From contig CAMDAN010000001.1 of NCBI GenBank assembly GCA_945888535.1, positions 1 through 64,000 of the forward strand: 64,000 nucleotides of DNA, in the 5' to 3' direction. The position numbers and the translations under genes were made by a program. The notes beneath the pieces were generated by a model. The model was not told where the DNA came from. It ran no database searches and was given only the letters and a program-made list of their open reading frames with translations. Within the stretch, counting starts at the first letter, position 1. The number at the start of each line of letters is the position of its first letter. Source of the stretch: Bordetella parapertussis. GTDB taxonomy: Bacteria; Pseudomonadota; Gammaproteobacteria; Burkholderiales; Burkholderiaceae_C. Shown one piece after another: positions 1 to 64,000 of the stretch.

Positions 1-1
1 G

Positions 2-2278
2 AAGCAGAACAACCCCGCCCATGAGATCACTGTGGTCGAACGTAACAAGCCCTACGACACGTTTGGCTGGGGAGTGGTTTTCTCAGACGCCACCATGGAC
101 AACATGCGCGTTTGGGATCCCGAAACTGCAGCAGATATTGAAGTGGCCTTTAACCACTGGGATGACATCGAACTGGGATTCAAAGGCGAAACGATTCGCT
201 CTGGCGGCCACGGCTTTGTTGGGATTGGCCGCAAAAAATTACTCAACATCTTGCAGCGCCGTTGTGAAGCCTTGGATGTCAAATTGGAGTTTGAGGTCGA
301 TGCCGATTCGGATTTGCAGTACCCAGACGCAGACTTGGTGATTGCCAGTGATGGGATTAACTCGCGCATTCGCTCCAACTACGAAGCCATATTTAAACCC
401 GATGTCGTTACCCGGCCTAACCGCTTCATTTGGCTTGGAACCCACAAACTCTACGACGCTTTTACGTTCCTGTTTGAAAAAACTGAAAACGGCTGGTTTC
501 AAGCCCATATTTATAAGTTCGACGACACCACCACTACCTTTATCGTGGAGTGCCCAGAGCACGTTTGGTTAGCCCACGGCTTAGACCAAGCCGATCAAGA
601 CCAGTCCATCGCATTTTGCGAAAAAATCTTTGCGAGTAATTTGCAAGGTGCGAAATTGATGACCAACTCGCGCCACTTGCGGGGCTCTGCGTGGTTGAAT
701 TTTCAGCGTGTCAAATGCGAACAATGGTCCCATTTCAATGGGCGCAGCCACGTGGTGTTGATGGGAGACGCCGTTCACACCGCCCATTTTGCGATTGGCT
801 CAGGCACCAAATTAGCGATTGAAGATGCGATTGAACTCACGCGCCAGTTCAAAGAGATTGGTGATTCGCCCGAAAATATTCCTCGGGTGTTAGAGCGCTA
901 CCAAGCCTTGCGCCATGTCGATGTGTTGCGTTTGCAAAATGCGGCTTGGAACGCTATGGAATGGTTTGAGGTGTGTGGGGAGCGGTATTGCGACCAGCTC
1001 GAAGCGCCGCAGTTCATGTATTCCATGTTGACCCGCAGCCAACGCATTAGCCATGAAAATTTACGGCTTCGGGATGCAAAGTGGCTGGCTGACTTTGAAT
1101 CCTGGTTTGCTACAAACGCAGGGCAAGCGCCGGCCGCCGGACAAAGCGCACCGCCGCCCATGTTTACGCCCTATACGGTACGCGGACTGACCCTCAAAAA
1201 TCGCGTTGTTGTCTCGCCGATGGCGCAGTACTCGGCCGTCGATGGCGTTGTGGGGGATTACCACTTGGTTCACCTTGGCGCTCGCGCGATGGGCGGCGCG
1301 GCGATGGTGTTTGCGGAGATGACTTGTGTGAGCGCCCACGGGCGAATTACGCCGGGCTGTCCTGGGATGTACACCCCAGAGCACACCGCCGCATGGAAGC
1401 GCATTGTCGATTGGGTGCATAGCCAAAGCGACGCTAAATTTGCAATGCAAATCGGACACGCTGGCGCCAAAGCGTCAACCCGCGTGGCGTGGGAGGGCAT
1501 CGATAAGCCGCTCGAATCAGGCAACTGGCCGTTGGTTTCTGCGTCAGAGCAACAGTATTTGCCCGGAGTCAGCCACGTTGCAAAAGCCATGACGCAGTCT
1601 GAGATGGACGCCGTCTGCCAAGAGTTTGTTGCCAGCACACACGCTGCAGCCCTTGCCGGTGTGGACTGGCTAGAGCTGCACTGCGCCCACGGCTATTTGC
1701 TATCAAGCTTTATTTCGCCCTTAACCAACCAGCGCACCGATACCTACGGCGGAAGCTTAGACAACCGCTTGCGCTTTCCGCTGGAAGTCTTTGCAGCAGT
1801 TCGGGCGGCCTGGCCTAGCGAGCGTCCGATGTCGGTTCGTATTTCAGCGAACGATTGGGTTGAAGGCGGTATTACTCCCTCGGATGCGGTCGCGATTGCC
1901 CGGGCTTTCAAAAAGGCGGGGGCCGACATGATCGACTGCTCCTCCGGACAAGTCAGTAAAAAAGAAAAACCTGTTTTTGGGCGCATGTTCCAAACCCCGT
2001 TTGCCGATCGGATTCGCCAAGAGGCCGGGATTGCGACGATTGCAGTGGGCGCCATCAGCGAGGCGGACCATGTCAACAGCATTATTTCTGCGGGCCGTGC
2101 GGATTTGTGCGCAGTCGCTCGCCCACATCTGGCTAACCCTGCTTGGACGCTAACCGAGGCCGCAAAAATTGGGTACACCCCCATCGCGTGGCCCAAGCAG
2201 TACATCTCAGGAAAACCACAAATGGAATCGTTATTCCAACGCGAAAAAGCGCAAGCCGCTCTCGCAGCTCAAAGTTAA
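2..2278 (+). CDS. Bifunctional aromatic acyl-CoA monooxygenase/reductase (2-aminobenzoyl-CoA or salicylyl-CoA type), 5' partial
   Basis: The reading frame is open from base 2, so the true start and the N-terminal GxGxxG FAD motif lie upstream. The first part (to about base 1130) is a class A flavin monooxygenase with the DG motif (SDGINSR, near base 350) and the GD motif (MGDAVHTAHF, near base 762). From about base 1160 an Old-Yellow-Enzyme-like NADH:flavin oxidoreductase domain follows, with HCAHGYLLSSF near base 1679 and TYGGSLDNR near 1742. This fusion is that of 2-aminobenzoyl-CoA monooxygenase/reductase of Azoarcus evansii and of salicylyl-CoA 5-hydroxylases: the first half hydroxylates the ring of the CoA ester and the second reduces and dearomatises it. 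The neighbouring aryl-CoA ligase and Rid protein favour the 2-aminobenzoate role, but salicylyl-CoA is not excluded. A GTG at base 32 is internal, not a start. Confidence 0.9.
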   Translation, partial: KQNNPAHEITVVERNKPYDTFGWGVVFSDATMDNMRVWDPETAADIEVAFNHWDDIELGFKGETIRSGGHGFVGIGRKKLLNILQRRCEALDVKLEFEVDADSDLQYPDADLVIASDGINSRIRSNYEAIFKPDVVTRPNRFIWLGTHKLYDAFTFLFEKTENGWFQAHIYKFDDTTTTFIVECPEHVWLAHGLDQADQDQSIAFCEKIFASNLQGAKLMTNSRHLRGSAWLNFQRVKCEQWSHFNGRSHVVLMGDAVHTAHFAIGSGTKLAIEDAIELTRQFKEIGDSPENIPRVLERYQALRHVDVLRLQNAAWNAMEWFEVCGERYCDQLEAPQFMYSMLTRSQRISHENLRLRDAKWLADFESWFATNAGQAPAAGQSAPPPMFTPYTVRGLTLKNRVVVSPMAQYSAVDGVVGDYHLVHLGARAMGGAAMVFAEMTCVSAHGRITPGCPGMYTPEHTAAWKRIVDWVHSQSDAKFAMQIGHAGAKASTRVAWEGIDKPLESGNWPLVSASEQQYLPGVSHVAKAMTQSEMDAVCQEFVASTHAAALAGVDWLELHCAHGYLLSSFISPLTNQRTDTYGGSLDNRLRFPLEVFAAVRAAWPSERPMSVRISANDWVEGGITPSDAVAIARAFKKAGADMIDCSSGQVSKKEKPVFGRMFQTPFADRIRQEAGIATIAVGAISEADHVNSIISAGRADLCAVARPHLANPAWTLTEAAKIGYTPIAWPKQYISGKPQMESLFQREKAQAALAAQS

Positions 2279-2282
2279 AGCT

Positions 2283-2816
2283 ATGCGGATTGACCAAAGC
2301 AGAAACCTCCTAAACCAAGCCGACGAGCTAGGCCACGAAGCCCGCTCCGACCTGGGTGACCATGCGGCGCTCAAACTCTGGTTGCGGATGCTTGCGTGTA
2401 GCACCCAAATCGAAGATGAAATTCGCAAGCGCTTGCGTTTGCGGTTTGATATTTCATTGCCCCGTTTTGACTACATGGCGCAGTTGTACCGCCAACCTGA
2501 AGGGCTCAAAATGAGCGAGCTGTCGCGCTTTTTGATGGTGACGGGCGGCAACGTCACCGGAGTCACCGACGAACTTGTTCGCGAAGGCATGGTGACACGA
2601 ACCAACAGTGCCAGCGACAGGCGCTCGTGGATCGTGAGCCTAACGGCGCATGGACACGCTACTTTCAAAGCGATGGCCCAAGAACACGAGCAATGGATTT
2701 TGGAATTTTTCTCTGGCATGGATGCCAGTACCGTCCAAAACCTTTACAACCATTTGGGCAAGCTGCGTGTTCAATTGCTAAGGCAACAAGAACCCCAAAA
2801 CAAGGACCGCCCATGA
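2283..2816 (+). CDS. MarR-family transcriptional regulator
   Basis: A 177-residue winged-helix protein. The recognisable core includes [13 protein letters not shown], then [13 protein letters not shown] (recognition helix) and the wing region [11 protein letters not shown], where the Asp-Arg-Arg of MarR proteins is present. The start is the ATG 4 bases after the stop of the monooxygenase/reductase; the frame is open further upstream but overlaps that gene. It sits inside the catabolic operon and its stop overlaps the next start (ATGA at 2813-2816), so it is co-expressed with the enzymes. By family precedent it represses its own operon until an aromatic acid or aryl-CoA binds. The operator is presumably upstream of the window. 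The ligand is inferred only from context. Confidence 0.88.
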
Positions 2817-3691
2817 GCGCACCAGCAAACCGCCCCGCTGCGGTCAAGACCTTAGATCCCGCCTTGGCTAAGGGTAACCAGCAGCTGCTAGCCAACTATC
2901 AAGCACAAAATTTTGTGTGGTCGTGTCAGGACGGCGTGGGAAGCATCACACTGAACCGGCCCGAGCGAAAAAACCCACTGACATTTGATTCCTATGTGGA
3001 ACTGCGCGACCTGTTTGGTCGTTTGAAATATGCCAAAGACGTTCACGCCATTGTTATCAGTGGCGCTGGGGATAACTTTTGTTCGGGTGGCGATGTCCAT
3101 GAAATTATTGGCCCGCTGATTCATTTACCTGCCCCTGAATTGTTGATGTTTACTCGCATGACGGGCGACCTGGTTAAAGCGATGCGCGGTTGCCCCCAGC
3201 CCATCATTGCCGCAGTCGATGGGGTTTGCGCGGGCGCTGGGGCCATCATGGCGATGGCGTCTGATATGCGCTTGGGAACGGTTCGTAGCAAAACTGCATT
3301 CTTGTTTAACCGCGTGGGTTTGGCAGGCTGCGATATGGGCGCTTGCGCCATCTTGCCGCGCATCATTGGCCAAGGCCGGGCCAGCGAATGGCTTTTCACA
3401 GGCCGCTCGATTGGCGGTGAAGAAGCCGAACGTAGTGGGTTCTTCAATCGATTGTGTGAACCCGCCGGTCTTGCGTCAGCCGCGCAACAGTTAGCGCATG
3501 AACTGGCCTCTGGCCCTACTTTTGCAAACGGCATCACCAAAACCATGCTGCACCAAGAGTGGTCTATGTCTATCGACCAAGCGATAGAGGCCGAGGCCCA
3601 AGCGCAAGCCATTTGCATGTTGACCCAAGACTACCAACGGGCGTATGACGCTTTTGTTGTGAAGCAGCGTCCTGTGTTTCAGGGTAACTAA
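2813..3691 (+). CDS. Enoyl-CoA hydratase/isomerase (crotonase) family protein
   Basis: A 292-residue crotonase-fold protein. The oxyanion-hole segment [12 protein letters not shown] lies at about residues 84-95 and [15 protein letters not shown] at about 133-147. The second active-site region reads [15 protein letters not shown]; it carries an Asp where a classical hydratase usually has Glu, so ordinary 2-enoyl-CoA hydration is not assured. The gene starts in an ATGA overlap with the MarR gene. In the aerobic 2-aminobenzoyl-CoA pathway, hydratase and dehydrogenase steps process the dearomatised cyclohexene-carboxyl-CoA by a beta-oxidation-like route, and this protein is the natural candidate for hydration or ring opening. 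Family assignment is firm; the exact reaction is inferred. Confidence 0.88.
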
Positions 3692-3703
3692 ACAAGGCAT
3701 GCC

Positions 3704-4867
3704 ATGAGCGACACCCGATACCTGGATTGGCCCTTTTTTAATCCGCAACACGCGCAGCTTGCGCGGGAGCTCGATCAATGGGCCAGCAATCACATTTCTC
3801 AAACCCATAGCCACGATGTCGATGCGGAGTGCAAAGCGTTGGTAAAGAGTTTGGGGCGCGCGGGTTGGTTGAAGTACGCCATCGCAGGATCTGCGCATGG
3901 CGCGGCATCCGAAGTCATGGACACGCGCAGTATTTGCATCATCCGAGAAACTCTGGCGCGTCACTCGGGCCTCGCAGACTTTGCATTTGCCATGCAAGGC
4001 TTGGGCTCAGGCGCGATTAGTTTGGCGGGAAGCCCCGAGCAACAACAACGCTACCTCGCCAAGGTTGCCAAAGGCGAGGCCATTGCGGCCTTTGCTTTAA
4101 GTGAGCCCGATGCCGGCTCCGACGTTGCGGCGATGCAATGCAGTGCCAAAGTGGAAGACGGTTATGCGGTTCTCAACGGCTGTAAAACCTGGATTTCTAA
4201 CGGCGGCATTGCTGATTTTTACCTTGTTTTCGCTCGCAGCGGGGAAGCGCCAGGCGCTCGCGGAATCAGCGCATTTATTGTGGACGCTGATACGCCGGGC
4301 TTGTCAATTGCGGAGCGGATTGAGGTGATTGCGCCCCACCCCTTAGCGACCTTGCGATTTACAGATTGCCGCGTTCCTTTGAGTCAACGCATTGGCGCTC
4401 CTGGCGAAGGTTTTAAAGTGGCGATGCGAACCTTGGACGTGTTTCGAACGTCGGTTGCCGCAGCTTCCTTGGGCTTTGCACGCCGAGCTTTTGACGAGGC
4501 GTTGCAACGGGCAACCAGCCGCAAGATGTTCAACCAAACCTTGGCGGACTTCCAATTGACGCAAGCCAAATTAGCGCAGATGGCAACCACCATTGATGCC
4601 AGTGCGTTGTTGACGTACCGCGCAGCGTGGTTACGCGACCAAGGTCAATCCGTGACCAAAGAAGCGGCCATGGCCAAGATGACTGCGACCGAAGGCGCTC
4701 AGCAAGTGATTGATGCAGCGGTTCAAATTTGGGGTGGCATGGGCGTCGTGAGCGGTCACATCGTTGAGCGCCTCTACCGGGAAATTCGGTCGCTTCGGAT
4801 TTACGAAGGGGCCACCGAAGTGCAGCAGCTCATCATTGCCCGTGAACTTTTAAAAGACACGCCATGA
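3704..4867 (+). CDS. Acyl-CoA dehydrogenase
   Basis: A 387-residue flavoprotein of the acyl-CoA dehydrogenase family at normal length. Visible signatures are [14 protein letters not shown] (about residues 131-144), the FAD/substrate segment KTWISNGG, and the C-terminal [11 protein letters not shown] that carries the catalytic base Glu of this family. It should introduce a 2,3-double bond into a CoA thioester and pass electrons to ETF. It lies 12 bases after the crotonase gene and overlaps the ligase gene by ATGA (4864-4867), so it is translationally coupled. In context it probably oxidises a cyclic or ring-opened intermediate of the aminobenzoyl-CoA route; the substrate is inferred. Confidence 0.93.
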
Positions 4868-6474
4868 CCACCGCCCACACCGACCACTTCGCCCGCAACC
4901 ACTTGCCCCCCAGCGATCAGCAGCCGGTGTATCTGTTTGATTTACCGGAGTTGCAATTTCCCGAGCAAATGAATTGTGCGACTGAGTTATTGGATCGCCG
5001 TATCCATCTTGGGCAGGGTGACCGCTTGTGTATTCGTTCGCCCCAAGTTAGCTGGACGTATGCCGATCTTTTTGACAAAGCCAATCGCATCGCCAACGTT
5101 CTGGTTCATTCCATGGGCGTCGTCCCGGGGAACCGGGTTTTGTTGCACGGGCCCAATAACCCGATGATGGTGGCCTGCTGGTTTGCCATCGTGAAGGTTG
5201 GCGCGATTGCAGTCGCCACCATGCCGATGCTGCGTGCCAAAGAGCTTAAAGCCGTGATAGACAAGGCAGAGATTTGTCACGCTTTATGTGACGCCAGCCT
5301 GAGTGTTGAAATGCGCAACACAGCAATGCAATGCCCCACATTGAAGAACATACAACACTACAACTACGAAGGCCCTGACAGTCTCGAAGCTGCGATGGAG
5401 CGGCAATCTGGCGTTTTCACCAACGTCACTACGGCTGCTGATGACACCTGCATCATTGCTTTTACTTCAGGGACCACCGGCATCCCTAAGGCCACCATGC
5501 ACTTTCACCGCGATGTGATGGCGGTGTGCGCTTGTTGGTCTCACCACGTCTTACGCCCAAGCGCAGACGACGTTTTCATGGGCAGTCCGCCGCTTGCCTT
5601 TACCTTTGGCTTAGGGGGCTTGGTGTTGTTTCCCATGTCAGTAGGCGCCTCAACAGTCTTACTGGAAAAAGCAGGCCCTCCCCAATTGCTTGAAGCGATT
5701 GAAGAATATGGTGCTACCGTTCTTTTTACTGCTCCCACCACCTACCGAACACTTGCGCCGCGCGGCGTTGATTTGCGAAAAACTGCGTTGAAGCACTGCA
5801 TCTCCGCTGGCGAGGCCTTGCCGGCATCGACCCGGGCGTTATGGCGTGATGCAACCGGGATCGAACTCATTGATGGCATTGGCGCAACAGAGATGTTGCA
5901 TATCTTTATTTCTGCGGATGCAGCCCACGCCAAACCGGGTGCCACCGGCACGGTGATCCCGGGTTACCAGGCCTGCATCATGGATGACGCGGGAAATACC
6001 TTGCCTGCGGGTCAGGTTGGAAAGCTAGCCGTTCGGGGCCCTACGGGTTGTAGGTATTTGGCCGATGAACGGCAAAAAACCTATGTTCGCTTCGGCTGGA
6101 ACTTTACCGGCGATACCTATTTAATGGATGACGATGGCTACTTTTTTTACCAGGCCCGTACCGACGACATGATTGTGTCCGCCGGGTACAACATCGCAGG
6201 CCCTGAAGTTGAAGAAGCCTTGATGTTGCATCCTGCGGTGGCAGAGTGTGCGGTCATTGGCAGCACAGATGAAGACCGTGGGCAGATTGTGCACGCCTAT
6301 GTCGCCCTGCGACCAGGGCATACCGGCGACAGCATCATTACAAAGCAGCTCCAAGATTTTGTGAAGGCGCAGATCGCTCCCTACAAATACCCCAGAGCCA
6401 TCACATTTGTAGCCGCCCTTCCCCGAACCCAGACCGGTAAACTGCAACGCTTTAAGCTTCGCGAAAACGTGTAG
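4864..6474 (+). CDS. Aryl-CoA ligase, benzoate/2-aminobenzoate-CoA ligase family
   Basis: A 536-residue AMP-forming ligase of the ANL superfamily. The phosphate-binding motif [17 protein letters not shown] is near residues 200-216, GIGATEM is the A5-type motif, [13 protein letters not shown] is A7 and [13 protein letters not shown] near the C-terminus carries the catalytic Lys. The N-terminus ([26 protein letters not shown]) resembles benzoate-CoA and 2-aminobenzoate-CoA ligases rather than fatty-acyl ligases. It activates an aromatic carboxylate in the cytoplasm, trapping the acid imported by the downstream ABC transporter and supplying the thioester for the fused monooxygenase/reductase. 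Anthranilate is the best guess from the neighbours; benzoate or salicylate cannot be excluded. Confidence 0.88.
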
Positions 6475-6543
6475 TACCCTGAACGATCACCCTGCCCCCT
6501 GAAACGAGACCTTCCCGAACCATAACCCGAAAGGATATTCACA

Positions 6544-7737
6544 ATGAAACTCCATCACACCCCCACATTGAAAACCTTGCTGGCAGCAGCCGTGGCAGTG
6601 GCGGCCTTGTCCGCAACTGCGCAATCTACCGAGCCCGTCAAGATTGGCTTACTGAGCACCTTGTCTGGACCGGGTGCAGGTTTGGGAATTGATATTCGCG
6701 ACGGGTTTCAACTCGCCATCAAACTTGGCGGCGGAAAACTCGGCGGGCGTCCTGCCGAAGTCATCATTGCCGATGACCAAGCCAGCCCGGACGTTGGACG
6801 CCAAACCGCCGACCGTTTGGTCAAGCGCGACAAAGTGGACTTTATGACAGGCGTTGTATTTTCAAACGTGATGTTGGCAGTAGGCGCGCCTACGTTTCAA
6901 TCCAAAACGTTTTATGTCAGCGCAAACGCAGGCCCCTCGCAATACGCGGGCGACCAATGCAACCCTTACTTCTTTAGCGCGTCATGGCAAAACGACAACC
7001 TGCACGAAGCGGTAGGTAAAACCGTGATGGACAAGGGCTACAAGAAAGTCGCGCTCATCGCACCCAACTACCCCGCGGGCAAAGACGCCCTCACCGGCTT
7101 CAAGCGTTTTTACAAAGGTGAGGTTGTCTCGGAAACGTACACCCAACTCACCCAGTTGGACTACGGTGCAGAATTGTCCCAATTACGCGCTAGCAAACCC
7201 GATGCGGTTTATATCTTCTTGCCCGGCGGTTTGGGGATTAACTTCATCAAGCAATTTGTGGGCGCTGGCTTATCCAAAGACATGACTTTGTTTGGCCCAG
7301 GTTTTTCAGGCGATGAAGACGTGATTAAGGCCGTTGGGGAACCCATGCTCGGAATGTTCAATACCTCCCAGTGGGCCCACGACTTAGACAACGCTGCCAA
7401 CAAAAAATTTGTTGCTGCGTTTGAAAAAGAATTTGGCCGTTTACCTTCTCTGTACGCAGCCCAAGGCTATGACGCGGCCAAATTGATTGATGCCGCCGTT
7501 CGCGACAGCAAGGGCAAATTGGATGACAAGGCAGCGGTTCGCAAAGCCCTTGAAGCGGCCAAGTTTGACTCGGTGCGCGGCGCCTTCAAATTCAACGTCA
7601 ACCACTACCCGATTCAAGACTACTACTTGCGGGTCATCACCAAAAACGCCAAGGGTCAAATCACCAACCGCACGATTGGAACCGTCTTTAAAAACCACGC
7701 AGATGCCTACGCTGGCAGCTGCAAGATGCCAAGTTAA
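6544..7737 (+). CDS. HAAT-type ABC transporter substrate-binding protein
   Basis: A 397-residue periplasmic ligand-binding protein of the Leu/Ile/Val-receptor family. The signal peptide covers about residues 1-26 (basic HHTPTLK, hydrophobic LLAAAVAVAAL, cleavage after ATAQ). The mature part begins with KIGLLSTLSGPGAGLG, the usual first strand and ligand loop. A GAAAGGA ribosome-binding site precedes the ATG. It follows the ligase gene by 69 bases and precedes two permeases and two ATPases, giving a complete importer. In such operons the receptor binds aromatic carboxylates rather than amino acids; 2-aminobenzoate is the inferred ligand. Confidence 0.93.
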   Translation: MKLHHTPTLKTLLAAAVAVAALSATAQSTEPVKIGLLSTLSGPGAGLGIDIRDGFQLAIKLGGGKLGGRPAEVIIADDQASPDVGRQTADRLVKRDKVDFMTGVVFSNVMLAVGAPTFQSKTFYVSANAGPSQYAGDQCNPYFFSASWQNDNLHEAVGKTVMDKGYKKVALIAPNYPAGKDALTGFKRFYKGEVVSETYTQLTQLDYGAELSQLRASKPDAVYIFLPGGLGINFIKQFVGAGLSKDMTLFGPGFSGDEDVIKAVGEPMLGMFNTSQWAHDLDNAANKKFVAAFEKEFGRLPSLYAAQGYDAAKLIDAAVRDSKGKLDDKAAVRKALEAAKFDSVRGAFKFNVNHYPIQDYYLRVITKNAKGQITNRTIGTVFKNHADAYAGSCKMPS

Positions 7738-7777
7738 TCAAAATACATAAGACGCGCCAGTGAGGCGGTTAGAAGCG

Positions 7778-8698
7778 ATGAATGCAATTTTGATCTTGGA
7801 GCAGATGCTCAACGGCTTGCAAATGGGCTTGATGCTTTTTTTGCTCGCCGCTGGGTTGACGCTGGTGTTTGGCATCATGGACATGATCAACCTTGCCCAC
7901 GGTTCTTTGTACATGGTTGGCGCTTACCTTATCGCCTCGATCACTGCTGCAACCGGATCTTTCTGGGCGGGCTTGGGCTTTGGGGTGGTAGGTACTGCCG
8001 TGTTTGGCGTCCTTTTAGAGATCAGTATTTTGCGCCGCTTGTACCAGCGCGATCACGTTTCTCAAGTGCTCGGTACCTTCGCTATTTTGCTGATGTGTAA
8101 TGAGTCTGTGCGTTTGATCTGGGGCTCGCAGCCCTTGTCACTCAACCCTCCGCTGGCGTTATCCGGACCCGTTGAAATTTTCATGGGGTTTTCCTACCCC
8201 GCCTACCGACTCTTCATGATTGCCGTGGGTCTTGCAGTCGCAGGATTGCTGTACCTGTTGATTGCCCACACGCGCATCGGGATGCAAGTTCGGGCGGGCG
8301 CATCGCACCGCGAAATGGCGATGGCGATGGGAACCAATGTGCAACGTTTATTTACGCTGGTCTTTGGTGTGGGTGCGGCACTGTGTGCTTTGGCCGGAGG
8401 AATGTTAGGACCGCTTTTGGCGGTGCAAGTCGGTATGGGCGAGAGTATTTTGATTTTGGCCTTTGTGGTGATCGTGATTGGTGGAATTGGATCGGTACGC
8501 GGTGCGCTTTTAGGCGCACTACTCGTGGGCTGCATTGATACCGCGGGGAGAACCCTGTTGCCCCTGGTCTTGGTGAATGTGGCTGGAGCAGAGTTTGCGT
8601 CTAACGCCGGGCCAGCCCTGTCATCGATCTTGATTTATATTTTTATGGCGACAGTTTTATTTTTCAAGCCTCGGGGACTTTTTCCTAGCCATGGCTGA
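7778..8698 (+). CDS. HAAT ABC transporter permease, LivH type
   Basis: A 306-residue inner-membrane permease with about eight hydrophobic segments. Typical LivH features are GLTLVFGIMDMINLAHGSLYMVGAY-like early sequence, the cytoplasmic loop with MAMAMGTNVQRLF, and the GGIGSVRGALLGALLVG stretch that contacts the ATPase. The ATG at 7778 is chosen because GAGG lies about 12 bases upstream and the protein then begins at the usual LivH position; an in-frame GTG at 7760 is possible. The stop overlaps the next gene's start region. It forms the translocation path together with the LivM-type partner. Confidence 0.92.
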   Translation: MNAILILEQMLNGLQMGLMLFLLAAGLTLVFGIMDMINLAHGSLYMVGAYLIASITAATGSFWAGLGFGVVGTAVFGVLLEISILRRLYQRDHVSQVLGTFAILLMCNESVRLIWGSQPLSLNPPLALSGPVEIFMGFSYPAYRLFMIAVGLAVAGLLYLLIAHTRIGMQVRAGASHREMAMAMGTNVQRLFTLVFGVGAALCALAGGMLGPLLAVQVGMGESILILAFVVIVIGGIGSVRGALLGALLVGCIDTAGRTLLPLVLVNVAGAEFASNAGPALSSILIYIFMATVLFFKPRGLFPSHG

Positions 8699-9665
8699 TT
8701 TGAAACCCGTGCCCAGTGTGCTGGAACACACTTTGCAGCTTCGATGGTCCTTGCCTTTTTTGGCTTTGCTTTTGGCATTACCAATTGCCGCCTACTCTGT
8801 GGGCGACACGTTTTATGTGGGCATGGCAACGCGGGTTTTGGTATTTGCGTTGGCCGCGAGCAGCTTGAATTTGATCTTGGGTTTTGGCGGCATGGTGAGC
8901 TTTGGCCACGCCGCGTTTTTAGGCATAGGCGCGTACAGCGTTGCCATTCTGATGCAAAACGGAATCGCCTCTGCGTGGATCGCTTGGCCGCTAGCCATTC
9001 TCCTCACTGCATTGGTTTCTCTGCTGATTGGTTGGATCAGTTTGCGAACCCAAGGGGTCTACTTCATCATGATCACTCTGGCGTTTGCCCAGATGCTGTA
9101 TTACCTTGTCATCTCGTTAAAAGCCTATGGCGGAGACGACGGCTTATCGCTTGCCGCCAAGTCATCGATCGGATGGGGGTTGGATCTTTCGATCGATGTC
9201 CATCTGTATTACCTCAGTTTGGGCGCGCTGGTCATGGCGATTGTCTTCATGGTGCGGCTGTTAAATGCGCGGTTTGGTCACGCTTTGCAAGCGATCCGTG
9301 AAAACGAAGTCCGAATGACAGCCCTTGGCTTTGCGGTTTTTCGCTACAAGCTGGCAGCATTCACCTTAGCCGGTGCGGTAGCGGGTTTGGCCGGCGTCCT
9401 CTTTGCCAATCTCAACGGTTTTGTCAGCCCCGCCATGATGCAGTGGAGCCAATCGGGCATGCTGATGATGATGGTCATCCTAGGCGGCGTCGGCCATCTG
9501 TATGGCGGCGTGATCGGTGCCATCGCATTTTTACTGCTCGAAGAATTTCTAAGCCACTACACCATGCACTGGCAACTGGGTCTTGGCGCAGTCTTATTGG
9601 CCGTTGTGCTTTTTGCACCTAACGGAATCACCAGTTTGCTCAAGCGCAAGGCGAGCCATGATTAA
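8691..9665 (+). CDS. HAAT ABC transporter permease, LivM type
   Basis: A 324-residue inner-membrane permease. It shows the LivM hallmark LNLILGFGGMVSFGHAAFLGIGAY at about residues 60-83 (only key residues: GFGG, FGHAAF), the loop IRENEVRMTALGF, and GGVGHLYGGVIGA near the C-terminus. The start overlaps the LivH gene by 8 bases and its end overlaps the ATPase gene by 8 bases, so the whole transporter is translationally coupled. It is the second half of the channel for the aromatic acid importer. Confidence 0.92.
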   Translation: MADLKPVPSVLEHTLQLRWSLPFLALLLALPIAAYSVGDTFYVGMATRVLVFALAASSLNLILGFGGMVSFGHAAFLGIGAYSVAILMQNGIASAWIAWPLAILLTALVSLLIGWISLRTQGVYFIMITLAFAQMLYYLVISLKAYGGDDGLSLAAKSSIGWGLDLSIDVHLYYLSLGALVMAIVFMVRLLNARFGHALQAIRENEVRMTALGFAVFRYKLAAFTLAGAVAGLAGVLFANLNGFVSPAMMQWSQSGMLMMMVILGGVGHLYGGVIGAIAFLLLEEFLSHYTMHWQLGLGAVLLAVVLFAPNGITSLLKRKASHD

Positions 9666-10437
9666 GCCCCTGCTGCACATCGAAAAACTCGTCAAACGAT
9701 TTGGCGGTCTGACTGCGACAGACCATGCCGATTTAAGTATTGAAGAAGGAAAAATTCACGCCCTGATTGGCCCTAACGGCGCGGGTAAAACCACCTTGAT
9801 CGCGCAAATCTCGGGCGCAATGCCAAGTGACTCTGGGCGCATTGTTTTTGCTGGACATGACATCACGAAGATGACTATGGACGAACGCGCCCGGCTTGGC
9901 TTGGTTCGGTCTTACCAAATCACCAGTATTTTTGGTCGATTGAGCGTGCTCGATAACATCGCCTTGGCCGTTCAAGCCATCGAGGGCAGCAGCTTTCGCT
10001 TTTGGTCCAGCGCCCGATCAGAAAAAAAACGCTATGAAAAGGCCCACGCCGTCGCCCAACGCGTCGGTTTAGGCACGCGCCTGAATCAATTAGCCCAGGC
10101 CTTGTCCCACGGTGAACAGCGCCAACTCGAAGTGGGCTTGGCGCTGGCCAGCCGCCCCCAGCTGCTCCTGCTCGATGAGCCTATGGCAGGCATGGGACCG
10201 GAAGAAACCGAACGCATGGTGAGCTTGTTAGACAGCCTGCGCGGTGAAACGACGGTGGTACTTGTAGAACACGACATGGACGCCGTTTTCAAATTAGCTG
10301 ACACGATTTCGGTCTTGGTTTTTGGCAAGGTCATCGCCAGTGGAAATGCCCAAGAGATCAAAGACAACCCTTCAGTCAAAGTTGCCTACCTGGGTGACGA
10401 GTTTCAACACAACAACCTGCCGCAGGTCAAGCCATGA
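9658..10437 (+). CDS. HAAT ABC transporter ATPase, LivG type
   Basis: A 259-residue ATPase. Walker A is GPNGAGKTTL (about residues 38-47), the signature region reads SHGEQRQLEVG (a Q-rich variant of LSGGQ normal for LivG), and Walker B is LLLLDEPMAGMG followed by the switch His in LVEHDMD. The ATG at 9658 gives the canonical start IEKLVKRFGGLTA; the frame is open further upstream inside LivM but those codons add no domain. It ends in an ATGA overlap with the second ATPase. Confidence 0.92.
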   Translation: MIKPLLHIEKLVKRFGGLTATDHADLSIEEGKIHALIGPNGAGKTTLIAQISGAMPSDSGRIVFAGHDITKMTMDERARLGLVRSYQITSIFGRLSVLDNIALAVQAIEGSSFRFWSSARSEKKRYEKAHAVAQRVGLGTRLNQLAQALSHGEQRQLEVGLALASRPQLLLLDEPMAGMGPEETERMVSLLDSLRGETTVVLVEHDMDAVFKLADTISVLVFGKVIASGNAQEIKDNPSVKVAYLGDEFQHNNLPQVKP

Positions 10438-11144
10438 GCGATCTGCTTCGGTTAGAGAATTTACAAACGTCGTATGGGCCAAGCCAAATCCTCTTTGGTA
10501 TTGACCTGCAAATTCCCGCTGGCGGCTTTGCCACTTTGCTTGGGCGAAACGGCATGGGTAAAACAACTACGGTGCGGTCTATCTTGGGTTTGACCCCTGC
10601 CCAAAGTGGCACTGTTTATTTCTTAGGCGAACGCATTGACCAACTCAGCCCAGACCGCATCGCCCGAATGGGTATGGCCGTGGTTCCCGAAGGCCGTTTG
10701 ATTTTTCCCACCTTGACCGTCACCGAAAATTTAAAAGCGTTCGCAGCCAATCGCAATGCGTCAACTGCGCCTTGGACGCTTGAGCGCGTCTTTGACCTCT
10801 TCCCCCGGTTGGCCGAACGCAGCCGTAATATGGGTAACCAACTCTCGGGCGGAGAACAACAAATGTTAGCCATCGGTCGGGCGCTGATGACCAACCCCCA
10901 TTTACTGATCTTGGACGAAGCCACCGAGGGCTTAGCGCCTTTGATTCGGGAAGACATTTGGAATTGCTTGGGAGCCCTTCGCGCACAAGGCCAAAGTATT
11001 TTGATTATTGATAAATACGTTCAGCGCTTGGTCCAACTCGCCGATCACCACACCTTGATTGAACGCGGCAAAGTGGTCTGGAGTGGAGACTCGAACGCAT
11101 TGAGCGAGAACCCTGAACTCTGGCATCGCTATATCGGGGTTTAA
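10434..11144 (+). CDS. HAAT ABC transporter ATPase, LivF type
   Basis: A 236-residue ATPase with Walker A GRNGMGKTTT, signature LSGGEQQMLAIGRAL, Walker B LLILDEATEGLAP. Two details differ from the common LivF pattern: Walker B ends in DEATEG where most have DEPS/TEG, and the switch region reads IIDKYVQ, where an EQN sequence is usual. The catalytic Glu is retained. It pairs with the LivG-type ATPase to power the importer encoded just upstream and lies 11 bases before the Rid-family gene. Confidence 0.91.
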   Translation: MSDLLRLENLQTSYGPSQILFGIDLQIPAGGFATLLGRNGMGKTTTVRSILGLTPAQSGTVYFLGERIDQLSPDRIARMGMAVVPEGRLIFPTLTVTENLKAFAANRNASTAPWTLERVFDLFPRLAERSRNMGNQLSGGEQQMLAIGRALMTNPHLLILDEATEGLAPLIREDIWNCLGALRAQGQSILIIDKYVQRLVQLADHHTLIERGKVVWSGDSNALSENPELWHRYIGV

Positions 11145-11155
11145 AAGGAACAACT

Positions 11156-11548
11156 ATGAAAATACTACAACCAGCCGCATGGCCTCGGCCCCGCGGTTAC
11201 TCCAACGGGGTGATGGCCAGCGGAAAAACGGTGTGTGTTGCCGGAATGATCGGCTGGGACGCGCAATGCCAATTCCAAACCGATGACTTTGCTGGCCAAG
11301 TCCGACAGGCCCTGGAAAATATTGTTGCCGTGTTGAACGAAGCCGGCGCAAAACCGGAACATATCGTAAGAATGACTTGGTACGTGACCGACAAGCGCGA
11401 ATACCTCGCAGCTGCCCGAGAAATCGGTCAGGCGTTTAGAGAAACCATCGGCAGCTTTAACGCAGCCATGACGGCAGTGCAAGTTTCTGCCCTGATTGAA
11501 GACCGGGCGAAGGTGGAAATTGAAGTGACGGCGGTGATTCCAGAGTAA
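11156..11548 (+). CDS. Rid-family (YjgF/RidA-like) protein, probable enamine/imine hydrolase of the pathway
   Basis: A 130-residue Rid-fold protein ending the operon, preceded by AAAGGAAC. The family core is visible (SNGVMASGKTVCVAG, then VRMTWYVTDKREY, and the C-terminal VEIEVTAV). The family's usual Arg, in the PARS segment of E. coli RidA, is not present: the aligned segment here reads AAMTAVQV. It therefore belongs to a non-RidA subgroup, as 2-aminomuconate deaminases do. The predicted product of 2-aminobenzoyl-CoA monooxygenase/reductase is a cyclic enamine, so a Rid enzyme that hydrolyses it to the ketone and ammonia would fit well. The function is inferred from chemistry and position. 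Confidence 0.85.
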   Translation: MKILQPAAWPRPRGYSNGVMASGKTVCVAGMIGWDAQCQFQTDDFAGQVRQALENIVAVLNEAGAKPEHIVRMTWYVTDKREYLAAAREIGQAFRETIGSFNAAMTAVQVSALIEDRAKVEIEVTAVIPE

Positions 11549-11670
11549 GGAAAGGTCTTGCGCTAAAATGCTTTTGGGCAAAAGAGGTCGATAACGGCCC
11601 GCTGCCTTGGCCGACCCCGCATATAAGCCGGGCGGCAAAAATTACACTTTCGTTAACCCTGGGAGGGGTC
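11549..11670. other. Intergenic region upstream of the peptidase-bactofilin pair
   Basis: These 122 bases separate the catabolic operon from the cell-shape genes. A strong Shine-Dalgarno (GGGAGGGG, 11661-11668) sits just before the peptidase ATG, so at least a translation signal is clear. A promoter for the peptidase is expected here, but no box pair is convincing. No terminator with a U-tract is visible after the Rid gene. Confidence 0.4.
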
Positions 11671-12639
11671 ATGCAATTGATCTGGGTATCTGGGCCTGCG
11701 GCCCGCGTTGTCACTATTTCTATCACCGCTCGAAAAGTCGCTGCTGCCATGGTCTTAGCGGCTGCGTCGTGCGTTTTGATCGGAGTTTTATTCCACTTTG
11801 TCGGGCTGCGCGTTGCCGTTGACTACGCCCCTTCGCTGGCCCGAAGTTTAGGCGGCGTCAGCTCCGAACAAGACCAGCAAAGAATGGAAATAGGCTACCG
11901 GGAGCAGTTACATACCCTTCAGTCTCAATATTCAGAAGTGGTTCAACGCCTAGGCGATATAGAAAAAAGTAAACGGCAGTGGACAGAAATGTTCGGGATT
12001 GAGTCCTTGTTTCACCAAGCCAAAACACCCAGCCCCAAGGGCCAAGGCGGCCCTCTCAAAATCATTTCTTCTTGGCGCTTAAAAGAACCCGATTTATCGA
12101 ACCAACTCGCAGTCACCCAACAACAGCTCGCCGATTTGAACCAGTCACTGCTCACCAACCAGCAGCAATGGCAAGACGATTTACAGCGCTTGGCGAAACT
12201 GCCAACGGCTTTGCCTTTGGCAGTCGATTTTCATGTGACCAGCGGCTTTGGCGTTCGGGCGGACCCTATTACAGGGGAAGCTAGCCTCCATGAAGGCATT
12301 GACCTCGTGGCACCACTAGGCAGCGCCGTTCTAGCGACTGCCAGCGGCAAAGTCATTCGCTCCGAGTTCTCAGGCGCCTATGGCAACGTGGTCGAAATCG
12401 CACACCCCGAAGGACACGTCACCCGCTACGCCCACCTGCGCGAGCGGCTGGTGAACCCAGGGCAACGGCTCCAACGCGGGCAGATTCTTGGGCGGCTTGG
12501 CAACTCCGGGCGATCGACCGGCGCACATCTGCATTACGAGGTGTTGTACCAAGGGCAATCTTTAGCACCTCACGCCGCGCTGACTGCCCACGCAAAATTC
12601 CTTAAAGCGCACCCTGAGGCTAGTTCCCATGTTTGGTAA
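11671..12639 (+). CDS. M23-family metallopeptidase, membrane-anchored murein endopeptidase
   Basis: A 322-residue protein with one N-terminal membrane segment (about residues 23-48), a glutamine-rich coiled-coil stalk (about 66-175) and a C-terminal LytM/M23 domain. The zinc ligands are visible: H207 and D211 in HEGID and H286/H288 in HLHYE, with H254 also in place, so it should be an active peptidoglycan endopeptidase facing the periplasm. A very strong Shine-Dalgarno precedes the ATG. Its end overlaps the bactofilin start by 11 bases. M23-bactofilin pairs are widespread in proteobacteria and act in cell-shape control, the bactofilin scaffold localising the hydrolase. Confidence 0.92.
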   Translation: MQLIWVSGPAARVVTISITARKVAAAMVLAAASCVLIGVLFHFVGLRVAVDYAPSLARSLGGVSSEQDQQRMEIGYREQLHTLQSQYSEVVQRLGDIEKSKRQWTEMFGIESLFHQAKTPSPKGQGGPLKIISSWRLKEPDLSNQLAVTQQQLADLNQSLLTNQQQWQDDLQRLAKLPTALPLAVDFHVTSGFGVRADPITGEASLHEGIDLVAPLGSAVLATASGKVIRSEFSGAYGNVVEIAHPEGHVTRYAHLRERLVNPGQRLQRGQILGRLGNSGRSTGAHLHYEVLYQGQSLAPHAALTAHAKFLKAHPEASSHVW

Positions 12640-13066
12640 AAAGAAGTCCCCCGCTAGTCCATTGGTATTAAGTGCGGAAAAATTCGATACCTTGATTGGG
12701 CCCCAATGCGAAATGCACGGCCGCATTTTGGCAACGGACAGCTTGCGCTTGGATGGAACCGTCGTCGGTCATATCGAAGCACATTCTGATTTACCGATTA
12801 CGGTGGTCATAGGCGCAAGCGGCGTGGTGCAAGGCGATGTTCGTGCCCACCGCATCATCGTCGCCGGCAAAGTGACCGGCAATATTCACGCCCTAGAGCG
12901 CATCGAGCTTCATGCCAGCGCTTTGGTGCAAGGCGATATCAAATACGGATCGCTTGCGGTAGAACATGGGGCACGGGTTCTGGGATTGCTGCTGCAAATT
13001 GACAGCCAAATACCTGATCACAGCGAGGATGAAGTTCGGGCGGTGATTCGCAAAGCGAAGGCTTAA
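12629..13066 (+). CDS. Bactofilin family protein
   Basis: A 145-residue bactofilin. After a short unstructured head (MFGKKK) comes the beta-helix repeat region, recognisable from LRLDGTVVGHIE, VQGDVRAHRIIVAGKVTGNI and LVQGDIKYGSLAVEHGA with the regular Gly/Val periodicity of the family. Bactofilins polymerise into cytoskeletal filaments without nucleotide and attach to the inner membrane. Here it is translationally coupled to the M23 endopeptidase, which it probably positions. This pair is a housekeeping island between two catabolic regions. The gene faces the SDR gene head to tail-end (convergent) across 51 bases with no clear terminator. Confidence 0.93.
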   Translation: MFGKKKSPASPLVLSAEKFDTLIGPQCEMHGRILATDSLRLDGTVVGHIEAHSDLPITVVIGASGVVQGDVRAHRIIVAGKVTGNIHALERIELHASALVQGDIKYGSLAVEHGARVLGLLLQIDSQIPDHSEDEVRAVIRKAKA

Positions 13067-13117
13067 GTTACCCGAAGCTACGCAGAGCTTTACAAACTAA
13101 TGCCAACTGCCTACTGA

Positions 13118-14008
13118 TCAATTTCGATCCACCATAAATGACTCAAATGCGCTGACGGAGTCTTTATGCCTTTTTCCATCCTTCTTGAGCAGCTCCTGCC
13201 AGATGGCAGGTAAGTCCTCCCCCTCCAGCGGGTCCGTTTCTACTGGCCATGCGCGGGCATATCGCCCACCCCCAGCAACCAGAACTTCTCCATTCAGAGT
13301 GCATTCTTTGCTAAGTAACCAGGCTACGGCGGGGGCAAGTGTTTCCGGCTGAAGCTTATTTACCCAATGCGAAGGCAAGTGAGAAGCGGTCATTTGTGAA
13401 TAGGCATATGGAGAAATAGCATTGCAATAAATATTGTGCTTTTCGCCTTCATGGGCTAAGGATCGAACCAACGACTCAATCGCGCCTTTGGAAGCGGCGT
13501 AGGCCGACAAGCCGTGATTTCCGAAGCGCCCAGCACTGGATGTGCTCGCCAGTGCCCTGCCAAAACGTTGTTCTTTAAAAATAGGCCAGGCGGCATGAAA
13601 AAGCGACAGCGTGCTCACCACACCGGTTTCGATAATTTGCATCAACTGTGAAACGCTCAGGGAGTGAAAAGACGCATGCTGAGAAATGGCAGCGTTGGCG
13701 TACACCATATCCAAGCTTCCCCATGTATTCATGGCTTGATCCACCATGCGGCGACCCGAATCTGGATCTAATGCGTCATCGTAATTGGCCTGCGCCTGCC
13801 CACCCTGCGCCAGAATTTCTTGTACTACGCCGCCAGCGCTGGATTGGGCATCTGTTTCTGAAGGATGTCGTCTGTTATTGACCAATACCTTCACGCCGCA
13901 GCTTGCCAAATACAGACTCATTGCCCGCCCAACGCCTTTTCCTGCGCCTGTAACGATAGCGACCTTGTTTTTCAACGACGGGAAGGTTTGAATGCTGTTT
14001 TTTATCAT
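13118..14008 (-). CDS. Short-chain dehydrogenase/reductase (SDR)
   Basis: A 296-residue classical SDR. The cofactor motif is VTGAGKGVGRAM (TGxxxGxG), NAAIS is the NAG-like motif, and the catalytic Ser and Tyr-x3-Lys are in STSSAGRF and SAYAASKGAIE. The NNRRH sequence after strand 2 (Arg pair) suggests NADP(H). The ATG follows an AAGGG ribosome-binding site on the minus strand. It is divergent from the first carotenoid-cleavage-type oxygenase, with 75 bases between, so the two are probably co-regulated. It would interconvert an alcohol and a ketone or aldehyde in that pathway; the substrate is unknown. The C-terminus extends about 40 residues past the usual SDR end. Confidence 0.9.
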   Translation of the reverse strand: MIKNSIQTFPSLKNKVAIVTGAGKGVGRAMSLYLASCGVKVLVNNRRHPSETDAQSSAGGVVQEILAQGGQAQANYDDALDPDSGRRMVDQAMNTWGSLDMVYANAAISQHASFHSLSVSQLMQIIETGVVSTLSLFHAAWPIFKEQRFGRALASTSSAGRFGNHGLSAYAASKGAIESLVRSLAHEGEKHNIYCNAISPYAYSQMTASHLPSHWVNKLQPETLAPAVAWLLSKECTLNGEVLVAGGGRYARAWPVETDPLEGEDLPAIWQELLKKDGKRHKDSVSAFESFMVDRN

Positions 14009-14083
14009 CGAAAACCCTTAGATGTGTTTATGAAAAATTCCATATACTTAGTAAGATAGTGATAGTAATTAACAAGGTTCAGT
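14009..14083. promoter_or_regulatory. Divergent promoter region between SDR and first CCO-type oxygenase
   Basis: The 75-base space must contain both promoters if the two genes are transcribed separately. Each gene has its own ribosome-binding site (AAGGG for the SDR, CAAGG for the oxygenase). The AT-rich centre contains a tandem array of short repeats, TAGTAAGA-TAGTGATA-GTAATTA (about 14049-14071), which could bind a regulator. No canonical -35/-10 pair stands out. Confidence 0.4.
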
Positions 14084-15574
14084 ATGTCTACTCAAATTTT
14101 GAACACCCTCAGCAGTAACCTGGTTCCTGGTGACCACCCTTACCTTCAAGGCGCTTGGACCCCCCTTCTTGAGGAGGTCAATGCCACTGAACTGGAAGTT
14201 TTGGAAGGCAGTATTCCGCTGGATTTGGATGGCGTTTATTTGCGCAACACCGAAAACCCGGTGTTTCAGGCCAAAGGCAAATACCATCCTTTTGATGGTG
14301 ACGGCATGCTGCACATGGCAGCCTTCAAAAATGGCAAGGCCAGCTACCGCAACCGATTCATCCAAACCAAAGGCTTGCAAGCCGAACTGGAAGCGGGTCG
14401 AGCGCTGTGGGCGGGCCTGATGGAAGATCCGGCCTTGTCCGAGCGAGCGGGCTGGGGCGCTCATGGCAGCCTTAAGGACTCTTCGAGCACTGATGTGGTG
14501 GTTCACGCAGGACGCGCTCTGACCACGTTTTACCAATGCGGCGAGGGCTACCGCGTCGATCCGATGAACCTGACGCACGAGGGCATTCCACCCTGGACTC
14601 CGCTGGACGGTATTTCCGCCCACTGCAAAGTGGACGAAAGCAACGGCGAACTGCTTTTTTTCAACTACTCCAAACACGCACCCTACATGCACTATGGCGT
14701 GGTCGACAAGCACGACAAGCTGGTGCATTACGTGCCCATTCCTTTGCCAGGCCCCCGCTTGCCGCACGACATGGCTTACACCGAAAACTACGCCATCCTC
14801 AACGATTTTCCTCTTTACTGGGACCCCGAGTTGCTGAAACAAGGCAAGCATGTGGTGCGCTTTTACAAAGATACGCCCTCGCGCATTGCCATCATTCCTC
14901 GGCGTGGGCAGACGCAAGACATCATCTGGTTTGAAGCCGCTCCCACCTTTGTGCTGCACTGGCTCAATGCCTACGAAGAGGGCGATGAGATCGTGCTTGA
15001 CGGCTATTTCCAGGACAACCCCATGCCCCGCAATTACGAAGGCGCGCCTGCAGGCTACGAGCGCATGATGTCGTATCTGGACCAGAAAAAAATGGGCTGC
15101 CACTTGCACCGCTGGCGCTTCAACTTGAAAACTGGCAAGACCACAGAAAAGCGTCTGGACGAGCGCATTCTGGAGTTCGGTATGTTCAACCAGCGCTTCG
15201 CTACAAAGCCTTACCGCTACGCCTACAGCGCCGTGCAAGTGCCCGGTTGGTTCTTGTTCCATGGCTATGTCAAACACGACTTGAAAACGGGCGACTCTTG
15301 GGAGATCCGCTTGCCCGAAGGGCAGTACGCCAGCGAGGCCCCCTTTGCCCCACGCGTGAACGCAAAGGACGAAGACGATGGCTACTTGGTGAGCTTCATC
15401 ACCAACGAGAAGACGCAACGTTCTGAAATCATCCTCATTGATTCCAAGAAATTTGACGCTGGCCCGGTTTGCCGCATTGCCTTACCCCACAAATTGTGCA
15501 GCGGCACCCATGCTTGTTGGGCCAGTGGCGCTGATTTGGAAATCGGCGGCTTGCTCTCCGGACAACCCCACTGA
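14084..15574 (+). CDS. Carotenoid-cleavage-oxygenase family dioxygenase, copy 1
   Basis: A 496-residue member of the RPE65/lignostilbene dioxygenase family. These enzymes use a four-histidine non-haem Fe(II) centre to cleave a C=C bond into two carbonyls. All four ligands are identifiable with family spacing: H180 (ISAHCKVD), H228 (LPHDMAY), H292 (LHWLNAYEEG) and H476 (GTHACW). Second-sphere Glu residues are plausible (E298/E299). The family motif YHPFDGDGMLH lies at about 67-77. There is no signal peptide, so it is cytoplasmic. The C-terminus (ADLEIGGLLSGQPH) departs from the usual HGTWV-type ending. Bacterial members cleave stilbenes, isoeugenol-type phenylpropenes or apocarotenoids; length does not decide among these. 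Confidence 0.92.
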   Translation: MSTQILNTLSSNLVPGDHPYLQGAWTPLLEEVNATELEVLEGSIPLDLDGVYLRNTENPVFQAKGKYHPFDGDGMLHMAAFKNGKASYRNRFIQTKGLQAELEAGRALWAGLMEDPALSERAGWGAHGSLKDSSSTDVVVHAGRALTTFYQCGEGYRVDPMNLTHEGIPPWTPLDGISAHCKVDESNGELLFFNYSKHAPYMHYGVVDKHDKLVHYVPIPLPGPRLPHDMAYTENYAILNDFPLYWDPELLKQGKHVVRFYKDTPSRIAIIPRRGQTQDIIWFEAAPTFVLHWLNAYEEGDEIVLDGYFQDNPMPRNYEGAPAGYERMMSYLDQKKMGCHLHRWRFNLKTGKTTEKRLDERILEFGMFNQRFATKPYRYAYSAVQVPGWFLFHGYVKHDLKTGDSWEIRLPEGQYASEAPFAPRVNAKDEDDGYLVSFITNEKTQRSEIILIDSKKFDAGPVCRIALPHKLCSGTHACWASGADLEIGGLLSGQPH

Positions 15575-15623
15575 ATCCGCACCACCGCCATTACCCCTAA
15601 CGCACACTGATTTGGAGAACACC

Positions 15624-17099
15624 ATGGGACTTGAAACCTTCGTTGAAACACCCCCTTATCTGATCGACAATCCGAATTTGCAAGGAGGTTTTGCCCCTAT
15701 CGATCAGGAGTTGGTGGTGCAAGATTTTGAAGTCATCGGTAAGATCCCCAAAGACTTCAGCGGCATGTATGTTCGCAACGGCCCTGTGCCACAGCACACC
15801 CCGAAAGGCAAATACCACTGGTACGACGGCGATGGAATGTTGCACGCGGTGCATTTTCAAAAAGGACAGGTCACGTACCGCAACCGCTGGGTCAACACCG
15901 ACGGTTTGCAGGCCGATAAAGCGGCCGGCGAAAGCATGGCCCCTGGACTCAAACAACGCCTGCCCGAAGGCGCATTGCCTGATGATGCGTTGAAAAACAC
16001 CTCAAACACCGATGTGAAATTTCACAACGGCAAGTTGCTCTCTATGTGGTACCGCGGTGGCGCGGTTTATCAAGTCGACCCAGTGAGTCTGGAAACACTG
16101 GGCAAACTGGATTCAGACCCGCGCTTAAAGGGTCTGCAAATTTCGGCCCACTCCCGCGTCGACGAACGCACGGGCGAGTACCTGTTTTTTGCTTACGGTA
16201 ACCAGCACCCCTATATGCATTACGGCGTGGTCAACGCGCAGGGCCAATTGCAAACCCTTATTGCGGTGGAGTTACCCGGTCCGCGCTTGCCGCACGACAT
16301 GGCCATCACCGCCAACTACAGCATCTTGCATGACTTCCCGCTGATCAATAACCCCGAGGCCCTTAAAGCCGGGCGTTACAGCCTAGAGTTTCACCCCGAG
16401 TGGAAATCGCGTTTTGCTGTTATTCCGCGCCACGGGAGCGCCGATCAAATCCGCTGGTTTGAAGCCGACCCCCGCTACATGCTGCATGTGGCCAACGCTT
16501 GGGAAGAAGTCAACGAAAAAGGCGAAACCGAATTGGTCATGTTGGGCACCCCCTACGCCATGCCCAAAAACTTTGACGGCTCTTTGGATGTCAAGCGCTT
16601 GCTGTTCACCATCGGCACCCAAGGCACCGAATACGAGTTCTACCAATGGCGCTTTAACTTGGCTACGGGCAAGACCCGCGAAAGCGTGGTGGACGACATC
16701 CTGAACACCGAGTTCCCGATGATCAACGCCTGGTACCAAGGCTACAAAAACCGCTACACCTACCATGTACTGATGGGCCGAGCGCGCACCGTGGAGCAAC
16801 CCCACTTTGCCGGTTTGGCCAAGTACGACCTGGAAACCGGCAGCGCTGTGACCTACCACCCCGGCGAAGGGTATTGGTTCAGCGAAGCCCCGTTTGCACA
16901 GCGTGATAATCCGCAATCGGAAGACGATGGCTACCTGATTGGCTTTGTTTGGAACGGCCTGAAAGACCGCTCAGAGGTCTGGATCATCGATGCAATGCAA
17001 GTAGCCAAGGGGCCAGTAGCACGGATCATCTTGCCGCAACGCGTTCCCCACGGCTTTCACAGCACCTGGGTGCGCGAAGCTTTGTTGCCACAAAGTTGA
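15624..17099 (+). CDS. Carotenoid-cleavage-oxygenase family dioxygenase, copy 2
   Basis: A 491-residue paralogue of the preceding gene, 49 bases downstream. The iron ligands are H176 (ISAHSRVD), H224 (LPHDMAI), H288 (LHVANAWEEV) and H479 (GFHSTW). The two copies share blocks such as YHxxDGDGMLH, PYMHYGVV and PGPRLPHDMA but are clearly divergent elsewhere, so this is not a recent duplication. Unlike copy 1 it has the standard VPHGFHSTWV C-terminus. The ATG at 15624 is used; the frame is open upstream but those codons overlap copy 1. Two non-identical cleavage enzymes in tandem suggest two bonds, two isomers or a stepwise cleavage of one substrate. Confidence 0.92.
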   Translation: MGLETFVETPPYLIDNPNLQGGFAPIDQELVVQDFEVIGKIPKDFSGMYVRNGPVPQHTPKGKYHWYDGDGMLHAVHFQKGQVTYRNRWVNTDGLQADKAAGESMAPGLKQRLPEGALPDDALKNTSNTDVKFHNGKLLSMWYRGGAVYQVDPVSLETLGKLDSDPRLKGLQISAHSRVDERTGEYLFFAYGNQHPYMHYGVVNAQGQLQTLIAVELPGPRLPHDMAITANYSILHDFPLINNPEALKAGRYSLEFHPEWKSRFAVIPRHGSADQIRWFEADPRYMLHVANAWEEVNEKGETELVMLGTPYAMPKNFDGSLDVKRLLFTIGTQGTEYEFYQWRFNLATGKTRESVVDDILNTEFPMINAWYQGYKNRYTYHVLMGRARTVEQPHFAGLAKYDLETGSAVTYHPGEGYWFSEAPFAQRDNPQSEDDGYLIGFVWNGLKDRSEVWIIDAMQVAKGPVARIILPQRVPHGFHSTWVREALLPQS

Positions 17100-17147
17100 T
17101 TGCAGTCTGATTGAAACTGTCTTCAACCTGATGGCGACATTGACACC

Positions 17148-17612
17148 ATGAGCACTTCAAAAATGCAAGCAACGGCCAAAGACCTGCATGGCGTCTGGAC
17201 CTTGGTGCGCTGGGAAATTACCTATGACGATGGCCGAGCCACCACCTATCCTTTCGGGCCTGACGCCACAGGCCTGATTCAGTACACCCATGACGGCGGC
17301 ATGGCCGCTTGCATCGCCCGGGCCAGCCGGGAACCTCTGTCAAGCGCCAGCGTACGCAGCGCCCCCGAGATTGAACGATTGAATGCCTTCGAGAGCTACT
17401 TTCAATACGCCGGACGATACGAAGTTCGTCAACACGAGGGCAAAGCCCAGGTGGTGCACCACGTGAGCCACGCCTTGAACCCGAACTTTGTCGGCAGCGA
17501 CCAAATTCGCAACATGGACTTCGCAGCCGATGGGGGCCTGACTTTGTCGGCCTCGGATCTAGTGCCCGGTTCGAGCACCTTAAGACACCACCGTTTGATC
17601 TGGAAGCGATGA
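17148..17612 (+). CDS. Lipocalin-like domain protein
   Basis: A 154-residue protein of the lipocalin-like (Lipocalin_5-type) group. Recognisable segments are LHGVWTLVRWE near the start, GLIQYTHDGGMAACIARASRE, SYFQYAGRYEV and the C-terminal LRHHRLIWKR. There is no signal peptide. The fold is a small beta-barrel that binds hydrophobic ligands or acts on them, and such proteins are common beside oxidoreductases for non-polar substrates. It lies between the CCO pair and the aldehyde dehydrogenase, overlapping the latter by ATGA (17609-17612), so it is part of the operon. A carrier or isomerase role for the cleavage substrate or product is a guess. Confidence 0.75.
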   Translation: MSTSKMQATAKDLHGVWTLVRWEITYDDGRATTYPFGPDATGLIQYTHDGGMAACIARASREPLSSASVRSAPEIERLNAFESYFQYAGRYEVRQHEGKAQVVHHVSHALNPNFVGSDQIRNMDFAADGGLTLSASDLVPGSSTLRHHRLIWKR

Positions 17613-19312
17613 TGAAACTGTTTGAAAAACACCGTCCGGCATTCGAAAAAGCCCAACAAACCTGCGTCACGCGCGAATGCTGGAGCCCCTACCCAGACAT
17701 GCCAGACAAATACCCTGAGGCCGCTCAAGCAAAAAGCACGGGACAGGCCGCTTTTGAACAGCACCTCAAAAACGGCCGATTTGAACTGGACCAACCCGGC
17801 ATCACGAACTGGATCGGCGAAGAAATATCGCCTTACACCCAACACGCTTTGGGCGTGGTCTACCCGCAATCGGACATCAACCCCCTGTTCGACGCGGCCG
17901 AAAAAGCAATGGACAGCTGGGCAAAAGCGCCTTACACGCAGCGCATTGGCGTGCTGATGGAAGTGCTCGAAGTTTTGTACCGTGACCACCTGTTCGAAGT
18001 CTTGCACGCGGTCATGCACACCGCCGGCCAAAGCTACAACATGGCTTATGCCGGCTCGGGCGTGAACGCTTTGGACCGCAGCATGGAAGCCTTGGTCTAT
18101 GCCGAACAGGCCATGCGCTCCGTAACCCCCAGCGCGGTATGGAAACGCCGCTTTGGTAGTTCAGATATTCAACTGCAAAAAACCTACCGTCTGGTACCGC
18201 GTGGCCCAGCCGTATGCTTTTCTTGTGCCAGCTTTCCTACCTGGAACGCTTGGCCCTCAATGATGGCAAGCCTTGCTACAGGAAACCCGGTGATCGTTAA
18301 ACCGCACCCGGCAACGGTGTTACCCATGGCCATTACGGTCAAAGCTTTCAGGCAGGTGCTCCAATCGCAGGGGTTTGATCCGAACCTGGTAACCCTTGCC
18401 ATTGATTCCACAGAGGACCCAATTGGTAAGGTGCTGATCAAGCACCCTAAAACAGCCATCGTGGACTTCACCGGTAGCGTGCGCTTTGGTCAATGGGTTG
18501 AGCAAAATTCCCACCCGGCCTTGGCCTTCACCGAAACCGCTGGTTGCAACACCGTGGTGCTCGAATCCAGCGATGATCTGGATGCAGCCTTGCGCAATCT
18601 GGCGACCACCATGTGCCTGTTCAGCGCGCAAATGTGCACCAGCCCGCAGAACATCTATGTGCCCAAGTCCGGTGTCCACACATCCCAAGGCCTGGTGCCT
18701 TTTGCCGAAGTGGCACAGCGCTTGGCCAATGCGGTGCATGCCTTAACGTCGGACCCCAAAAAAGCCGCCATGATTTTGGCCACCATCCAGTCGCCGCAAA
18801 CCTTGGCTTTACTACAAGACATGCAAGCGCAAGGGCAGCAACGCGGCAAGGTGTTGCTCGCGCCCTCGGCCTATGTCCACCCGCAATTTCCTAACGCACG
18901 CACCAGCACTCCGCTGATGCTGCAAGTGACTACGCAAGAACGTGATCTGTACGCCGAAGAGCGTTTCGGCCCCATCAGCTTCGTGATTGCCTGCGACGAT
19001 GCCCAAGACGCTTTGCACCAAGCTACATCCGATGCGCGTAAGCAAGGGGGGCTGACCGCATTTTTGTATTCCACGCGCGAAGACTTCATCGCCCAGGCTG
19101 AGGATGCCTATGCCCACGCAGGCGCACAACTGACCATCAACCTGGTTGGGGCGATGCCTTTGAACTTTGCAGCGGCCTACAGCGATTACCACGTCACGGG
19201 CCTGAACCCGGCGGGCAATGCCACCCTGACCAACCTGGCTTTTGTGGCGGGTCGGTTTGGCATCGTGCAATCGCGTCGGCCGGTCACACCAGAAAGTGGC
19301 ACGACCGCATGA
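17609..19312 (+). CDS. PaaN-like aldehyde dehydrogenase
   Basis: A 567-residue protein of the aldehyde dehydrogenase superfamily resembling phenylacetate-degradation protein PaaN (N-terminus LFEKHRPAFEKA, RECWSPYPDMP). The catalytic Cys is in AQMCTSPQN and the general-base Glu in AFTETAGCN; a PHPAT cofactor segment precedes them. It is longer than ordinary ALDHs by an N-terminal domain of about 80 residues, as in PaaN. No paaABCDE, paaG, paaJ or paaZ is nearby, so phenylacetyl-CoA degradation is not its context. It is well placed to oxidise the aldehyde released by the CCO-type enzymes. The first Met-Met pair overlaps the previous stop; either ATG may start. Confidence 0.85.
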   Translation: MMKLFEKHRPAFEKAQQTCVTRECWSPYPDMPDKYPEAAQAKSTGQAAFEQHLKNGRFELDQPGITNWIGEEISPYTQHALGVVYPQSDINPLFDAAEKAMDSWAKAPYTQRIGVLMEVLEVLYRDHLFEVLHAVMHTAGQSYNMAYAGSGVNALDRSMEALVYAEQAMRSVTPSAVWKRRFGSSDIQLQKTYRLVPRGPAVCFSCASFPTWNAWPSMMASLATGNPVIVKPHPATVLPMAITVKAFRQVLQSQGFDPNLVTLAIDSTEDPIGKVLIKHPKTAIVDFTGSVRFGQWVEQNSHPALAFTETAGCNTVVLESSDDLDAALRNLATTMCLFSAQMCTSPQNIYVPKSGVHTSQGLVPFAEVAQRLANAVHALTSDPKKAAMILATIQSPQTLALLQDMQAQGQQRGKVLLAPSAYVHPQFPNARTSTPLMLQVTTQERDLYAEERFGPISFVIACDDAQDALHQATSDARKQGGLTAFLYSTREDFIAQAEDAYAHAGAQLTINLVGAMPLNFAAAYSDYHVTGLNPAGNATLTNLAFVAGRFGIVQSRRPVTPESGTTA

Positions 19313-20283
19313 CCCACCCGCGCCTGCCCCTGCGACTGCCGGTGTTTGCCGCGCCGATGTTTTTGATCTCTGGCCCCGAGATGGTCATGGCCGCTTGCAA
19401 AGCGGGCATTGTCGGGGCCTTTCCCACCCCCAACGCGCGCCCCATCGACCAACTCGACGCTTGGATGAAAACCATCACCGAAGGCCTGGCGGCCGCCCGT
19501 GATGTACAAGGCGCAGACACGGTGGGGCCCTGGTGTGCCAACCTCGTCACCCACTCGTCCAACACCCGATTGACGCAAGACCTGGAATTGATTGCCCGCT
19601 ACAAACCACCCGTGGTGGTCACGGCTTTGGGCAGCCCCAAACCCGCCATCGAGGTGGTGCACAGTTATGGCGGCCGGGTGTTCGCCGACGTCATCACCCT
19701 GACGCTGGCCCAAAAAGCCGTCAAGGCCGGGGCCGATGGCCTGGCTTGCGTCTCGGCAGGTGCGGGTGGGCACACCGGCTTTTTGTCACCGTTTGCTTTT
19801 GTCAGCGCCATCCGCGAGTTCTTCGATGGCGAAGTGGTTTTGGGCGGCGGCATCAGCGACGGCTGGGGCATTGCTGGAGCCATCGCAGCAGGCGCCGATT
19901 ATGTGTACATGGGCACGCGTTTCATTCCGGCCCTTGAGAGCATGGCGCCCGAGGCCTACAAACAAATGGTCGTTGACAGCACGGTGGACGACCTGATCGT
20001 CAGCGCAGGGGTGACCGGCACATCGGCCAGTTGGCTCAAGCCCTCGCTGCGAATGAACGGCCTGGACCCGGACAACATGCCCGACGCTCCTTCCCGCCAA
20101 TACGACAGCAGCGCTTCTTTCGCGGGCAAGAAATGGTTGGACGTTTGGGCAGCAGGCCAGGGCCTGGGCACCATCCACCAAACCGCCCCCATGGCCAGCA
20201 TCGTCGATCAGTTGTCCCTCGAATACACCACCGCCACGCAGCGCTTGCAAGCCCTGCCCTACCCCAAAAGGAGTTTCCAATGA
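19309..20283 (+). CDS. Nitronate monooxygenase / FabK-like FMN oxidoreductase
   Basis: A 324-residue TIM-barrel flavoprotein. The FMN-binding elements are PVFAAPMFLISGPE at the N-terminus, SAGAGGHTGFLSPF with the active-site His at about residue 155, GGGISDGWGIAGA and ADYVYMGTRF. Members either oxidise alkyl nitronates or act as enoyl reductases (FabK type), and sequence alone does not settle which. The gene overlaps its neighbours on both sides (19309-19312 and 20280-20283), so it is part of the CCO operon. In a pathway with CoA intermediates and unsaturated chains an enoyl-CoA-reductase-like activity is more plausible than nitronate detoxification; that is inference. Confidence 0.85.
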   Translation: MTHPRLPLRLPVFAAPMFLISGPEMVMAACKAGIVGAFPTPNARPIDQLDAWMKTITEGLAAARDVQGADTVGPWCANLVTHSSNTRLTQDLELIARYKPPVVVTALGSPKPAIEVVHSYGGRVFADVITLTLAQKAVKAGADGLACVSAGAGGHTGFLSPFAFVSAIREFFDGEVVLGGGISDGWGIAGAIAAGADYVYMGTRFIPALESMAPEAYKQMVVDSTVDDLIVSAGVTGTSASWLKPSLRMNGLDPDNMPDAPSRQYDSSASFAGKKWLDVWAAGQGLGTIHQTAPMASIVDQLSLEYTTATQRLQALPYPKRSFQ

Positions 20284-21518
20284 GCGCACCCGTTTACATT
20301 TTGGGCGGCTACCAGTCCGACTTCGCCAAGTCCTGGGCGCGTCAGGGTCAGGACATCTCTGACATGGTGCAAGAAGCCACGCAAGGCGTGCTTGATAATG
20401 CCGGCCTGGAGGCCTCGGCCATCGAGAGCATCCATGTGGGCAATGCCTTTGGTGAGCTGCAACGCCAGCAAGCCCACCTGGGCTCCATGGTGGCGCAAAT
20501 GACCCCCGAACTCTGGGGTGTGCCGGCCATGCGCCATGAAGGTGCCTGCGCTTCTTCGTCTCTGGGCGTGTTGGCTGCCATGGCCGAAATCGAAGCCGGC
20601 CGATACGACTGCGTGCTAGTGATGGGCGTCGAGGAGTTCAAAAACACCTCGGGCAATGTGGCCTCGGTCAACCAAAACGCTGCGGCCTGGCAGGGGCACG
20701 AAGACATTGATTGCACCTACATGTGGCCCGCCGCTTTTGGCTTGCTGGCACAGGAATACGAACGCCGCTATGGCCTGGACCGCAAGCACCTGAACCGCAT
20801 TGCCGAAATCAACTACGGCAACGCCAAACGCAACCCCTTGGCGCAAACCCGCGCTTGGCAATTCGATGCCTTGAGCTTCACCGACGACGACGAAGCCAAC
20901 CCGATCATTGAGCCCGGCACACGCCGCCAAGATTGCGGACAGATCACCGATGGGGCCTGCTCCGTGGTGTTGGCTTCCGCCCGTTTTGCCCAGGCCTACG
21001 CTCAAAAACGTGGCCATGGCTTGGCCCAACTTGCCCGCATTGCGGGCTGGGGCCACCGCAACGCGGGTCTGCGCCTGCGCGACAAGATCGAACGCAGCCA
21101 AGGCCAGACTTATATTTTTCCCCATGTGCGGCAAACCATCGAAGACACCTGGCGCCGTGCCGGTGTGTCGGGCATTGACGCGATGAGCGGCATCGAAACC
21201 CACGACTGCTTCACCACCACCGAGTACATGGCCATCGACCACCTCGGACTGACCGCGCCTGGACAAAGCTGGCAAGCAGTAGAAGACGGATCGATTGCCC
21301 CCGGTGGCCGCTGCCCGGTCAACATGAGTGGCGGCCTGATCGGTTGCGGCCACCCGGTGGGCGCTACCGGTACACGCATGCTTTGGGATGCCGCTCGCCA
21401 AGTGATGGGACAGGCCCAGGATTGCCAAATCGAAGGCGCCCAGCGTATCCAGACTCTCAACATTGGTGGCTCCTGCGCAACGGTGGTGAGTTTCGTCGTT
21501 GAAAGGGAATTGGCATGA
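20280..21518 (+). CDS. Thiolase, SCP2/acetyl-CoA acetyltransferase-like
   Basis: A 412-residue thiolase-fold protein. The nucleophilic Cys is C90 in EGACASSS, the active-site His is in GCGHPVGATG, and GGSCATV near the C-terminus holds the second Cys. The overall form is that of SCP-x-type thiolases, which handle branched or cyclic (for example steroid or terpenoid) acyl-CoAs, rather than FadA. AAAGGAG precedes the ATG, which overlaps the upstream stop. It would remove acetyl- or propionyl-CoA from a 3-ketoacyl-CoA made from the cleavage product. No dedicated CoA transferase is seen; a CoA ligase lies at 28233. Confidence 0.9.
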   Translation: MSAPVYILGGYQSDFAKSWARQGQDISDMVQEATQGVLDNAGLEASAIESIHVGNAFGELQRQQAHLGSMVAQMTPELWGVPAMRHEGACASSSLGVLAAMAEIEAGRYDCVLVMGVEEFKNTSGNVASVNQNAAAWQGHEDIDCTYMWPAAFGLLAQEYERRYGLDRKHLNRIAEINYGNAKRNPLAQTRAWQFDALSFTDDDEANPIIEPGTRRQDCGQITDGACSVVLASARFAQAYAQKRGHGLAQLARIAGWGHRNAGLRLRDKIERSQGQTYIFPHVRQTIEDTWRRAGVSGIDAMSGIETHDCFTTTEYMAIDHLGLTAPGQSWQAVEDGSIAPGGRCPVNMSGGLIGCGHPVGATGTRMLWDAARQVMGQAQDCQIEGAQRIQTLNIGGSCATVVSFVVERELA

Positions 21519-22501
21519 TCGAAACACTTTGGCAACAGCAGCCGACAGCTTTGCTGATCCTTTGGGGCGCATTAGCGGCCTTGTGGCTTTGGGGTATGCC
21601 ACGTGAGCAGACGCGTTGGCTTGATCGGGCTTACCCCGTCTTGCCCTTAGCCTTGGTGGGCATCGCGTGGATCAGCCCCGGGATCGCTGCGCAATGGGCT
21701 GACTTTTTGCAATTGGGCGTGTGGTTGTGGGTTTGGCTCACGGTGGTATGGGTGATCAGTCTGATCAAGCGCGACGCCAGCATCATGGACATCGCTTACG
21801 GCGCACTGCTGCTTACCGCACCGTGGTGGTTGTTCATACACGGGGGCGGTGATTTGCAGAGCGCGAGTCCAACAAGTAGCCTGCTGCTATTGGCCATGAG
21901 CACTCTGGGCTTTGGCCGCTATACCCTCTACATTCTTTGGCGCAACTTGCCCCATGGCGAAGACCCTCGGTATGCCCGTTGGCGCCAACGTTCTGGCAAT
22001 CGCTTTTGGTGGTGGAGCTACTTCCAGATCTTTTTGCTGCAAGGGGTCATCATTTGGTTGTGGGCGATTCCTTTGGTCTTTGGCTTGGCTGCGTCGGGGC
22101 CCATTGGGTTTTGGCATATCGCAGGGGCATTGGTTTGGCTCGTGGGCTTTGTTTTTGAGGCCGGTGGCGACTGGCAATTGACCCGCTTCAAGCGCCATCG
22201 TACCGACCCATCACAACTGCTAAATACCGGCCTGTGGAGCTTGACACGCCACCCCAATTACTTTGGCCAAACTTGTATGTGGTGGGGTTACGGAGTGTTT
22301 GCAATGGCACACCCATGGGGCTGGCTGTCCGTGTTTCCTCTGGCTTATGTCACTTGGTTTATGAACAAGGGTTCGGCCACCTCATTGATGGAGCGACACA
22401 TGATCAAAACCAAACCTGGCTACGCGGAGTACTGCGACAACGTGCCTGCATTCTTCCCCCGCTTTTGGAAAAGCACAACCTATTCAAAGGAAAACCCATG
22501 A
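21515..22501 (+). CDS. DUF1295 / steroid 5-alpha-reductase-like membrane protein
   Basis: A 328-residue integral membrane protein with about seven hydrophobic segments. The C-terminal third has the signature of the 3-oxo-5-alpha-steroid 4-dehydrogenase/isoprenylcysteine-methyltransferase superfamily: SLTRHPNYFGQTCMWWG followed by a membrane stretch and the ending KTKPGYAEYCDNVPAFFPRF. In this superfamily the RHPNYxGE-type motif binds NADPH or a similar cofactor. The gene overlaps both neighbouring thiolases by ATGA, so it is locked into their operon. A reduction of a conjugated enone in a hydrophobic, terpenoid- or steroid-like substrate would fit; the actual function of DUF1295 proteins is poorly known. 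Confidence 0.88.
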   Translation: MIETLWQQQPTALLILWGALAALWLWGMPREQTRWLDRAYPVLPLALVGIAWISPGIAAQWADFLQLGVWLWVWLTVVWVISLIKRDASIMDIAYGALLLTAPWWLFIHGGGDLQSASPTSSLLLLAMSTLGFGRYTLYILWRNLPHGEDPRYARWRQRSGNRFWWWSYFQIFLLQGVIIWLWAIPLVFGLAASGPIGFWHIAGALVWLVGFVFEAGGDWQLTRFKRHRTDPSQLLNTGLWSLTRHPNYFGQTCMWWGYGVFAMAHPWGWLSVFPLAYVTWFMNKGSATSLMERHMIKTKPGYAEYCDNVPAFFPRFWKSTTYSKENP

Positions 22502-23697
22502 GCCACGCTCTCATTATTGAAGCCTTGCGAACGCCAAGAGGACGCGGCAATGACAAAGGTGCCCTGCGTTCCGTCAAACCAGCTGAATTATTGGCCCAAC
22601 AATTTCGTGCATTGTCTGAACGCACCGGCATTGACACTGCACAAGTCAACGACGCAATCATCGGATGCGTGACACAGACTTCTGAGCAAGGCGCCAACAT
22701 CGCCAAACTGGCCTTGGTCAGTGCATCGTGGGCCGACAGCGTTCCGGGCCTGAGCATCAACCGATATTGCGCCTCGGGTCTAAGTGCAGTCCACTTAGCA
22801 GCACAACAAGCCATGGCCTTTGATGGCTTGGCCGTTGGAGGCGGCGTAGAAATGATGTCGCGGGTCCCTATGGCGTCTGACCAAGGACCGTTAACGCATG
22901 ATTTTGAATTCCAACAGAACACCGCGTTAGTGCCGATTGGTATTTCTGCAGACACGATTGCGACCCAAGAAGGTTTTAGCCGAGAACAATGCGATGCGTA
23001 TGCAGTGTCCTCTCAACAAAGGGCTGTGGCCGCTTTGGCGCAAGGACGCTTTCGCTCGGTGGTTCCCGTTCTTGACGCACAAGGTGCTGTATTACTGGCA
23101 CATGATGAAACACCGCGCGCTCAGACCAACATCGAAAGTTTGGGAGCTTTGAAGCCCGCTTTTGCTGCCATGGGTGAAAAATACGGTATCGATCAGCTCA
23201 TGTGTCAACGCTACGGACTGCCAAAGATAGACCATGTGCACCATGCAGGTAACTCGCCTGCGATGGCTGATGGCGCTTCAGCTGTTCTGCTCGCCAGTCC
23301 GGCAGCTGCAAAGCGTCTTGGGCTTCACGCAAGAGCGCGAATTTTGGCTACCGCTACGGTAAGCATTGACCGTACCCTCGCGCTAACGGGTGCTGTCCAA
23401 GCGACTGAGCGCGCTTTGGCGCAGGCGCAATTAAAAATTGAGGACATCGATCTCTTTGAGGTCAATGAATCTTTTGCCTCCCTCATGCTTCATTTCATGA
23501 AACATTTAAAAGTTTCGCAAAGCAAACTCAACGTCAACGGGGGTGCGATTGCACTTGGTCACGCAATGGGTTCTACCGGCAGTGCGCTCGTAGGAATGGT
23601 GATCGATGAACTCGCGCTTCGACAAGAGCGCCGAGCAGTCGTCGCACTCTGCGGTGCTGCAGGACTGGCTGTTGCCATGGTGATTGAGCGGGTTTGA
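22498..23697 (+). CDS. Acetyl-CoA C-acyltransferase (thiolase II family)
   Basis: A 399-residue degradative thiolase. The nucleophilic Cys is C91 in RYCASGLSAV, the His is in GGAIALGHAMGSTGS and the second Cys in VALCGAAG, which is the full catalytic triad. It differs from the SCP2-like thiolase two genes upstream, so the operon contains two thiolase subfamilies that could serve successive rounds of chain shortening. The ATG overlaps the DUF1295 stop (ATGA). Base composition begins to fall along this gene compared with the GC-rich genes before it. Confidence 0.93.
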   Translation: MSHALIIEALRTPRGRGNDKGALRSVKPAELLAQQFRALSERTGIDTAQVNDAIIGCVTQTSEQGANIAKLALVSASWADSVPGLSINRYCASGLSAVHLAAQQAMAFDGLAVGGGVEMMSRVPMASDQGPLTHDFEFQQNTALVPIGISADTIATQEGFSREQCDAYAVSSQQRAVAALAQGRFRSVVPVLDAQGAVLLAHDETPRAQTNIESLGALKPAFAAMGEKYGIDQLMCQRYGLPKIDHVHHAGNSPAMADGASAVLLASPAAAKRLGLHARARILATATVSIDRTLALTGAVQATERALAQAQLKIEDIDLFEVNESFASLMLHFMKHLKVSQSKLNVNGGAIALGHAMGSTGSALVGMVIDELALRQERRAVVALCGAAGLAVAMVIERV

Positions 23698-23726
23698 CTT
23701 CCGTCCAGCATAAATAATAAATTGAA

Positions 23727-24668
23727 ATGCTTTCCAGTCCCGATTTAGAGCTGACACGCGAGGCACTCGCGACTAGCACCTTAAGCCATGGGCTCAAGGC
23801 CGTTGGCGACCGCTGGACAGTTCAAATCTTATTGGCATCTTTTTTGGGGGTGAGGCGATTTGATGAAATTCAAAACTACGCCCAAATCCCTAGGCCGACG
23901 TTATCTAATCGCCTACGTTCTTTAGTACAAATGGGTGTTTTAAAACCCAAAATTTACCAAGAAAATCCGCCTCGCTATGAATACCACCTTACGCGAAAAG
24001 GTATCGGACTTTACGATGCAACCCTCATGATTTGGGCTTGGGAAAAACGGTGGGGGGACAGAGCCATTGCATTACCCCAAAAACTCATTCACACCCGTTG
24101 CAATCACAGCTTTTCACCCCTTTTGACATGCCGAGCCTGTGGTGAAGCGGTATCTATGAAAGATCTCAGCTTCCAGTTGATTCCTAACAAGCGCTTAAAC
24201 ACCGCAACGATTGAGCGCCAGCAAACGCCACGAATGACAGGGGACGAAAACTCGGTTATGGGCTTAGGTTTGAGGGTTGACCGCTGGAGCTTAATGATAG
24301 TGGCTGCGGTGGTTCTGGGTTGTCACTATTTTGATCAAATTTCAAAGGTGCTCCAAATCGGGCCGAGTGTTTTATCGCGGCGCTTGTCTGGCATGCTCAG
24401 CTCCAATTTGTTGCATTGTGAGGCGGATACCTCCGATGCGCGAAGACGCGTCTACCGACTGACGCCTAGCAGCCGAGACTTGTTTGGATATATTGTTTGC
24501 CTTTCAACTTGGGCGGGTGAAGATCATCTGCACGAGATGAGCTCCATTCGACCTCGTCATACGACATGCCAGCGCAGCTTTTACCCCAAAGTTGCATGCA
24601 GCCATTGCCGAAAGGACATAGATGCATGGGCCGTTGATTTTGAATTTAAGGGCAAGAAACCAACATGA
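23727..24668 (+). CDS. Tandem-HxlR transcriptional regulator with two Cys/His clusters
   Basis: A 313-residue protein with two HxlR-type winged helices in one chain. The first (about 18-118) shows VGDRWTVQILL, RFDEIQ and PRPTLSNRLRSL; the second (about 180-270) shows RVDRWSLMIVA, YFDQIS and GPSVLSRRLSGM. Each is followed by the same pattern H-x2-C-x9-C-x2-C: H122, C125, C135, C138, and again H278, C281, C291, C294. The repeat suggests internal duplication, each unit a winged helix plus a small metal site. No Shine-Dalgarno precedes the ATG. Its stop overlaps the next permease start. It probably regulates the surrounding catabolic block as a pseudo-dimer. Confidence 0.88.
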   Translation: MLSSPDLELTREALATSTLSHGLKAVGDRWTVQILLASFLGVRRFDEIQNYAQIPRPTLSNRLRSLVQMGVLKPKIYQENPPRYEYHLTRKGIGLYDATLMIWAWEKRWGDRAIALPQKLIHTRCNHSFSPLLTCRACGEAVSMKDLSFQLIPNKRLNTATIERQQTPRMTGDENSVMGLGLRVDRWSLMIVAAVVLGCHYFDQISKVLQIGPSVLSRRLSGMLSSNLLHCEADTSDARRRVYRLTPSSRDLFGYIVCLSTWAGEDHLHEMSSIRPRHTTCQRSFYPKVACSHCRKDIDAWAVDFEFKGKKPT

Positions 24669-25549
24669 CAGAATTTTTGCAAACGATCGCACAACTCACG
24701 ATCAACGGAATCGCAGTAGGTGCCATTTATGCGCTGGTTGCACTTGGTATCGTGCTGATTTACAAAGCCACTGAAGTCCTTAACTTTGCGCATGGGGACT
24801 TACTGGTAGTGGCCGCCTTCAGTGCGTGGAGCTTAATTACATTGTGGCATTTGCCTTTTTGGCTCGCGCTACTTTGTGTGGTCCTCGGTGTGGCTTTGTT
24901 CTCCTATCTGTTAGATGCGTTCATTATTCGCAGAATCGCAGGACAACCACAGTTCTCTGGGGTCATGCTGACCATTGCACTTGCATTCATGATTCGAGGC
25001 GCAGTCAGTATGATTTTTGGACCTGAATCCAGAAACTACCCCACACCTTGGACCAATCAAAGCACGCACTTGTTTGGCTTGTCAATCGCCAATTTGCAAT
25101 TAGTGATCTTAGGGACCTCGATGGCGGTTACCTTGGTGTTGTATTTGTTTTTCAAAATGACACGCGTTGGAGTTGCAATGCAAGCATCATCTCAAAACCA
25201 ATTAGCAGCCTACTTAAATGGTGTCCCCGTTAAGCGTATTAACTCCTTGGTTTGGGCTTTGGGCGGAGTAACTGCTGCATTTGCAGGTGTACTTTTAGCG
25301 CCGATCACATTGGTAGATATCAGTCTTTGGTTCGTGACTCTCAAAGCACTTTCCGCTTTGGTGCTAGGGGGATTTGGCAGCATTCCGGGCGCGATTGTCG
25401 GCGGCTTACTCATTGGTCTTATAGAACAATATGTCGGGGTTTACATGCCCGATGGAACCAAGGATATCGTGGCCTATTTAGTACTTATTGCTGTACTCAT
25501 TGTGCGTCCCCATGGATTACTGGGTGAAGCCCATGGCCGCCGAGTCTAA
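24665..25549 (+). CDS. Second HAAT transporter permease, LivH type
   Basis: A 294-residue inner-membrane permease with about eight hydrophobic segments. LivH features include YALVALGIVLIYKATEVLNFAHG early on and GGFGSIPGAIVGG near the C-terminus. The start overlaps the regulator stop (ATGA), so regulator and importer are expressed together. The nucleotide composition is more AT-rich than in the first HAAT operon at 6.5-11 kb and the proteins are only distantly similar, so this is not a local duplication. It probably imports the substrate of the 13-31 kb pathway. Confidence 0.92.
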   Translation: MTEFLQTIAQLTINGIAVGAIYALVALGIVLIYKATEVLNFAHGDLLVVAAFSAWSLITLWHLPFWLALLCVVLGVALFSYLLDAFIIRRIAGQPQFSGVMLTIALAFMIRGAVSMIFGPESRNYPTPWTNQSTHLFGLSIANLQLVILGTSMAVTLVLYLFFKMTRVGVAMQASSQNQLAAYLNGVPVKRINSLVWALGGVTAAFAGVLLAPITLVDISLWFVTLKALSALVLGGFGSIPGAIVGGLLIGLIEQYVGVYMPDGTKDIVAYLVLIAVLIVRPHGLLGEAHGRRV

Positions 25550-25563
25550 ACAGGAAAAACACC

Positions 25564-26640
25564 ATGCGATTTGATTACTACACCCAGTACCGCCAAGGGT
25601 TTGCTCTTTTTAAAAGCCCCTTTGAGCGTAACCTTTACGCCTTGTTATTCTTTTTTCTAATTTCACTCCCCGGATTCATTACACCCTTTGCCCTGGGAGA
25701 AATGGCCTATGTGTTTATTTTGTGCATTGCCAGCTTGGGGTTGATGACCCTCACCGGCTTTACTGGACAAGTGTCTCTAGGTCATGCAGCGTTTGTTGCT
25801 ATAGGTGCGTATGGACACGCCTGGTTCATGTCAAAAGGCTTGCCACTCCCGCTTTCACTCATTTTGGCTGCAGGCGTGAGTGCTTCTGCTGGGTTGTTAG
25901 TTGGCATTCCAGCGATCCGAGTCTCTGGGCTGTATTTGGCAATGGTAACCATGGCATTTTCAATCATTGTGGAGCAAATCATCGGTCACTGGAACTCAGT
26001 GACGGGGGGGTTTACAGGCTTAGCCGTGAGTGATCCAACGATTTTTGGAATGGCCTTGGGTGGGCCCAAAGCGTTTTATTTTTTTTGCTTGATGGCATTG
26101 ATTGCTGTGCTACTTGTTTTGCTCAATGTTTTGCGTTCTGGCGTTGGCCGTGCTTTGATTGGCGTGCGCGAATCCGAGGCGGCCTCTTACGCCCTGGGTA
26201 TCCCCGTAGAGAAAATGAAAGTAACCGCTTTCGCACTGTCTGCAGGAATCACAGGCTTGGCGGGTGGCTTACTTGCGCACCACTTGAAATACCTGACCCC
26301 CGATGGATTTACCTTGATCCTTTCTCTTGAACTGGTTTTGATGGTGGTGATAGGTGGTCTGGGAAGTTTGCGAGGCGCAGTATTAGGCGCAGTATTAATT
26401 AGCTTGCTGCCTTCAGCAATATCAAGAATCAAACCTTTTTTGCCTGAAGGCTTAGCTAAACAATTCGGCTTAGAAACATTTATTTTTGGCTTGGTACTGG
26501 CTTTTTTTGTTCTATTTGAGCCCATGGGTTTAAACGGGCGATGGATCAAACTTCGAACGCTTTTGGAGTCTTTCCCGATCTACCGACAAGACACTTTCAA
26601 GCGCAACAAACGCTACATGAAATCGGAGCGCTACCGTTGA
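25564..26640 (+). CDS. Second HAAT transporter permease, LivM type
   Basis: A 358-residue permease. The LivM core is seen as LTGFTGQVSLGHAAFVAIGAY (key: GFTGQ, LGHAAF) and IGVRESEAASYALGI for the coupling loop, with GGLGSLRGAVLGA near the end. The N-terminus has an extra segment of about 25 residues and the C-terminus a basic tail (KRNKRYMKSERYR). It begins 14 bases after the LivH gene, and its stop overlaps a TTG start of the ATPase. Confidence 0.91.
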   Translation: MRFDYYTQYRQGFALFKSPFERNLYALLFFFLISLPGFITPFALGEMAYVFILCIASLGLMTLTGFTGQVSLGHAAFVAIGAYGHAWFMSKGLPLPLSLILAAGVSASAGLLVGIPAIRVSGLYLAMVTMAFSIIVEQIIGHWNSVTGGFTGLAVSDPTIFGMALGGPKAFYFFCLMALIAVLLVLLNVLRSGVGRALIGVRESEAASYALGIPVEKMKVTAFALSAGITGLAGGLLAHHLKYLTPDGFTLILSLELVLMVVIGGLGSLRGAVLGAVLISLLPSAISRIKPFLPEGLAKQFGLETFIFGLVLAFFVLFEPMGLNGRWIKLRTLLESFPIYRQDTFKRNKRYMKSERYR

Positions 26641-27416
26641 ACTCTCTCACTCCTCCCTCCCCCTTGTTAAAAGTTGAAAGCTTGTCGCTCACCTTTGGTG
26701 GGGTACAAGCCATTGCCGACTTAAGCCTGGAGGTTTACCCTGGCGAAGTCCTTGCGGTCATAGGCCCCAACGGCGCAGGAAAAACTTCCTTACTCAATGC
26801 GGTAACACGTGTCTTTGACGCAAGTGGTGGCACTATTTTCTATAACAACCAAAATCTGGCCTTGCTACAGCGCCACCAAATCGCCAACCTGGGAATTGCC
26901 AGAACGTTTCAGAATATTGAGTTGTTTGATTCCGCAACGGTCCTTCAAAATTTATTATTGGGACGCAATCGATTTTTCCAAGGACATTGGTGGCAACAAG
27001 TTTTGCGCACCCCTTCCCTCACGCGATTGGAAGAGTCCGCTTATGAAGCCGTTGAAGAAGTGATCGATTTTCTAGATTTAAGTCCCTGGCGTCACACTCT
27101 CATCACGGGATTGCCCTATGGCGTGCGCAAAGTGGTTGAGTTGGGGCGCGCACTCTGCGCCAAACCCGACTTGCTTTTTTTAGATGAGCCTGCTTCTGGA
27201 CTCAATCCTGAAGAAACACGCGATTTGGCGTTTTGGATTGACGATATTCGCAGCGAGTTGGGCATCACTGTTGTGATGGTTGAACACGATATGTCTCTCG
27301 TCAGCGCTGTCGCGGACAGGGTGATATGCATGGCACAGGGGCGTGTGCTGGCACAAGGCACCCCCTCGGATGTTCAAAGCCATCCTGCCGTTATTGCTGC
27401 GTATTTGGGAGCTTAA
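26637..27416 (+). CDS. Second HAAT transporter ATPase, LivG type (TTG start)
   Basis: A 259-residue ATPase with Walker A GPNGAGKTSLL, Walker B LLFLDEPASGLNPEE and the switch VEHDMS. The signature segment reads LPYGVRKVVELGRAL, the LivG variant. The start is taken as TTG at 26637, which overlaps the LivM stop as TTGA and gives a normal N-terminus. The only in-frame ATG, at 26541, would overlap LivM by 100 bases and add about 30 residues with no domain. This choice rests on gene spacing and family length. Confidence 0.9.
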   Translation: MNSLTPPSPLLKVESLSLTFGGVQAIADLSLEVYPGEVLAVIGPNGAGKTSLLNAVTRVFDASGGTIFYNNQNLALLQRHQIANLGIARTFQNIELFDSATVLQNLLLGRNRFFQGHWWQQVLRTPSLTRLEESAYEAVEEVIDFLDLSPWRHTLITGLPYGVRKVVELGRALCAKPDLLFLDEPASGLNPEETRDLAFWIDDIRSELGITVVMVEHDMSLVSAVADRVICMAQGRVLAQGTPSDVQSHPAVIAAYLGA

Positions 27417-27418
27417 AA

Positions 27419-28195
27419 ATGGACCTATTGCTAGAGGTGCGCAACTTAGAAACGTGGTATGGCCCCATTGCCGCAATGCAGGGTGTTAACTTGCAAGTTG
27501 AAAAAGGACAAATGGTTGCCGTACTTGGTGCCAATGGAGCAGGTAAGACAACTCTCCTCAATACGCTTGCGGGAGTCATTGATCCATTCAAAGGTCAGGT
27601 CCTCTTTAATGATCAAGCCATCCATGGACTTGACGCAGATAAGGTATGCCGACATGGTCTCGTTTTAGTCCCCGAGGCCAGACAAATTTATCCTTTCTTA
27701 AGCGTACGAGAAAACTTAAATATGGGGGCTTACACACGACGCGATCCCAGCGGAGTGAGCAAAGACCTAGAAAGAGTCTTTCAGTGGTTCCCTCGATTAA
27801 AAGAGCGTGAGCAACAACACGCCGGTCTACTTTCAGGTGGAGAACAGCAGATGTTAGCCATTGGGAGAGCGTATATGGCTCAACCCAAATTACTGATGCT
27901 CGACGAACCCTCATTAGGACTTTCACCTTTGTTGACTAAGGAGATTTTTAATATCATCAGTCGGATCCGCCAAGAAACGGGAACCTCTGTATTGGTCGTC
28001 GAACAAAACGCAGCCATTGCTTTGGCCCATGCTGATTTTGGTTACATCATGGAACTCGGGCGAATCGTAGCCGCCGATACCTGCGAAGCTTTGAGTCAAA
28101 AGTCGGATGTCAAAGAAGCCTATCTCGGTGGGCATGTTGACCAAGGCCTTAGTGGGACCTCTCAACGTTGGAAGAGACGCAAAACATGGCGCTGA
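27419..28195 (+). CDS. Second HAAT transporter ATPase, LivF type
   Basis: A 258-residue ATPase with Walker A GANGAGKTTLL, signature LSGGEQQMLAIGRAY, Walker B LMLDEPSLGLSP and the usual VVEQNA switch. It begins 2 bases after the LivG stop. After the usual LivF ending (KEAYLGG) there is a tail of about 20 residues (VDQGLSGTSQRWKRRKTWR) that is rich in basic residues and probably not part of the fold. With the two permeases, the LivG ATPase and the binding protein at 30140, it completes the second importer. Confidence 0.92.
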   Translation: MDLLLEVRNLETWYGPIAAMQGVNLQVEKGQMVAVLGANGAGKTTLLNTLAGVIDPFKGQVLFNDQAIHGLDADKVCRHGLVLVPEARQIYPFLSVRENLNMGAYTRRDPSGVSKDLERVFQWFPRLKEREQQHAGLLSGGEQQMLAIGRAYMAQPKLLMLDEPSLGLSPLLTKEIFNIISRIRQETGTSVLVVEQNAAIALAHADFGYIMELGRIVAADTCEALSQKSDVKEAYLGGHVDQGLSGTSQRWKRRKTWR

Positions 28196-28232
28196 AATCA
28201 CAACCAATCTATCAATTCCCACCGAAAACAAA

Positions 28233-30065
28233 ATGAGCCCAGAAAATAAAGTAATCAGCTTCGCAGGGGAGGATACCCCCGCACGACTGTTTCGACAAAG
28301 GTGTAACACCTGGGCGAGACAACCAGCACTGCGGCACAAAAGACGAGGACTTTGGCAAAGCACCAGTTGGGAAGAGTATTACAGCCATGTTCGATCTGTC
28401 GGTTTAGCGATGAAAGCCCTAGGGATAGGCCGCGGCCAGGTCGTATGTGTACTGGCAGAAAACCGTCCAGAGTGGTTGTTTATCGATATGGCTGCGCAGT
28501 GCATGGGAATGGTTGGAAACGGCGTTTACCCCACATCCTCTGGTGAGCAGTTACAACATGTCCTCCTAGATTCAGTTGCACAAATTCTGTTTGTCGAAAA
28601 CCAAGAACAACTGGATAAAACATTAGAAATTCGCGCCAAATGCCCGCAACTCAAGCACATCGTGGTGATGGACCATGATGGTCTTCGCAACTTGGAGGAT
28701 TCTTCAATCAGTTTTTTTGATGATTTCGTATCCAGAGGTCGTAAACTTGCTAAAACCCAATCTGTCGATTTCGAATCTGCGATTGACCAAACCCTTTCTG
28801 ATGACTTGGCATTTTTGGTCTACACCTCTGGAACCACAGGTGCGCCCAAAGGGGCAATGATTTCAAACCGCAACCTGGTATTTCAACTCCAGCTCGCTAC
28901 CCAGTATTTGGATGTTCAACCCGGTGATAAATCGGTGTCCTTTTTACCGCTCTGTCATATCGCAGAACGTATGGCCTCGGTTTACAACCCTTTGGCTATT
29001 GGACTGATCGTTCATTTTCCAGAAAACTCCGGAACTGTTTTTAACGACCTGCGCGAAGTAGCTCCGCATGTCGTCTTCGCACCGCCCCGCTTCTGGGAAA
29101 AAATGTACTCTCAGATTGATTTGTTCATGCGCGATGCAATTTGGCCTGCGCGGTGGGCTTACCAAAACGCCCAGAAATGGAGTTCTGCCTATGTGGAGGA
29201 GCAACTGCAAGGAGTTCGGCCCAAGAATCTAAATGTATTTCAGAGCGCCTTGAATTGGGTTGCACTGCGAAACGTTCGTATTTTTTTGGGTATGCAAAAT
29301 GTGAAAAATGCACTCACAGGAGCAGCACCTGTACCGCCTGATTTAATCCGCTGGTATTTAAGCTGCGGCATCGAACTCCGAGAAGCCTTTGGTATGACGG
29401 AGACCACGGGGTTTTGCACCTCAACGCCTAAAGGCGGTTTGAAATTGGGATGGGCAGGCATCAAGGCACCTGATACGGAAATTCGAATTGGCGAAAGTAA
29501 CGAAATATTAGTCCGTGGTCCTCACGTTTTTGGCGGGTATTGGAACTTGCCAGAAAAAACCAAAGAAACGATTGATGCAGAGGGATGGCTACATACGGGC
29601 GACTGCGGAGAAATCGACTCCGAAGGATATCTTGCCATCCGAGACAGGATTAAAGACATTTTGATCACGTCAGGCGGGAAAAATATAACCCCTAGCCATA
29701 TCGAAAGCCTGATTAAGTTCAGTCCCTACATCACCGATGCAGTCGTCATTGGTGATGCGAGAAAGTACCTCACTTGCTTGGTCATGATCGATCAAGAGCA
29801 TGTGGGGCGTTTCGCCCAAGAACATCAAGTTCCTTACACTGATTTTGGTAGCTTGACACGGTCACTTGAGATCAATGAATTGATTCAAAGTGAAATCGAG
29901 CGCATAAACGCCAAGTTGGCGCGGGTGGAACAAATTAAAGCTTTCAAAATCATTGGCGAGCAACTCACCGCCGAGGACGAAGAATTAACGCCTACGATGA
30001 AACTCAAGCGCAAGGTCATCGCCCGCAAGTATGCGGCGCTGATCGAAACCATGTACCCAAACTGA
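28233..30065 (+). CDS. Long-chain-type acyl-CoA synthetase (AMP-forming)
   Basis: A 610-residue ligase of the FadD15/long-chain group. The A3 motif YTSGTTGAPKGAM is at about residues 197-209, FGMTETTG is A5, TGDCGEIDSEGYLAIRDRIKD covers A7-A8, and the C-terminal LKRKVI holds the terminal Lys region. The ATG at 28233 starts MSPENKV; the frame is open back to 28107, inside the ATPase gene. It sits between the ATPases and the binding protein of one importer, an arrangement often seen where a hydrophobic acid is imported and thio-esterified. Its substrate is probably the acid formed or imported in this block, not a normal fatty acid; that is inference. Confidence 0.9.
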   Translation: MSPENKVISFAGEDTPARLFRQRCNTWARQPALRHKRRGLWQSTSWEEYYSHVRSVGLAMKALGIGRGQVVCVLAENRPEWLFIDMAAQCMGMVGNGVYPTSSGEQLQHVLLDSVAQILFVENQEQLDKTLEIRAKCPQLKHIVVMDHDGLRNLEDSSISFFDDFVSRGRKLAKTQSVDFESAIDQTLSDDLAFLVYTSGTTGAPKGAMISNRNLVFQLQLATQYLDVQPGDKSVSFLPLCHIAERMASVYNPLAIGLIVHFPENSGTVFNDLREVAPHVVFAPPRFWEKMYSQIDLFMRDAIWPARWAYQNAQKWSSAYVEEQLQGVRPKNLNVFQSALNWVALRNVRIFLGMQNVKNALTGAAPVPPDLIRWYLSCGIELREAFGMTETTGFCTSTPKGGLKLGWAGIKAPDTEIRIGESNEILVRGPHVFGGYWNLPEKTKETIDAEGWLHTGDCGEIDSEGYLAIRDRIKDILITSGGKNITPSHIESLIKFSPYITDAVVIGDARKYLTCLVMIDQEHVGRFAQEHQVPYTDFGSLTRSLEINELIQSEIERINAKLARVEQIKAFKIIGEQLTAEDEELTPTMKLKRKVIARKYAALIETMYPN

Positions 30066-30139
30066 GAAGGCCACTCAGGGTATTCACGCATTTCCGAAAA
30101 ATGGCCAAGCGGATATCATTAATCAACAAGGAGACAATT

Positions 30140-31315
30140 ATGCGATTTAATTTTAAAAGTACCATCCTCGCAATGGGCATGTTGCCATTTTTGCTCGGCA
30201 CGGCTCACGCGCAAACACAGGGCGTAAGTGATACCGAAATTTTGATCGGTAGCCATATTGATTTATCCGGTCCAGCGGCCCCAGGTATGCCGATGCTTCG
30301 AAATGGAATGCAATTGCGCATCGACGAAGTCAACGCTGCTGGCGGTGTGCATGGTAGAAAAATAAAACTGCTCGTTGAAGACAATGGCAGCCAACCGCAA
30401 ATGGCTGTTCGTGCAGTTCAAAAACTGGTTAAAAGTGACAATGTTTTCGCGCTGCTTAATTCGTTTGGGTCTGGCGCAAATGCAGCCACTGTAAAAGCGG
30501 CAACCGATGCAGGTGTTTTGGTGTTTGCGCCATGGGCCGCATCTGGAATCATTCAAAAAGTAAGTGGTAACAGTCCCTTACTTTTCACCACGGTTCAAAA
30601 CTACGACACCACAACCAATAACGGTGTTTCTTGGGCCGTCAAAAATTGGAAAGCCCAGAAGGTTGGATTTATCTACCAAGAAGGCCCGTTGGGTGACTTG
30701 GTCAAAGCAGGACTCGTCGAATCGCTCAAAAATAGCTCGGCAACGCTAGCAGCTGAAGCCTCTACCAAGGCTGGTGATATTGATTTTTCATCGCAAGTTG
30801 CAAAAATGAAAGCAGCTAACGTTGACATGATTTTTATGGCCAGTATTTTGCGTGACACAGTGGGTGTGATGTCAGAGGTAAAAAAACTCAACTGGTCAGA
30901 CGTGAAGGTGTTAACAGCCCTTCCAGGACGGTCTTCCATTGTTGCTAAAACAGGCAAAGAGTCAGTCGAAGGTTTATACGGAATTGGTGGCTGGAAATTG
31001 CATGATCCTGAAACCACAGAGCCCGCAGCTAAAAAATTCTTGGCGGATTTCAAACAGAAATTCAACATGGATGCGGATGAAAATGCTGCCAATTCTTACT
31101 CTTACACCTCTTGGTTCATCGCAGGCTTGCAAGCCAATGGCCGTAACCTGAGCTCTCAATCCTTGGCAAAAGCATTGCAAACGGTTCCACACCAAGACTT
31201 CACTACGTATTCACGCCAAACTTTCACGAACAACCATGTAGGCCCTGAAATGGCTTCTATTGACGTGATCAAAAATGGTAAGTGGACCCAAGTTGCTGCG
31301 CCTTCGGGCAAGTAA
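30140..31315 (+). CDS. Second HAAT transporter substrate-binding protein
   Basis: A 391-residue periplasmic receptor. The signal peptide is about residues 1-25 (cleavage after AHA). The mature part starts QTQGVSDTEILIGSHIDLSGP, the standard first strand and ligand loop of this family. AAGGAGAC precedes the ATG at 30140. It is the last gene of the transporter-ligase operon and is followed by a clear terminator (31350-31398). It is not closely similar to the receptor at 6544, so the two importers probably have different ligands. Confidence 0.92.
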   Translation: MRFNFKSTILAMGMLPFLLGTAHAQTQGVSDTEILIGSHIDLSGPAAPGMPMLRNGMQLRIDEVNAAGGVHGRKIKLLVEDNGSQPQMAVRAVQKLVKSDNVFALLNSFGSGANAATVKAATDAGVLVFAPWAASGIIQKVSGNSPLLFTTVQNYDTTTNNGVSWAVKNWKAQKVGFIYQEGPLGDLVKAGLVESLKNSSATLAAEASTKAGDIDFSSQVAKMKAANVDMIFMASILRDTVGVMSEVKKLNWSDVKVLTALPGRSSIVAKTGKESVEGLYGIGGWKLHDPETTEPAAKKFLADFKQKFNMDADENAANSYSYTSWFIAGLQANGRNLSSQSLAKALQTVPHQDFTTYSRQTFTNNHVGPEMASIDVIKNGKWTQVAAPSGK

Positions 31316-31349
31316 CGCTAATTAAAAAGTCCACCTATTCAATAAATCT

Positions 31350-31398
31350 GCAACGCATTCGATGGAAAGAAATTTTCTTTTTGTGCGTTGCATTTTTT
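31350..31398 (+). terminator. Rho-independent terminator after the second HAAT operon
   Basis: An 8-base stem GCAACGCA (31350-31357) pairs with TGCGTTGC (31384-31391). Between them lies a second inner hairpin, AAAGAAA against TTTCTTT. A run of six T follows at 31393-31398. It lies 35 bases after the receptor stop and before the next operon, so it probably ends the transcript that began in the 13-24 kb region or at the transporter. Confidence 0.75.
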
Positions 31399-31489
31399 GA
31401 AGTCCATTTATTTTTAATCGTAAAAAGCAAGCTTCAGAACCCGCTTAATCTGTTGCCGATAAGTCAGTACAACCCACCAGGAGTCTCAA

Positions 31490-33082
31490 ATGGAAAATTT
31501 TGATAAACGCAAATTCTTAAAATTCGCAGCTGCCGGAACTACGGCTAGTATTTTTGGAATTCCGATGCACGTTGCTGCGCAAGCCGCCAAGGGCGGGGTT
31601 TTGGTCATTGGTACGACACAAAAACCACGGCACTTGAACTCCGCTGTTCAAAGTGGGGTAGCAACGATGATGCCTGCGTCTCAGTTATTTGCTTCGCTTA
31701 TTCGCATGGATGCCAACTGGAAGCCCCAGCCCTACCTTGCGGAGCGCTGGGACTTATCCCCTGACAACCGCAGTGTCACGCTATATCTTCGCAAAGACGC
31801 CGTTTTCCATGATGGCAAGCCGATTACGGCCGAAGACGTCAAATTCTCGATCGAGACCATTAGAGACAACCACCCCTTCAAGACTCTGTACGGACCAGTT
31901 AACGCCGTTACGGTGGCAGACCCCCACACCGCAGTAGTCCGACTTTCAGAGCCGCACCCTGCGGTACTTTTAGGCATGTCAACTTCGGCGATCACTCCAA
32001 TCCTTCCGAAACACATTTTTGGCGATGGGACGGATGTAAAGGTTCACCCTAGAAACGCAAATCCCATTGGTTCAGGGCCGTTTAAATTGGTGGAGTTCAA
32101 GCCTGGAGAATTCACAGTCTTAGAGCGCTTTGATAAATTTTTCTTGAAAGATACGCCCAAGCTTAACCGCATCATCATTCGCGAGTTTAAAGATACCTCC
32201 AGCTTGATGCTAGCGTTTGAGCGGGGTGAAATTGATATCCACTCTGAGCTAACGGATGCCGGACACATCAGCCGAGCAAACAAGATGCCCAATGTTACTG
32301 TGTCTTCAACTACAGTCGCTGCTGGTCCTCTCGCATGGCTTGCATTGAACACAAAGAGTCCAAAACTCGCGGATAAGCGAGTCAGGCAAGCCATTAACTT
32401 TGCTATTGATAAAAAATACTTGCTTGAAACGCTTTTGGGCAAAGTTCACACGCGTTCGACAGGGCCGATCACTTCTGGCAGTCCCTTTTATGAGCCCAAA
32501 GTCGAAAAATATGATTTAAATTTACAAAAGGCGGCGCAATTGCTTGACGAAGCCGGGCTTAAGCCTGGGGCCAACGGGATTCGCTTAAGCATCGACTTGG
32601 ATTACATCCCAGGTATCAATGACTTTATGGTTTGCCAAGAATATATAAAAATTGCTCTTTCAAAAGTAGGGGTTGAAGTGAACGTCAGAGCATCCCCTGA
32701 CTTCCCAAGTTGGGCGAGGCGCGTTGCTTCACACCAATTCGATATGACACTTGACTCCGTTTGGAATTGGGGCGACCCAGTGATTGGTGTCCATCGTACT
32801 TGGCTCAGTTCAAACATCAAACCAGGAATTATTTGGTCTAACACCCAGAGCTACAGTAATCCAAAAGTCGATGAACTATTGGCCAATGCAGCAAAGGAAA
32901 CTAGCATGGTCAAGCGCAAAGCAATGTATTCACAGATGCAAAAAATCGTGGTCGATGAATGCCCTGCGGTGTTCATAATCGAAAGCACTTTCAACATGGC
33001 TTTTCACAACAAAATTCAAAACCGCCCCGCCAGTATTTGGGGTTTGTTAGATGGCATCAATGATTCCAGCATCAAAGCTTAA
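31490..33082 (+). CDS. Dipeptide/nickel-type ABC transporter substrate-binding protein
   Basis: A 530-residue periplasmic protein of the SBP_bac_5 (DppA/OppA/NikA) family. The N-terminus KRKFLKFAAAGTTASIFG looks like a twin-arginine-type signal with a Lys-Arg pair. Family features are LAERWDLSPDNRSVTLYLRKDAVFHDGKPITAEDVKFS (key: HDGKP, AEDV) and PIGSGPFKLVEF. An AGGAG site precedes the ATG. It heads a five-gene transporter operon whose composition is AT-rich here and becomes GC-rich by the ATPases. Receptors in this family bind peptides, opines, glycosides or metal chelates; the ligand cannot be told. Confidence 0.92.
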   Translation: MENFDKRKFLKFAAAGTTASIFGIPMHVAAQAAKGGVLVIGTTQKPRHLNSAVQSGVATMMPASQLFASLIRMDANWKPQPYLAERWDLSPDNRSVTLYLRKDAVFHDGKPITAEDVKFSIETIRDNHPFKTLYGPVNAVTVADPHTAVVRLSEPHPAVLLGMSTSAITPILPKHIFGDGTDVKVHPRNANPIGSGPFKLVEFKPGEFTVLERFDKFFLKDTPKLNRIIIREFKDTSSLMLAFERGEIDIHSELTDAGHISRANKMPNVTVSSTTVAAGPLAWLALNTKSPKLADKRVRQAINFAIDKKYLLETLLGKVHTRSTGPITSGSPFYEPKVEKYDLNLQKAAQLLDEAGLKPGANGIRLSIDLDYIPGINDFMVCQEYIKIALSKVGVEVNVRASPDFPSWARRVASHQFDMTLDSVWNWGDPVIGVHRTWLSSNIKPGIIWSNTQSYSNPKVDELLANAAKETSMVKRKAMYSQMQKIVVDECPAVFIIESTFNMAFHNKIQNRPASIWGLLDGINDSSIKA

Positions 33083-33100
33083 ACACTCGGGAAATGTGAG

Positions 33101-34078
33101 TTGAAATTCTTGATTCTGGTGCTGCGCCGGTTACTGGTTGCAGCAGGTTTGATGGTGGCTGTTTTAGCGGTTAACTTTGTGCTGATTCATGCAGCGCCCG
33201 GTGATCCAGCCACCGTGATAGCTGGTGAAATGGGTGGTGGGGACCAGGCTGTCATCGACAGCATTAAAAAAGCGTATGGGCTTGATAAGCCTTTGCCTGA
33301 GCAATTCATCACCTATCTGAGCAAAAGTGTAAGAGGCGATCTCGGCGTGTCTTACACCTACAGCAGGCCCGTGAGTAGCCTGATTGCCGACCGAATTGGG
33401 CCAACCATTTTGTTGGTTTTGACGTCACTCTTGGTGGCTATTACTGTCGGAACACTGTTGGGGGTTTTTGCATCGCTCAAGCCCAAAAGTTTTGCCAGTG
33501 CGGTAGTTACCATTGTTTCATTGGCCGGGCTGGCCATGCCGGTATTTTGGACAGGTATTTTGTTGGTGATCCTTTTTGGCAAAGTCTGGCCGGTGATGCC
33601 CATTGCAGGCATGTACGACGTGCGCAGCTATGGCGCGACTGGCTGGGCGGCCGCGATGGATGCGCTGCACCACTTGGTCTTGCCCGCACTCACACTAACC
33701 CTCGTTTATCTGGCCCAGTACAGCCGTCTGGCACGTGCCAGCATGCTTGAAGTACTTAGCTCGGACTATGTTCGCACCGCTCGGGCCAAGGGTCTGAATG
33801 AGGTTGTGGTGGTCTTCAAACACGCCCTGCGCAATGCTCTGATGCCGATCGTGACGATTGCGGGCTTGCAGTTTGGCAACCTGATCTCAGGGGCGGTATT
33901 GGTCGAAACAGTGTTTTCTTGGCCTGGGTTAGGAACCTTGGCACTGGACGCCATTCTTGGGCGCGATTACCCCACCTTACTGGGCGTTCTGACTTTTTCC
34001 TCTCTCTTTGTGATTTCAGCAAACCTACTCACCGATTTGAGCTACCGTTGGATAGACCCTCGCTTGCGCGGCAAATAA
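33101..34078 (+). CDS. Dpp-type ABC transporter permease, DppB family (TTG start)
   Basis: A 325-residue permease with six hydrophobic segments. The DppB signatures are seen in PGDPATVIAGE near the N-terminus, the cytoplasmic loop SDYVRTARAKGL and the FKHALRNALMPIVTIAGLQ segment. The frame begins with TTG at 33101, 18 bases after the receptor stop; there is no in-frame ATG nearby that keeps the first membrane segment. The stop and the next start overlap as TAATG. Confidence 0.9.
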   Translation: MKFLILVLRRLLVAAGLMVAVLAVNFVLIHAAPGDPATVIAGEMGGGDQAVIDSIKKAYGLDKPLPEQFITYLSKSVRGDLGVSYTYSRPVSSLIADRIGPTILLVLTSLLVAITVGTLLGVFASLKPKSFASAVVTIVSLAGLAMPVFWTGILLVILFGKVWPVMPIAGMYDVRSYGATGWAAAMDALHHLVLPALTLTLVYLAQYSRLARASMLEVLSSDYVRTARAKGLNEVVVVFKHALRNALMPIVTIAGLQFGNLISGAVLVETVFSWPGLGTLALDAILGRDYPTLLGVLTFSSLFVISANLLTDLSYRWIDPRLRGK

Positions 34079-34977
34079 TGACTTCTCTTTCCTCGAATTC
34101 GACACCTTCAACCGAACAACACGCTGTGCTCGCCCTGTCGCCATGGCGTGAAGCTTGGCGGGTATTCCGAAGCAACAAGGCAGCCATGCTGGGCCTGGTC
34201 GTGCTGTTACTGGTGATGCTCATCATGCTGATCGGCCCATCCTTGTACGGCGTAGCTCCTTTTGGCATCTCTGCGCTACCCTTTACAGAACCCTTTACCG
34301 ACTCCCGCTACTGGCTAGGCAGTGATTACCTCGGGCGCGACATCATGGCTGGTATGTTGATCGGTGGTCGCGCCACGCTACTAGTGGGTGTGAGCTCGGC
34401 GGCAATTACCGTGCTTATTGGCATCACTGTTGGCGCACTTGCGGGCTATTTTGGTGGTTGGATCGATGCACTCTTATCGCGCTTGACTGAACTATTCCAA
34501 GTACTCCCTGCCCTGCTGTTTGCCATGGTCTTGGTTACCTTGTTTGAACCGGGTCTGGGCGTGGTTATCTGCGCCATTGGCATGGTCAGCTGGACTGGTA
34601 CCGCCCGCCTGACGCGGGCTGAATTTATTCGCCTGCGTGGACTCGAATACGTTAACGCGGCCCGCACCATGGGAGCCAGCCACTGGCGTCTGATTTGGCA
34701 TGAAATCTTGCCCAACGCCATGGCACCATTGATTGTCTCCGCCACCTTGGTCGTAGGTGTTGCCATACTGTTTGAAGCCGGTCTGAGTTTTCTTGGTTTG
34801 TCCGACCCCAACGTAATGAGCTGGGGCATGATGATTGGCTCTAATCGCCGCCACATTCTGGAGTGCTGGTGGGCCGTGACGCTGCCTGGCGCTGCAATTT
34901 TCCTGACGGTGTTGTCGGTCAGTCTGGTGGGCGATGGCCTTAACGATGCGCTGAATCCCAAAATGCATTTGCGGTGA
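34078..34977 (+). CDS. Dpp-type ABC transporter permease, DppC family
   Basis: A 299-residue permease. The N-terminal PWREAWRVFRSNKAAMLGL, HWLGSDYLGRD-like motif (here YWLGSDYLGRDI), EYVNAARTMGASHWRLIWHEILPNAMAP and LSFLGLSDPNVMSWG all match DppC proteins. It is translationally coupled to DppB by a one-base overlap (TAATG). It forms the second half of the translocation pore. The stop is followed by 34 bases to the first ATPase. Confidence 0.92.
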   Translation: MTSLSSNSTPSTEQHAVLALSPWREAWRVFRSNKAAMLGLVVLLLVMLIMLIGPSLYGVAPFGISALPFTEPFTDSRYWLGSDYLGRDIMAGMLIGGRATLLVGVSSAAITVLIGITVGALAGYFGGWIDALLSRLTELFQVLPALLFAMVLVTLFEPGLGVVICAIGMVSWTGTARLTRAEFIRLRGLEYVNAARTMGASHWRLIWHEILPNAMAPLIVSATLVVGVAILFEAGLSFLGLSDPNVMSWGMMIGSNRRHILECWWAVTLPGAAIFLTVLSVSLVGDGLNDALNPKMHLR

Positions 34978-35011
34978 GCCACAAGTCCCTCGCATAACCC
35001 CCAAAATTGAA

Positions 35012-36022
35012 ATGACTGATACAGCGACCGACATGGTGCCCTTGCTCGAAGTGAAAGGGCTGGGCGTGGAGTTCCAGACCCGAGGCGGTACCGCCCACGT
35101 ACTGGAAGACATCCAACTGCACATCCAACGCGGTGAAACGCTTGGCTTAGTGGGCGAATCCGGTTGCGGCAAAAGCATCACGGCCCTTGCCTTAATGCGG
35201 CTCATTCCGCAGCCGCCTGGCCGAATCACCTCAGGTCAAATTTTGTTTGATGGCCAAGACCTGCTGCAACTACCCGAAGCACAAATGCGGCGTGTGCGCG
35301 GCAACCGTATTTCGATGATTTTTCAGGAACCCATGACCTCGCTGAACCCCGCCTACAGCGTGGGTGATCAGATCACGGAATCGGTGCGCTTGCACCAGGG
35401 CTTGAATGCCAAAGATGGCCTAGCACGGGCGGTTGAGATGCTTGAAGCAGTCGGTATTCCCGACGCTTTGCGACGTGTTCACGAGTACCCCCATCAGTTT
35501 TCTGGTGGCATGCGCCAGCGCGTCATGATCGCCATGGCCTTGGCCTGCCAACCCGATCTTCTGATTGCAGACGAACCCACCACAGCGCTGGATGTGACCG
35601 TGCAAGCGCAAATTTTCGACCTCATCAGGGACTTGCGCGAGCGCAGTGGCACAGCAGTTCTCTTGATTACCCATGACATGGGCGCGGTAGCTGAGATGAC
35701 TGATCGCGTGGCCGTAATGTATGCAGGCCGCATGGTCGAAGAAGGCCCAACCGATGTAGTTTTGTCAAACCCCTGCCACCCCTACACCCAAGGACTGATC
35801 GCATGCGCTCCGGGCCGCAGCCCGCAAAGCCATGGCCAGCCCTTGCAAGAAATTCCGGGCACCGTGCCCTCGCTGCTCGAACGCCAGGGAGGCTGCACCT
35901 TTGCCGATCGCTGCAGCCAGGCGCAGCCGCGCTGCCGCACCACCGTGCCCCCCAGCACCTGGGTACAAAGCGGCCACCGCGTCATGTGCTGGCTCTACCC
36001 CGAAGGAAACCAACATGCGTGA
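35012..36022 (+). CDS. Dpp-type ABC transporter ATPase, DppD family
   Basis: A 336-residue ATPase. Walker A is [10 protein letters not shown], the signature [15 protein letters not shown], and Walker [15 protein letters not shown] with the switch His in LLITHDMG. The C-terminal oligopeptide-transporter extension contains the Cys cluster (GGCTFADRC, then PRC) seen in DppD/OppD proteins, some of which bind an iron-sulphur cluster. It overlaps the next ATPase by 8 bases. Confidence 0.93.
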
Positions 36023-37025
36023 CACCTTGCTGCAGGTGCGAGACCTGCGCGTGCACTACCCCCTCAAAAGTGGGTTTCTCCAGCCCAAAACGCTGCTCAA
36101 GGCCGTCGACGGCGTGAGCTTCGAGATCGAACGCGGCCGAACCTTTGGAATCGTTGGCGAAAGCGGCTCAGGCAAAAGCACCACCGCCCTGGCTGTGATG
36201 CGCCTGGCCCCGGTGACCGCTGGCCAGATTCAATTGGGTGACGCCCCGATTAGCACACTGCAAGGCGAAGCCCTGCGGCTGCAGCGCAAACGCTTTCAGA
36301 TGGTGTTCCAAGACCCGTTTGCCTCGCTCAACCCCCGGGTGCGCGCAGGCCAGGCGATTCGGGATGCGTTGGATTTGATGAACGTAGGCACGCCTGCCGA
36401 GCGAGACGACTTGGCCCGCACGCTTTTTATGCAAGCCGGCCTGCGCCCCGAACAAATGCAGCTGTTTCCCCACCAGTTTTCAGGCGGCCAGCGCCAGCGC
36501 ATCGCCCTGGCCCGGGCTCTGGCCGGGCGGCCCGAACTGCTGGTCTGTGACGAACCCGTATCAGCGCTCGATGTGGCCATTCAGGCGCAAATCCTGAACC
36601 TCATGCAGCGGCTGCAAAAAGAGCTGGGGCTGACCTACCTATTCATCTCGCACGACCTGGGCGTGATCCGCCACATGTGCGATGACATCGCCGTCATGTA
36701 CCTGGGGCAGTTTGTGGAACGCGCACCCCGCGAAGACCTGTTTGCCCACCCCCTGCACCCCTACACGCTGGCCCTGTGGTCGGCTGCGCCGTCGATGGAC
36801 GCACGCGGCCAAAAACGCAAGCTGCGCATCCGCCTGCAAGGCGACCCGCCCAGCCCGCTCAATGTGCCCAGCGGCTGCCGTTTTGCCGGTCGTTGCCCCT
36901 TTGCCGAAGACGCCTGCCGCGCCGCACCTCCACCCTTGCGCGAAGTGCTGCCCGGCCACCATGTGGCCTGTCACCGCGTATCAGACGCGGGACAGCCGCT
37001 GTACCCCTTGCCAACGATTAGCTGA
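36015..37025 (+). CDS. Dpp-type ABC transporter ATPase, DppF family
   Basis: A 336-residue ATPase with Walker A GESGSGKSTT, signature FSGGQRQRIALARAL, Walker B LLVCDEPVSALDVA and the switch FISHDLG. The C-terminal segment has the Cys-rich SGCRFAGRCPFAEDAC typical of the family. An AAGGA site lies just upstream inside DppD. The gene is strongly GC-rich compared with the receptor at the head of the same operon. It ends the five-gene importer, 39 bases before the amidohydrolase. Confidence 0.93.
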   Translation: MRDTLLQVRDLRVHYPLKSGFLQPKTLLKAVDGVSFEIERGRTFGIVGESGSGKSTTALAVMRLAPVTAGQIQLGDAPISTLQGEALRLQRKRFQMVFQDPFASLNPRVRAGQAIRDALDLMNVGTPAERDDLARTLFMQAGLRPEQMQLFPHQFSGGQRQRIALARALAGRPELLVCDEPVSALDVAIQAQILNLMQRLQKELGLTYLFISHDLGVIRHMCDDIAVMYLGQFVERAPREDLFAHPLHPYTLALWSAAPSMDARGQKRKLRIRLQGDPPSPLNVPSGCRFAGRCPFAEDACRAAPPPLREVLPGHHVACHRVSDAGQPLYPLPTIS

Positions 37026-37064
37026 ATCACTGATCACGCGTTCCTACTTTTGAGGAAAATAGCC

Positions 37065-38735
37065 ATGAGCCCTACCACCATTTACGTAGCCCGCGAAATC
37101 ATCACCATGAACCCGATGCAGGCCTCGGCCACCCATGTGGCGGTGCGCGATGGCCGTATTCTGGGCGTGGGCGACTTGGCAGAGCTGGCCCAATGGGGTG
37201 CATACACGCTGGACACTCGCTTTGCCGACTGCACGCTGATGCCCGGCCTGATCGAAGGCCACTGCCACTTGAAGGAAGGCGGCATGTGGGACCTGGAATA
37301 CCTGGGCTGGTTTGACCGCCTAAACCCCTGGGGCCAGACCGTCAAGGGCCTGCGCTCCATGGAAGCGGTGGTGCAACGCCTGATCGAGATCGACCAAAAG
37401 ATGCAAAAGAGCGGCGAACCCGCCGACAAGCCCTTGCTGGCCTGGGGGTTCGACCCGATTTATTTTGGGGGCGAGCGCATGACGGTGGACCACCTGGACC
37501 GCGCCAGCAGCACACGCCCCATCGTGATTGCGCACGCCAACGGCCACCTGATGAACGTCAACAGCACCATGCTGCGCATCGCCGAGATCGACGAAGACAT
37601 CGAAGTCGAAGGTGTCGTCAAATTCAAGGACGGTCCCCGCAAGGGTCACCCCAACGGCGAACTGCAAGAACCAGCAGCCATGCACTTGGTCATGCGCCAT
37701 GTGGGCGCGGCTGGGCTGATGTCGCCCATGGACGAGACCGGCATGATGAACTTTGCGCGCTTGGCAAAAATGCAAGGCGTGACCACCGCCACCGACCTGG
37801 TCAACACCCTAAGCGAAGCCGACTGCGCGGTGCTGGAATCGGCCCTAGCCAAAGACGAATGCTGCGTGCGTATCTTGCCCGCATTCAAGGCCTTTCATGG
37901 CACGCACGGCGCAACGCAAGGCGCCGAGCACGTCAATGCCATGAAAAAACGTAACACCGACAAGCTGCGCTACGGCTTGGTCAAGATGATGCTGGACGGC
38001 TCGATTCAGGGCTTTTCGGCGCGCATGCGCTGGCCCGGCCACTTCAACGGCGCACCCAACGGCATCTGGGTCACCGCCCCAAGCCAGTACGAGGCTGACT
38101 TCGAGATCTACCACCGCGCAGGCCTGCACATCCACACCCACACCAACGGCGATGAAGCCAGCCTGGCGGCGATTGATGCTGTGGAACGCGTGCTGGCCCG
38201 CGCTCCGCGCACCGACCACCGCCACACCCTGCAACACGCGCAAATGGTCGATGCCCCGATGTTCCGGCGCATGGCCAGCCTGGGCCTGTGTGCCAACCTG
38301 TTTGCCAACCACCTGTGGTACTGGGGCGACCAGCATTACGAAATGACCATGGGCCCCGACCGCGCCCACCGGCTCGATGCCTGCGCCAGCGCCCTGGACG
38401 CTGGGGTCGCACTGGCCATCCACTCCGACGCCCCGGTCACGCCACTGGGCCCGCTGTTCACCGCCTGGTGCGCCGTCAACCGCATCACCCCCAAAGGCCG
38501 CGTGCTGGGCGAAAAAGAACGCCTCACTGTGCCGCAAGCCCTGCACGCTATCACCTTGGGCGCTGCCTGGACCCTGAAGATGGACCAGGAAATTGGTAGC
38601 ATCGAAGTAGGCAAACGTGCCGATTTTTGCGTGCTGCTGGACAACCCGCTGACCCTGGGCGCTGACAAGCTCAAAGACGCCCGCGTCTGGGGTACGGTGC
38701 TAGGCGGTCAGGCATTTCCATCACAAGCAGCTTGA
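37065..38735 (+). CDS. Amidohydrolase, YtcJ-like (amidohydrolase family 3)
   Basis: A 556-residue cytoplasmic metal-dependent hydrolase of the YtcJ group. The metal-binding HxH is H66/H68 in EGHCHL, with later ligands in HTHTNGDEAS, HTLQHAQMVD and IHSDAPV; the final LGAAWTLKMDQEIGSIEVGKRADF segment is the small beta-sandwich domain typical of amidohydrolases. The ATG follows TGAGG. It is transcribed directly behind the Dpp-type importer, so it probably acts on the imported compound by hydrolysing an amide, lactam or carbamate. No characterised relative can be named. Confidence 0.9.
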   Translation: MSPTTIYVAREIITMNPMQASATHVAVRDGRILGVGDLAELAQWGAYTLDTRFADCTLMPGLIEGHCHLKEGGMWDLEYLGWFDRLNPWGQTVKGLRSMEAVVQRLIEIDQKMQKSGEPADKPLLAWGFDPIYFGGERMTVDHLDRASSTRPIVIAHANGHLMNVNSTMLRIAEIDEDIEVEGVVKFKDGPRKGHPNGELQEPAAMHLVMRHVGAAGLMSPMDETGMMNFARLAKMQGVTTATDLVNTLSEADCAVLESALAKDECCVRILPAFKAFHGTHGATQGAEHVNAMKKRNTDKLRYGLVKMMLDGSIQGFSARMRWPGHFNGAPNGIWVTAPSQYEADFEIYHRAGLHIHTHTNGDEASLAAIDAVERVLARAPRTDHRHTLQHAQMVDAPMFRRMASLGLCANLFANHLWYWGDQHYEMTMGPDRAHRLDACASALDAGVALAIHSDAPVTPLGPLFTAWCAVNRITPKGRVLGEKERLTVPQALHAITLGAAWTLKMDQEIGSIEVGKRADFCVLLDNPLTLGADKLKDARVWGTVLGGQAFPSQAA

Positions 38736-38766
38736 GTAAAAACCTGCTGCTGCCGCCGCTCTAAGA

Positions 38767-39753
38767 ATGACAGACTTCCAGCCTATACAAAGAATTCCCC
38801 TGACTGTCATTGGTGGGTTTCTGGGCGCTGGAAAAACCAGTTTACTGGTGCACTGGCTACAGCAAGCTAAAGGTAAGCGCATCGCGGTGCTGGTCAATGA
38901 CTTCGGAGATATCAACATTGATGCGGAGCTTTTACGCCAAAGTAACAGCAACACGATTGCACTCAGCAATGGATGTGTTTGTTGTGAAATCGGTGGGGAT
39001 TTAAGCAATGCTCTGCTCAAGGTTCTTGTCGACCCCGAGCCTTTTGATGCCATCGTGGTGGAAGCCAGTGGCGTGTCTGACCCCTGGCCCATTGCTCAGA
39101 TCGCACTGGCCGACAAGCGCTTGCAGCTTCACAACGTCTTGGTCATGGTTGATGCCAGCACCATTCGTATGCAAGCCAACGATCCTCTGCTCAAAGATAC
39201 CTTGTTGCGCCAATTGAAAAGCGCAGATCTGCTGGTACTGAACAAAACGGATTTATGCACAGTCGATGAAATCAAAGACTGCCAAATGTGGTTGCGCGAG
39301 ACACTTGGCGACGTTTCCTGCATCACATCGCAATGGGGAAAATTAGAACTACAACTGTTAGAAGCCCACTGGAACCCGGGTGAATCTAACCACCACGATG
39401 AATCCCAAGACAGACATTTAGATACGAAAACAATTCATTTTCACGAACAGCATGCGATCCAATTCCAAGGCCACTCGCAGGTTTTTCAAAGCCAAAGCCA
39501 TTTAACGACGCGTATTTTCAATACGCAAGTTTTGCGGTCCCAACTCAATGACATCCCGCCCTGCGTGATACGCCTCAAAGGTTGGGTCAAAACACAAGAA
39601 CATGGTTGGTCTGGGATTCAATATGCGGGAAGGCACGCAAGCGTGCAACGTTCTAAAGTTGCAGCAACAGAAGGTCAAGTTATGTGCATCTATTTAAAAA
39701 ACAAGGCCACAGAGGGCACTGTAAAAAAATGGATTACGGAAATATTTGGATAA
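38767..39753 (+). CDS. CobW/COG0523-family G3E GTPase, probable metallochaperone
   Basis: A 328-residue GTPase. Walker A is GGFLGAGKTS (16-25), the family metal-binding CxCC is C70-V-C72-C73 in NGCVCCEIGGD, and the guanine-specificity NKTD is in LVLNKTDLCTVDE. A His-rich linker (NHHDESQDRHLD, IHFHEQHAIQF) precedes a CobW C-terminal domain (CVIRLKGWVK). Members load zinc, cobalt or similar metals into client enzymes. The neighbouring amidohydrolase is metal-dependent and is an obvious possible client. The composition is AT-rich, unlike the amidohydrolase 31 bases upstream, so the two genes may have been joined recently. Confidence 0.88.
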   Translation: MTDFQPIQRIPLTVIGGFLGAGKTSLLVHWLQQAKGKRIAVLVNDFGDINIDAELLRQSNSNTIALSNGCVCCEIGGDLSNALLKVLVDPEPFDAIVVEASGVSDPWPIAQIALADKRLQLHNVLVMVDASTIRMQANDPLLKDTLLRQLKSADLLVLNKTDLCTVDEIKDCQMWLRETLGDVSCITSQWGKLELQLLEAHWNPGESNHHDESQDRHLDTKTIHFHEQHAIQFQGHSQVFQSQSHLTTRIFNTQVLRSQLNDIPPCVIRLKGWVKTQEHGWSGIQYAGRHASVQRSKVAATEGQVMCIYLKNKATEGTVKKWITEIFG

Positions 39754-39769
39754 TTTTAGGGTTGAGACC

Positions 39770-41494
39770 ATGATTTATGCTTTACAAGAACATATCGATA
39801 GTTACACCGCAAAAGGCTGGTGGGGTGAGAAAACATTGTGGGACTATTTCCTAGAAAGCTTGCATCAATTTCCTGATCAAGAAGCAGTCGTTGATGCACC
39901 CAATCGCTTGAGTTTTGCTCATGGGGAACCGCAACGCTGGAGTTGGAAGACCCTGGCCGAGCACACAGACAAAGTAGCTTTATCACTGCTTAAAAGTGGC
40001 ATCAAGCGCGATGATATTGTGGTTGTTCAACTCCCAAACTGCGTAGAGCAAATCGCCGTTTTTCTGGCCTGCGCCAGACTCGGAATCATTCTCTCCCCCG
40101 TACCCGTTCAGTACCGGGATCACGAGTTGAACCACGTGCTAAAAATCACCGAAGCAAGTGCAGTCATTACGTTCACCCGAATAGGAAAAGTGGAACAAGC
40201 CTATGAAGCAGCCCACGCATTTATCCATTTAAAAGACAAGCACACTCCATTGCACACTGTTTTGTGTTGGGGACTTAACCCCCCGGCTGATGCAACACCC
40301 ATTGAATCGGGACCAATCAGTGAGAAAGATAGGCAAACGATTGCCAGTGCGACTTCAAATGCATCCATTACTGCTAACGACATATTTACCATTTGCTGGA
40401 CTTCCGGAACCGAGGCAGAGCCCAAAGGCGTTCCTAGAAGCCACAACGAGTGGATATTGTCGGGGCAGGCTGTTGCGCAAGCCGCTCAGCTACAAAAAGG
40501 GGCACGACTCCTGAACCCGTTTCCTCTTGTCAATATGTCTGGCATTTCAGGAACATTTACCAGTTGGCTGCTTGTGGGCGGCACGGTTATTCAACACCAT
40601 CCATTTGATTTGCCTATTTTTTTGCAGCAACTTCGCGAAGAAAAAATAGACTACACCGTTGCCCCTCCCACCATATTGACCATGATGCTGAAAAATCCTG
40701 ATTTATTGGATGGAATTGATTTCAAGCGTCTTCAACGCATGGGGACGGGATCAGCGCCCCTCTCGCCTTGGTTGGTTAAAGGCTTTGAGACAACCCTTGG
40801 GGTTGAAATCGTAAATTATTACGGATCCAACGAAGGTGCGAGCTTGTGCGGCGCGTACGACGATATTCCTGATGCGGAAATGCGTGCCCAATTTTTCCCA
40901 AGGGCTGGCATCCCTGGTTTCCAGTGGCGCTTGCCTTTATTCAATAGGATTCAAACCCGCTTGGTTGATTTAGACACAGAAAAAGAAATTACTGAAAACG
41001 GTTATCCGGGAGAGTTACGCTTTGCAGGTCCAAGTGTATTTAGCCAATACTTCCGAGCCCCTGCCATGACTGCCAATGCGTTCGACGCGCAAGGCTTCTA
41101 TAAAACCGGCGATCTTTTCGAAATCGCTGGAGAACAACAACAGTACTATCGCTTTGTTGGTCGATCCAAAGACTTGGTTATCCGTGGCGGAATGAACATT
41201 TCAAGCGAAGAAATTGAAATCTTATTGGCTAGCCACCCCGATATTCTTGAGGTAGCGATTGTTGGCTATCCTGATGAACGCCTGGGTGAAAAAATATGCG
41301 CATGCGTAGTGGAAAAACTTTCTAGCACGGTGTCACTAGACTCCATCAAAGCATTTTTACTTCAAGAGAAAAAAGTGGCGATGTTCAAACTGCCAGAGAA
41401 ACTCATGGTGGTGCCCGCTTTACCCAGAAACCCTGTCGGCAAAATCTTAAAGCGTGTGCTCCGAGAAACACTGGCAAGCAAATCGCTCCACTAA
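39770..41494 (+). CDS. AMP-dependent acyl/aryl-CoA ligase with an unusual P-loop
   Basis: A 574-residue ANL-superfamily ligase. The phosphate-binding motif reads WTSGTEAEPKGVPRSHNEW, with Glu-Ala where most members have Thr-Gly. Other motifs are regular: YYGSNEGA for A5, YKTGDLF for A7, GRSKDLVIRGGMNIS for A8 and NPVGKILKRVLRE at the C-terminus with the catalytic Lys. The ATG at 39770 is used; a TTG at 39746 overlapping the GTPase is possible. The N-terminus (YTAKGWWGEKTLWDYFLESL) resembles 2,3-dihydroxybenzoate-AMP and cyclohexanecarboxylate-CoA ligases. It probably activates the acid released by the amidohydrolase; this is inference. Confidence 0.85.
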   Translation: MIYALQEHIDSYTAKGWWGEKTLWDYFLESLHQFPDQEAVVDAPNRLSFAHGEPQRWSWKTLAEHTDKVALSLLKSGIKRDDIVVVQLPNCVEQIAVFLACARLGIILSPVPVQYRDHELNHVLKITEASAVITFTRIGKVEQAYEAAHAFIHLKDKHTPLHTVLCWGLNPPADATPIESGPISEKDRQTIASATSNASITANDIFTICWTSGTEAEPKGVPRSHNEWILSGQAVAQAAQLQKGARLLNPFPLVNMSGISGTFTSWLLVGGTVIQHHPFDLPIFLQQLREEKIDYTVAPPTILTMMLKNPDLLDGIDFKRLQRMGTGSAPLSPWLVKGFETTLGVEIVNYYGSNEGASLCGAYDDIPDAEMRAQFFPRAGIPGFQWRLPLFNRIQTRLVDLDTEKEITENGYPGELRFAGPSVFSQYFRAPAMTANAFDAQGFYKTGDLFEIAGEQQQYYRFVGRSKDLVIRGGMNISSEEIEILLASHPDILEVAIVGYPDERLGEKICACVVEKLSSTVSLDSIKAFLLQEKKVAMFKLPEKLMVVPALPRNPVGKILKRVLRETLASKSLH

Positions 41495-41527
41495 ACGACT
41501 TTTGAGTCACATTGAGCGATTGCACAC

Positions 41528-41860
41528 TTAGGGAACCAATTGAGCCATTTGCTCCGGTGCTTTTTCAGCCGGAAAACGAACCCAATTGCTTTTGTCAGCG
41601 CCCACGGTCGAAGGCTTTGACCAGTTGACGGTTTTGACGCTGGGGTATTGAACCCACTTCACAGACTCAGCGCGAGGGGCTACCTCTGCCGCTGGAGTTT
41701 TGACCGCTTGAGCGACATAGCGAACCCAGCTCTCGGTTTTATCGCCAGCCAAGGCAGATCCTGAAAAAACAAGCGTCGCAAAGGCAGCGGTAAGCCAACC
41801 CTTGACTTGGTGCTGGGCGCGAAAAGAGACAAGGGAAACAAATGAAAAATGGGTGGCCAT
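41528..41860 (-). CDS. Small secreted protein with Trp-containing repeats
   Basis: A 110-residue protein I do not recognise. A signal peptide is likely (GWLTAAFATLVFSGSALA, cleavage near residue 38), preceded by an unusually long n-region. The mature part of about 72 residues has four similar short units: ESWVRYVAQ, VKWVQYPSV, VNWSKPST and SNWVRFPAE, separated by charged or Pro/Ala stretches. Repeated Trp-Val-x-Tyr/Phe units suggest surface or carbohydrate contact, but there is no known domain. It is convergent with the ligase gene and divergent from the exonuclease gene. Ribosome-binding signals are weak. Confidence 0.6.
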   Translation of the reverse strand: MATHFSFVSLVSFRAQHQVKGWLTAAFATLVFSGSALAGDKTESWVRYVAQAVKTPAAEVAPRAESVKWVQYPSVKTVNWSKPSTVGADKSNWVRFPAEKAPEQMAQLVP

Positions 41861-42011
41861 AAAAGTGCTTTCTTGAAACGATAAGCCCGTTGCTAAAGGA
41901 ATCCGGTTACGCCACTTTGTCTGTCAAGTTTTTGACCTTGCTTTAAAAATCAGCGCTTCCAATGACTAAAAAGCAATTAGCGTGCCGCCGACACCCTGAC
42001 GCCCTTTACCT
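41861..42011. other. Divergent intergenic region
   Basis: These 151 bases lie between the small secreted protein and the exonuclease gene and must hold both promoters. They contain an AT-rich centre (CAAGTTTTTGACCTTGCTTTAAAAATC, key: TTGACC ... TTTAAAAAT, about 41934-41950) where the spacing is too short for a standard promoter. I see no repeats or hairpin. Confidence 0.35.
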
Positions 42012-42620
42012 GTGACAATGGGCCCAATGACCGCCCACCAAACGACCCCCGACAAAGAAGCCATCGCCCTGCTTCCGCCCTTTGAGCGGCTGGGCCTAGA
42101 CCGAATCACCCTCGTGAATACGGGAAAGCAAGCCACGCTTGCGTATGACGCGCTCGTGGTCGCTCAGGCTTGGGGGTTTGACACCGAATCCAAGCCGACC
42201 TTTAAAGTCGGAGAAGCCTCGGACGGGCCGCATGTATTGCAACTGTCTACGCGGGAACAGGCCTGGGTATTTCAACTGCACGACCCCGACTGCCGCGCTA
42301 TCGCGGCCGACTTGCTTGCGCGGGGCGGCATTGCCAAAGCAGGCTTTGGTTTAGGCGATGACCGCAAACGCATCATCCAAAAACTAGGCATTGAGCCCGA
42401 AGGCATTTTGGAACTCAACGCCGTCTTTCACGCTAGGGGTTACCGCAAAGACATGGGCGTCAAAGGCGCGGTAGCGGTGCTTTTCAACCAACGGTTTCAA
42501 AAGTCCAAGAAAGCCGCGACCAGCAACTGGGCCAACCCTCGGTTAAGCGAGTCGCAATTGGTCTATGCAGCCAATGACGCGTATGCGGCTATTTGCGTTT
42601 GGGAAGCACTGGGGCTTTGA
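42012..42620 (+). CDS. 3'-5' exonuclease domain protein (DEDDy, RNase D-like)
   Basis: A 202-residue single-domain exonuclease. The DEDD residues are visible: D57 and E59 in GFDTESKP, the second Asp region in GFGLGDDRKRI and the Tyr-x3-Asp in LVYAANDAY near residue 190. It lacks the HRDC domain of full RNase D and is close in length to stand-alone WRN/RNase D-like exonucleases. It would trim RNA or DNA 3' ends using two metal ions. The start is GTG at 42012 as listed; ATGs at 42018 and 42027 are equally good and the N-terminus before PPFERLGLD is not conserved. Confidence 0.85.
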   Translation: MTMGPMTAHQTTPDKEAIALLPPFERLGLDRITLVNTGKQATLAYDALVVAQAWGFDTESKPTFKVGEASDGPHVLQLSTREQAWVFQLHDPDCRAIAADLLARGGIAKAGFGLGDDRKRIIQKLGIEPEGILELNAVFHARGYRKDMGVKGAVAVLFNQRFQKSKKAATSNWANPRLSESQLVYAANDAYAAICVWEALGL

Positions 42621-42637
42621 ACTATGAGCTTTGAAAT

Positions 42638-43549
42638 TTAGTTTCCCATTGAAACCTGACTCAAACGGAATTGCCCCGGTGTCATGGCGGACTCGCGCTT
42701 AAAGAATTTCACAAAATTGGTGGGGTCGTCAAACCCCAAATCAATCGCTATGGATTGAACTGCTGCATCGGTATGCGCCAGTAAACGCTTTGCTTCTAAG
42801 GCGATGCGTTGGTTGATACAACTTTTGGTGGAGTACCCCGTTGATGACAAACAAGCGCGATTGAGTATTTTTACACTCAATCCCAACGCATCTCCAAAGT
42901 GTTGAACTTGGTGTTTTGTTGTGAAATCTTTTTCAAGCTGAATTTTGAAGCGTTCGAAATGCACCAAGGCTCGGCACGCTGATTTTTCAGAATCAAAACT
43001 CAGTTCTTGTGCCATACATAAGTGAAGTAACAAGTAGCTCAGTTGCAGTTGGAGCAGGCTTTGTAACGTAGGGAAATCGCTGACTTGGGCGCTGTCTTTC
43101 TGCATTTTTTGGAGAGCTGCAGAGAGTTCTTCCCACGCAGCTTTTGACAACGACGCATTGACAGGAAGTCGGTCGATGCGTGAAGAAAATGCCAAATCCA
43201 TACCCAAACCACTTGTCGCAAAGTACAAGCGCTCCGGTCTAAAAACAACCATATCCCCATTCCACGGATGAGTGAAATCATGCCGAAAAATCTGTCCCGG
43301 CTTAATTAACAAACAGTCGCCCTGCTTCGCCGGAACCGGGTTGAAATCGATCCATGGGCATGTTTGTCCCGATGTGACGGATATCAAACGGTAAAAATTA
43401 GCTCTTGACACTCGAGACAAGGCGGAAATGGGCGCTCGCTGACGTAACTGCGCAATGGAAAGCATCTCAATACCCAAACGCTCATCGGCAGAGTGCTTAA
43501 ATGAAAGAGGGGCGATTGAAATGGGGTTGGCATTGGAATGGTTTGGCAT
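42638..43549 (-). CDS. AraC-family transcriptional regulator
   Basis: A 303-residue regulator with an N-terminal AraC-binding-like domain and a C-terminal double helix-turn-helix. The latter shows FGDALGLSVKILNRACLSSTGYSTK (key: LGLS, LNRAC), QRIALEAKRLLAHT and IAIDLGFDDPTNFVKFFKRESAMTPGQFR, the standard AraC signature. The ATG at 43549 has GGAC about 7 bases upstream; one at 43570 is possible. It is divergent from the secreted SnoaL-like gene, which it probably activates. The convergent exonuclease gene ends 18 bases from its stop. Confidence 0.9.
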   Translation of the reverse strand: MPNHSNANPISIAPLSFKHSADERLGIEMLSIAQLRQRAPISALSRVSRANFYRLISVTSGQTCPWIDFNPVPAKQGDCLLIKPGQIFRHDFTHPWNGDMVVFRPERLYFATSGLGMDLAFSSRIDRLPVNASLSKAAWEELSAALQKMQKDSAQVSDFPTLQSLLQLQLSYLLLHLCMAQELSFDSEKSACRALVHFERFKIQLEKDFTTKHQVQHFGDALGLSVKILNRACLSSTGYSTKSCINQRIALEAKRLLAHTDAAVQSIAIDLGFDDPTNFVKFFKRESAMTPGQFRLSQVSMGN

Positions 43550-43662
43550 GAAATGTCCGTTATTTACCATTTTAAGGCAGATCCTGATCTTTTCCAAACA
43601 CACGCAACCCCTGACACTAGCCTCACGTCTCTAAGAGAGCCGGATTGAACAAAAGGAATTTT

Positions 43663-44169
43663 ATGAACACATCACTTTTCAACTCTAAAACCGTTGCCGC
43701 TGCCGCTTTGGCAGTCACCATGGCAAGCGGTTCCGCATTGGCGCAAAGCAACCTGTCGAATGAGGCTGCACGCCAAATGGTTGAGCCGTTTTACAACATG
43801 CTCACCCTTCCCGCCACGAAGGACGTCCGCGGTATCGCAGAAAAATTTCTGACGCCCGACTGGAAGTCTTACTCGGACGACACGAATTTCAAAGGACGTG
43901 AAGCCTTCATTAACCAAGTTATGGGTTTTGGCAAACTGATTCCTGATTTGAAATGGGAAATTCGCGATGTCATGGTTTCTGGAGACCGTATTGTGGTTCG
44001 CTCAACCTTGTCTGGAACGCCTGGCGGCCCGATATTTGGAACCCCTACCAATGGCAAGAGTTTTCAAGCCATGGCTATTGACATCCACACCATCCAAAAT
44101 GGGCAAAGTGTCAAAGTTCACCACATTGAAGATTGGGCCAGCGCATTGCGCCAACTCTCAGTCAAATAA
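43663..44169 (+). CDS. Secreted SnoaL-like / ester cyclase family protein
   Basis: A 168-residue protein with a clear signal peptide (hydrophobic TVAAAALAVTMASGSALA, cleavage near residue 24). The mature part is a SnoaL/NTF2-like cone: FYNMLTLPATKDV, FLTPDWKSYSD, FKGREAFINQVMGFGKLIPDLKWEIRDVMVSGDRIVVR (key: PDLKW, DRIVVR), and the end VHHIEDWASALRQL. Members catalyse aldol cyclisations or hydrolysis in antibiotic pathways, but many secreted ones have no known activity. AAAAGGAA precedes the ATG. The divergent AraC gene probably controls it, and a strong hairpin terminator follows. Confidence 0.82.
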   Translation: MNTSLFNSKTVAAAALAVTMASGSALAQSNLSNEAARQMVEPFYNMLTLPATKDVRGIAEKFLTPDWKSYSDDTNFKGREAFINQVMGFGKLIPDLKWEIRDVMVSGDRIVVRSTLSGTPGGPIFGTPTNGKSFQAMAIDIHTIQNGQSVKVHHIEDWASALRQLSVK

Positions 44170-44181
44170 TTGATTGTGACC

Positions 44182-44222
44182 AAATAGAGCCACTGCTGGC
44201 GAAGCCAGCAGTGGCTCTATTT
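44182..44222. terminator. Bidirectional terminator between convergent genes
   Basis: A perfect 19-base inverted repeat (AAATAGAGCCACTGCTGGC, 44182-44200, and its complement 44204-44222) is separated by GAA. The stem ends in AAA/TTT on both sides, so it can act in both directions. It lies 13 bases after the SnoaL-like stop and runs over the stop codon of the MBL gene (44217-44219) on the other strand, which is an economical but unusual arrangement. Confidence 0.8.
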
Positions 44223-45134
44223 CGCATTGCAAATAAAGTCGCCATCCATCGCGCAAGCACCACTCTTTTCCAAGCTCAGACACAAGTCGCGAATCCAGTT
44301 TTTGTAGGTCACCGCCCCTGCATATTCTTTGTGCGCCAACCGTAAATAAGACAGGTCTTCCGACCAGGCATAAAACTCGGTGTAAGGGACCCGTTGTAAT
44401 TCAAGTAGCTTGAATTTCAGGAGCACCTTGGCAAGATGGCTGGCGTGCTTGTCCGGGGCGGTTCGAAATTGCGCCAAACGACTTCGGGCGCGAGCGAGTG
44501 CGGCTGGCACATCCTCAAAAATACCACCATGCCCGGGCAAGACGCAGCGCGGCTTGAGTTCTTCGATCATTTGCAGCGTTGCATCAACCTCATCAAAGGC
44601 CTCAAAACCCTCAATTTCTGGGAAGACCGCGCCAAAGCCGTTTTCCCAAAGCGCGTCGGCAGAAATCAAAATTCTATGTTGGACATTGAAAATAATAAGC
44701 GCATTGGGGTCATGTCCAGGGGCGGCATGGCACTGCCACTCAACACCGTTGACGATGAACTTAGCATCCGGTTGGATCACGCCGGTATGGCGAAATAGAG
44801 GACAGTGCTGGCCTGTGGGCGTAAAGGAAAGCGCTCTAGGGTCCCAGTTTTCAACATAGGCAGCGTGCCCAGGGGGAATCAAAAGTTCAAGCCCGGGGTA
44901 AGCGTTCTGCAAAAGCGCATTCCCCCCGCAGTGGTCACTGTGTAAATGGGTGTTGATCAGGGTCTGAAGCGGCCGCCCTGCGAGGTGATGCGCTACCAAC
45001 GCGTGGGTTTGCTCTGCGTGCGTCCAATACCCAGAGTCAATCAGTACCGCTTTCGTTTCATCTTGCAACAGAATATTGTTTGAGGAAAGCCAGCCGCGTT
45101 CGAGGAAAGTGACGCCTGAGGGCAAAGTGAGCAT
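44217..45134 (-). CDS. MBL-fold metallo-hydrolase
   Basis: A 305-residue metallo-beta-lactamase-fold hydrolase. The zinc motif is THLHSDHCGGN with H63, H65, D67 and H68; further ligands are in PGHDPNA and LPGHGG. The start ATG at 45134 has AGGG about 8 bases upstream; an in-frame TTG at 45155 would add 7 residues. C-terminal helices (LLKFKLLELQRVPYTEFYAW) resemble the glyoxalase II-like and quinoprotein-relay-system groups. It could hydrolyse a thioester or lactone. It is divergent from the HpsN-like gene, so a functional link is possible, but the substrate is unknown. Confidence 0.87.
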   Translation of the reverse strand: MLTLPSGVTFLERGWLSSNNILLQDETKAVLIDSGYWTHAEQTHALVAHHLAGRPLQTLINTHLHSDHCGGNALLQNAYPGLELLIPPGHAAYVENWDPRALSFTPTGQHCPLFRHTGVIQPDAKFIVNGVEWQCHAAPGHDPNALIIFNVQHRILISADALWENGFGAVFPEIEGFEAFDEVDATLQMIEELKPRCVLPGHGGIFEDVPAALARARSRLAQFRTAPDKHASHLAKVLLKFKLLELQRVPYTEFYAWSEDLSYLRLAHKEYAGAVTYKNWIRDLCLSLEKSGACAMDGDFICNAK

Positions 45135-45203
45135 GGGCAATACCCTAGTTTTCAAGGCAGGTTTGAATAAGGAACACTAAAATTCCATTTCTGGCACTAG
45201 TGA

Positions 45204-46595
<1,392 letters not shown>

Positions 46596-46596
46596 C

Positions 46597-47856
46597 ATGA
46601 GTACCACCACAGCCCCTACCCGATCCACCGATGGTCTGTGGTTTGGCAAAGACCTAAGCCAATCGGAACCGATTCCCGAAACTGCGATTGAGCAAGCCAT
46701 CGCGCTGATGCGCAGCGGGCGTTTACACCGCTACGGCGAACAAGGTTCTGGTACGCCCGAGCCGTCTTTGTTGGAGCAAGAGTACGCGGCCTATGTGGGC
46801 GCGAAGTATTGCGTGGCTGTGAGCTCGTGTGGCGCGGCGATGTTTTTGGCGCTCAAAGCCCTGGGCGTGAAACCCGGTGACAAAGTACTTACCAGCAGCT
46901 TCACGCTAGCTCCAGTACCCGGAGCAATTGCCCACGCGGCTGCCTCTGCGGTCTTGGTAGAAACGCTAGAGGACTACACCACCGACCTCGCGGATTTAGA
47001 GCGCAAAGCCGCCAGCAGCAGGGCGCGTGTATTTTTGCTTTCGCATATGCGCGGCCACATCACGGACCTGCGCGGCGTGCGCGATATTTGTGATCGCCAT
47101 GGCATCGCTTTGGTCGAAGACTGCGCCCACACCATGGGCGCCCGCTGGGACGGCCAACACACCGGAACCTTTGGGCATGTCGGTTGTTACAGCACCCAGA
47201 CCTACAAACACATTAACGCTGGCGAGGGCGGCCTTTTAGTTACCAACGATGAAGACGTGGCAGCCCAAGTCATCTTGATGTCGGGCTGCTACATGATGTA
47301 CGACCAACACGTATTGCGGCCCTCGGCTGAAGTGTTTGAGCGCTGGCGTTATGTCACTCCCAACTTCAGCATGCGCATGTCCAACCTCGCTGCGGCCTTG
47401 TTGCGTCCGCAAATTGCGCTGCTGCCGGAGCGGGGTTTGCGCTGGCGGCGTATTTATGACGACCTCGCAAAAGCGTTTGTAACCGCACCCCATCTCACGC
47501 TGCCCGTGCGCGATGCGCGTGAAGATTTCGTCCCCAGCTCGATCCAGTTTTCGCTTGACTTATCGCCGGCGCAAATCGAATGTTTCTTGGCTGAATGCGC
47601 AGCGCGTGGCTTGTACATCAAATGGTTTGGGCTGCGCATACCAACCGCCTTTACCAGCAACTTTGGCCACTGGCATTACCTGCCGGAACAAGCGCCTATG
47701 CCAAAGTCGCAAGGCGTTTTACGCCAATTACTTGACCTGCGCACGCCCCTCTCCCTCACGCCTGAAGACTGCCGCCTCATTGGCCAAATCGTTCAAGTTG
47801 CCGCGACTGCAGCAGGTTTACACGCAGTCAATTCAGCGTCGAAAGACCAGCCATGA
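46597..47856 (+). CDS. DegT/DnrJ/EryC1/StrS-family aminotransferase
   Basis: A 419-residue PLP enzyme of the sugar/cyclitol aminotransferase family. The Schiff-base Lys is K204 in TYKHINAGEGG and the PLP-N1 Asp is D175 in VEDCAH; the AVSSCGAAMFLALKALG segment binds the cofactor phosphate. It starts one base after the HpsN-like gene and overlaps the decarboxylase by ATGA (47853-47856). Known members transaminate ketosugars and inosose, but the absence of any nucleotide-sugar gene nearby argues for another keto substrate made by the upstream dehydrogenase. It may work in the direction of an amino acid or amine. Confidence 0.9.
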   Translation: MSTTTAPTRSTDGLWFGKDLSQSEPIPETAIEQAIALMRSGRLHRYGEQGSGTPEPSLLEQEYAAYVGAKYCVAVSSCGAAMFLALKALGVKPGDKVLTSSFTLAPVPGAIAHAAASAVLVETLEDYTTDLADLERKAASSRARVFLLSHMRGHITDLRGVRDICDRHGIALVEDCAHTMGARWDGQHTGTFGHVGCYSTQTYKHINAGEGGLLVTNDEDVAAQVILMSGCYMMYDQHVLRPSAEVFERWRYVTPNFSMRMSNLAAALLRPQIALLPERGLRWRRIYDDLAKAFVTAPHLTLPVRDAREDFVPSSIQFSLDLSPAQIECFLAECAARGLYIKWFGLRIPTAFTSNFGHWHYLPEQAPMPKSQGVLRQLLDLRTPLSLTPEDCRLIGQIVQVAATAAGLHAVNSASKDQP

Positions 47857-49331
47857 AGTCACCTAAACATCCAAACTTTGAACCTGAAAAAACGTTAGAC
47901 CCAAGCGATTGGGTTGCGTTTCGCGAACAAGCCCACCGGATGCTTGATGCGGCGGTAGACCGCATGGAAACTTACCGCGAAGGCCCGATATGGAACCCGT
48001 TTCCACCCGCGCTGCAAGCGAATTACCAAGGTCCACTGCCCGTTGATGGCATAGGCGCTGAAGCGACCCAAGCCCACCTGACCGCCCTACTGCCCTTTGG
48101 CGTGGGCAACACGCATCCCCGATTTTTTGGTTGGGTTCACGGCTCGGGAACGCCAAGCAACTTGATGGCTGACATCACCGCTGCAGCCATCAATGCCAAC
48201 CTCGGTGGGCGCGACCATGGCGCAATGTACGTAGAAAAACAAGTTGTAAATTGGTGTCGTGAACTGTTTCAGTTTCCTGAAACTTCCAGCGGCCTGATTG
48301 TGAGCGGCACATCGATTGCGACCGTCATCGCCTTGAAAGCCGCGCGGGATCGCTGCTTTAATTTCAGTAACCGAAAAACGGGCCTGCAGCAAAACACGAT
48401 GGGCCCGTTGGTGGGTTACACCTCGGAGCAAACCCATTCTTGCGTCGCCCGTGCGTTTGACATCTTGGGTCTAGGCTCAGACGCGCTACGCAAAATTGCG
48501 GTCAACGAGCGCTTTGAAATGGATACCGCAGCGCTTCAGGCCGCCATCGCCAAAGACCGTGCCGCCGGCCTGACACCCTTTGTCATCGTAGGTACCGCAG
48601 GCGCGGTCAATGTGGGATCGATTGACGACTTGGAAACCTTGGCCGATATCGCTCAATCTGAAAAAATCTGGTTTCACATCGACGGCGCATTTGGCGCTTT
48701 GGGGGTTCTTAGCGAGCGCCTAAGCCCGCGCCTGTCTGGGATCAAGCGCGCCGACTCGCTGGCGTTTGACTTTCATAAGTGGCTGCATGTGAATTACGAC
48801 GCGGGTTTTATTTTGATGCGCAGTGAGGAAGACCATCGCCGTACTTTCTCAGAACGTCCGGAATACCTCAAAGGAGCAGAGCGTGGGCTGGCCGCGGGCA
48901 ACCCATGGCCGGTGGAATACGGGCCCGAGCTCTCACGCGGCTTTCGGGCGTTGAAGGTGTGGGCGCAATTGGCTGAACACGGTACCGCCAAACTCGGCGC
49001 GTTGATCACGCAAAATTGCGAACAGGCCGCGTACCTTGGCGAACTGGTAGCCGCCCACGCGCACCTGAAACTGATGGCGCCGGTCGCTATGAATATTTGT
49101 TGCTTTCGCTACCAAGCTGAAGGCCAAGACGATAAAACCACTGACGCACTCAACGGCGAGATCGTGATTCAATTGCAGATCCAAGGAATCGCCGCGCCGT
49201 CTACGACCCTGGTCAACGGCCGCAACGCCATTCGCGTCAACATCACCAACCATCGCACCACGCGTTCCGATCTGGCTTTATTGGTGCAAGAGATAGAGCG
49301 TATCGGCTTAGAGTTAACGGCCCTTAGCTAG
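47853..49331 (+). CDS. Group II PLP-dependent decarboxylase (AADC/CSAD-like)
   Basis: A 492-residue PLP-dependent decarboxylase. The internal aldimine Lys is K309 in DFHKWLHV, D277 in HIDGAFG holds the pyridinium nitrogen, and H195 in TSEQTHSC stacks on the ring; HPRFFGWVHGSGTPSN near residues 88-103 is typical of the aromatic-amino-acid/cysteine-sulfinate decarboxylase group. Substrates of the group include aromatic amino acids, glutamate, aspartate and cysteine sulfinate; the residues visible here do not settle which. Coupled by ATGA to the aminotransferase, it could decarboxylate that enzyme's product to an amine. Its 3' end overlaps the convergent DCC gene by 8 bases. Confidence 0.9.
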   Translation: MKSPKHPNFEPEKTLDPSDWVAFREQAHRMLDAAVDRMETYREGPIWNPFPPALQANYQGPLPVDGIGAEATQAHLTALLPFGVGNTHPRFFGWVHGSGTPSNLMADITAAAINANLGGRDHGAMYVEKQVVNWCRELFQFPETSSGLIVSGTSIATVIALKAARDRCFNFSNRKTGLQQNTMGPLVGYTSEQTHSCVARAFDILGLGSDALRKIAVNERFEMDTAALQAAIAKDRAAGLTPFVIVGTAGAVNVGSIDDLETLADIAQSEKIWFHIDGAFGALGVLSERLSPRLSGIKRADSLAFDFHKWLHVNYDAGFILMRSEEDHRRTFSERPEYLKGAERGLAAGNPWPVEYGPELSRGFRALKVWAQLAEHGTAKLGALITQNCEQAAYLGELVAAHAHLKLMAPVAMNICCFRYQAEGQDDKTTDALNGEIVIQLQIQGIAAPSTTLVNGRNAIRVNITNHRTTRSDLALLVQEIERIGLELTALS

Positions 49332-49695
49332 ACCAACGTCGCGCCCACTTTTGCAAGGTCGGGCGAATCGGCAAAAACAAACGGTAAGCCAGCTCAAACA
49401 ACCAAGACATGGGCGGCCAAGCTGACAGCCAACCCAGCCAGCGCCAACCCGGAAATTGACGCCACATTTGAGAAAACGCAGCTGCTCCGCTAAACAATCG
49501 GCCCTCGCTGTCACGCACATGAAACCGCGCCATGGCCGCCGCGCAACTGAGGTCAACGCCCAAATCTTCGCCGTTACTGACATCCACCCATTGAATAGCG
49601 GCTGCTTCAGGAAAGCGGCGGTAGATAGCGATCTCGCGTTGACACAAAGGACATGACCCATCGAAATACACATTCAAAACGTAGTCGTGACTCAT
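49324..49695 (-). CDS. DCC-family thiol-disulfide oxidoreductase-like protein (DUF393)
   Basis: A 123-residue protein with the family motif FDGSCPLCQREI (C15-P-L-C18) at the start of a thioredoxin-like fold and a hydrophobic C-terminal half (WLGWLSAWPPMSWLFELAY). The D-x-x-C-P-x-C motif gave the DCC family its name. The start at 49695 is chosen because the conserved motif follows directly; it overlaps the phosphatase stop as ATGA. Function in the family is not established beyond presumed redox activity. Confidence 0.82.
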   Translation of the reverse strand: MSHDYVLNVYFDGSCPLCQREIAIYRRFPEAAAIQWVDVSNGEDLGVDLSCAAAMARFHVRDSEGRLFSGAAAFSQMWRQFPGWRWLGWLSAWPPMSWLFELAYRLFLPIRPTLQKWARRWSS

Positions 49696-50255
49696 GCTCT
49701 CATCTCCCCCCGCGCCAACAAACGCCCCCGTTGATCGACTAAAAAGCCTTCTCCCATGGCGGGATAGGCACCGGTCAAGGCGGTCATGTTGACTTGATGC
49801 GTTACCCACACCTCAGTTCGCTGCAGGGGCATGGTCTGCAAGCGATCTTTTAAGGCCTTGATTTGAGCCGTCGCATCTCCGCGTCCTTCAAACGTGGAGT
49901 TCAGCGCAGGCCAGTCTTGAAACTGTGTAAAAGCCAACCGAGCCGTGTCTTGGCAACGGCACCACTGGCTACTGAACACTGCGTCGGGAGCAAACTGGTT
50001 AACACGCATCCATTGACCTATCGACCGAGACGCTTGCCGCCCCCCGTCGCTGAGATTGCGTTGCGTCTGGCATTGCCCCAAAACAAAGCCAGGCGGATCG
50101 CCAATTCCAGCTTCAGTAAGCGCGTGGCGAATCAGCAGCTCGCCGCGCTCCCGCCTCCAAACCTTGGCAAGTTCAGAAGAAGGCTCAGACGCCCAGCTCG
50201 GCAGAGTCGCCAAACATGGGCCAAAGGTACTTAGTAGGAAGTCACGGCGTTGCAT
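49692..50255 (-). CDS. Secreted histidine-phosphatase-family protein
   Basis: A 187-residue protein. The phosphate-accepting His is H44 in LIRHALTEAG, with Arg in SSQWCRCQDTA and the second His in WVTHQVNMTALTG, which makes the catalytic set complete. The N-terminus MQRRDFLLSTFGPCLATLP is a signal-like segment with a twin-arginine look, so the protein is probably exported. It is translationally coupled to the DCC gene (ATGA at 49692-49695) and lies 46 bases after the beta-propeller gene, so all three form one minus-strand operon. Substrate unknown. Confidence 0.83.
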   Translation of the reverse strand: MQRRDFLLSTFGPCLATLPSWASEPSSELAKVWRRERGELLIRHALTEAGIGDPPGFVLGQCQTQRNLSDGGRQASRSIGQWMRVNQFAPDAVFSSQWCRCQDTARLAFTQFQDWPALNSTFEGRGDATAQIKALKDRLQTMPLQRTEVWVTHQVNMTALTGAYPAMGEGFLVDQRGRLLARGEMRA

Positions 50256-50301
50256 AGTTTCAATTTCATCTGCTGTAGGGGATCTGGGATCTGATGGGGG
50301 T

Positions 50302-51426
50302 TTATTTCCCAGCCGTTACGTTAGGCATCCAACCCAGACCTTTGGCATGCAAACTTTGGATGTACAGGCGATCGGCTGTTTCAGTCACGCCCGTGCTTTC
50401 GGGGTATTTTCCGCTGGGGTCTTGCATATCAGCCACGACTTTTCCATCGTCGGTAAAGGCCATCACGTGACCGTAGGATTGTGGAATAGGCCACAACGCG
50501 CGCGGTAATCGCAAGGTCACTTCGCGCATGAATGGTTTCGTCGCTAAATTGTCAATCGTCGGATTGCGCGGCTTAGCAAAACCCAACCAAATTTTTCCGT
50601 CACTGCCGCGCATCAAGTTGTCAGGGTACCCGGGCAAATTATCAAACAACACCGTCGCCTGATTCGACGTTTGGCGAACGTCTAGGTCATTGGAGATGAC
50701 TGCTATTTTCCAAACGCGGTACTTGCCGGTTTCATTCACAAACAAATGTTGGCCGTCCTGGCTTAATGCCACCCCATTGGCAAAGCTCAGCCCGTGCGCA
50801 ACCACCCGCGTAGCTTGGGTTACGGGGTCAAACTCGAGAATGCGCCCGGTCGAAGACTGCTCCAAAATATCAAGCACGCTGGCTTCAAACGTGCCACCCC
50901 AATCTTTGGGAGCAAAGCGGGTTGATGCATCACTGAGGTACATCTTTCCGGTTGGGGCCACCACCACCGCATCGGCATAACGAATCGGATCGCGTTGGCC
51001 GTTGATGCTGACGCTGTCCGTTAAAACGGTGACCTTCCCTTCAGTAGAAATAGACAACAAACCTTTAACAGCATCCGCAGCAATCAAGTTGCCAGCGGCA
51101 TCGAAGTCAAAACCCAATACGCGCCCACCGGTATCCGCAAACACCGTCTGATCGGTACCATCCGGATTCATTCGCAAAATCCGACCACTCTCAACCGTGG
51201 CGTACAACTTTCCATCGTGGCCAATCGCAATATGTTCTGGGCCACTTTCAGCGCCCAAGTCAATCATCTGCAAATTGGCTAATTTGTTGTTAGCAGCATG
51301 CGGGCCGTTATAGCCAGGCTGCGCGGGCGCATCCCAAGTTAAAGGTTGAATCGGAATCGGCCAAAAGCTCAAATAAGCGATACCCAAAAGTAGCGCTGCG
51401 CCGATCACTTTAAAAACGGATTTCAT
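50302..51426 (-). CDS. SMP-30/strictosidine-synthase-like beta-propeller protein
   Basis: A 374-residue protein with one N-terminal membrane or signal segment (VFKVIGAALLLGIAYLSFW) and a six-bladed propeller. Segments such as GPEHIAIGHDGKLYATVESGRI, YADAVVVAPTGKMYLSDAS, FANGVALSQDGQHLFVNE and GYPDNLMRGSDGKIWLG (key residues) match the strictosidine synthase/SMP-30 families, which are metal-dependent lactonases or hydrolases. AAGGAGAG precedes the ATG at 51426, which decides this start over upstream codons. The propeller is probably periplasmic and anchored. The natural substrate is not predictable. Confidence 0.87.
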   Translation of the reverse strand: MKSVFKVIGAALLLGIAYLSFWPIPIQPLTWDAPAQPGYNGPHAANNKLANLQMIDLGAESGPEHIAIGHDGKLYATVESGRILRMNPDGTDQTVFADTGGRVLGFDFDAAGNLIAADAVKGLLSISTEGKVTVLTDSVSINGQRDPIRYADAVVVAPTGKMYLSDASTRFAPKDWGGTFEASVLDILEQSSTGRILEFDPVTQATRVVAHGLSFANGVALSQDGQHLFVNETGKYRVWKIAVISNDLDVRQTSNQATVLFDNLPGYPDNLMRGSDGKIWLGFAKPRNPTIDNLATKPFMREVTLRLPRALWPIPQSYGHVMAFTDDGKVVADMQDPSGKYPESTGVTETADRLYIQSLHAKGLGWMPNVTAGK

Positions 51427-51843
51427 AGACTCTCCTTGAATTAGATTCGCATTGAACCACCATTCTTCAAATCTCGCCCGACTTAGGTTATTGTCCAAAA
51501 AACGCTATGCCTTAACTTAGGCCTCTTTACATGAACAAAAAACAGAGAGCAGGCCGGCGTCTGGACAATGATCGGGATCAAGGCGTTCAATTACATGAGC
51601 GCGTTAGAGCGGCCAGGCCGTGTGATTGTTGGGCGTAAATGTTGATTTCATCTCTACTGGCTGGATCCAGCAACCCGGTGGTGCTTGAGCGCTTGCCTCT
51701 CCGTGTCCTGCACTCTCGCAACATCACGCGTAGGCTTTTTCAAACCCTCCGAGCACAAAAATAAGAAAAATTTCAACTAAAAGGAATAAGGGATAGCAGT
51801 GAAAGCCCTTCCCCTTTTTCGTTGATGTCTTGTGCTTATGAAT
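51427..51843. other. 417-base gene-free region
   Basis: No convincing gene. Two short reading frames (36 codons at about 51531-51641; 42 codons at 51639-51764) have no ribosome-binding site or recognisable product. ACTTAGG occurs twice (51481-51487 and 51515-51521), 34 bases apart, in the promoter area of the beta-propeller gene, so it may be a regulatory direct repeat. Bases 51781-51819 hold an imperfect hairpin described separately. The stretch marks the border between the small operons and the hpa region. Confidence 0.4.
51781..51819. terminator. Possible terminator after the MobA-like gene
   Basis: AAGGAATAAGGG (51781-51792) can pair imperfectly with CCCTTCCCCTT (51806-51816). T-rich sequence follows on both sides (CTTTTT on the plus strand, CCTTTTAG on the minus). 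It lies 25 bases downstream of the monooxygenase stop on the minus strand. The stem has a bulge, so the call is tentative. Confidence 0.35.
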
Positions 51844-53739
51844 TTACTTCAAAGGCAACATATGTTGGGCAAAAAACGCATTCAGCTCAGCACGTGCAGT
51901 GAGTGGGAAGACGCCTGATACATATTGATCAGGGCGAACCACGACGATGGCACCATCCCGATGGATTTCGCGATCACGGAAGATATCGCGTCCATGTCCT
52001 GATGCAAAAATTTGATTTACATCGACAAGGTTGAATGGTTCTTTGATTGGCTTGAACGCTGCAGGCACATTTCCTGGCTCCACCTCGGTGTAATCTTGTT
52101 GGTAGATCAACTTGGTGTCGAAGGTCGCATCGGTATCGCCAGCGTTAGGGGTGTACTTGACGCGAGGAGACTCTGGATCGGACTGCCACCATTGTGCGAA
52201 ATCCGCTGTCAAGGTTCCGGAGGTCGACGGTGCTGCGCTATCCGCAAATACATAGACACGCCAACGACCATCGGCTTCATGCAAGTGACCTATTTGACGC
52301 CAACGGTTGTCTGCTCGCCGTATCACCTCGGTCGACTTGAAGCGTTTGCCTATGGGATAGCCTGCAGCTAAGTGTTGGTGCTCAAAACCCGCGACGATCG
52401 GGTTCTTTGGATACTGGGTCATGAACCCCATAGGGAATTCAATCGTTTTTTCGTACCAGCGTGCTAAGTCCTGCGGGTCGTCCCATTCGTCGACGGGGCG
52501 TGCCATGAGCGTAGACCATTCTTTATCGAAGTTGATGAGGTCTTGTGCGATCACACGGCGTTCGGCTGAATAGGTGTCCAGCAGTGACTCTGGTGCGCGG
52601 CCTTCAAGCACCGCAGCGAGTTTCCAGGAAAGATTCCAGCCATCCTGAATCGACACATTCATACCCTGGCCTGCTTTAGCGGAATGTGTGTGGCACGCAT
52701 CACCCATGATGAAGGCACGAGGATGCTGCTGCCCGACACGTTCAACGGGTACGTTGTCGAAGCCCGTTGTCAAGCGGTGGGCCACTTCGTAGACCGACCA
52801 CCAAGCAACGCTCTTCACATCCAGGATGTACGGATGCAATATCGCATTAGCGCGACGGATGATTTCGTCAAGACTGGTCTTGCGGATCTCACCCGCATCG
52901 TTCTCTTCGAGGTTGCCCAGATCGACGTACAGACGCGAGAGATAACCGCCTTCGCGCGGAATCAACAAGATGTTGCCTGCACTGTGCGATTGAATGGAGC
53001 ACTTGACCTGAAAATCAGGGAAGTCCGTGTTGCACAGCACGTCAATCACACCCCAGGCATGCAATGAAGCATCGCCTTCAAGTTTGTGACCCAGTGCAGC
53101 GCGAACGTTGCTGCGTGCCCCATCGCCACCGACCAAGTATTTCGCAACCACAGTCCGCTCTTCTCCCTGACGGGGGCCTGCTATGTACTTGATGCGTGCA
53201 GCCACAGGGTATGTCTTGCTCTCATCAATTTCTAAGCCGACAAACTCCACGCCGTAATCTGGCACGACTTTTCCAGGGGAGTTTTCTGCATGGCCTAGGA
53301 AATAATCTAAGACGCGCGACTGGTTCACATAGATATGCGGGAATTCACTCACGCCATGCGCATCATCAGGCACGCGCGAGACCCGCACAATATTTTCTGG
53401 GTTCTTGTCATCGGGTTTCCAAAAGCACATCTCGACGTTTCGGTAGGCCTCGTCCACGATTGCGTTGGCAAAGCCAAACGCTTGGAAGGTTTCAACCGAA
53501 CGCGCCTGAATGCCGTCCGCTTGCCCCTGTGTCAGTCGGCCTTCCCGCCGTTCAATGGCGCGAACATTGATGTGGGGGAAATGAGAGAGCTGCGCAGCAA
53601 CAGTCACGGCCGCGGGGCCTGTGCCAACGATGAGCACGTCCATCTCGTCGGGGATTTCGGTTGAGCGGTTGATGCCATGACCGGCAGCTGCTTTGATTCT
53701 GGGATTTTCTGATACGTAACCGCGGTGGTGGAACTGCAC
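51844..53739 (-). CDS. FAD-dependent phenolic hydroxylase, 3-hydroxybenzoate 4-monooxygenase (MobA)-like
   Basis: A 631-residue class A flavin monooxygenase of the phenol-hydroxylase family. FAD motifs are VLIVGTGPAAVTVAA (about 35-49), the DG motif VGGDGARSNVRAALG and the GD motif IMGDACHTHSAKAGQGMN. A C-terminal thioredoxin-like domain ends in VVVRPDQYVSGVFPL. It closely follows the layout of MobA, including the N-terminal MQFHHRGYVSENP. The start is GTG at 53739, supported by AAAGGAGAA 6 bases upstream. It is divergent from an IclR gene and beside the hpa cluster, which lacks HpaBC. A role in making homoprotocatechuate from a hydroxyphenylacetate is proposed here from that context. Confidence 0.88.
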   Translation of the reverse strand: MQFHHRGYVSENPRIKAAAGHGINRSTEIPDEMDVLIVGTGPAAVTVAAQLSHFPHINVRAIERREGRLTQGQADGIQARSVETFQAFGFANAIVDEAYRNVEMCFWKPDDKNPENIVRVSRVPDDAHGVSEFPHIYVNQSRVLDYFLGHAENSPGKVVPDYGVEFVGLEIDESKTYPVAARIKYIAGPRQGEERTVVAKYLVGGDGARSNVRAALGHKLEGDASLHAWGVIDVLCNTDFPDFQVKCSIQSHSAGNILLIPREGGYLSRLYVDLGNLEENDAGEIRKTSLDEIIRRANAILHPYILDVKSVAWWSVYEVAHRLTTGFDNVPVERVGQQHPRAFIMGDACHTHSAKAGQGMNVSIQDGWNLSWKLAAVLEGRAPESLLDTYSAERRVIAQDLINFDKEWSTLMARPVDEWDDPQDLARWYEKTIEFPMGFMTQYPKNPIVAGFEHQHLAAGYPIGKRFKSTEVIRRADNRWRQIGHLHEADGRWRVYVFADSAAPSTSGTLTADFAQWWQSDPESPRVKYTPNAGDTDATFDTKLIYQQDYTEVEPGNVPAAFKPIKEPFNLVDVNQIFASGHGRDIFRDREIHRDGAIVVVRPDQYVSGVFPLTARAELNAFFAQHMLPLK

Positions 53740-53838
53740 GGGCTTCTCCTTTGTCTCTATAATTGAGACGTGTTATCAAATATAGAGATAGTCTAACCGA
53801 GGTTTGCCATTAAAAGCAAGTCGTCAATGGAGGATCAG
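53740..53838. promoter_or_regulatory. Divergent promoter/operator between MobA-like and IclR genes
   Basis: The region holds nested inverted repeats: GTCTC (53753-53757) with GAGAC (53765-53769), and TCTCTATA (53754-53761) with TATAGAGA (53781-53788). Palindromes of this sort between an IclR gene and its divergent target are typical operators. Ribosome-binding sites are AGGAG for the monooxygenase and GGAGG (53829-53833) for the regulator; the latter overlaps an upstream in-frame ATG at 53827. Confidence 0.6.
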
Positions 53839-54522
53839 ATGCAACCTATACAAGCAGTCAATCCGCGCGCCCTTAAAACGCAAGAGGGCTCTCAGACGCT
53901 AGCCCGAGGCCTTGCAGCGCTAGAGATCATCGGCGGTGCGCCTGCCCCCATCAGCGTTACGGCACTGTCGCAGCGGCTGAAAATCCACCGGTCCATGGGT
54001 TATCGGCTTGTCAAGACGCTTGAGCAGTGCGGCTTTGTCGAGCGCGATGCAGACGGCGGACTCCTGCTCGGCACCAAGCTAGCTAGCCTCGCTCGTCGCG
54101 TTGCCAAAGACCTTTTGTCGGCGGCGGCTCCCGAACTGGCGACACTTGCTGAGGCACTTGAAATGACCGCTTTTTTAGTGGCCTACGACGGGGAATCTGC
54201 GGTCACTTTGAGTAGTGTTGAGCCGAAAAATCTCGAGACCACCTTAGGCAAGAAGCCCGGCAGTAAACATGCTATCGGTCAGGGGGCCCCGGGAAAAGTC
54301 ATTCGGTCACAACTGGATCCAAATAAATACCCACCGCAACCGTTTGAAATGAGCGAAAACGAGGTCATCCAGGGAATTGCGTCAATCGCCGTGCCGCTTC
54401 ATCTCGCCAGTGGCCAGCCTGCAGCCATTGCCGTCCTCTATTTGCCGCACAACGTGGACGAGGCCAGTGTGGCGGAGGTTCTCACTTTGGCGGCGAATCG
54501 TATCTCCGCCGTCATGGGATAA
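53839..54522 (+). CDS. IclR-family transcriptional regulator
   Basis: A 227-residue regulator. The N-terminal winged helix shows SQTLARGLAALEIIGG, SVTALSQRLKIHRSMGYRLVKTLEQCGFVER (key: LSQRL, HRSMGYRL) and the C-terminal ligand-binding domain shows VTLSSVEP, SKHAIGQGAPGKV and IQGIASIAVPL. The ATG at 53839 is preferred over 53827 because GGAGG lies just before it. Its C-terminal domain is slightly shorter than usual. It should control the divergent MobA-like hydroxylase and perhaps itself, binding the inverted repeats between them. It is convergent with hpaR. Confidence 0.9.
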   Translation: MQPIQAVNPRALKTQEGSQTLARGLAALEIIGGAPAPISVTALSQRLKIHRSMGYRLVKTLEQCGFVERDADGGLLLGTKLASLARRVAKDLLSAAAPELATLAEALEMTAFLVAYDGESAVTLSSVEPKNLETTLGKKPGSKHAIGQGAPGKVIRSQLDPNKYPPQPFEMSENEVIQGIASIAVPLHLASGQPAAIAVLYLPHNVDEASVAEVLTLAANRISAVMG

Positions 54523-54554
54523 GAGTAAAGCGCAGAGCCCAAAGGCGATGAACA

Positions 54555-55004
54555 TTAATTGTTGATTTTTTCAGGACGTCCAAGATTTTTTTGCAACGTG
54601 TCCAGGGCGTCATACACCTGTTGTAACTGCTTGACACCCACTAGTTTTTCAAGCTCTAAGTATTCGCGCTCGATGGTGGACGCCATGCTTTTGCCAAGCT
54701 TTTTAGCGGATGCTGTGACGGTGACTTTTACCCGTCGCTGGTCATGCTCCATGCGTTCACGCTTGATCAATCCAGCCTCTTCCATTCGCATGAGTACCCC
54801 AGCAATGCTGGGACTGGAAATCAAGCAGCGCTCGCACAACTGGCGAGGTTCTAAACCATCTTCATCTAAAAGCACGCGGAGAATTCTCCACTGCTGTTCT
54901 GTCATGCCATGTTTGTTAAGAACGGGGCGAAAACGACTCATCAAGGCCTCCCTTGATTGAAGGAGTAGGTGTGGCAAATTTTTATGCCTGAAGGGGCTTT
55001 TCAT
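54555..55004 (-). CDS. hpaR: Homoprotocatechuate operon repressor HpaR (MarR family)
   Basis: A 149-residue MarR protein. The segments LLLQSREALMSRFRPVLNKHGMTEQQWRILRVL (key: QSREA, EQQWRIL) match HpaR/HpcR, with the recognition helix in SPSIAGVLMRMEEAGLI and the wing DQRRVKVTVT. It is divergent from hpaG1, the usual position. HpaR represses the meta-cleavage operon until an aromatic inducer binds. A good GGGAGG site precedes the internal ATG at 54941, but the conserved QSREA segment lies before it, so the longer start at 55004 is kept. Confidence 0.9.
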   Translation of the reverse strand: MKSPFRHKNLPHLLLQSREALMSRFRPVLNKHGMTEQQWRILRVLLDEDGLEPRQLCERCLISSPSIAGVLMRMEEAGLIKRERMEHDQRRVKVTVTASAKKLGKSMASTIEREYLELEKLVGVKQLQQVYDALDTLQKNLGRPEKINN

Positions 55005-55163
55005 GGATTTAAATCAATTTGTAGCAACGCAACGGAACCAAATACCAGTGATGGACAGAGTATTTTGGTTGAGTTAAGTGTAGGGATAACACCCATAAAA
55101 GTCCATCTAAGATTCATTGACTTACTTATAAGCGAGTGTTAAAGTCACTAACATATTAGCGAA
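55005..55163. promoter_or_regulatory. hpaR-hpaG1 divergent promoter region
   Basis: A candidate promoter for the hpa operon is TTGACT (55117-55122), 17-base spacer and TAAAGT (55140-55145). The perfect palindrome CTTATAAG (55125-55132) lies in the spacer and CTAA-CATA-TTAG follows near the start site. A repressor bound there would block polymerase, as expected for HpaR. The transcript leader would be very short, and there is no Shine-Dalgarno before the ATG at 55164. Confidence 0.5.
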
Positions 55164-55853
55164 ATGCTTGATTTCAAAGATTTAACTATGTGGAACATTT
55201 CTCAAACGCCCTTCGGTGGCACTGTTTACGGTACGTTATTGAACCATCGCGAAGCCTTGGCCGTTTTGGGTGATCAAGTTAACGCAGCGCCTTACAAAGC
55301 ACCGCCTAAGGCACCGATTTTGTATATCAAACCACGCAACACATGGACGAAAAATGGTGACTCCGTTGTTGTGCCCTCGGATGTTCATGAACTGCAAATG
55401 GGTGCGACTTTGGGTGTGGTCATGGGGCGTACCGCATCCAAGGTGAGTGTTGCGGATGCGATGGACTATGTCGCAGGCTATGTGGTTGTGAACGACATCA
55501 GTGTGCCGCATGCGTCGTTTTATCGACCATCCATGCGTTACAAATGCCGAGATGGTTTTTGCCCGATGGGTGCATTTGTTCCACGCGAGACCGTTGTCAA
55601 CCCTGATGCACTTGCAGTGACGGTGGCGATTGATGGTGTGGTGATGCAACAAACCGATACGGCTGGGCGCGTTCGATCGATTGCGCAGTTATTGGCCGAT
55701 GTCACGGAGTTCATGACTTTGCATCCAGGTGACATTCTCAGTATTGGCGTGTCTGCACATAGCCCCCTTGCACATGCTGGACAGTGCGTGACCATCACGG
55801 TCGCTGGCGTTGGCCAGCTGGAAAACACGTTGGTTTCGGAGGAGTTGGTATGA
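55164..55853 (+). CDS. hpaG1: HpaG N-terminal-type isomerase/decarboxylase subunit (FAH family)
   Basis: A 229-residue fumarylacetoacetate-hydrolase-fold protein corresponding to the N-terminal half of E. coli HpaG. Recognisable parts are TVYGTLLNHREAL, YKAPPKAPILYIKPRNTW, the metal site region FYRPSMRYKCRDGFCPMG and the ending LHPGDILSIGV. Together with the next gene it decarboxylates 5-oxo-pent-3-ene-1,2,5-tricarboxylate and isomerises the product in homoprotocatechuate degradation. In E. coli both halves are one fused protein; here they are separate and coupled by ATGA. An ATG at 55188 is an alternative start. Confidence 0.88.
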   Translation: MLDFKDLTMWNISQTPFGGTVYGTLLNHREALAVLGDQVNAAPYKAPPKAPILYIKPRNTWTKNGDSVVVPSDVHELQMGATLGVVMGRTASKVSVADAMDYVAGYVVVNDISVPHASFYRPSMRYKCRDGFCPMGAFVPRETVVNPDALAVTVAIDGVVMQQTDTAGRVRSIAQLLADVTEFMTLHPGDILSIGVSAHSPLAHAGQCVTITVAGVGQLENTLVSEELV

Positions 55854-56617
55854 AGAGCGCAAAAGTGGCTTATGGTGGTGCCATTCATGAGGCCTACGAG
55901 CATCCCGCAGGTTTGAAGCTGGCCGATGGTCGGGTTGTTACTGAAGATGCCGTCGTGTGGTTGCCCCCTTTTGATGTGGGCACCATCATCGCTTTGGGCT
56001 TGAACTATGCGGACCACGTTAAAGAGCTCTCGAAAGAGTTAACGGTCACTGCCAAGGATGAACCCTTGGCATTTCTTAAAGGACGTAGCTCGTTGATTGG
56101 TCATCGTGCGCAAACCCGCCGTCCTGAGGGTGTTGCTTTCATGCACTACGAGTGCGAACTGGCGGTGGTGATTGGACGCACGGTGAAGAATGTCAAGCGT
56201 GAAGACGCGATGCAATGCGTTGCAGGCTACACCGTCGGCAATGACTATGCGATTCGTGACTATTTAGAAAACTATTACAGGCCCAATTTGCGTGTAAAAA
56301 ACCGCGATGGCGGCACGGTGCTGGGTCCATGGTTTGTGGACGCAGCCGATGTGCCCGATCCGCACGCCTTGAAATTAAGAACCTTAGTCAATGGTGTGGT
56401 GACTCAGCAGGGAAACACCAGCGACTTGATTTCGGACATACCGACTTTGATTGAGTATTTGAGTGGATTCATGACATTGAATCCTGGTGATGTGATCTTG
56501 ACGGGGACGCCAGACGGCGTAGTCAACGTCAACGTGGGCGATGAAGTTATCACAGAAATTGACGGCATTGGGCGACTGGTCAACACTATCGTTAGTGATG
56601 CCACGTTCGGTCGTTAA
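55850..56617 (+). CDS. hpaG2: HpaG C-terminal-type decarboxylase subunit (FAH family)
   Basis: A 255-residue FAH-fold protein. The metal-binding Glu residues are in FMHYECELAVVIG and the family segments LGLNYADHVKE, LKGRSSLIGH and NPGDVILTGTPDGV are all present. GGAGG precedes its ATG, which overlaps the hpaG1 stop. It pairs with hpaG1 for the decarboxylation and isomerisation of the ring-cleavage product after oxidation by HpaE. The protein keeps a short N-terminal extension (about 30 residues) common in the C-terminal subunits. Confidence 0.9.
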   Translation: MKSAKVAYGGAIHEAYEHPAGLKLADGRVVTEDAVVWLPPFDVGTIIALGLNYADHVKELSKELTVTAKDEPLAFLKGRSSLIGHRAQTRRPEGVAFMHYECELAVVIGRTVKNVKREDAMQCVAGYTVGNDYAIRDYLENYYRPNLRVKNRDGGTVLGPWFVDAADVPDPHALKLRTLVNGVVTQQGNTSDLISDIPTLIEYLSGFMTLNPGDVILTGTPDGVVNVNVGDEVITEIDGIGRLVNTIVSDATFGR

Positions 56618-56649
56618 ATCATTTTGAACATTTGAATGAAGGAAAGCAT

Positions 56650-58107
56650 ATGCGCATCGAGCATTTGATCAACGGTAAATCAGTCGCTGGCAAGGACTAC
56701 TTTGAGACAGTCAACCCTGCCACGCAAGACGTCTTGGCCGAGGTAGCCAACGGCACAACCACAGAGGTAAACGCTGCGGTGCGAGCCGCTAAAGATGCAT
56801 TCCCCGCATGGGCCGCGCGTCCAGCCACAGAGCGCGCCAAGATCATGCGCAGTTTGGGCGACTTGATCGCCAAGCATGTGCCAGAGATAGCGCAAACCGA
56901 AACCAAAGACACGGGCCAAACCATCAGTCAAACAGGCAAACAGTTGGTGCCGCGTGCAGCCGATAATTTCTACTACTTTGCAGAAATGTGTACGCGAGTG
57001 GATGGTCACACCTATCCCACCCCCACGCATTTGAACTACACCTTATTCCACCCCGTTGGCGTGTGCGCCTTAATTTCCCCGTGGAACGTGCCATTCATGA
57101 CTTCTACATGGAAGGTGGCGCCATGTCTCGCATTTGGTAACACTGCGGTTTTGAAAATGAGTGAGCTCTCACCCATAACCGCAGCACGGTTGGGTGAGTT
57201 GGCCTTAGAGGCGGGTGTGCCGGCTGGCGTGTTGAACATCGTGCACGGTTACGGCAAAGAAGCCGGTGAGCCTTTGTGTGCACACCCTGATGTGCGTGCG
57301 ATTTCGTTTACAGGGTCGACCGTGACAGGCAATCGCATTGTTCAAGCCGCGGGCCTGAAGAAGTTCAGCATGGAGCTCGGAGGCAAATCGCCCTTTGTCG
57401 TTTTTGAAGACGCCGATTTAGACCGCGCTTTGGATGCGGCTTTGTTCATGATCTTTAGCAACAATGGCGAACGCTGCACAGCGGGCAGCCGTATCTTGAT
57501 ACAAAAAAGCATCTATGCCGATTTCGCAGCTAAGTTTGCCGAACGTGCCAAGCGCATTGTGGTGGGTGACCCCTTGGATGAGAAAACCCTCATCGGCCCC
57601 ATGATCAGCCAAGCTCATTTGGCCAAGGTGCGAAGCTACATTGAGTTAGGTATAAAAGAAGGTGCTTCGGTTTTGTGTGGCGGCTTAGATGCGCCAGACT
57701 TGCCGGCCCATTTGCACAAAGGCAACTTCGTACGCCCTACAGTGTTCGCCGATGTGGACAACCGCATGCGTATTGCACAAGAAGAAATTTTTGGCCCTGT
57801 GGCTTGCTTGATTTCTTTCACCGACGAAGCCGATGCCATTCGCCAAGCCAACGACATTGCATACGGTTTATCGAGCTATGTGTGGACTGAAAACATTGGC
57901 AAGGCGCACCGCGTTGCAGCAGCCATTGAGGCTGGTATGTGTTTTGTGAACAGCCAAAATGTGCGTGATTTACGTCAACCCTTCGGTGGCACCAAAGCCA
58001 GCGGTACAGGGCGTGAAGGGGGCACTTGGAGTTACGAAGTTTTCCTTGAGCCTAAAAATATTGCGGTCTCTATGGGATCGCACCACATCCCACATTGGGG
58101 TGTGTAA
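56650..58107 (+). CDS. hpaE: 5-carboxymethyl-2-hydroxymuconate semialdehyde dehydrogenase
   Basis: A 485-residue aldehyde dehydrogenase at the expected length for HpaE. The catalytic Cys is C276 in NGERCTAGS, the general-base Glu is E242 in MELGGKSPF, and N146 is in SPWNVPF; FTGSTVTG binds the cofactor. AAGGAAAG precedes the ATG at 56650. It oxidises the semialdehyde from HpaD cleavage with NAD+. Its place between hpaG2 and hpaD matches standard hpa clusters. Confidence 0.93.
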   Translation: MRIEHLINGKSVAGKDYFETVNPATQDVLAEVANGTTTEVNAAVRAAKDAFPAWAARPATERAKIMRSLGDLIAKHVPEIAQTETKDTGQTISQTGKQLVPRAADNFYYFAEMCTRVDGHTYPTPTHLNYTLFHPVGVCALISPWNVPFMTSTWKVAPCLAFGNTAVLKMSELSPITAARLGELALEAGVPAGVLNIVHGYGKEAGEPLCAHPDVRAISFTGSTVTGNRIVQAAGLKKFSMELGGKSPFVVFEDADLDRALDAALFMIFSNNGERCTAGSRILIQKSIYADFAAKFAERAKRIVVGDPLDEKTLIGPMISQAHLAKVRSYIELGIKEGASVLCGGLDAPDLPAHLHKGNFVRPTVFADVDNRMRIAQEEIFGPVACLISFTDEADAIRQANDIAYGLSSYVWTENIGKAHRVAAAIEAGMCFVNSQNVRDLRQPFGGTKASGTGREGGTWSYEVFLEPKNIAVSMGSHHIPHWGV

Positions 58108-58142
58108 GCATCACCATCTAACGCAGAATCAAGGAGAATCCT

Positions 58143-59066
58143 ATGGGAAAACTCGCACTCGCCGCAAAAATCACCCATGTGCCCAGCATGTACCTGAGTG
58201 AATTGCCGGGGCCTCGCTTTGGCACACGCCAAGACGCCATTGACGGCCACAAAGAAATCAGTCGGCGTTGCCGTGCGTTGGGGGTAGACACCTTGGTGGT
58301 GTTTGACACCCATTGGCTGGTCAATGCCAATTACCACATCAACTGCGGTGCGCACTTCAAAGGTTCTTTCACCAGCAATGAGTTACCACACTTCATCAGC
58401 AACATGGCGTATGAGTCTGCTGGCAATCCAGAGCTTGGCCATATTTTGGCCAAAGCTTGCAATGCTTACGGCGTAGAGACCTTGGCACACGATGCCACCA
58501 CACTGCAGCCTGAATACGGAACCTTGGTGCCGCTGCGCTACATGAATCAAGACCAACACTTCAAAGTGATTTCGGTCTCGGCCCTGTGCACCTCGCATTA
58601 CCTAAACGACAGTGCACGTTTGGGATGGGCCATGCGCGAAGCGGTGGAGAAAAACTACGACGGCACTGTGGCCTTCTTGGCCAGTGGTTCACTCTCACAC
58701 CGGTTTGCGCAAAACGGTTTGGCACCTGAGTTTGCTTTGAAAGTTTGGAGCCCGTTTCTTGAACACTTGGACAAGCATGTGCTGGACATGTGGCACAAGC
58801 GCGAGTGGGCAGATTTTTGTGAAATGCTGCCTGAATATGCGGCCAAAGGCCACGGCGAAGGTTTTATGCACGACACCGCCATGTTGCTCGGTTCACTGGG
58901 TTGGAGTGGTTATCAAGGTGCCGTGGACATTGTGACGCCTTACTTTGGTGCTTCAGGCACAGGTCAACTCAACGCGGTGTTCGAGGTTACCCCGCAAGAC
59001 GACCAACACATTCCTGCTGCTGTGGCCAGTCAAGCCCAAGGCTACAAAGGCGCCACTCGGTTGTAA
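58143..59066 (+). CDS. hpaD: 3,4-dihydroxyphenylacetate 2,3-dioxygenase (class III extradiol, LigB type)
   Basis: A 307-residue extradiol dioxygenase of the LigB superfamily, not the vicinal-oxygen-chelate type. The Fe(II) ligands H12 (KITHVPSMY) and H57 (FDTHWLV) are clear, and the family ends in LNAVFEVTPQDDQH. AAGGAGAA precedes the ATG. It opens the ring of homoprotocatechuate between C2 and C3. This is the committed step of the cluster and fixes the pathway as meta-cleavage. Confidence 0.93.
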   Translation: MGKLALAAKITHVPSMYLSELPGPRFGTRQDAIDGHKEISRRCRALGVDTLVVFDTHWLVNANYHINCGAHFKGSFTSNELPHFISNMAYESAGNPELGHILAKACNAYGVETLAHDATTLQPEYGTLVPLRYMNQDQHFKVISVSALCTSHYLNDSARLGWAMREAVEKNYDGTVAFLASGSLSHRFAQNGLAPEFALKVWSPFLEHLDKHVLDMWHKREWADFCEMLPEYAAKGHGEGFMHDTAMLLGSLGWSGYQGAVDIVTPYFGASGTGQLNAVFEVTPQDDQHIPAAVASQAQGYKGATRL

Positions 59067-59069
59067 ACC

Positions 59070-59501
59070 ATGCCTCATCTCGTCATTCTCTATACCGGCC
59101 AACTCGACCAAGCGGTTGACATGAAATCGTTGTGTCGACAACTCGCTGATGCCATGCTCACCGTCAAGGATGAGACTGGCAAGCAAGTGTTTCCCACGGG
59201 AGGTACGCGCGTTCTGGCTTACCCCGCACCGCACTATGCAGTGTCCGATGGCGGCGCAGCCGGCGTTGCAGCAGGTGGCGATAGCGACTATGCCTTTGTG
59301 TACCTTAATTTGCGCATGGGGCGTGGTCGCACAGAGGCGACACAAAAGCGTGTAGGAGAGGCTTTGCTCGGTTTGGCCAAAGCATTTTTCTCACCACTCA
59401 TGGCCACCAAGCACATGGGTGTGACCATGCAAATCGATGTCGGACAAGAAGTGTTTGATGCCAAGCACAGCAGCCTCCATCCACTCTTTAACAAAGCATA
59501 A
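59070..59501 (+). CDS. hpaF: 5-carboxymethyl-2-hydroxymuconate delta-isomerase
   Basis: A 143-residue tautomerase-superfamily enzyme beginning [17 protein letters not shown] with the N-terminal catalytic Pro (P2). Segments such as [16 protein letters not shown] and [19 protein letters not shown] match HpaF/CHMI. It starts 3 bases after hpaD. It interconverts isomers of 5-carboxymethyl-2-hydroxymuconate before decarboxylation. It is somewhat longer than E. coli HpaF (126 residues) because of a glycine/alanine insertion near residue 50-65. Confidence 0.9.
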
Positions 59502-59503
59502 GC

Positions 59504-60325
59504 ATGTCAGTATTCACCGAAGAACAAATTCAAGTCTTGGCTGTGGAGCTAAATCACGCCGAGAAAACACGCACGCAAGTCGAACATTTCTCTAAACGTT
59601 TTCCTGGAATGACCATCGAAGACGGCTACCGCATCAACCGCGCGTGGATGGCTTTAAAAATTTCAGAAGATCGCACTGTCATCGGCCACAAAATCGGCTT
59701 GACCAGTCGTGCCATGCAGCAATCAAGTCAAATAGATGAGCCCGATTACGGCACCTTATTGGACGACATGCTATTCACCTGTACCCCAGGCGAGGTGCTA
59801 AATATTCCGTTCACTAGGTTCATCGCACCGCGTGTGGAGGTAGAACTCGCGTTCATATTGAAGAAAGAATTACGCGGACCAAACGTCACCTTAGAAGAAG
59901 TGTTGGACGCTACCGAGTACGTCACACCGGCCATTGAAATCATCGACTCACGTATCGAGCAATTCGATCGTCACACCAAGATTATGCGTAAAGTGTTTGA
60001 CACGATCAGCGACAACGCGGCCAACGGCGGGATTGTGTTGGGTGCGAATAAGGTGGATGCCAAAACCACCAACCTGCCATGGTGCGGTGCCATCTTGCGT
60101 CAAAACGGCGTGGTGGAAGAAACGGGTTTAGCCGCAGGCGTACAAGGCCATCCCGCCATTGGCATTGCTTGGCTGGCCAACAAACTCGCACCTTGGGGCG
60201 AACACTTGGCTGCCGGTGAAATTGTTTTGGCGGGCTCATTCACCAAGCCTGCACCTGCCAAGCAGGGCGATGCGTTTGAGGCCGATTACGGTCCTCTCGG
60301 TTGTTTGAAATTTAAGTTTGTTTGA
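59504..60325 (+). CDS. hpaH: 2-oxo-hept-4-ene-1,7-dioate hydratase
   Basis: A 273-residue hydratase of the MhpD/HpaH group, which shares the FAH fold. Visible motifs are [12 protein letters not shown], the metal-binding [21 protein letters not shown] and the C-terminal [23 protein letters not shown] (key: GSFTKP, DYG). It adds water to the dienoate to give 4-hydroxy-2-oxoheptanedioate, the substrate of HpaI. It begins 2 bases after hpaF. Length and order match known hpa operons. Confidence 0.92.
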
Positions 60326-60443
60326 GGGCTAAAAAATGACTGAAACACCCATTCGCCGCCCTGCAATGGCTCGTTGATCGAGTCGGTCGTGGTTAAAAGT
60401 TAAACGAACAACACTGCACACTTTTACACATCAAGAATTCAAA
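60326..60443. other. Short gap between hpaH and hpaI with a fossil-like start
   Basis: The 118 bases contain ATGACTGAAACACC... (60336-60377), a 13-codon frame that stops at TGA, without a Shine-Dalgarno. It could be the leftover start of a deleted gene (in some hpa operons a transporter sits here) or a leader. The remainder shows no hairpin. Other genes in this cluster are 2-35 bases apart, so this gap stands out. Confidence 0.3.
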
Positions 60444-61262
60444 ATGCAAATCACACACAATAAATTTTTAGCTGAAATCCGACAAGGCCACACCCAAATC
60501 GGATGCTGGGTTGGCCTAGCAGATGCCAATGTGGCCGAGGCTTTAGCAGGCTGTGGGTTCGATTGGTTGTTGCTCGACGGCGAGCACGCACCTAATGATG
60601 TCCGTACCGTGCTGGAGCAACTTCGTGCGGTTGCGCCCTATGCCGTTTCGCCTATCGTACGGCCCGTGCAAGGCGATGTAGCTCTAATAAAACAATACCT
60701 CGATGTGGGCGCACAAACCCTACTGGTGCCCATGGTGGATACCCCTGAGCATGCCGCTCTGTTGGTCAAGGCCATGCGTTATCCGCCCGATGGCATTCGT
60801 GGTATGGGCGCAGCGTTGGCCAGAGCCTCGCGTTGGAACCAGGTTGAAAATTATTTGAACCTCGCCAATGAGCAGATGTGTTTGCTGGTGCAAGCCGAAA
60901 CCCCATTGGCGCTGAAAAACATCGAAGCCATTGCGAAGACCGATGGAGTCGACGGTGTCTTTTTTGGCCCTTCAGATTTGTCGGCTTCGATGGGCTTTCG
61001 GGGTCAACCTTCTCATCCACAAGTGCAAAAGGCCATCCTTGATGCCATCACCAAAGTGCGCGCAGCAGGCAAGGCCGCTGGCATTTTGGTGACCGACAAA
61101 AAACTAGCCAACGACTACCTTGCGCATGGCGCTAACTTTGTGGCGGTGGGGGTAGACACCTCGTTATTGGTCAAGGCCGCAACAGACTTGGCGCAGAGCT
61201 TTAAAAACCCTTCTTCGTCAACCGCAGTCGGTGGCGCTGTCGGCACAACGGGTGGCTACTGA
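60444..61262 (+). CDS. hpaI: 4-hydroxy-2-oxoheptanedioate aldolase
   Basis: A 272-residue class II pyruvate-dependent aldolase of the HpcH/HpaI family. The metal-binding Glu/Asp are in LQAETPLAL (here LVQAETPLA) and [12 protein letters not shown], the catalytic His in LDGEHAPND near residue 45 and Arg in [10 protein letters not shown]. It splits 4-hydroxy-2-oxoheptanedioate into pyruvate and succinate semialdehyde. The next gene, a succinate-semialdehyde-type dehydrogenase, completes the pathway. A Gly/Ser-rich tail of about 15 residues follows the fold. Confidence 0.93.
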
Positions 61263-61297
61263 GCTATCCCATTTTTTTAACTTGAAATCGGATCACC

Positions 61298-62767
61298 ATG
61301 CCCTTTAAACGTCTAAAAGACACCAGCCTCGTCAAATCACAGTGCTTGATAGATGGACAGTGGGTCGCGGCTGACGGCGGCCAAACCAGTGCTGTCATCA
61401 GCCCGGCTGACGGTACCGAGATTGCCCGCGTGGCTTATGCGAGCACAGCAGAAACGCAACGCGCCATTGATGCGGCAGATCACGCCTGGGGGTCCTGGCG
61501 CGAACAAACTGCAGAGCACCGTGGTAATTTATTGCGCAAGTGGTTCGATTTAATGATCGAACACCAAGAAGATTTGGCCGTGATCTTGACCGCCGAACAG
61601 GGCAAGCCCTTGGCCGAAGCGCGAGCTGAAATGAGTTACGCCGCCTCTTATGTGGCTTGGTACGCCGAAGAAGGCAAACGCGTGTACGGCGAAACCGTGC
61701 CATCGCCTTGGGGTGATAAAAAAATCATCGTCACACGCGAGTCTTTGGGTGTGTGTGCGGCCATCACACCTTGGAATTTCCCAGCGGCCATGATTACGCG
61801 CAAAGTAGCTCCCGCGTTGGCGGCTGGTTGCACGATGGTGGTCAAGCCTGCACCTCAAACACCTTTGACGGCTCTGGCTATGGCTGAATTGGCGCAACGC
61901 GCTGGTATTCCGCGTGGGGTGTTGAGCGTCATCACTGGCGATGCGGTGGGCATTGGTGGCGTACTCACGAGCAGCCCTTTGGTTAAAAAATTGACCTTCA
62001 CAGGCAGTACCGCCACCGGCCGATTGCTGGCTGCGCAATGTGCACCGACGCTGAAAAAGCTGTCTCTTGAGCTAGGGGGTAACGCACCCTTCATTGTGTT
62101 TGACGATGCCGACCTAGATGAAGCGGTGCTGGGCGCCATGGCGTCTAAATTTCGCAACATGGGCCAGACCTGTGTGTGCTCGAATCGGTTCTTGGTGCAA
62201 GACGGCGTGTATGACGCCTTCGCTGAGAAGTTGAAACAAGCCATGGCGGGGTTGAAGCTAGGCTCAGGTTTTGCAGCTGATACAACACAAGGCCCGTTGA
62301 TTGACGGTAAAGCCATGGACAAGGTGCAAAGGTTGGTTGCCGATGCCGTACAAAAAGGCGCGAAGGTTTTGACCGGCGGTCAGCCCAGCGTCTTAGGCGG
62401 CACATATTACGAACCCACCTTGCTGGGCGATGTTGAGTCGACCATGCAGATTGCCCAAGAAGAAGTGTTTGGTCCTGTGGCACCTTTGTTTCGGTTTAAA
62501 ACCGAAGCACAAGCGGTGGCTATGGCCAATGACACCGAGTTTGGTTTGGCTGCATACTTTTACGCGCGTGACATTGGTCGCGTCTGGCGTGTGAGTGGCC
62601 GATTGCAATACGGCATGGTAGGCATCAACAGCGGTGTCATTTCTACAGCGGTTGCACCATTTGGTGGTGTGAAGCAGTCTGGCCAAGGACGAGAGGGCGG
62701 GCGTCAAGGAATTGATGCTTACCTAGATAGCAAATACTTGTGCATGGGTGGCCTAGGTCCCATTTAA
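61298..62767 (+). CDS. gabD: Succinate-semialdehyde dehydrogenase (GabD-like)
   Basis: A 489-residue aldehyde dehydrogenase. The catalytic Cys is in GQTCVCSNRF, the general-base Glu in LELGGNAPF, Asn in TPWNFPAAM, and FTGSTATGR binds the cofactor. Its sequence type is that of NADP+ succinate- or glutarate-semialdehyde dehydrogenases (GabD). In this cluster it would convert the HpaI product succinate semialdehyde to succinate, so the pathway ends in the citric acid cycle. It lies 35 bases after hpaI. AAAGGA precedes the next gene. Confidence 0.92.
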   Translation: MPFKRLKDTSLVKSQCLIDGQWVAADGGQTSAVISPADGTEIARVAYASTAETQRAIDAADHAWGSWREQTAEHRGNLLRKWFDLMIEHQEDLAVILTAEQGKPLAEARAEMSYAASYVAWYAEEGKRVYGETVPSPWGDKKIIVTRESLGVCAAITPWNFPAAMITRKVAPALAAGCTMVVKPAPQTPLTALAMAELAQRAGIPRGVLSVITGDAVGIGGVLTSSPLVKKLTFTGSTATGRLLAAQCAPTLKKLSLELGGNAPFIVFDDADLDEAVLGAMASKFRNMGQTCVCSNRFLVQDGVYDAFAEKLKQAMAGLKLGSGFAADTTQGPLIDGKAMDKVQRLVADAVQKGAKVLTGGQPSVLGGTYYEPTLLGDVESTMQIAQEEVFGPVAPLFRFKTEAQAVAMANDTEFGLAAYFYARDIGRVWRVSGRLQYGMVGINSGVISTAVAPFGGVKQSGQGREGGRQGIDAYLDSKYLCMGGLGPI

Positions 62768-62779
62768 AAAGGAACAACG

Positions 62780-63223
62780 ATGAGTCAAAACATAACACTA
62801 TCAATCAAAAAACCTATGAACGCCGCCATTGCACTCGGCCTACTGGTCAGCCTGTCGATGCCGGCAGTTCACGCCCAAAGTTTCCCGGCCAAACCTATTC
62901 GGTTCATCAATAATTTCCCCGCCGGTGGGCCATCAGACTTTCTGGCAAGAACAGTCGGCGAAGCCATTACCACCCACTTCAAACAACCGGTGATCACCGA
63001 AAATATGGCTGGCGCGGGTGGCAATATCGGAGCTGACTTCGTAGCCAAAAGCCCCGCAGATGGATACACCGTATTGATCGGCATTGATACGGCTTTCACG
63101 GTCAACCCCTACATCTACAAAGGAATGCCCTTCAAACCTGCAGACTTCAAGCCCATCTTGGTGATGGTGTCTTCAGGTTTCTTGGTGGGCGTCTACCCCG
63201 GTACGGGCATCAAAACCTTATGA
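62780..63223 (+). pseudogene. Truncated Bug/TctC-type tricarboxylate receptor
   Basis: The protein has a signal peptide (ALGLLVSLSMPAVHA) and the first part of a tripartite-tricarboxylate-transporter receptor: FPAKPIRFINNFPAGGPSDFLAR, ENMAGAGGNIGADFVAKSPADGYT (key: GAGGN, ADGYT). Normal members have about 320 residues; this one stops at 147, just after GIKTL, where the second lobe should begin. The stop overlaps the ATG of the sulfatase as ATGA (63220-63223). No frame continues the receptor downstream, so a deletion joined two genes rather than a frameshift. It cannot form a two-lobed binding protein. A contig error is the alternative. Confidence 0.8.
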
Positions 63224-64000
63224 GCACTGCTGCAAGCCAACGCCCCAATATCATCTTCATCGTTGCCGACGATTTAGGCTTTGCCGATCTAGGCTGCTAC
63301 GGTGGTCGCGATGCTCAGTTTGGTAAAGTCTCGCCCGTCATCGACCAACTGGCGGCGAATGGCCTGAAGTTCACCGATGGGTACGCCAACTCCCCCGTTT
63401 GCTCCCCTACTCGCTTTGCCTTGATGACCGCCCGGTACCAGTACCGCTTGCGGGGCGCGGCTGAAGAACCCATCAACAGCCGATCCCGCAACAGCACAAC
63501 GCTCGGACTACCCACATCGCACCCGACCCTGCCATCCACACTCAAAGCCGCGGGCTACCGCACCGCCTTGATTGGTAAGTGGCACTTGGGATACCCCCCC
63601 ACATTCGGACCATTGCGATCAGGTTACGACGAATTTTTCGGCCCCATGGCAGGGGGCGTTGACTACTTTACCCATTGCGCCTCGAATGGATCGCACGACC
63701 TATGGGTCGGCGAAGAAGAGCAAGCTCACGAAGGGTATTTGACAGACCTGATTTCGCGCCATTCAGTCGACTTTATTCACCGCATGAGCCAAGGTGATCG
63801 AAAAAACGATCCCTTCTTTCTAAGCTTGCACTACACCGCGCCGCATTGGCCATGGGAAACACGCGAAGACCATGCCTTGGCGGCCACCATCAAGGACAAT
63901 ATTTTCCACTTGCAGGGCGGCAACATTCACACCTACCACCGCATGATTCACCACATGGACGAAGGCATCGGTTGGGTGGTCGAGGCCCTGCGCGAAACGG
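63220..64000 (+). CDS. Sulfatase (type I, formylglycine-dependent), 3' partial
   Basis: 260 codons of a sulfatase run to the window end. The formylglycine motif is CSPTR with C61 (codon at 63400), the metal-binding Asp pair is D17-D18 in VADDLGFAD, and the later GKWHLG and HYTAPHWPW fit the family. It would hydrolyse a sulfate ester after modification of C61 by a formylglycine-generating enzyme, not seen here. No signal peptide is visible at the N-terminus, so either it is cytoplasmic or its original start was lost at the junction with the truncated receptor. The C-terminal part lies outside. Confidence 0.88.
   Translation, partial: MSTAASQRPNIIFIVADDLGFADLGCYGGRDAQFGKVSPVIDQLAANGLKFTDGYANSPVCSPTRFALMTARYQYRLRGAAEEPINSRSRNSTTLGLPTSHPTLPSTLKAAGYRTALIGKWHLGYPPTFGPLRSGYDEFFGPMAGGVDYFTHCASNGSHDLWVGEEEQAHEGYLTDLISRHSVDFIHRMSQGDRKNDPFFLSLHYTAPHWPWETREDHALAATIKDNIFHLQGGNIHTYHRMIHHMDEGIGWVVEALRET

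Follow-up and report, generated by a model that had tools for sequence, protein, structure and literature searches.

The window analyzed here, a 64,000-nucleotide stretch of DNA from a close relative of the freshwater genus Limnohabitans, carries two neighboring oxygenase genes of the carotenoid cleavage oxygenase (CCO) family among genes for CoA ligases, thiolases, and importers, and it raises the question of whether these genes form one catabolic unit and what such a unit would degrade. Judged from sequence, the original prediction of a single unit, combining CCO-family oxygenases with aldehyde oxidation, CoA activation, and thiolysis, appears to hold for the set, although it overlooked both the wider extent of the unit and the fact that its oxygenases belong to a clade of their own in which the surroundings of the iron are altered. 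We put at about even the chance that this accessory unit imports an unsaturated carboxylic acid, cuts it at a C=C bond, probably as the CoA ester, and finishes its breakdown by aldehyde oxidation and thiolysis.

Composition and extent of the block

All genes named in the original prediction were found, each above its Pfam cut-off, with likely starts corrected to 15624 for CCO2, 20280 for THL1, and 22498 for THL2. They lie together as a set, but the SDR oxidoreductase gene (13118 to 14008; PF00106) is on the minus strand and points away from the rest of the block, all on the plus strand. CCO1 (14084 to 15574) and CCO2 (15624 to 17099) encode the RPE65-family oxygenases and are followed by LIP (17148 to 17612), whose product has both the Lipocalin_5 family match (PF13924) and the barrel fold, and by the gene for a PaaN-like aldehyde dehydrogenase (17609 to 19312), which scores 605.2 bits against a cut-off of 578.75 with TIGR02288 (NCBIfam PaaN_2). 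Next come an NMO/FabK-type FMN enzyme (19309 to 20283; PF03060), whose nearest solved structure is an FMN enoyl-ACP reductase; THL1, an SCP2-type thiolase of the PRK06289 group (20280 to 21518; NF004936, 586 bits against a cut-off of 375); a DUF1295 membrane reductase-like protein (21515 to 22501; PF06966, 158 bits) overlapping the steroid 5-alpha-reductase model barely above its cut-off; THL2, a classical thiolase (22498 to 23697; PF00108/PF02803, with TIGR01930 above cut-off); and a tandem HxlR regulator (23727 to 24668) matching PF01638 in two stretches. No enoyl-CoA hydratase, acyl-CoA dehydrogenase, or ring epoxidase was found among the block proteins scanned. Start/stop overlaps, read as ATGA because the coordinates dictate an overlap of four bases, occur at six junctions (LIP/PaaN, PaaN/NMO, NMO/THL1, THL1/DUF1295, DUF1295/THL2, and HxlR/LivH) and not, as had been claimed, at most of those in the whole set.

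A complete Liv-type importer follows, with two permeases (LivH type, 24665 to 25549, and LivM type, 25564 to 26640; both PF02653), two ATPases (LivG type, 26541 to 27416, PF00005 and BCA_ABC_TP_C, with its real start probably downstream of 26541; and LivF type, 27419 to 28195, best-scoring models LivF/UrtE), and one Peripla_BP_6 substrate-binding protein (30140 to 31315; PF13458). These proteins score under the LivHMGF equivalog cut-offs, and the family models therefore do not fix the ligand. A long FadD-like acyl-CoA ligase (28233 to 30065, a start chosen among candidates; PF00501 and AMP-binding_C_3) is encoded within the same group. The block continues beyond the extent originally assigned to it, to about position 41537, and thereby gains an oligopeptide-type ABC importer (31490 to 37025; binding protein, 31490 to 33082; permeases, 33101 to 34078 and 34075 to 34977; ATPases, 35012 to 36022 and 36015 to 37025), an amidohydrolase (Amidohydro_3; 37050 to 38735), a CobW-type GTPase (38767 to 39753), and a second CoA ligase, the class I adenylate-forming enzyme LIG3 (39746 to 41494; PF00501), which is 48 to 61% identical to the CCO2-adjacent ligase of relatives.

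An accessory unit in related bacteria

The block is accessory, being present in some related bacteria and missing from others. The stretch from 17107 to 41537, including the oligopeptide-type importer, is absent in one piece from three relatives (L046, L054, and L055); in L046 and L054, positions 13067 to 15612, with the SDR gene, are also absent and CCO2 alone is retained, while the L055 contig begins at CCO2, so that nothing upstream is visible there. No 10-base direct repeat was found between the empty-site junction stretches compared. Where relatives have an SDR gene adjoining CCO1, its product is 63 to 70% identical to that of the block, rising to 96% in the nearest genome.

The grouping exceeds chance, as the empty sites and co-occurrence at the genome level both show. 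Of 300 genomes from the order, six carried block-type CCO2 (E value of at most 1e-150), and precisely those six and no other carried the FMN enzyme (at least 65% identity), a match with odds of 1 in 9.6e11 if genomes are assumed to be independent and of 1 in 3.5e8 by genus. THL1 (E value of at most 1e-140) was found in five of the 300 and PaaN (at least 67% identity) in four, every one a CCO2 carrier. Block-type PaaN proteins are 67 to 90% identical among themselves and 35 to 44% identical to other PaaN proteins, and the single PaaN match at an E value of at most 1e-100 in the nearest genome, which is 77% complete, is that of the block. The scattering of genes in relatives that had been named as evidence against a unit was confined to some loci, the genes staying together in most: at the thresholds used (1e-140 and 67%), G268 lacks THL1 and PaaN, and G295 lacks PaaN at the 67% threshold; G138 has the oxygenases on one contig and THL1 and PaaN on another; and 8 of 40 well-flanked loci carry CCO2 without two core partners. 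Related clusters were found in Variovorax, Polaromonas, Curvibacter, and Cupriavidus, and most proteins of a Pararhodobacter cluster are 63 to 77% identical to those of the block.

In a less probable reading, the block comprises two or three side-by-side modules acting on different substrates: oxygenase/thiolase, Liv plus FadD, and oligopeptide importer/amidohydrolase/CobW/LIG3. In keeping with it, the company of CCO2 in L104 and L107 consists of Liv and FadD, with neither the FMN enzyme nor a thiolase found in the fetched DNA; the oxygenase/LIG3/FMN-enzyme group has no adjoining Liv genes in Variovorax, Curvibacter, and Cupriavidus; and G+C content drops to 0.48 at 24 to 32 kb, against 0.53 to 0.58 on either side. 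The putative modules are nevertheless all gone as one stretch in the three relatives with empty sites, and the amidohydrolase and CobW genes adjoin the oxygenase cluster in G295 (75 and 44% identity, respectively) and L065 (50 and 52%). Counting against the single unit, LIG3 does not travel with the cluster in other Limnohabitans: four isolates have matches of 48 to 51% identity in other places, and DM1 has no match.

An oxygenase clade with an altered iron site

CCO1 and CCO2 match PF03055 over their full length (405 and 410 bits, respectively, against a cut-off of 27) and have the beta-propeller fold of the RPE65/carotenoid cleavage oxygenase superfamily; the solved structures to which both are closest in sequence are those of plant carotenoid 9,10-dioxygenases. 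In a tree of 47 non-Glu and 27 Glu rows, a split defined by residue 143, the two groups fall on the two sides of one branch with support of 100/100, and both window oxygenases lie inside the fully supported non-Glu clade, an assignment that for CCO1 also draws on the table of site residues. The iron-binding histidines (H176, H224, H288, and H479) are present in all 46 clade rows, a count that excludes the window's CCO1, where the same four columns hold histidine. Two residues that played no part in defining the split, Asp130 and Pro223, each occur in 46/46 clade rows and 0/27 comparison rows.

Characterized carotenoid and stilbene dioxygenases have three second-sphere carboxylates hydrogen bonded to the iron histidines, according to two accounts (PMC12051055 and PMC8191317), and the latter describes the histidines and all three acidic partners as kept in every carotenoid cleavage dioxygenase characterized up to 2021. 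Two of the three are retained in the clade, and the third is replaced by Tyr, Ser, Phe, or Trp, a loss for which the newly present Asp130 might or might not compensate; CCO1 has Tyr preceded by Phe at this place, and CCO2 has Trp142-Tyr143. Loss of a Glu that the comparison enzymes keep could mean altered or absent cleavage, and because this second-sphere residue is gone, we considered the unlikely alternative that the fold was retained while the reaction changed to isomerization, hydration, or monooxygenation of a CoA ester. The Glu is missing across the whole clade; to judge from their titles, the Synechocystis ACO crystal entries Glu150Gln and Glu150Asp show that a Glu in this region, likely the equivalent one, has been probed by mutation; and RPE65, a member of the superfamily, is an isomerohydrolase by its entry names. 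Against such a change, the four histidines, the occluding Thr129, and the other two Glu residues are retained (with a single exception, at Glu421, among 46 rows), and a PaaN-like aldehyde dehydrogenase, expected if aldehydes are produced, accompanies 48 of 82 clade members.

The Glu-less clade is linked to CoA-ligase, FMN-enzyme, and thiolase genes: at least two of LIG3, NMO, THL1, and THL2 lie within 10 kb of 62 of the 82 clade members and of none of the 27 comparison oxygenases. When 40 stretches were picked from matches of a family-wide search, at least two partners accompanied five of nine clade members and 0/27 comparison enzymes (P = 3e-4); of the remaining clade members, L195 and L203 had THL1 as their sole partner within 10 kb, and L200 and L204 had none at all.

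That context also bears on whether the oxygenases are lignostilbene-type cleavers of stilbenes or phenylpropenes and the block degrades lignin-derived dimers, which we consider very unlikely. The block has a CoA ligase and a thiolase, neither of which, to our knowledge, stilbene cleavage requires, and CCO1 and CCO2 score 209 and 244 bits with the lignostilbene NCBIfam equivalog (cut-off, 800) and 176 and 203 bits with the NOV2 model (cut-off, 650). LSD4 binds the phenol of its substrate through Tyr101 and Lys134, as described in PMC8191317, and at these positions CCO1 has Met/Phe and CCO2 has Lys/Trp. Because the Tyr/Lys pair is absent, the stilbene and phenylpropene substrates originally proposed are disfavored.

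Proposed pathway and its significance

We suggest that an ABC importer would take up an unsaturated acid and that FadD or LIG3 would form its CoA ester, after which CCO1 and CCO2 might cleave two different double bonds. PaaN oxidizes a CoA-bound semialdehyde in phenylacetate breakdown, in which this step is paired with thiolysis, and the block enzyme may, by analogy, do the same; the FMN enzyme and the DUF1295 protein may act on conjugated C=C bonds, reducing or shifting them, and THL1 and THL2 would split beta-keto esters. The handling of an acid as its CoA ester is supported by the two CoA ligases and two thiolases of the unit and by the company that CCO2 keeps, of LivHMGF and FadD in L104 and L107 and of LivHMGF in L122. 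Cleavage at C=C bonds could yield beta-keto esters without the usual hydratase and dehydrogenases, and apocarotenoid or isoprenoid acids are our leading candidate substrates because such a route would get past the beta-methyl branches that stop beta-oxidation. A broader reading, which we advance tentatively and think improbable as a whole, is that the clade represents a new class of iron oxygenases that keep the four histidines but have a second sphere rewired by loss of the Glu and gain of Asp130 and Pro223. These enzymes would cleave C=C bonds in branched or isoprenoid acids bound to CoA and deliver beta-keto esters directly to thiolases, so that freshwater and soil Proteobacteria would use oxygen to bypass beta-oxidation.

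That the substrate is specifically abscisic acid, with its side chain cut at the beta-methyl branch to give dehydrovomifoliol, is very unlikely. In Rhodococcus sp. P1Y, abscisic acid is shortened to dehydrovomifoliol, and the authors of that study, to whom the enzymes were not yet known, expect the branch to hinder beta-oxidation (PMC9599779). The plant carotenoid 9,10-dioxygenases as nearest solved structures are consistent with this substrate, and the DUF1295 protein, given its overlap with the steroid reductase model, could act on the ring enone. The case is nevertheless purely one of chemical reasoning, and the terms sought in the main text of the Novosphingobium sp. P6W dataset paper were not found there.

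For apocarotenoid or isoprenoid acids as a class, we found no published test in the literature. A large natural clade that lacks one acidic residue and is tied to a CoA pathway is in itself a natural experiment on the tuning of the iron site. The clade also supplies a marker, "TD ... no Glu ... PHD", for reannotating genes that currently carry the name carotenoid oxygenase or apocarotenoid-15,15'-oxygenase. If the bypass is real, the block would provide the genes with which bacteria, here freshwater Limnohabitans, degrade branched isoprenoid acids, including apocarotenoid acids of algal and plant origin.

Comparison with known systems

Plant CCD1, a carotenoid 9,10-dioxygenase (PDB 9m3e/7vud), has the fold, the four histidines, and two Glu residues in common with CCO1 and CCO2 and is 34% identical over 456 aligned residues to the CCO2 model; it has Glu in the LLALSE strand, where the block oxygenases have Tyr, and we know of no catabolic operon that contains it. 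The lignostilbene dioxygenases LsdA, LSD4, and NOV1 share superfamily and fold with the block oxygenases, but their Tyr101, Lys134, and Glu135 are not kept or are replaced in the latter, which, unlike them, sit in a CoA-ester gene context. Phenylacetate breakdown combines PaaN/PaaZ with a thiolase, and the block likewise has a PaaN member above the cut-off beside thiolases; it differs in that no ring epoxidase or hydratase is among the block proteins scanned, and its PaaN forms a group separate from other PaaN proteins. The clusters of Cupriavidus basilensis pRK1-2 and Sphingopyxis pRW412b have Ser at the Glu place, where the block has Tyr, carry an alpha/beta hydrolase gene and other SDR and aldehyde dehydrogenase genes, and showed no gene of the kind closest to the block PaaN; they share with the block an oxygenase of the same clade, the NMO, an adenylate-forming ligase, a thiolase, and an HxlR-like regulator.

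Boundaries of the block

The genes listed in the original prediction were all recovered in family and profile matches of the window's proteins. From 14084 to 31315 every gene lies on the plus strand, with 4-base overlaps at six junctions of the block, and the SDR gene (13118-14008) is divergent from the rest. The same strand continues with an oligopeptide-type importer (31490-37025), followed by an amidohydrolase, a CobW GTPase and the CoA ligase LIG3 (39746-41494). G+C content drops to 0.48 at 24001-32000, where the Liv and FadD genes lie, against 0.53 to 0.58 on either side.

Three related loci, L046 (90 to 94% DNA identity to the window) and L054 and L055 (83 to 86%), carry what amount to empty sites. 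In each, the gene for the oxygenase CCO2 (15613-17106; ending at 17084 in L046) is joined directly to 41538, and 17107-41537, from the Lipocalin_5 protein LIP through LIG3, is absent as a single stretch. The stretch holding the SDR and the other oxygenase, CCO1 (13067-15612), is also absent from L046 and L054, and the L055 contig starts at CCO2; a further stretch at about 42614-44222, which encodes an HTH_18 regulator on the minus strand (42638-43603), is missing from all three. No 10-base direct repeat was common to the junction stretches compared. By these absences the empty sites delimit the accessory part and tie LIG3, the amidohydrolase and CobW to the block, past the end point of 31315 originally proposed.

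Another catabolic operon occupies 32-11144; it encodes an Oxidored_FMN enzyme, an enoyl-CoA hydratase, an acyl-CoA dehydrogenase and a CoA ligase, and has a Liv importer of its own. In L046, which is without the block, 7847-13064 is retained. At 44217-49331, a metallo-beta-lactamase-fold protein (minus strand) is followed consecutively by a histidinol dehydrogenase-like protein, a DegT aminotransferase and a PLP decarboxylase.

CCO1 is 99% identical in the nearest genome compared (G001, 77% complete). The window's organism is probably Limnohabitans, a freshwater genus, or a close relative, since CCO2 relatives at 90 to 96% identity come from Limnohabitans isolates and from metagenome bins that bear the names Comamonadaceae, Burkholderiales, Sulfuritalea or Limnohabitans.

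The block as a unit in other genomes

A scan of named genomes yielded 152 CCO2 relatives, and the best 80 were taken. Forty loci, many of them near relatives, had 5 kb or more of DNA on each side, and at 32 of these at least two of the FMN enzyme NMO, the thiolases THL1 and THL2, the PaaN-like aldehyde dehydrogenase, LIG3 and LIP were present (NMO at 31, PaaN 30, THL1 24, LIP 24 and LIG3 19); a looser count that included short loci gave 48/80. Two layouts recur. The first, LIP-PaaN-CCO2-LIG3-alpha/beta hydrolase-NMO-THL1-HxlR with varying parts, is found in Variovorax, Polaromonas, Curvibacter, Ramlibacter, Xylophilus and C. basilensis. The second, CCO1-CCO2-LIP-PaaN-NMO-THL1-(DUF1295)-THL2-HxlR-Liv, is found in Limnohabitans and in four records (L061 to L064) from two Pararhodobacter, one Rhodobacter sp. 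and a bin named just Proteobacteria. In these four, CCO1, CCO2, PaaN, NMO, THL1, THL2 and the Liv proteins are 63 to 77% identical to those of the window, and LIP and HxlR 50 to 54%. Identity in the former range across classes, as measured on the block proteins, suggests horizontal transfer. Directly upstream of the cluster in Pararhodobacter aggregans (L061, 423-8299) lie a second NMO (50%), a LIG3-like ligase (34%) and a thiolase resembling THL1 (55%), together with a PcaD-like hydrolase, a TRAP importer and a protein with an ABM domain.

The set is not invariant. CCO2 stands alone in the fetched DNA of some loci, is accompanied by LivHMGF and FadD only at L104 and L107, and by LivHMGF at L122. 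The best LIG3 matches of four Limnohabitans isolates (48 to 51%) lie away from the cluster, and DM1 and the bin of L046 have no LIG3 match. Separately, 21 CCO2 relatives among L099 to L125, at about 54 to 56% identity, lack all six core partners in the flanking DNA fetched; several have other neighbors in common, and their role may be different.

Among 300 genomes of the order, nine had a CCO2 match at an E value of ≤1e-60. Six of these were of the block type (≤1e-150), and the other three were 33 to 36% identical, with the usual second-sphere glutamate present. NMO at ≥65% identity occurred in the same six genomes only (89 when lower-identity relatives were counted), and THL1 at ≤1e-140 occurred in five, all within the six. 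PaaN was matched in 30 genomes at ≤1e-100, the four matches at 67 to 90% identity all falling within the six and the remainder being 35 to 44% identical. Chance figures for this co-occurrence serve only as a guide, because the genomes are related. In G138, PaaN and THL1 are on a different contig from the oxygenases, and G268 and G295 are without parts of the set. The prediction that these genes form a unit is upheld, with stronger support, from gene sets, co-occurrence and empty sites, than could have been known from the sequence alone.

A clade of oxygenases without the usual glutamate

The new point of our findings is the oxygenase clade. CCO1 (14084-15574) and CCO2 (15624-17099) are full-length RPE65-family proteins that score under the cut-offs of all three NCBIfam models matched; by sequence, their closest solved relatives are plant carotenoid 9,10-dioxygenases. 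In the stilbene cleaver LSD4, Glu135 bonds an iron-binding histidine, according to the available part of PMC8191317. Alignments of the strand concerned give LLALSE in CCD1, LLAMSE in VP14, LLALKE in the P. brassicacearum LSD, YAMKE in LsdA and LLSMWY in CCO2; a multiple alignment gives ALTTFY in CCO1. Across 290 oxygenases (2 from the window, 168 from loci and 120 from a protein search, a set biased to CCO2 relatives), this place holds Tyr in 243, Glu in 30, Ser in 11, Phe in 3, Trp in 2 and a gap in 1.

In a tree of 74 dereplicated rows, with groups defined by the residue at this place, a single branch, supported at 100/100, separates all 47 non-Glu rows from the others, and the label changes once where shuffled labels gave a mean of 22. 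Two further sites, Asp130 and Pro223, which adjoins His224, tell 46 clade rows apart from 27 comparison rows in every case. The four histidines, Thr129 and Glu363 are invariant in the 46 clade rows and Glu421 is kept in 45. A cleavage-type iron site, with its surround altered on one side, is therefore plausible. The predicted structure of CCO2 (pLDDT 90.3) has the family fold.

Gene context was counted for oxygenase genes with at least 4 kb on each side, partners being called by set identity and coverage thresholds. At least two of LIG3, NMO, THL1 and THL2 lay within 10 kb of 62/82 clade members, most of them found via likeness to CCO2, and of 0/27 comparison members, one of which had NMO nearby. 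In a less biased set of 40 stretches, chosen rather than random (30 plus 7 from PF03055 search hits and 3 from the CCO2 genome search), the counts were 5/9 against 0/27 (P = 3e-4) and, for at least one partner, 7/9 against 1/27. The early-branching members L193, L198 and L206 carry LIG3, NMO, PaaN and THL1. CCO1 relatives from another class of the phylum (L199, L202 and L203; 63 to 65%) neighbor TonB receptors (L199 and L202), SnoaL proteins and DUF1295 (L199 and L203) and HxlR-like genes (all three).

On the C. basilensis plasmid pRK1-2 (L028, 13953-21570), two oxygenases of the clade, both of which have Ser where Glu is usual, lie in a cluster that includes NMO, a ligase, a thiolase and an HxlR-like regulator, and the annotated layout on C. 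necator pENH92 resembles it. A Ser-type clade oxygenase on a Sphingopyxis plasmid (L027, 10596-15410) has as its neighbors the gene of a TonB receptor and one that bears the annotation aromatic ring-hydroxylating dioxygenase.

Proposed pathway and comparison with known cleavers

LIP is confidently modeled as a lipocalin-like barrel (pLDDT 95.3) in which Arg, His, Tyr and Asn residues are conserved; its matches are a mixture of proteins that bind retinol, bilins and bile salts, which makes a small hydrophobic ligand possible. NMO is closest to FMN enoyl-ACP reductases, and THL1 is SCP2-like. The Variovorax cluster encodes an alpha/beta hydrolase that resembles PcaD, with a score under the cut-off; the scanned block proteins of the window included no such enzyme.

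We propose that the substrate would be taken up by the Liv system and converted to a CoA ester by FadD or LIG3, that CCO1 and CCO2 would cut two different C=C bonds, that the PaaN-like enzyme would oxidize a CoA semialdehyde, that the FMN enzyme and DUF1295 would reduce or shift conjugated bonds, and that THL1 and THL2 would carry out thiolysis. No hydratase or acyl-CoA dehydrogenase was found among the block proteins scanned, and thiolases in such company would fit cleavage as the source of the beta-keto ester; this argument is suggestive only, because a dehydrogenase step could fall to the SDR, and the remaining steps to genes elsewhere in the cell.

An acid is favored as the candidate substrate because of the two ligases, the binding-protein importers and the TctC-type binding proteins of related loci (at L107 and as annotated on plasmids). 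An isoprenoid-type compound is likewise a candidate, the closest solved relatives cleaving carotenoids and beta-methyl branches needing a bypass. Abscisic acid, whose side chain is shortened in bacteria by enzymes that have yet to be identified (PMC9599779, in the part available; PMC12509608), could serve as one test case.

Stilbenes, named among the substrates in the original prediction, are unlikely. Stilbene cleavers bind the phenol by Tyr101 and Lys134 (PMC8191317, in the part available), and this pair is lost from both oxygenases; with Glu135, none of the three LSD4 residues is retained in CCO1 or CCO2. Other carotenoid cleavage dioxygenases are described, in the available part of PMC12051055, with the same three second-sphere carboxylates, a feature that CCO1 and CCO2, when tested for it, do not show, and the two are therefore placed in the PF03055 superfamily but in none of its characterized subfamilies.
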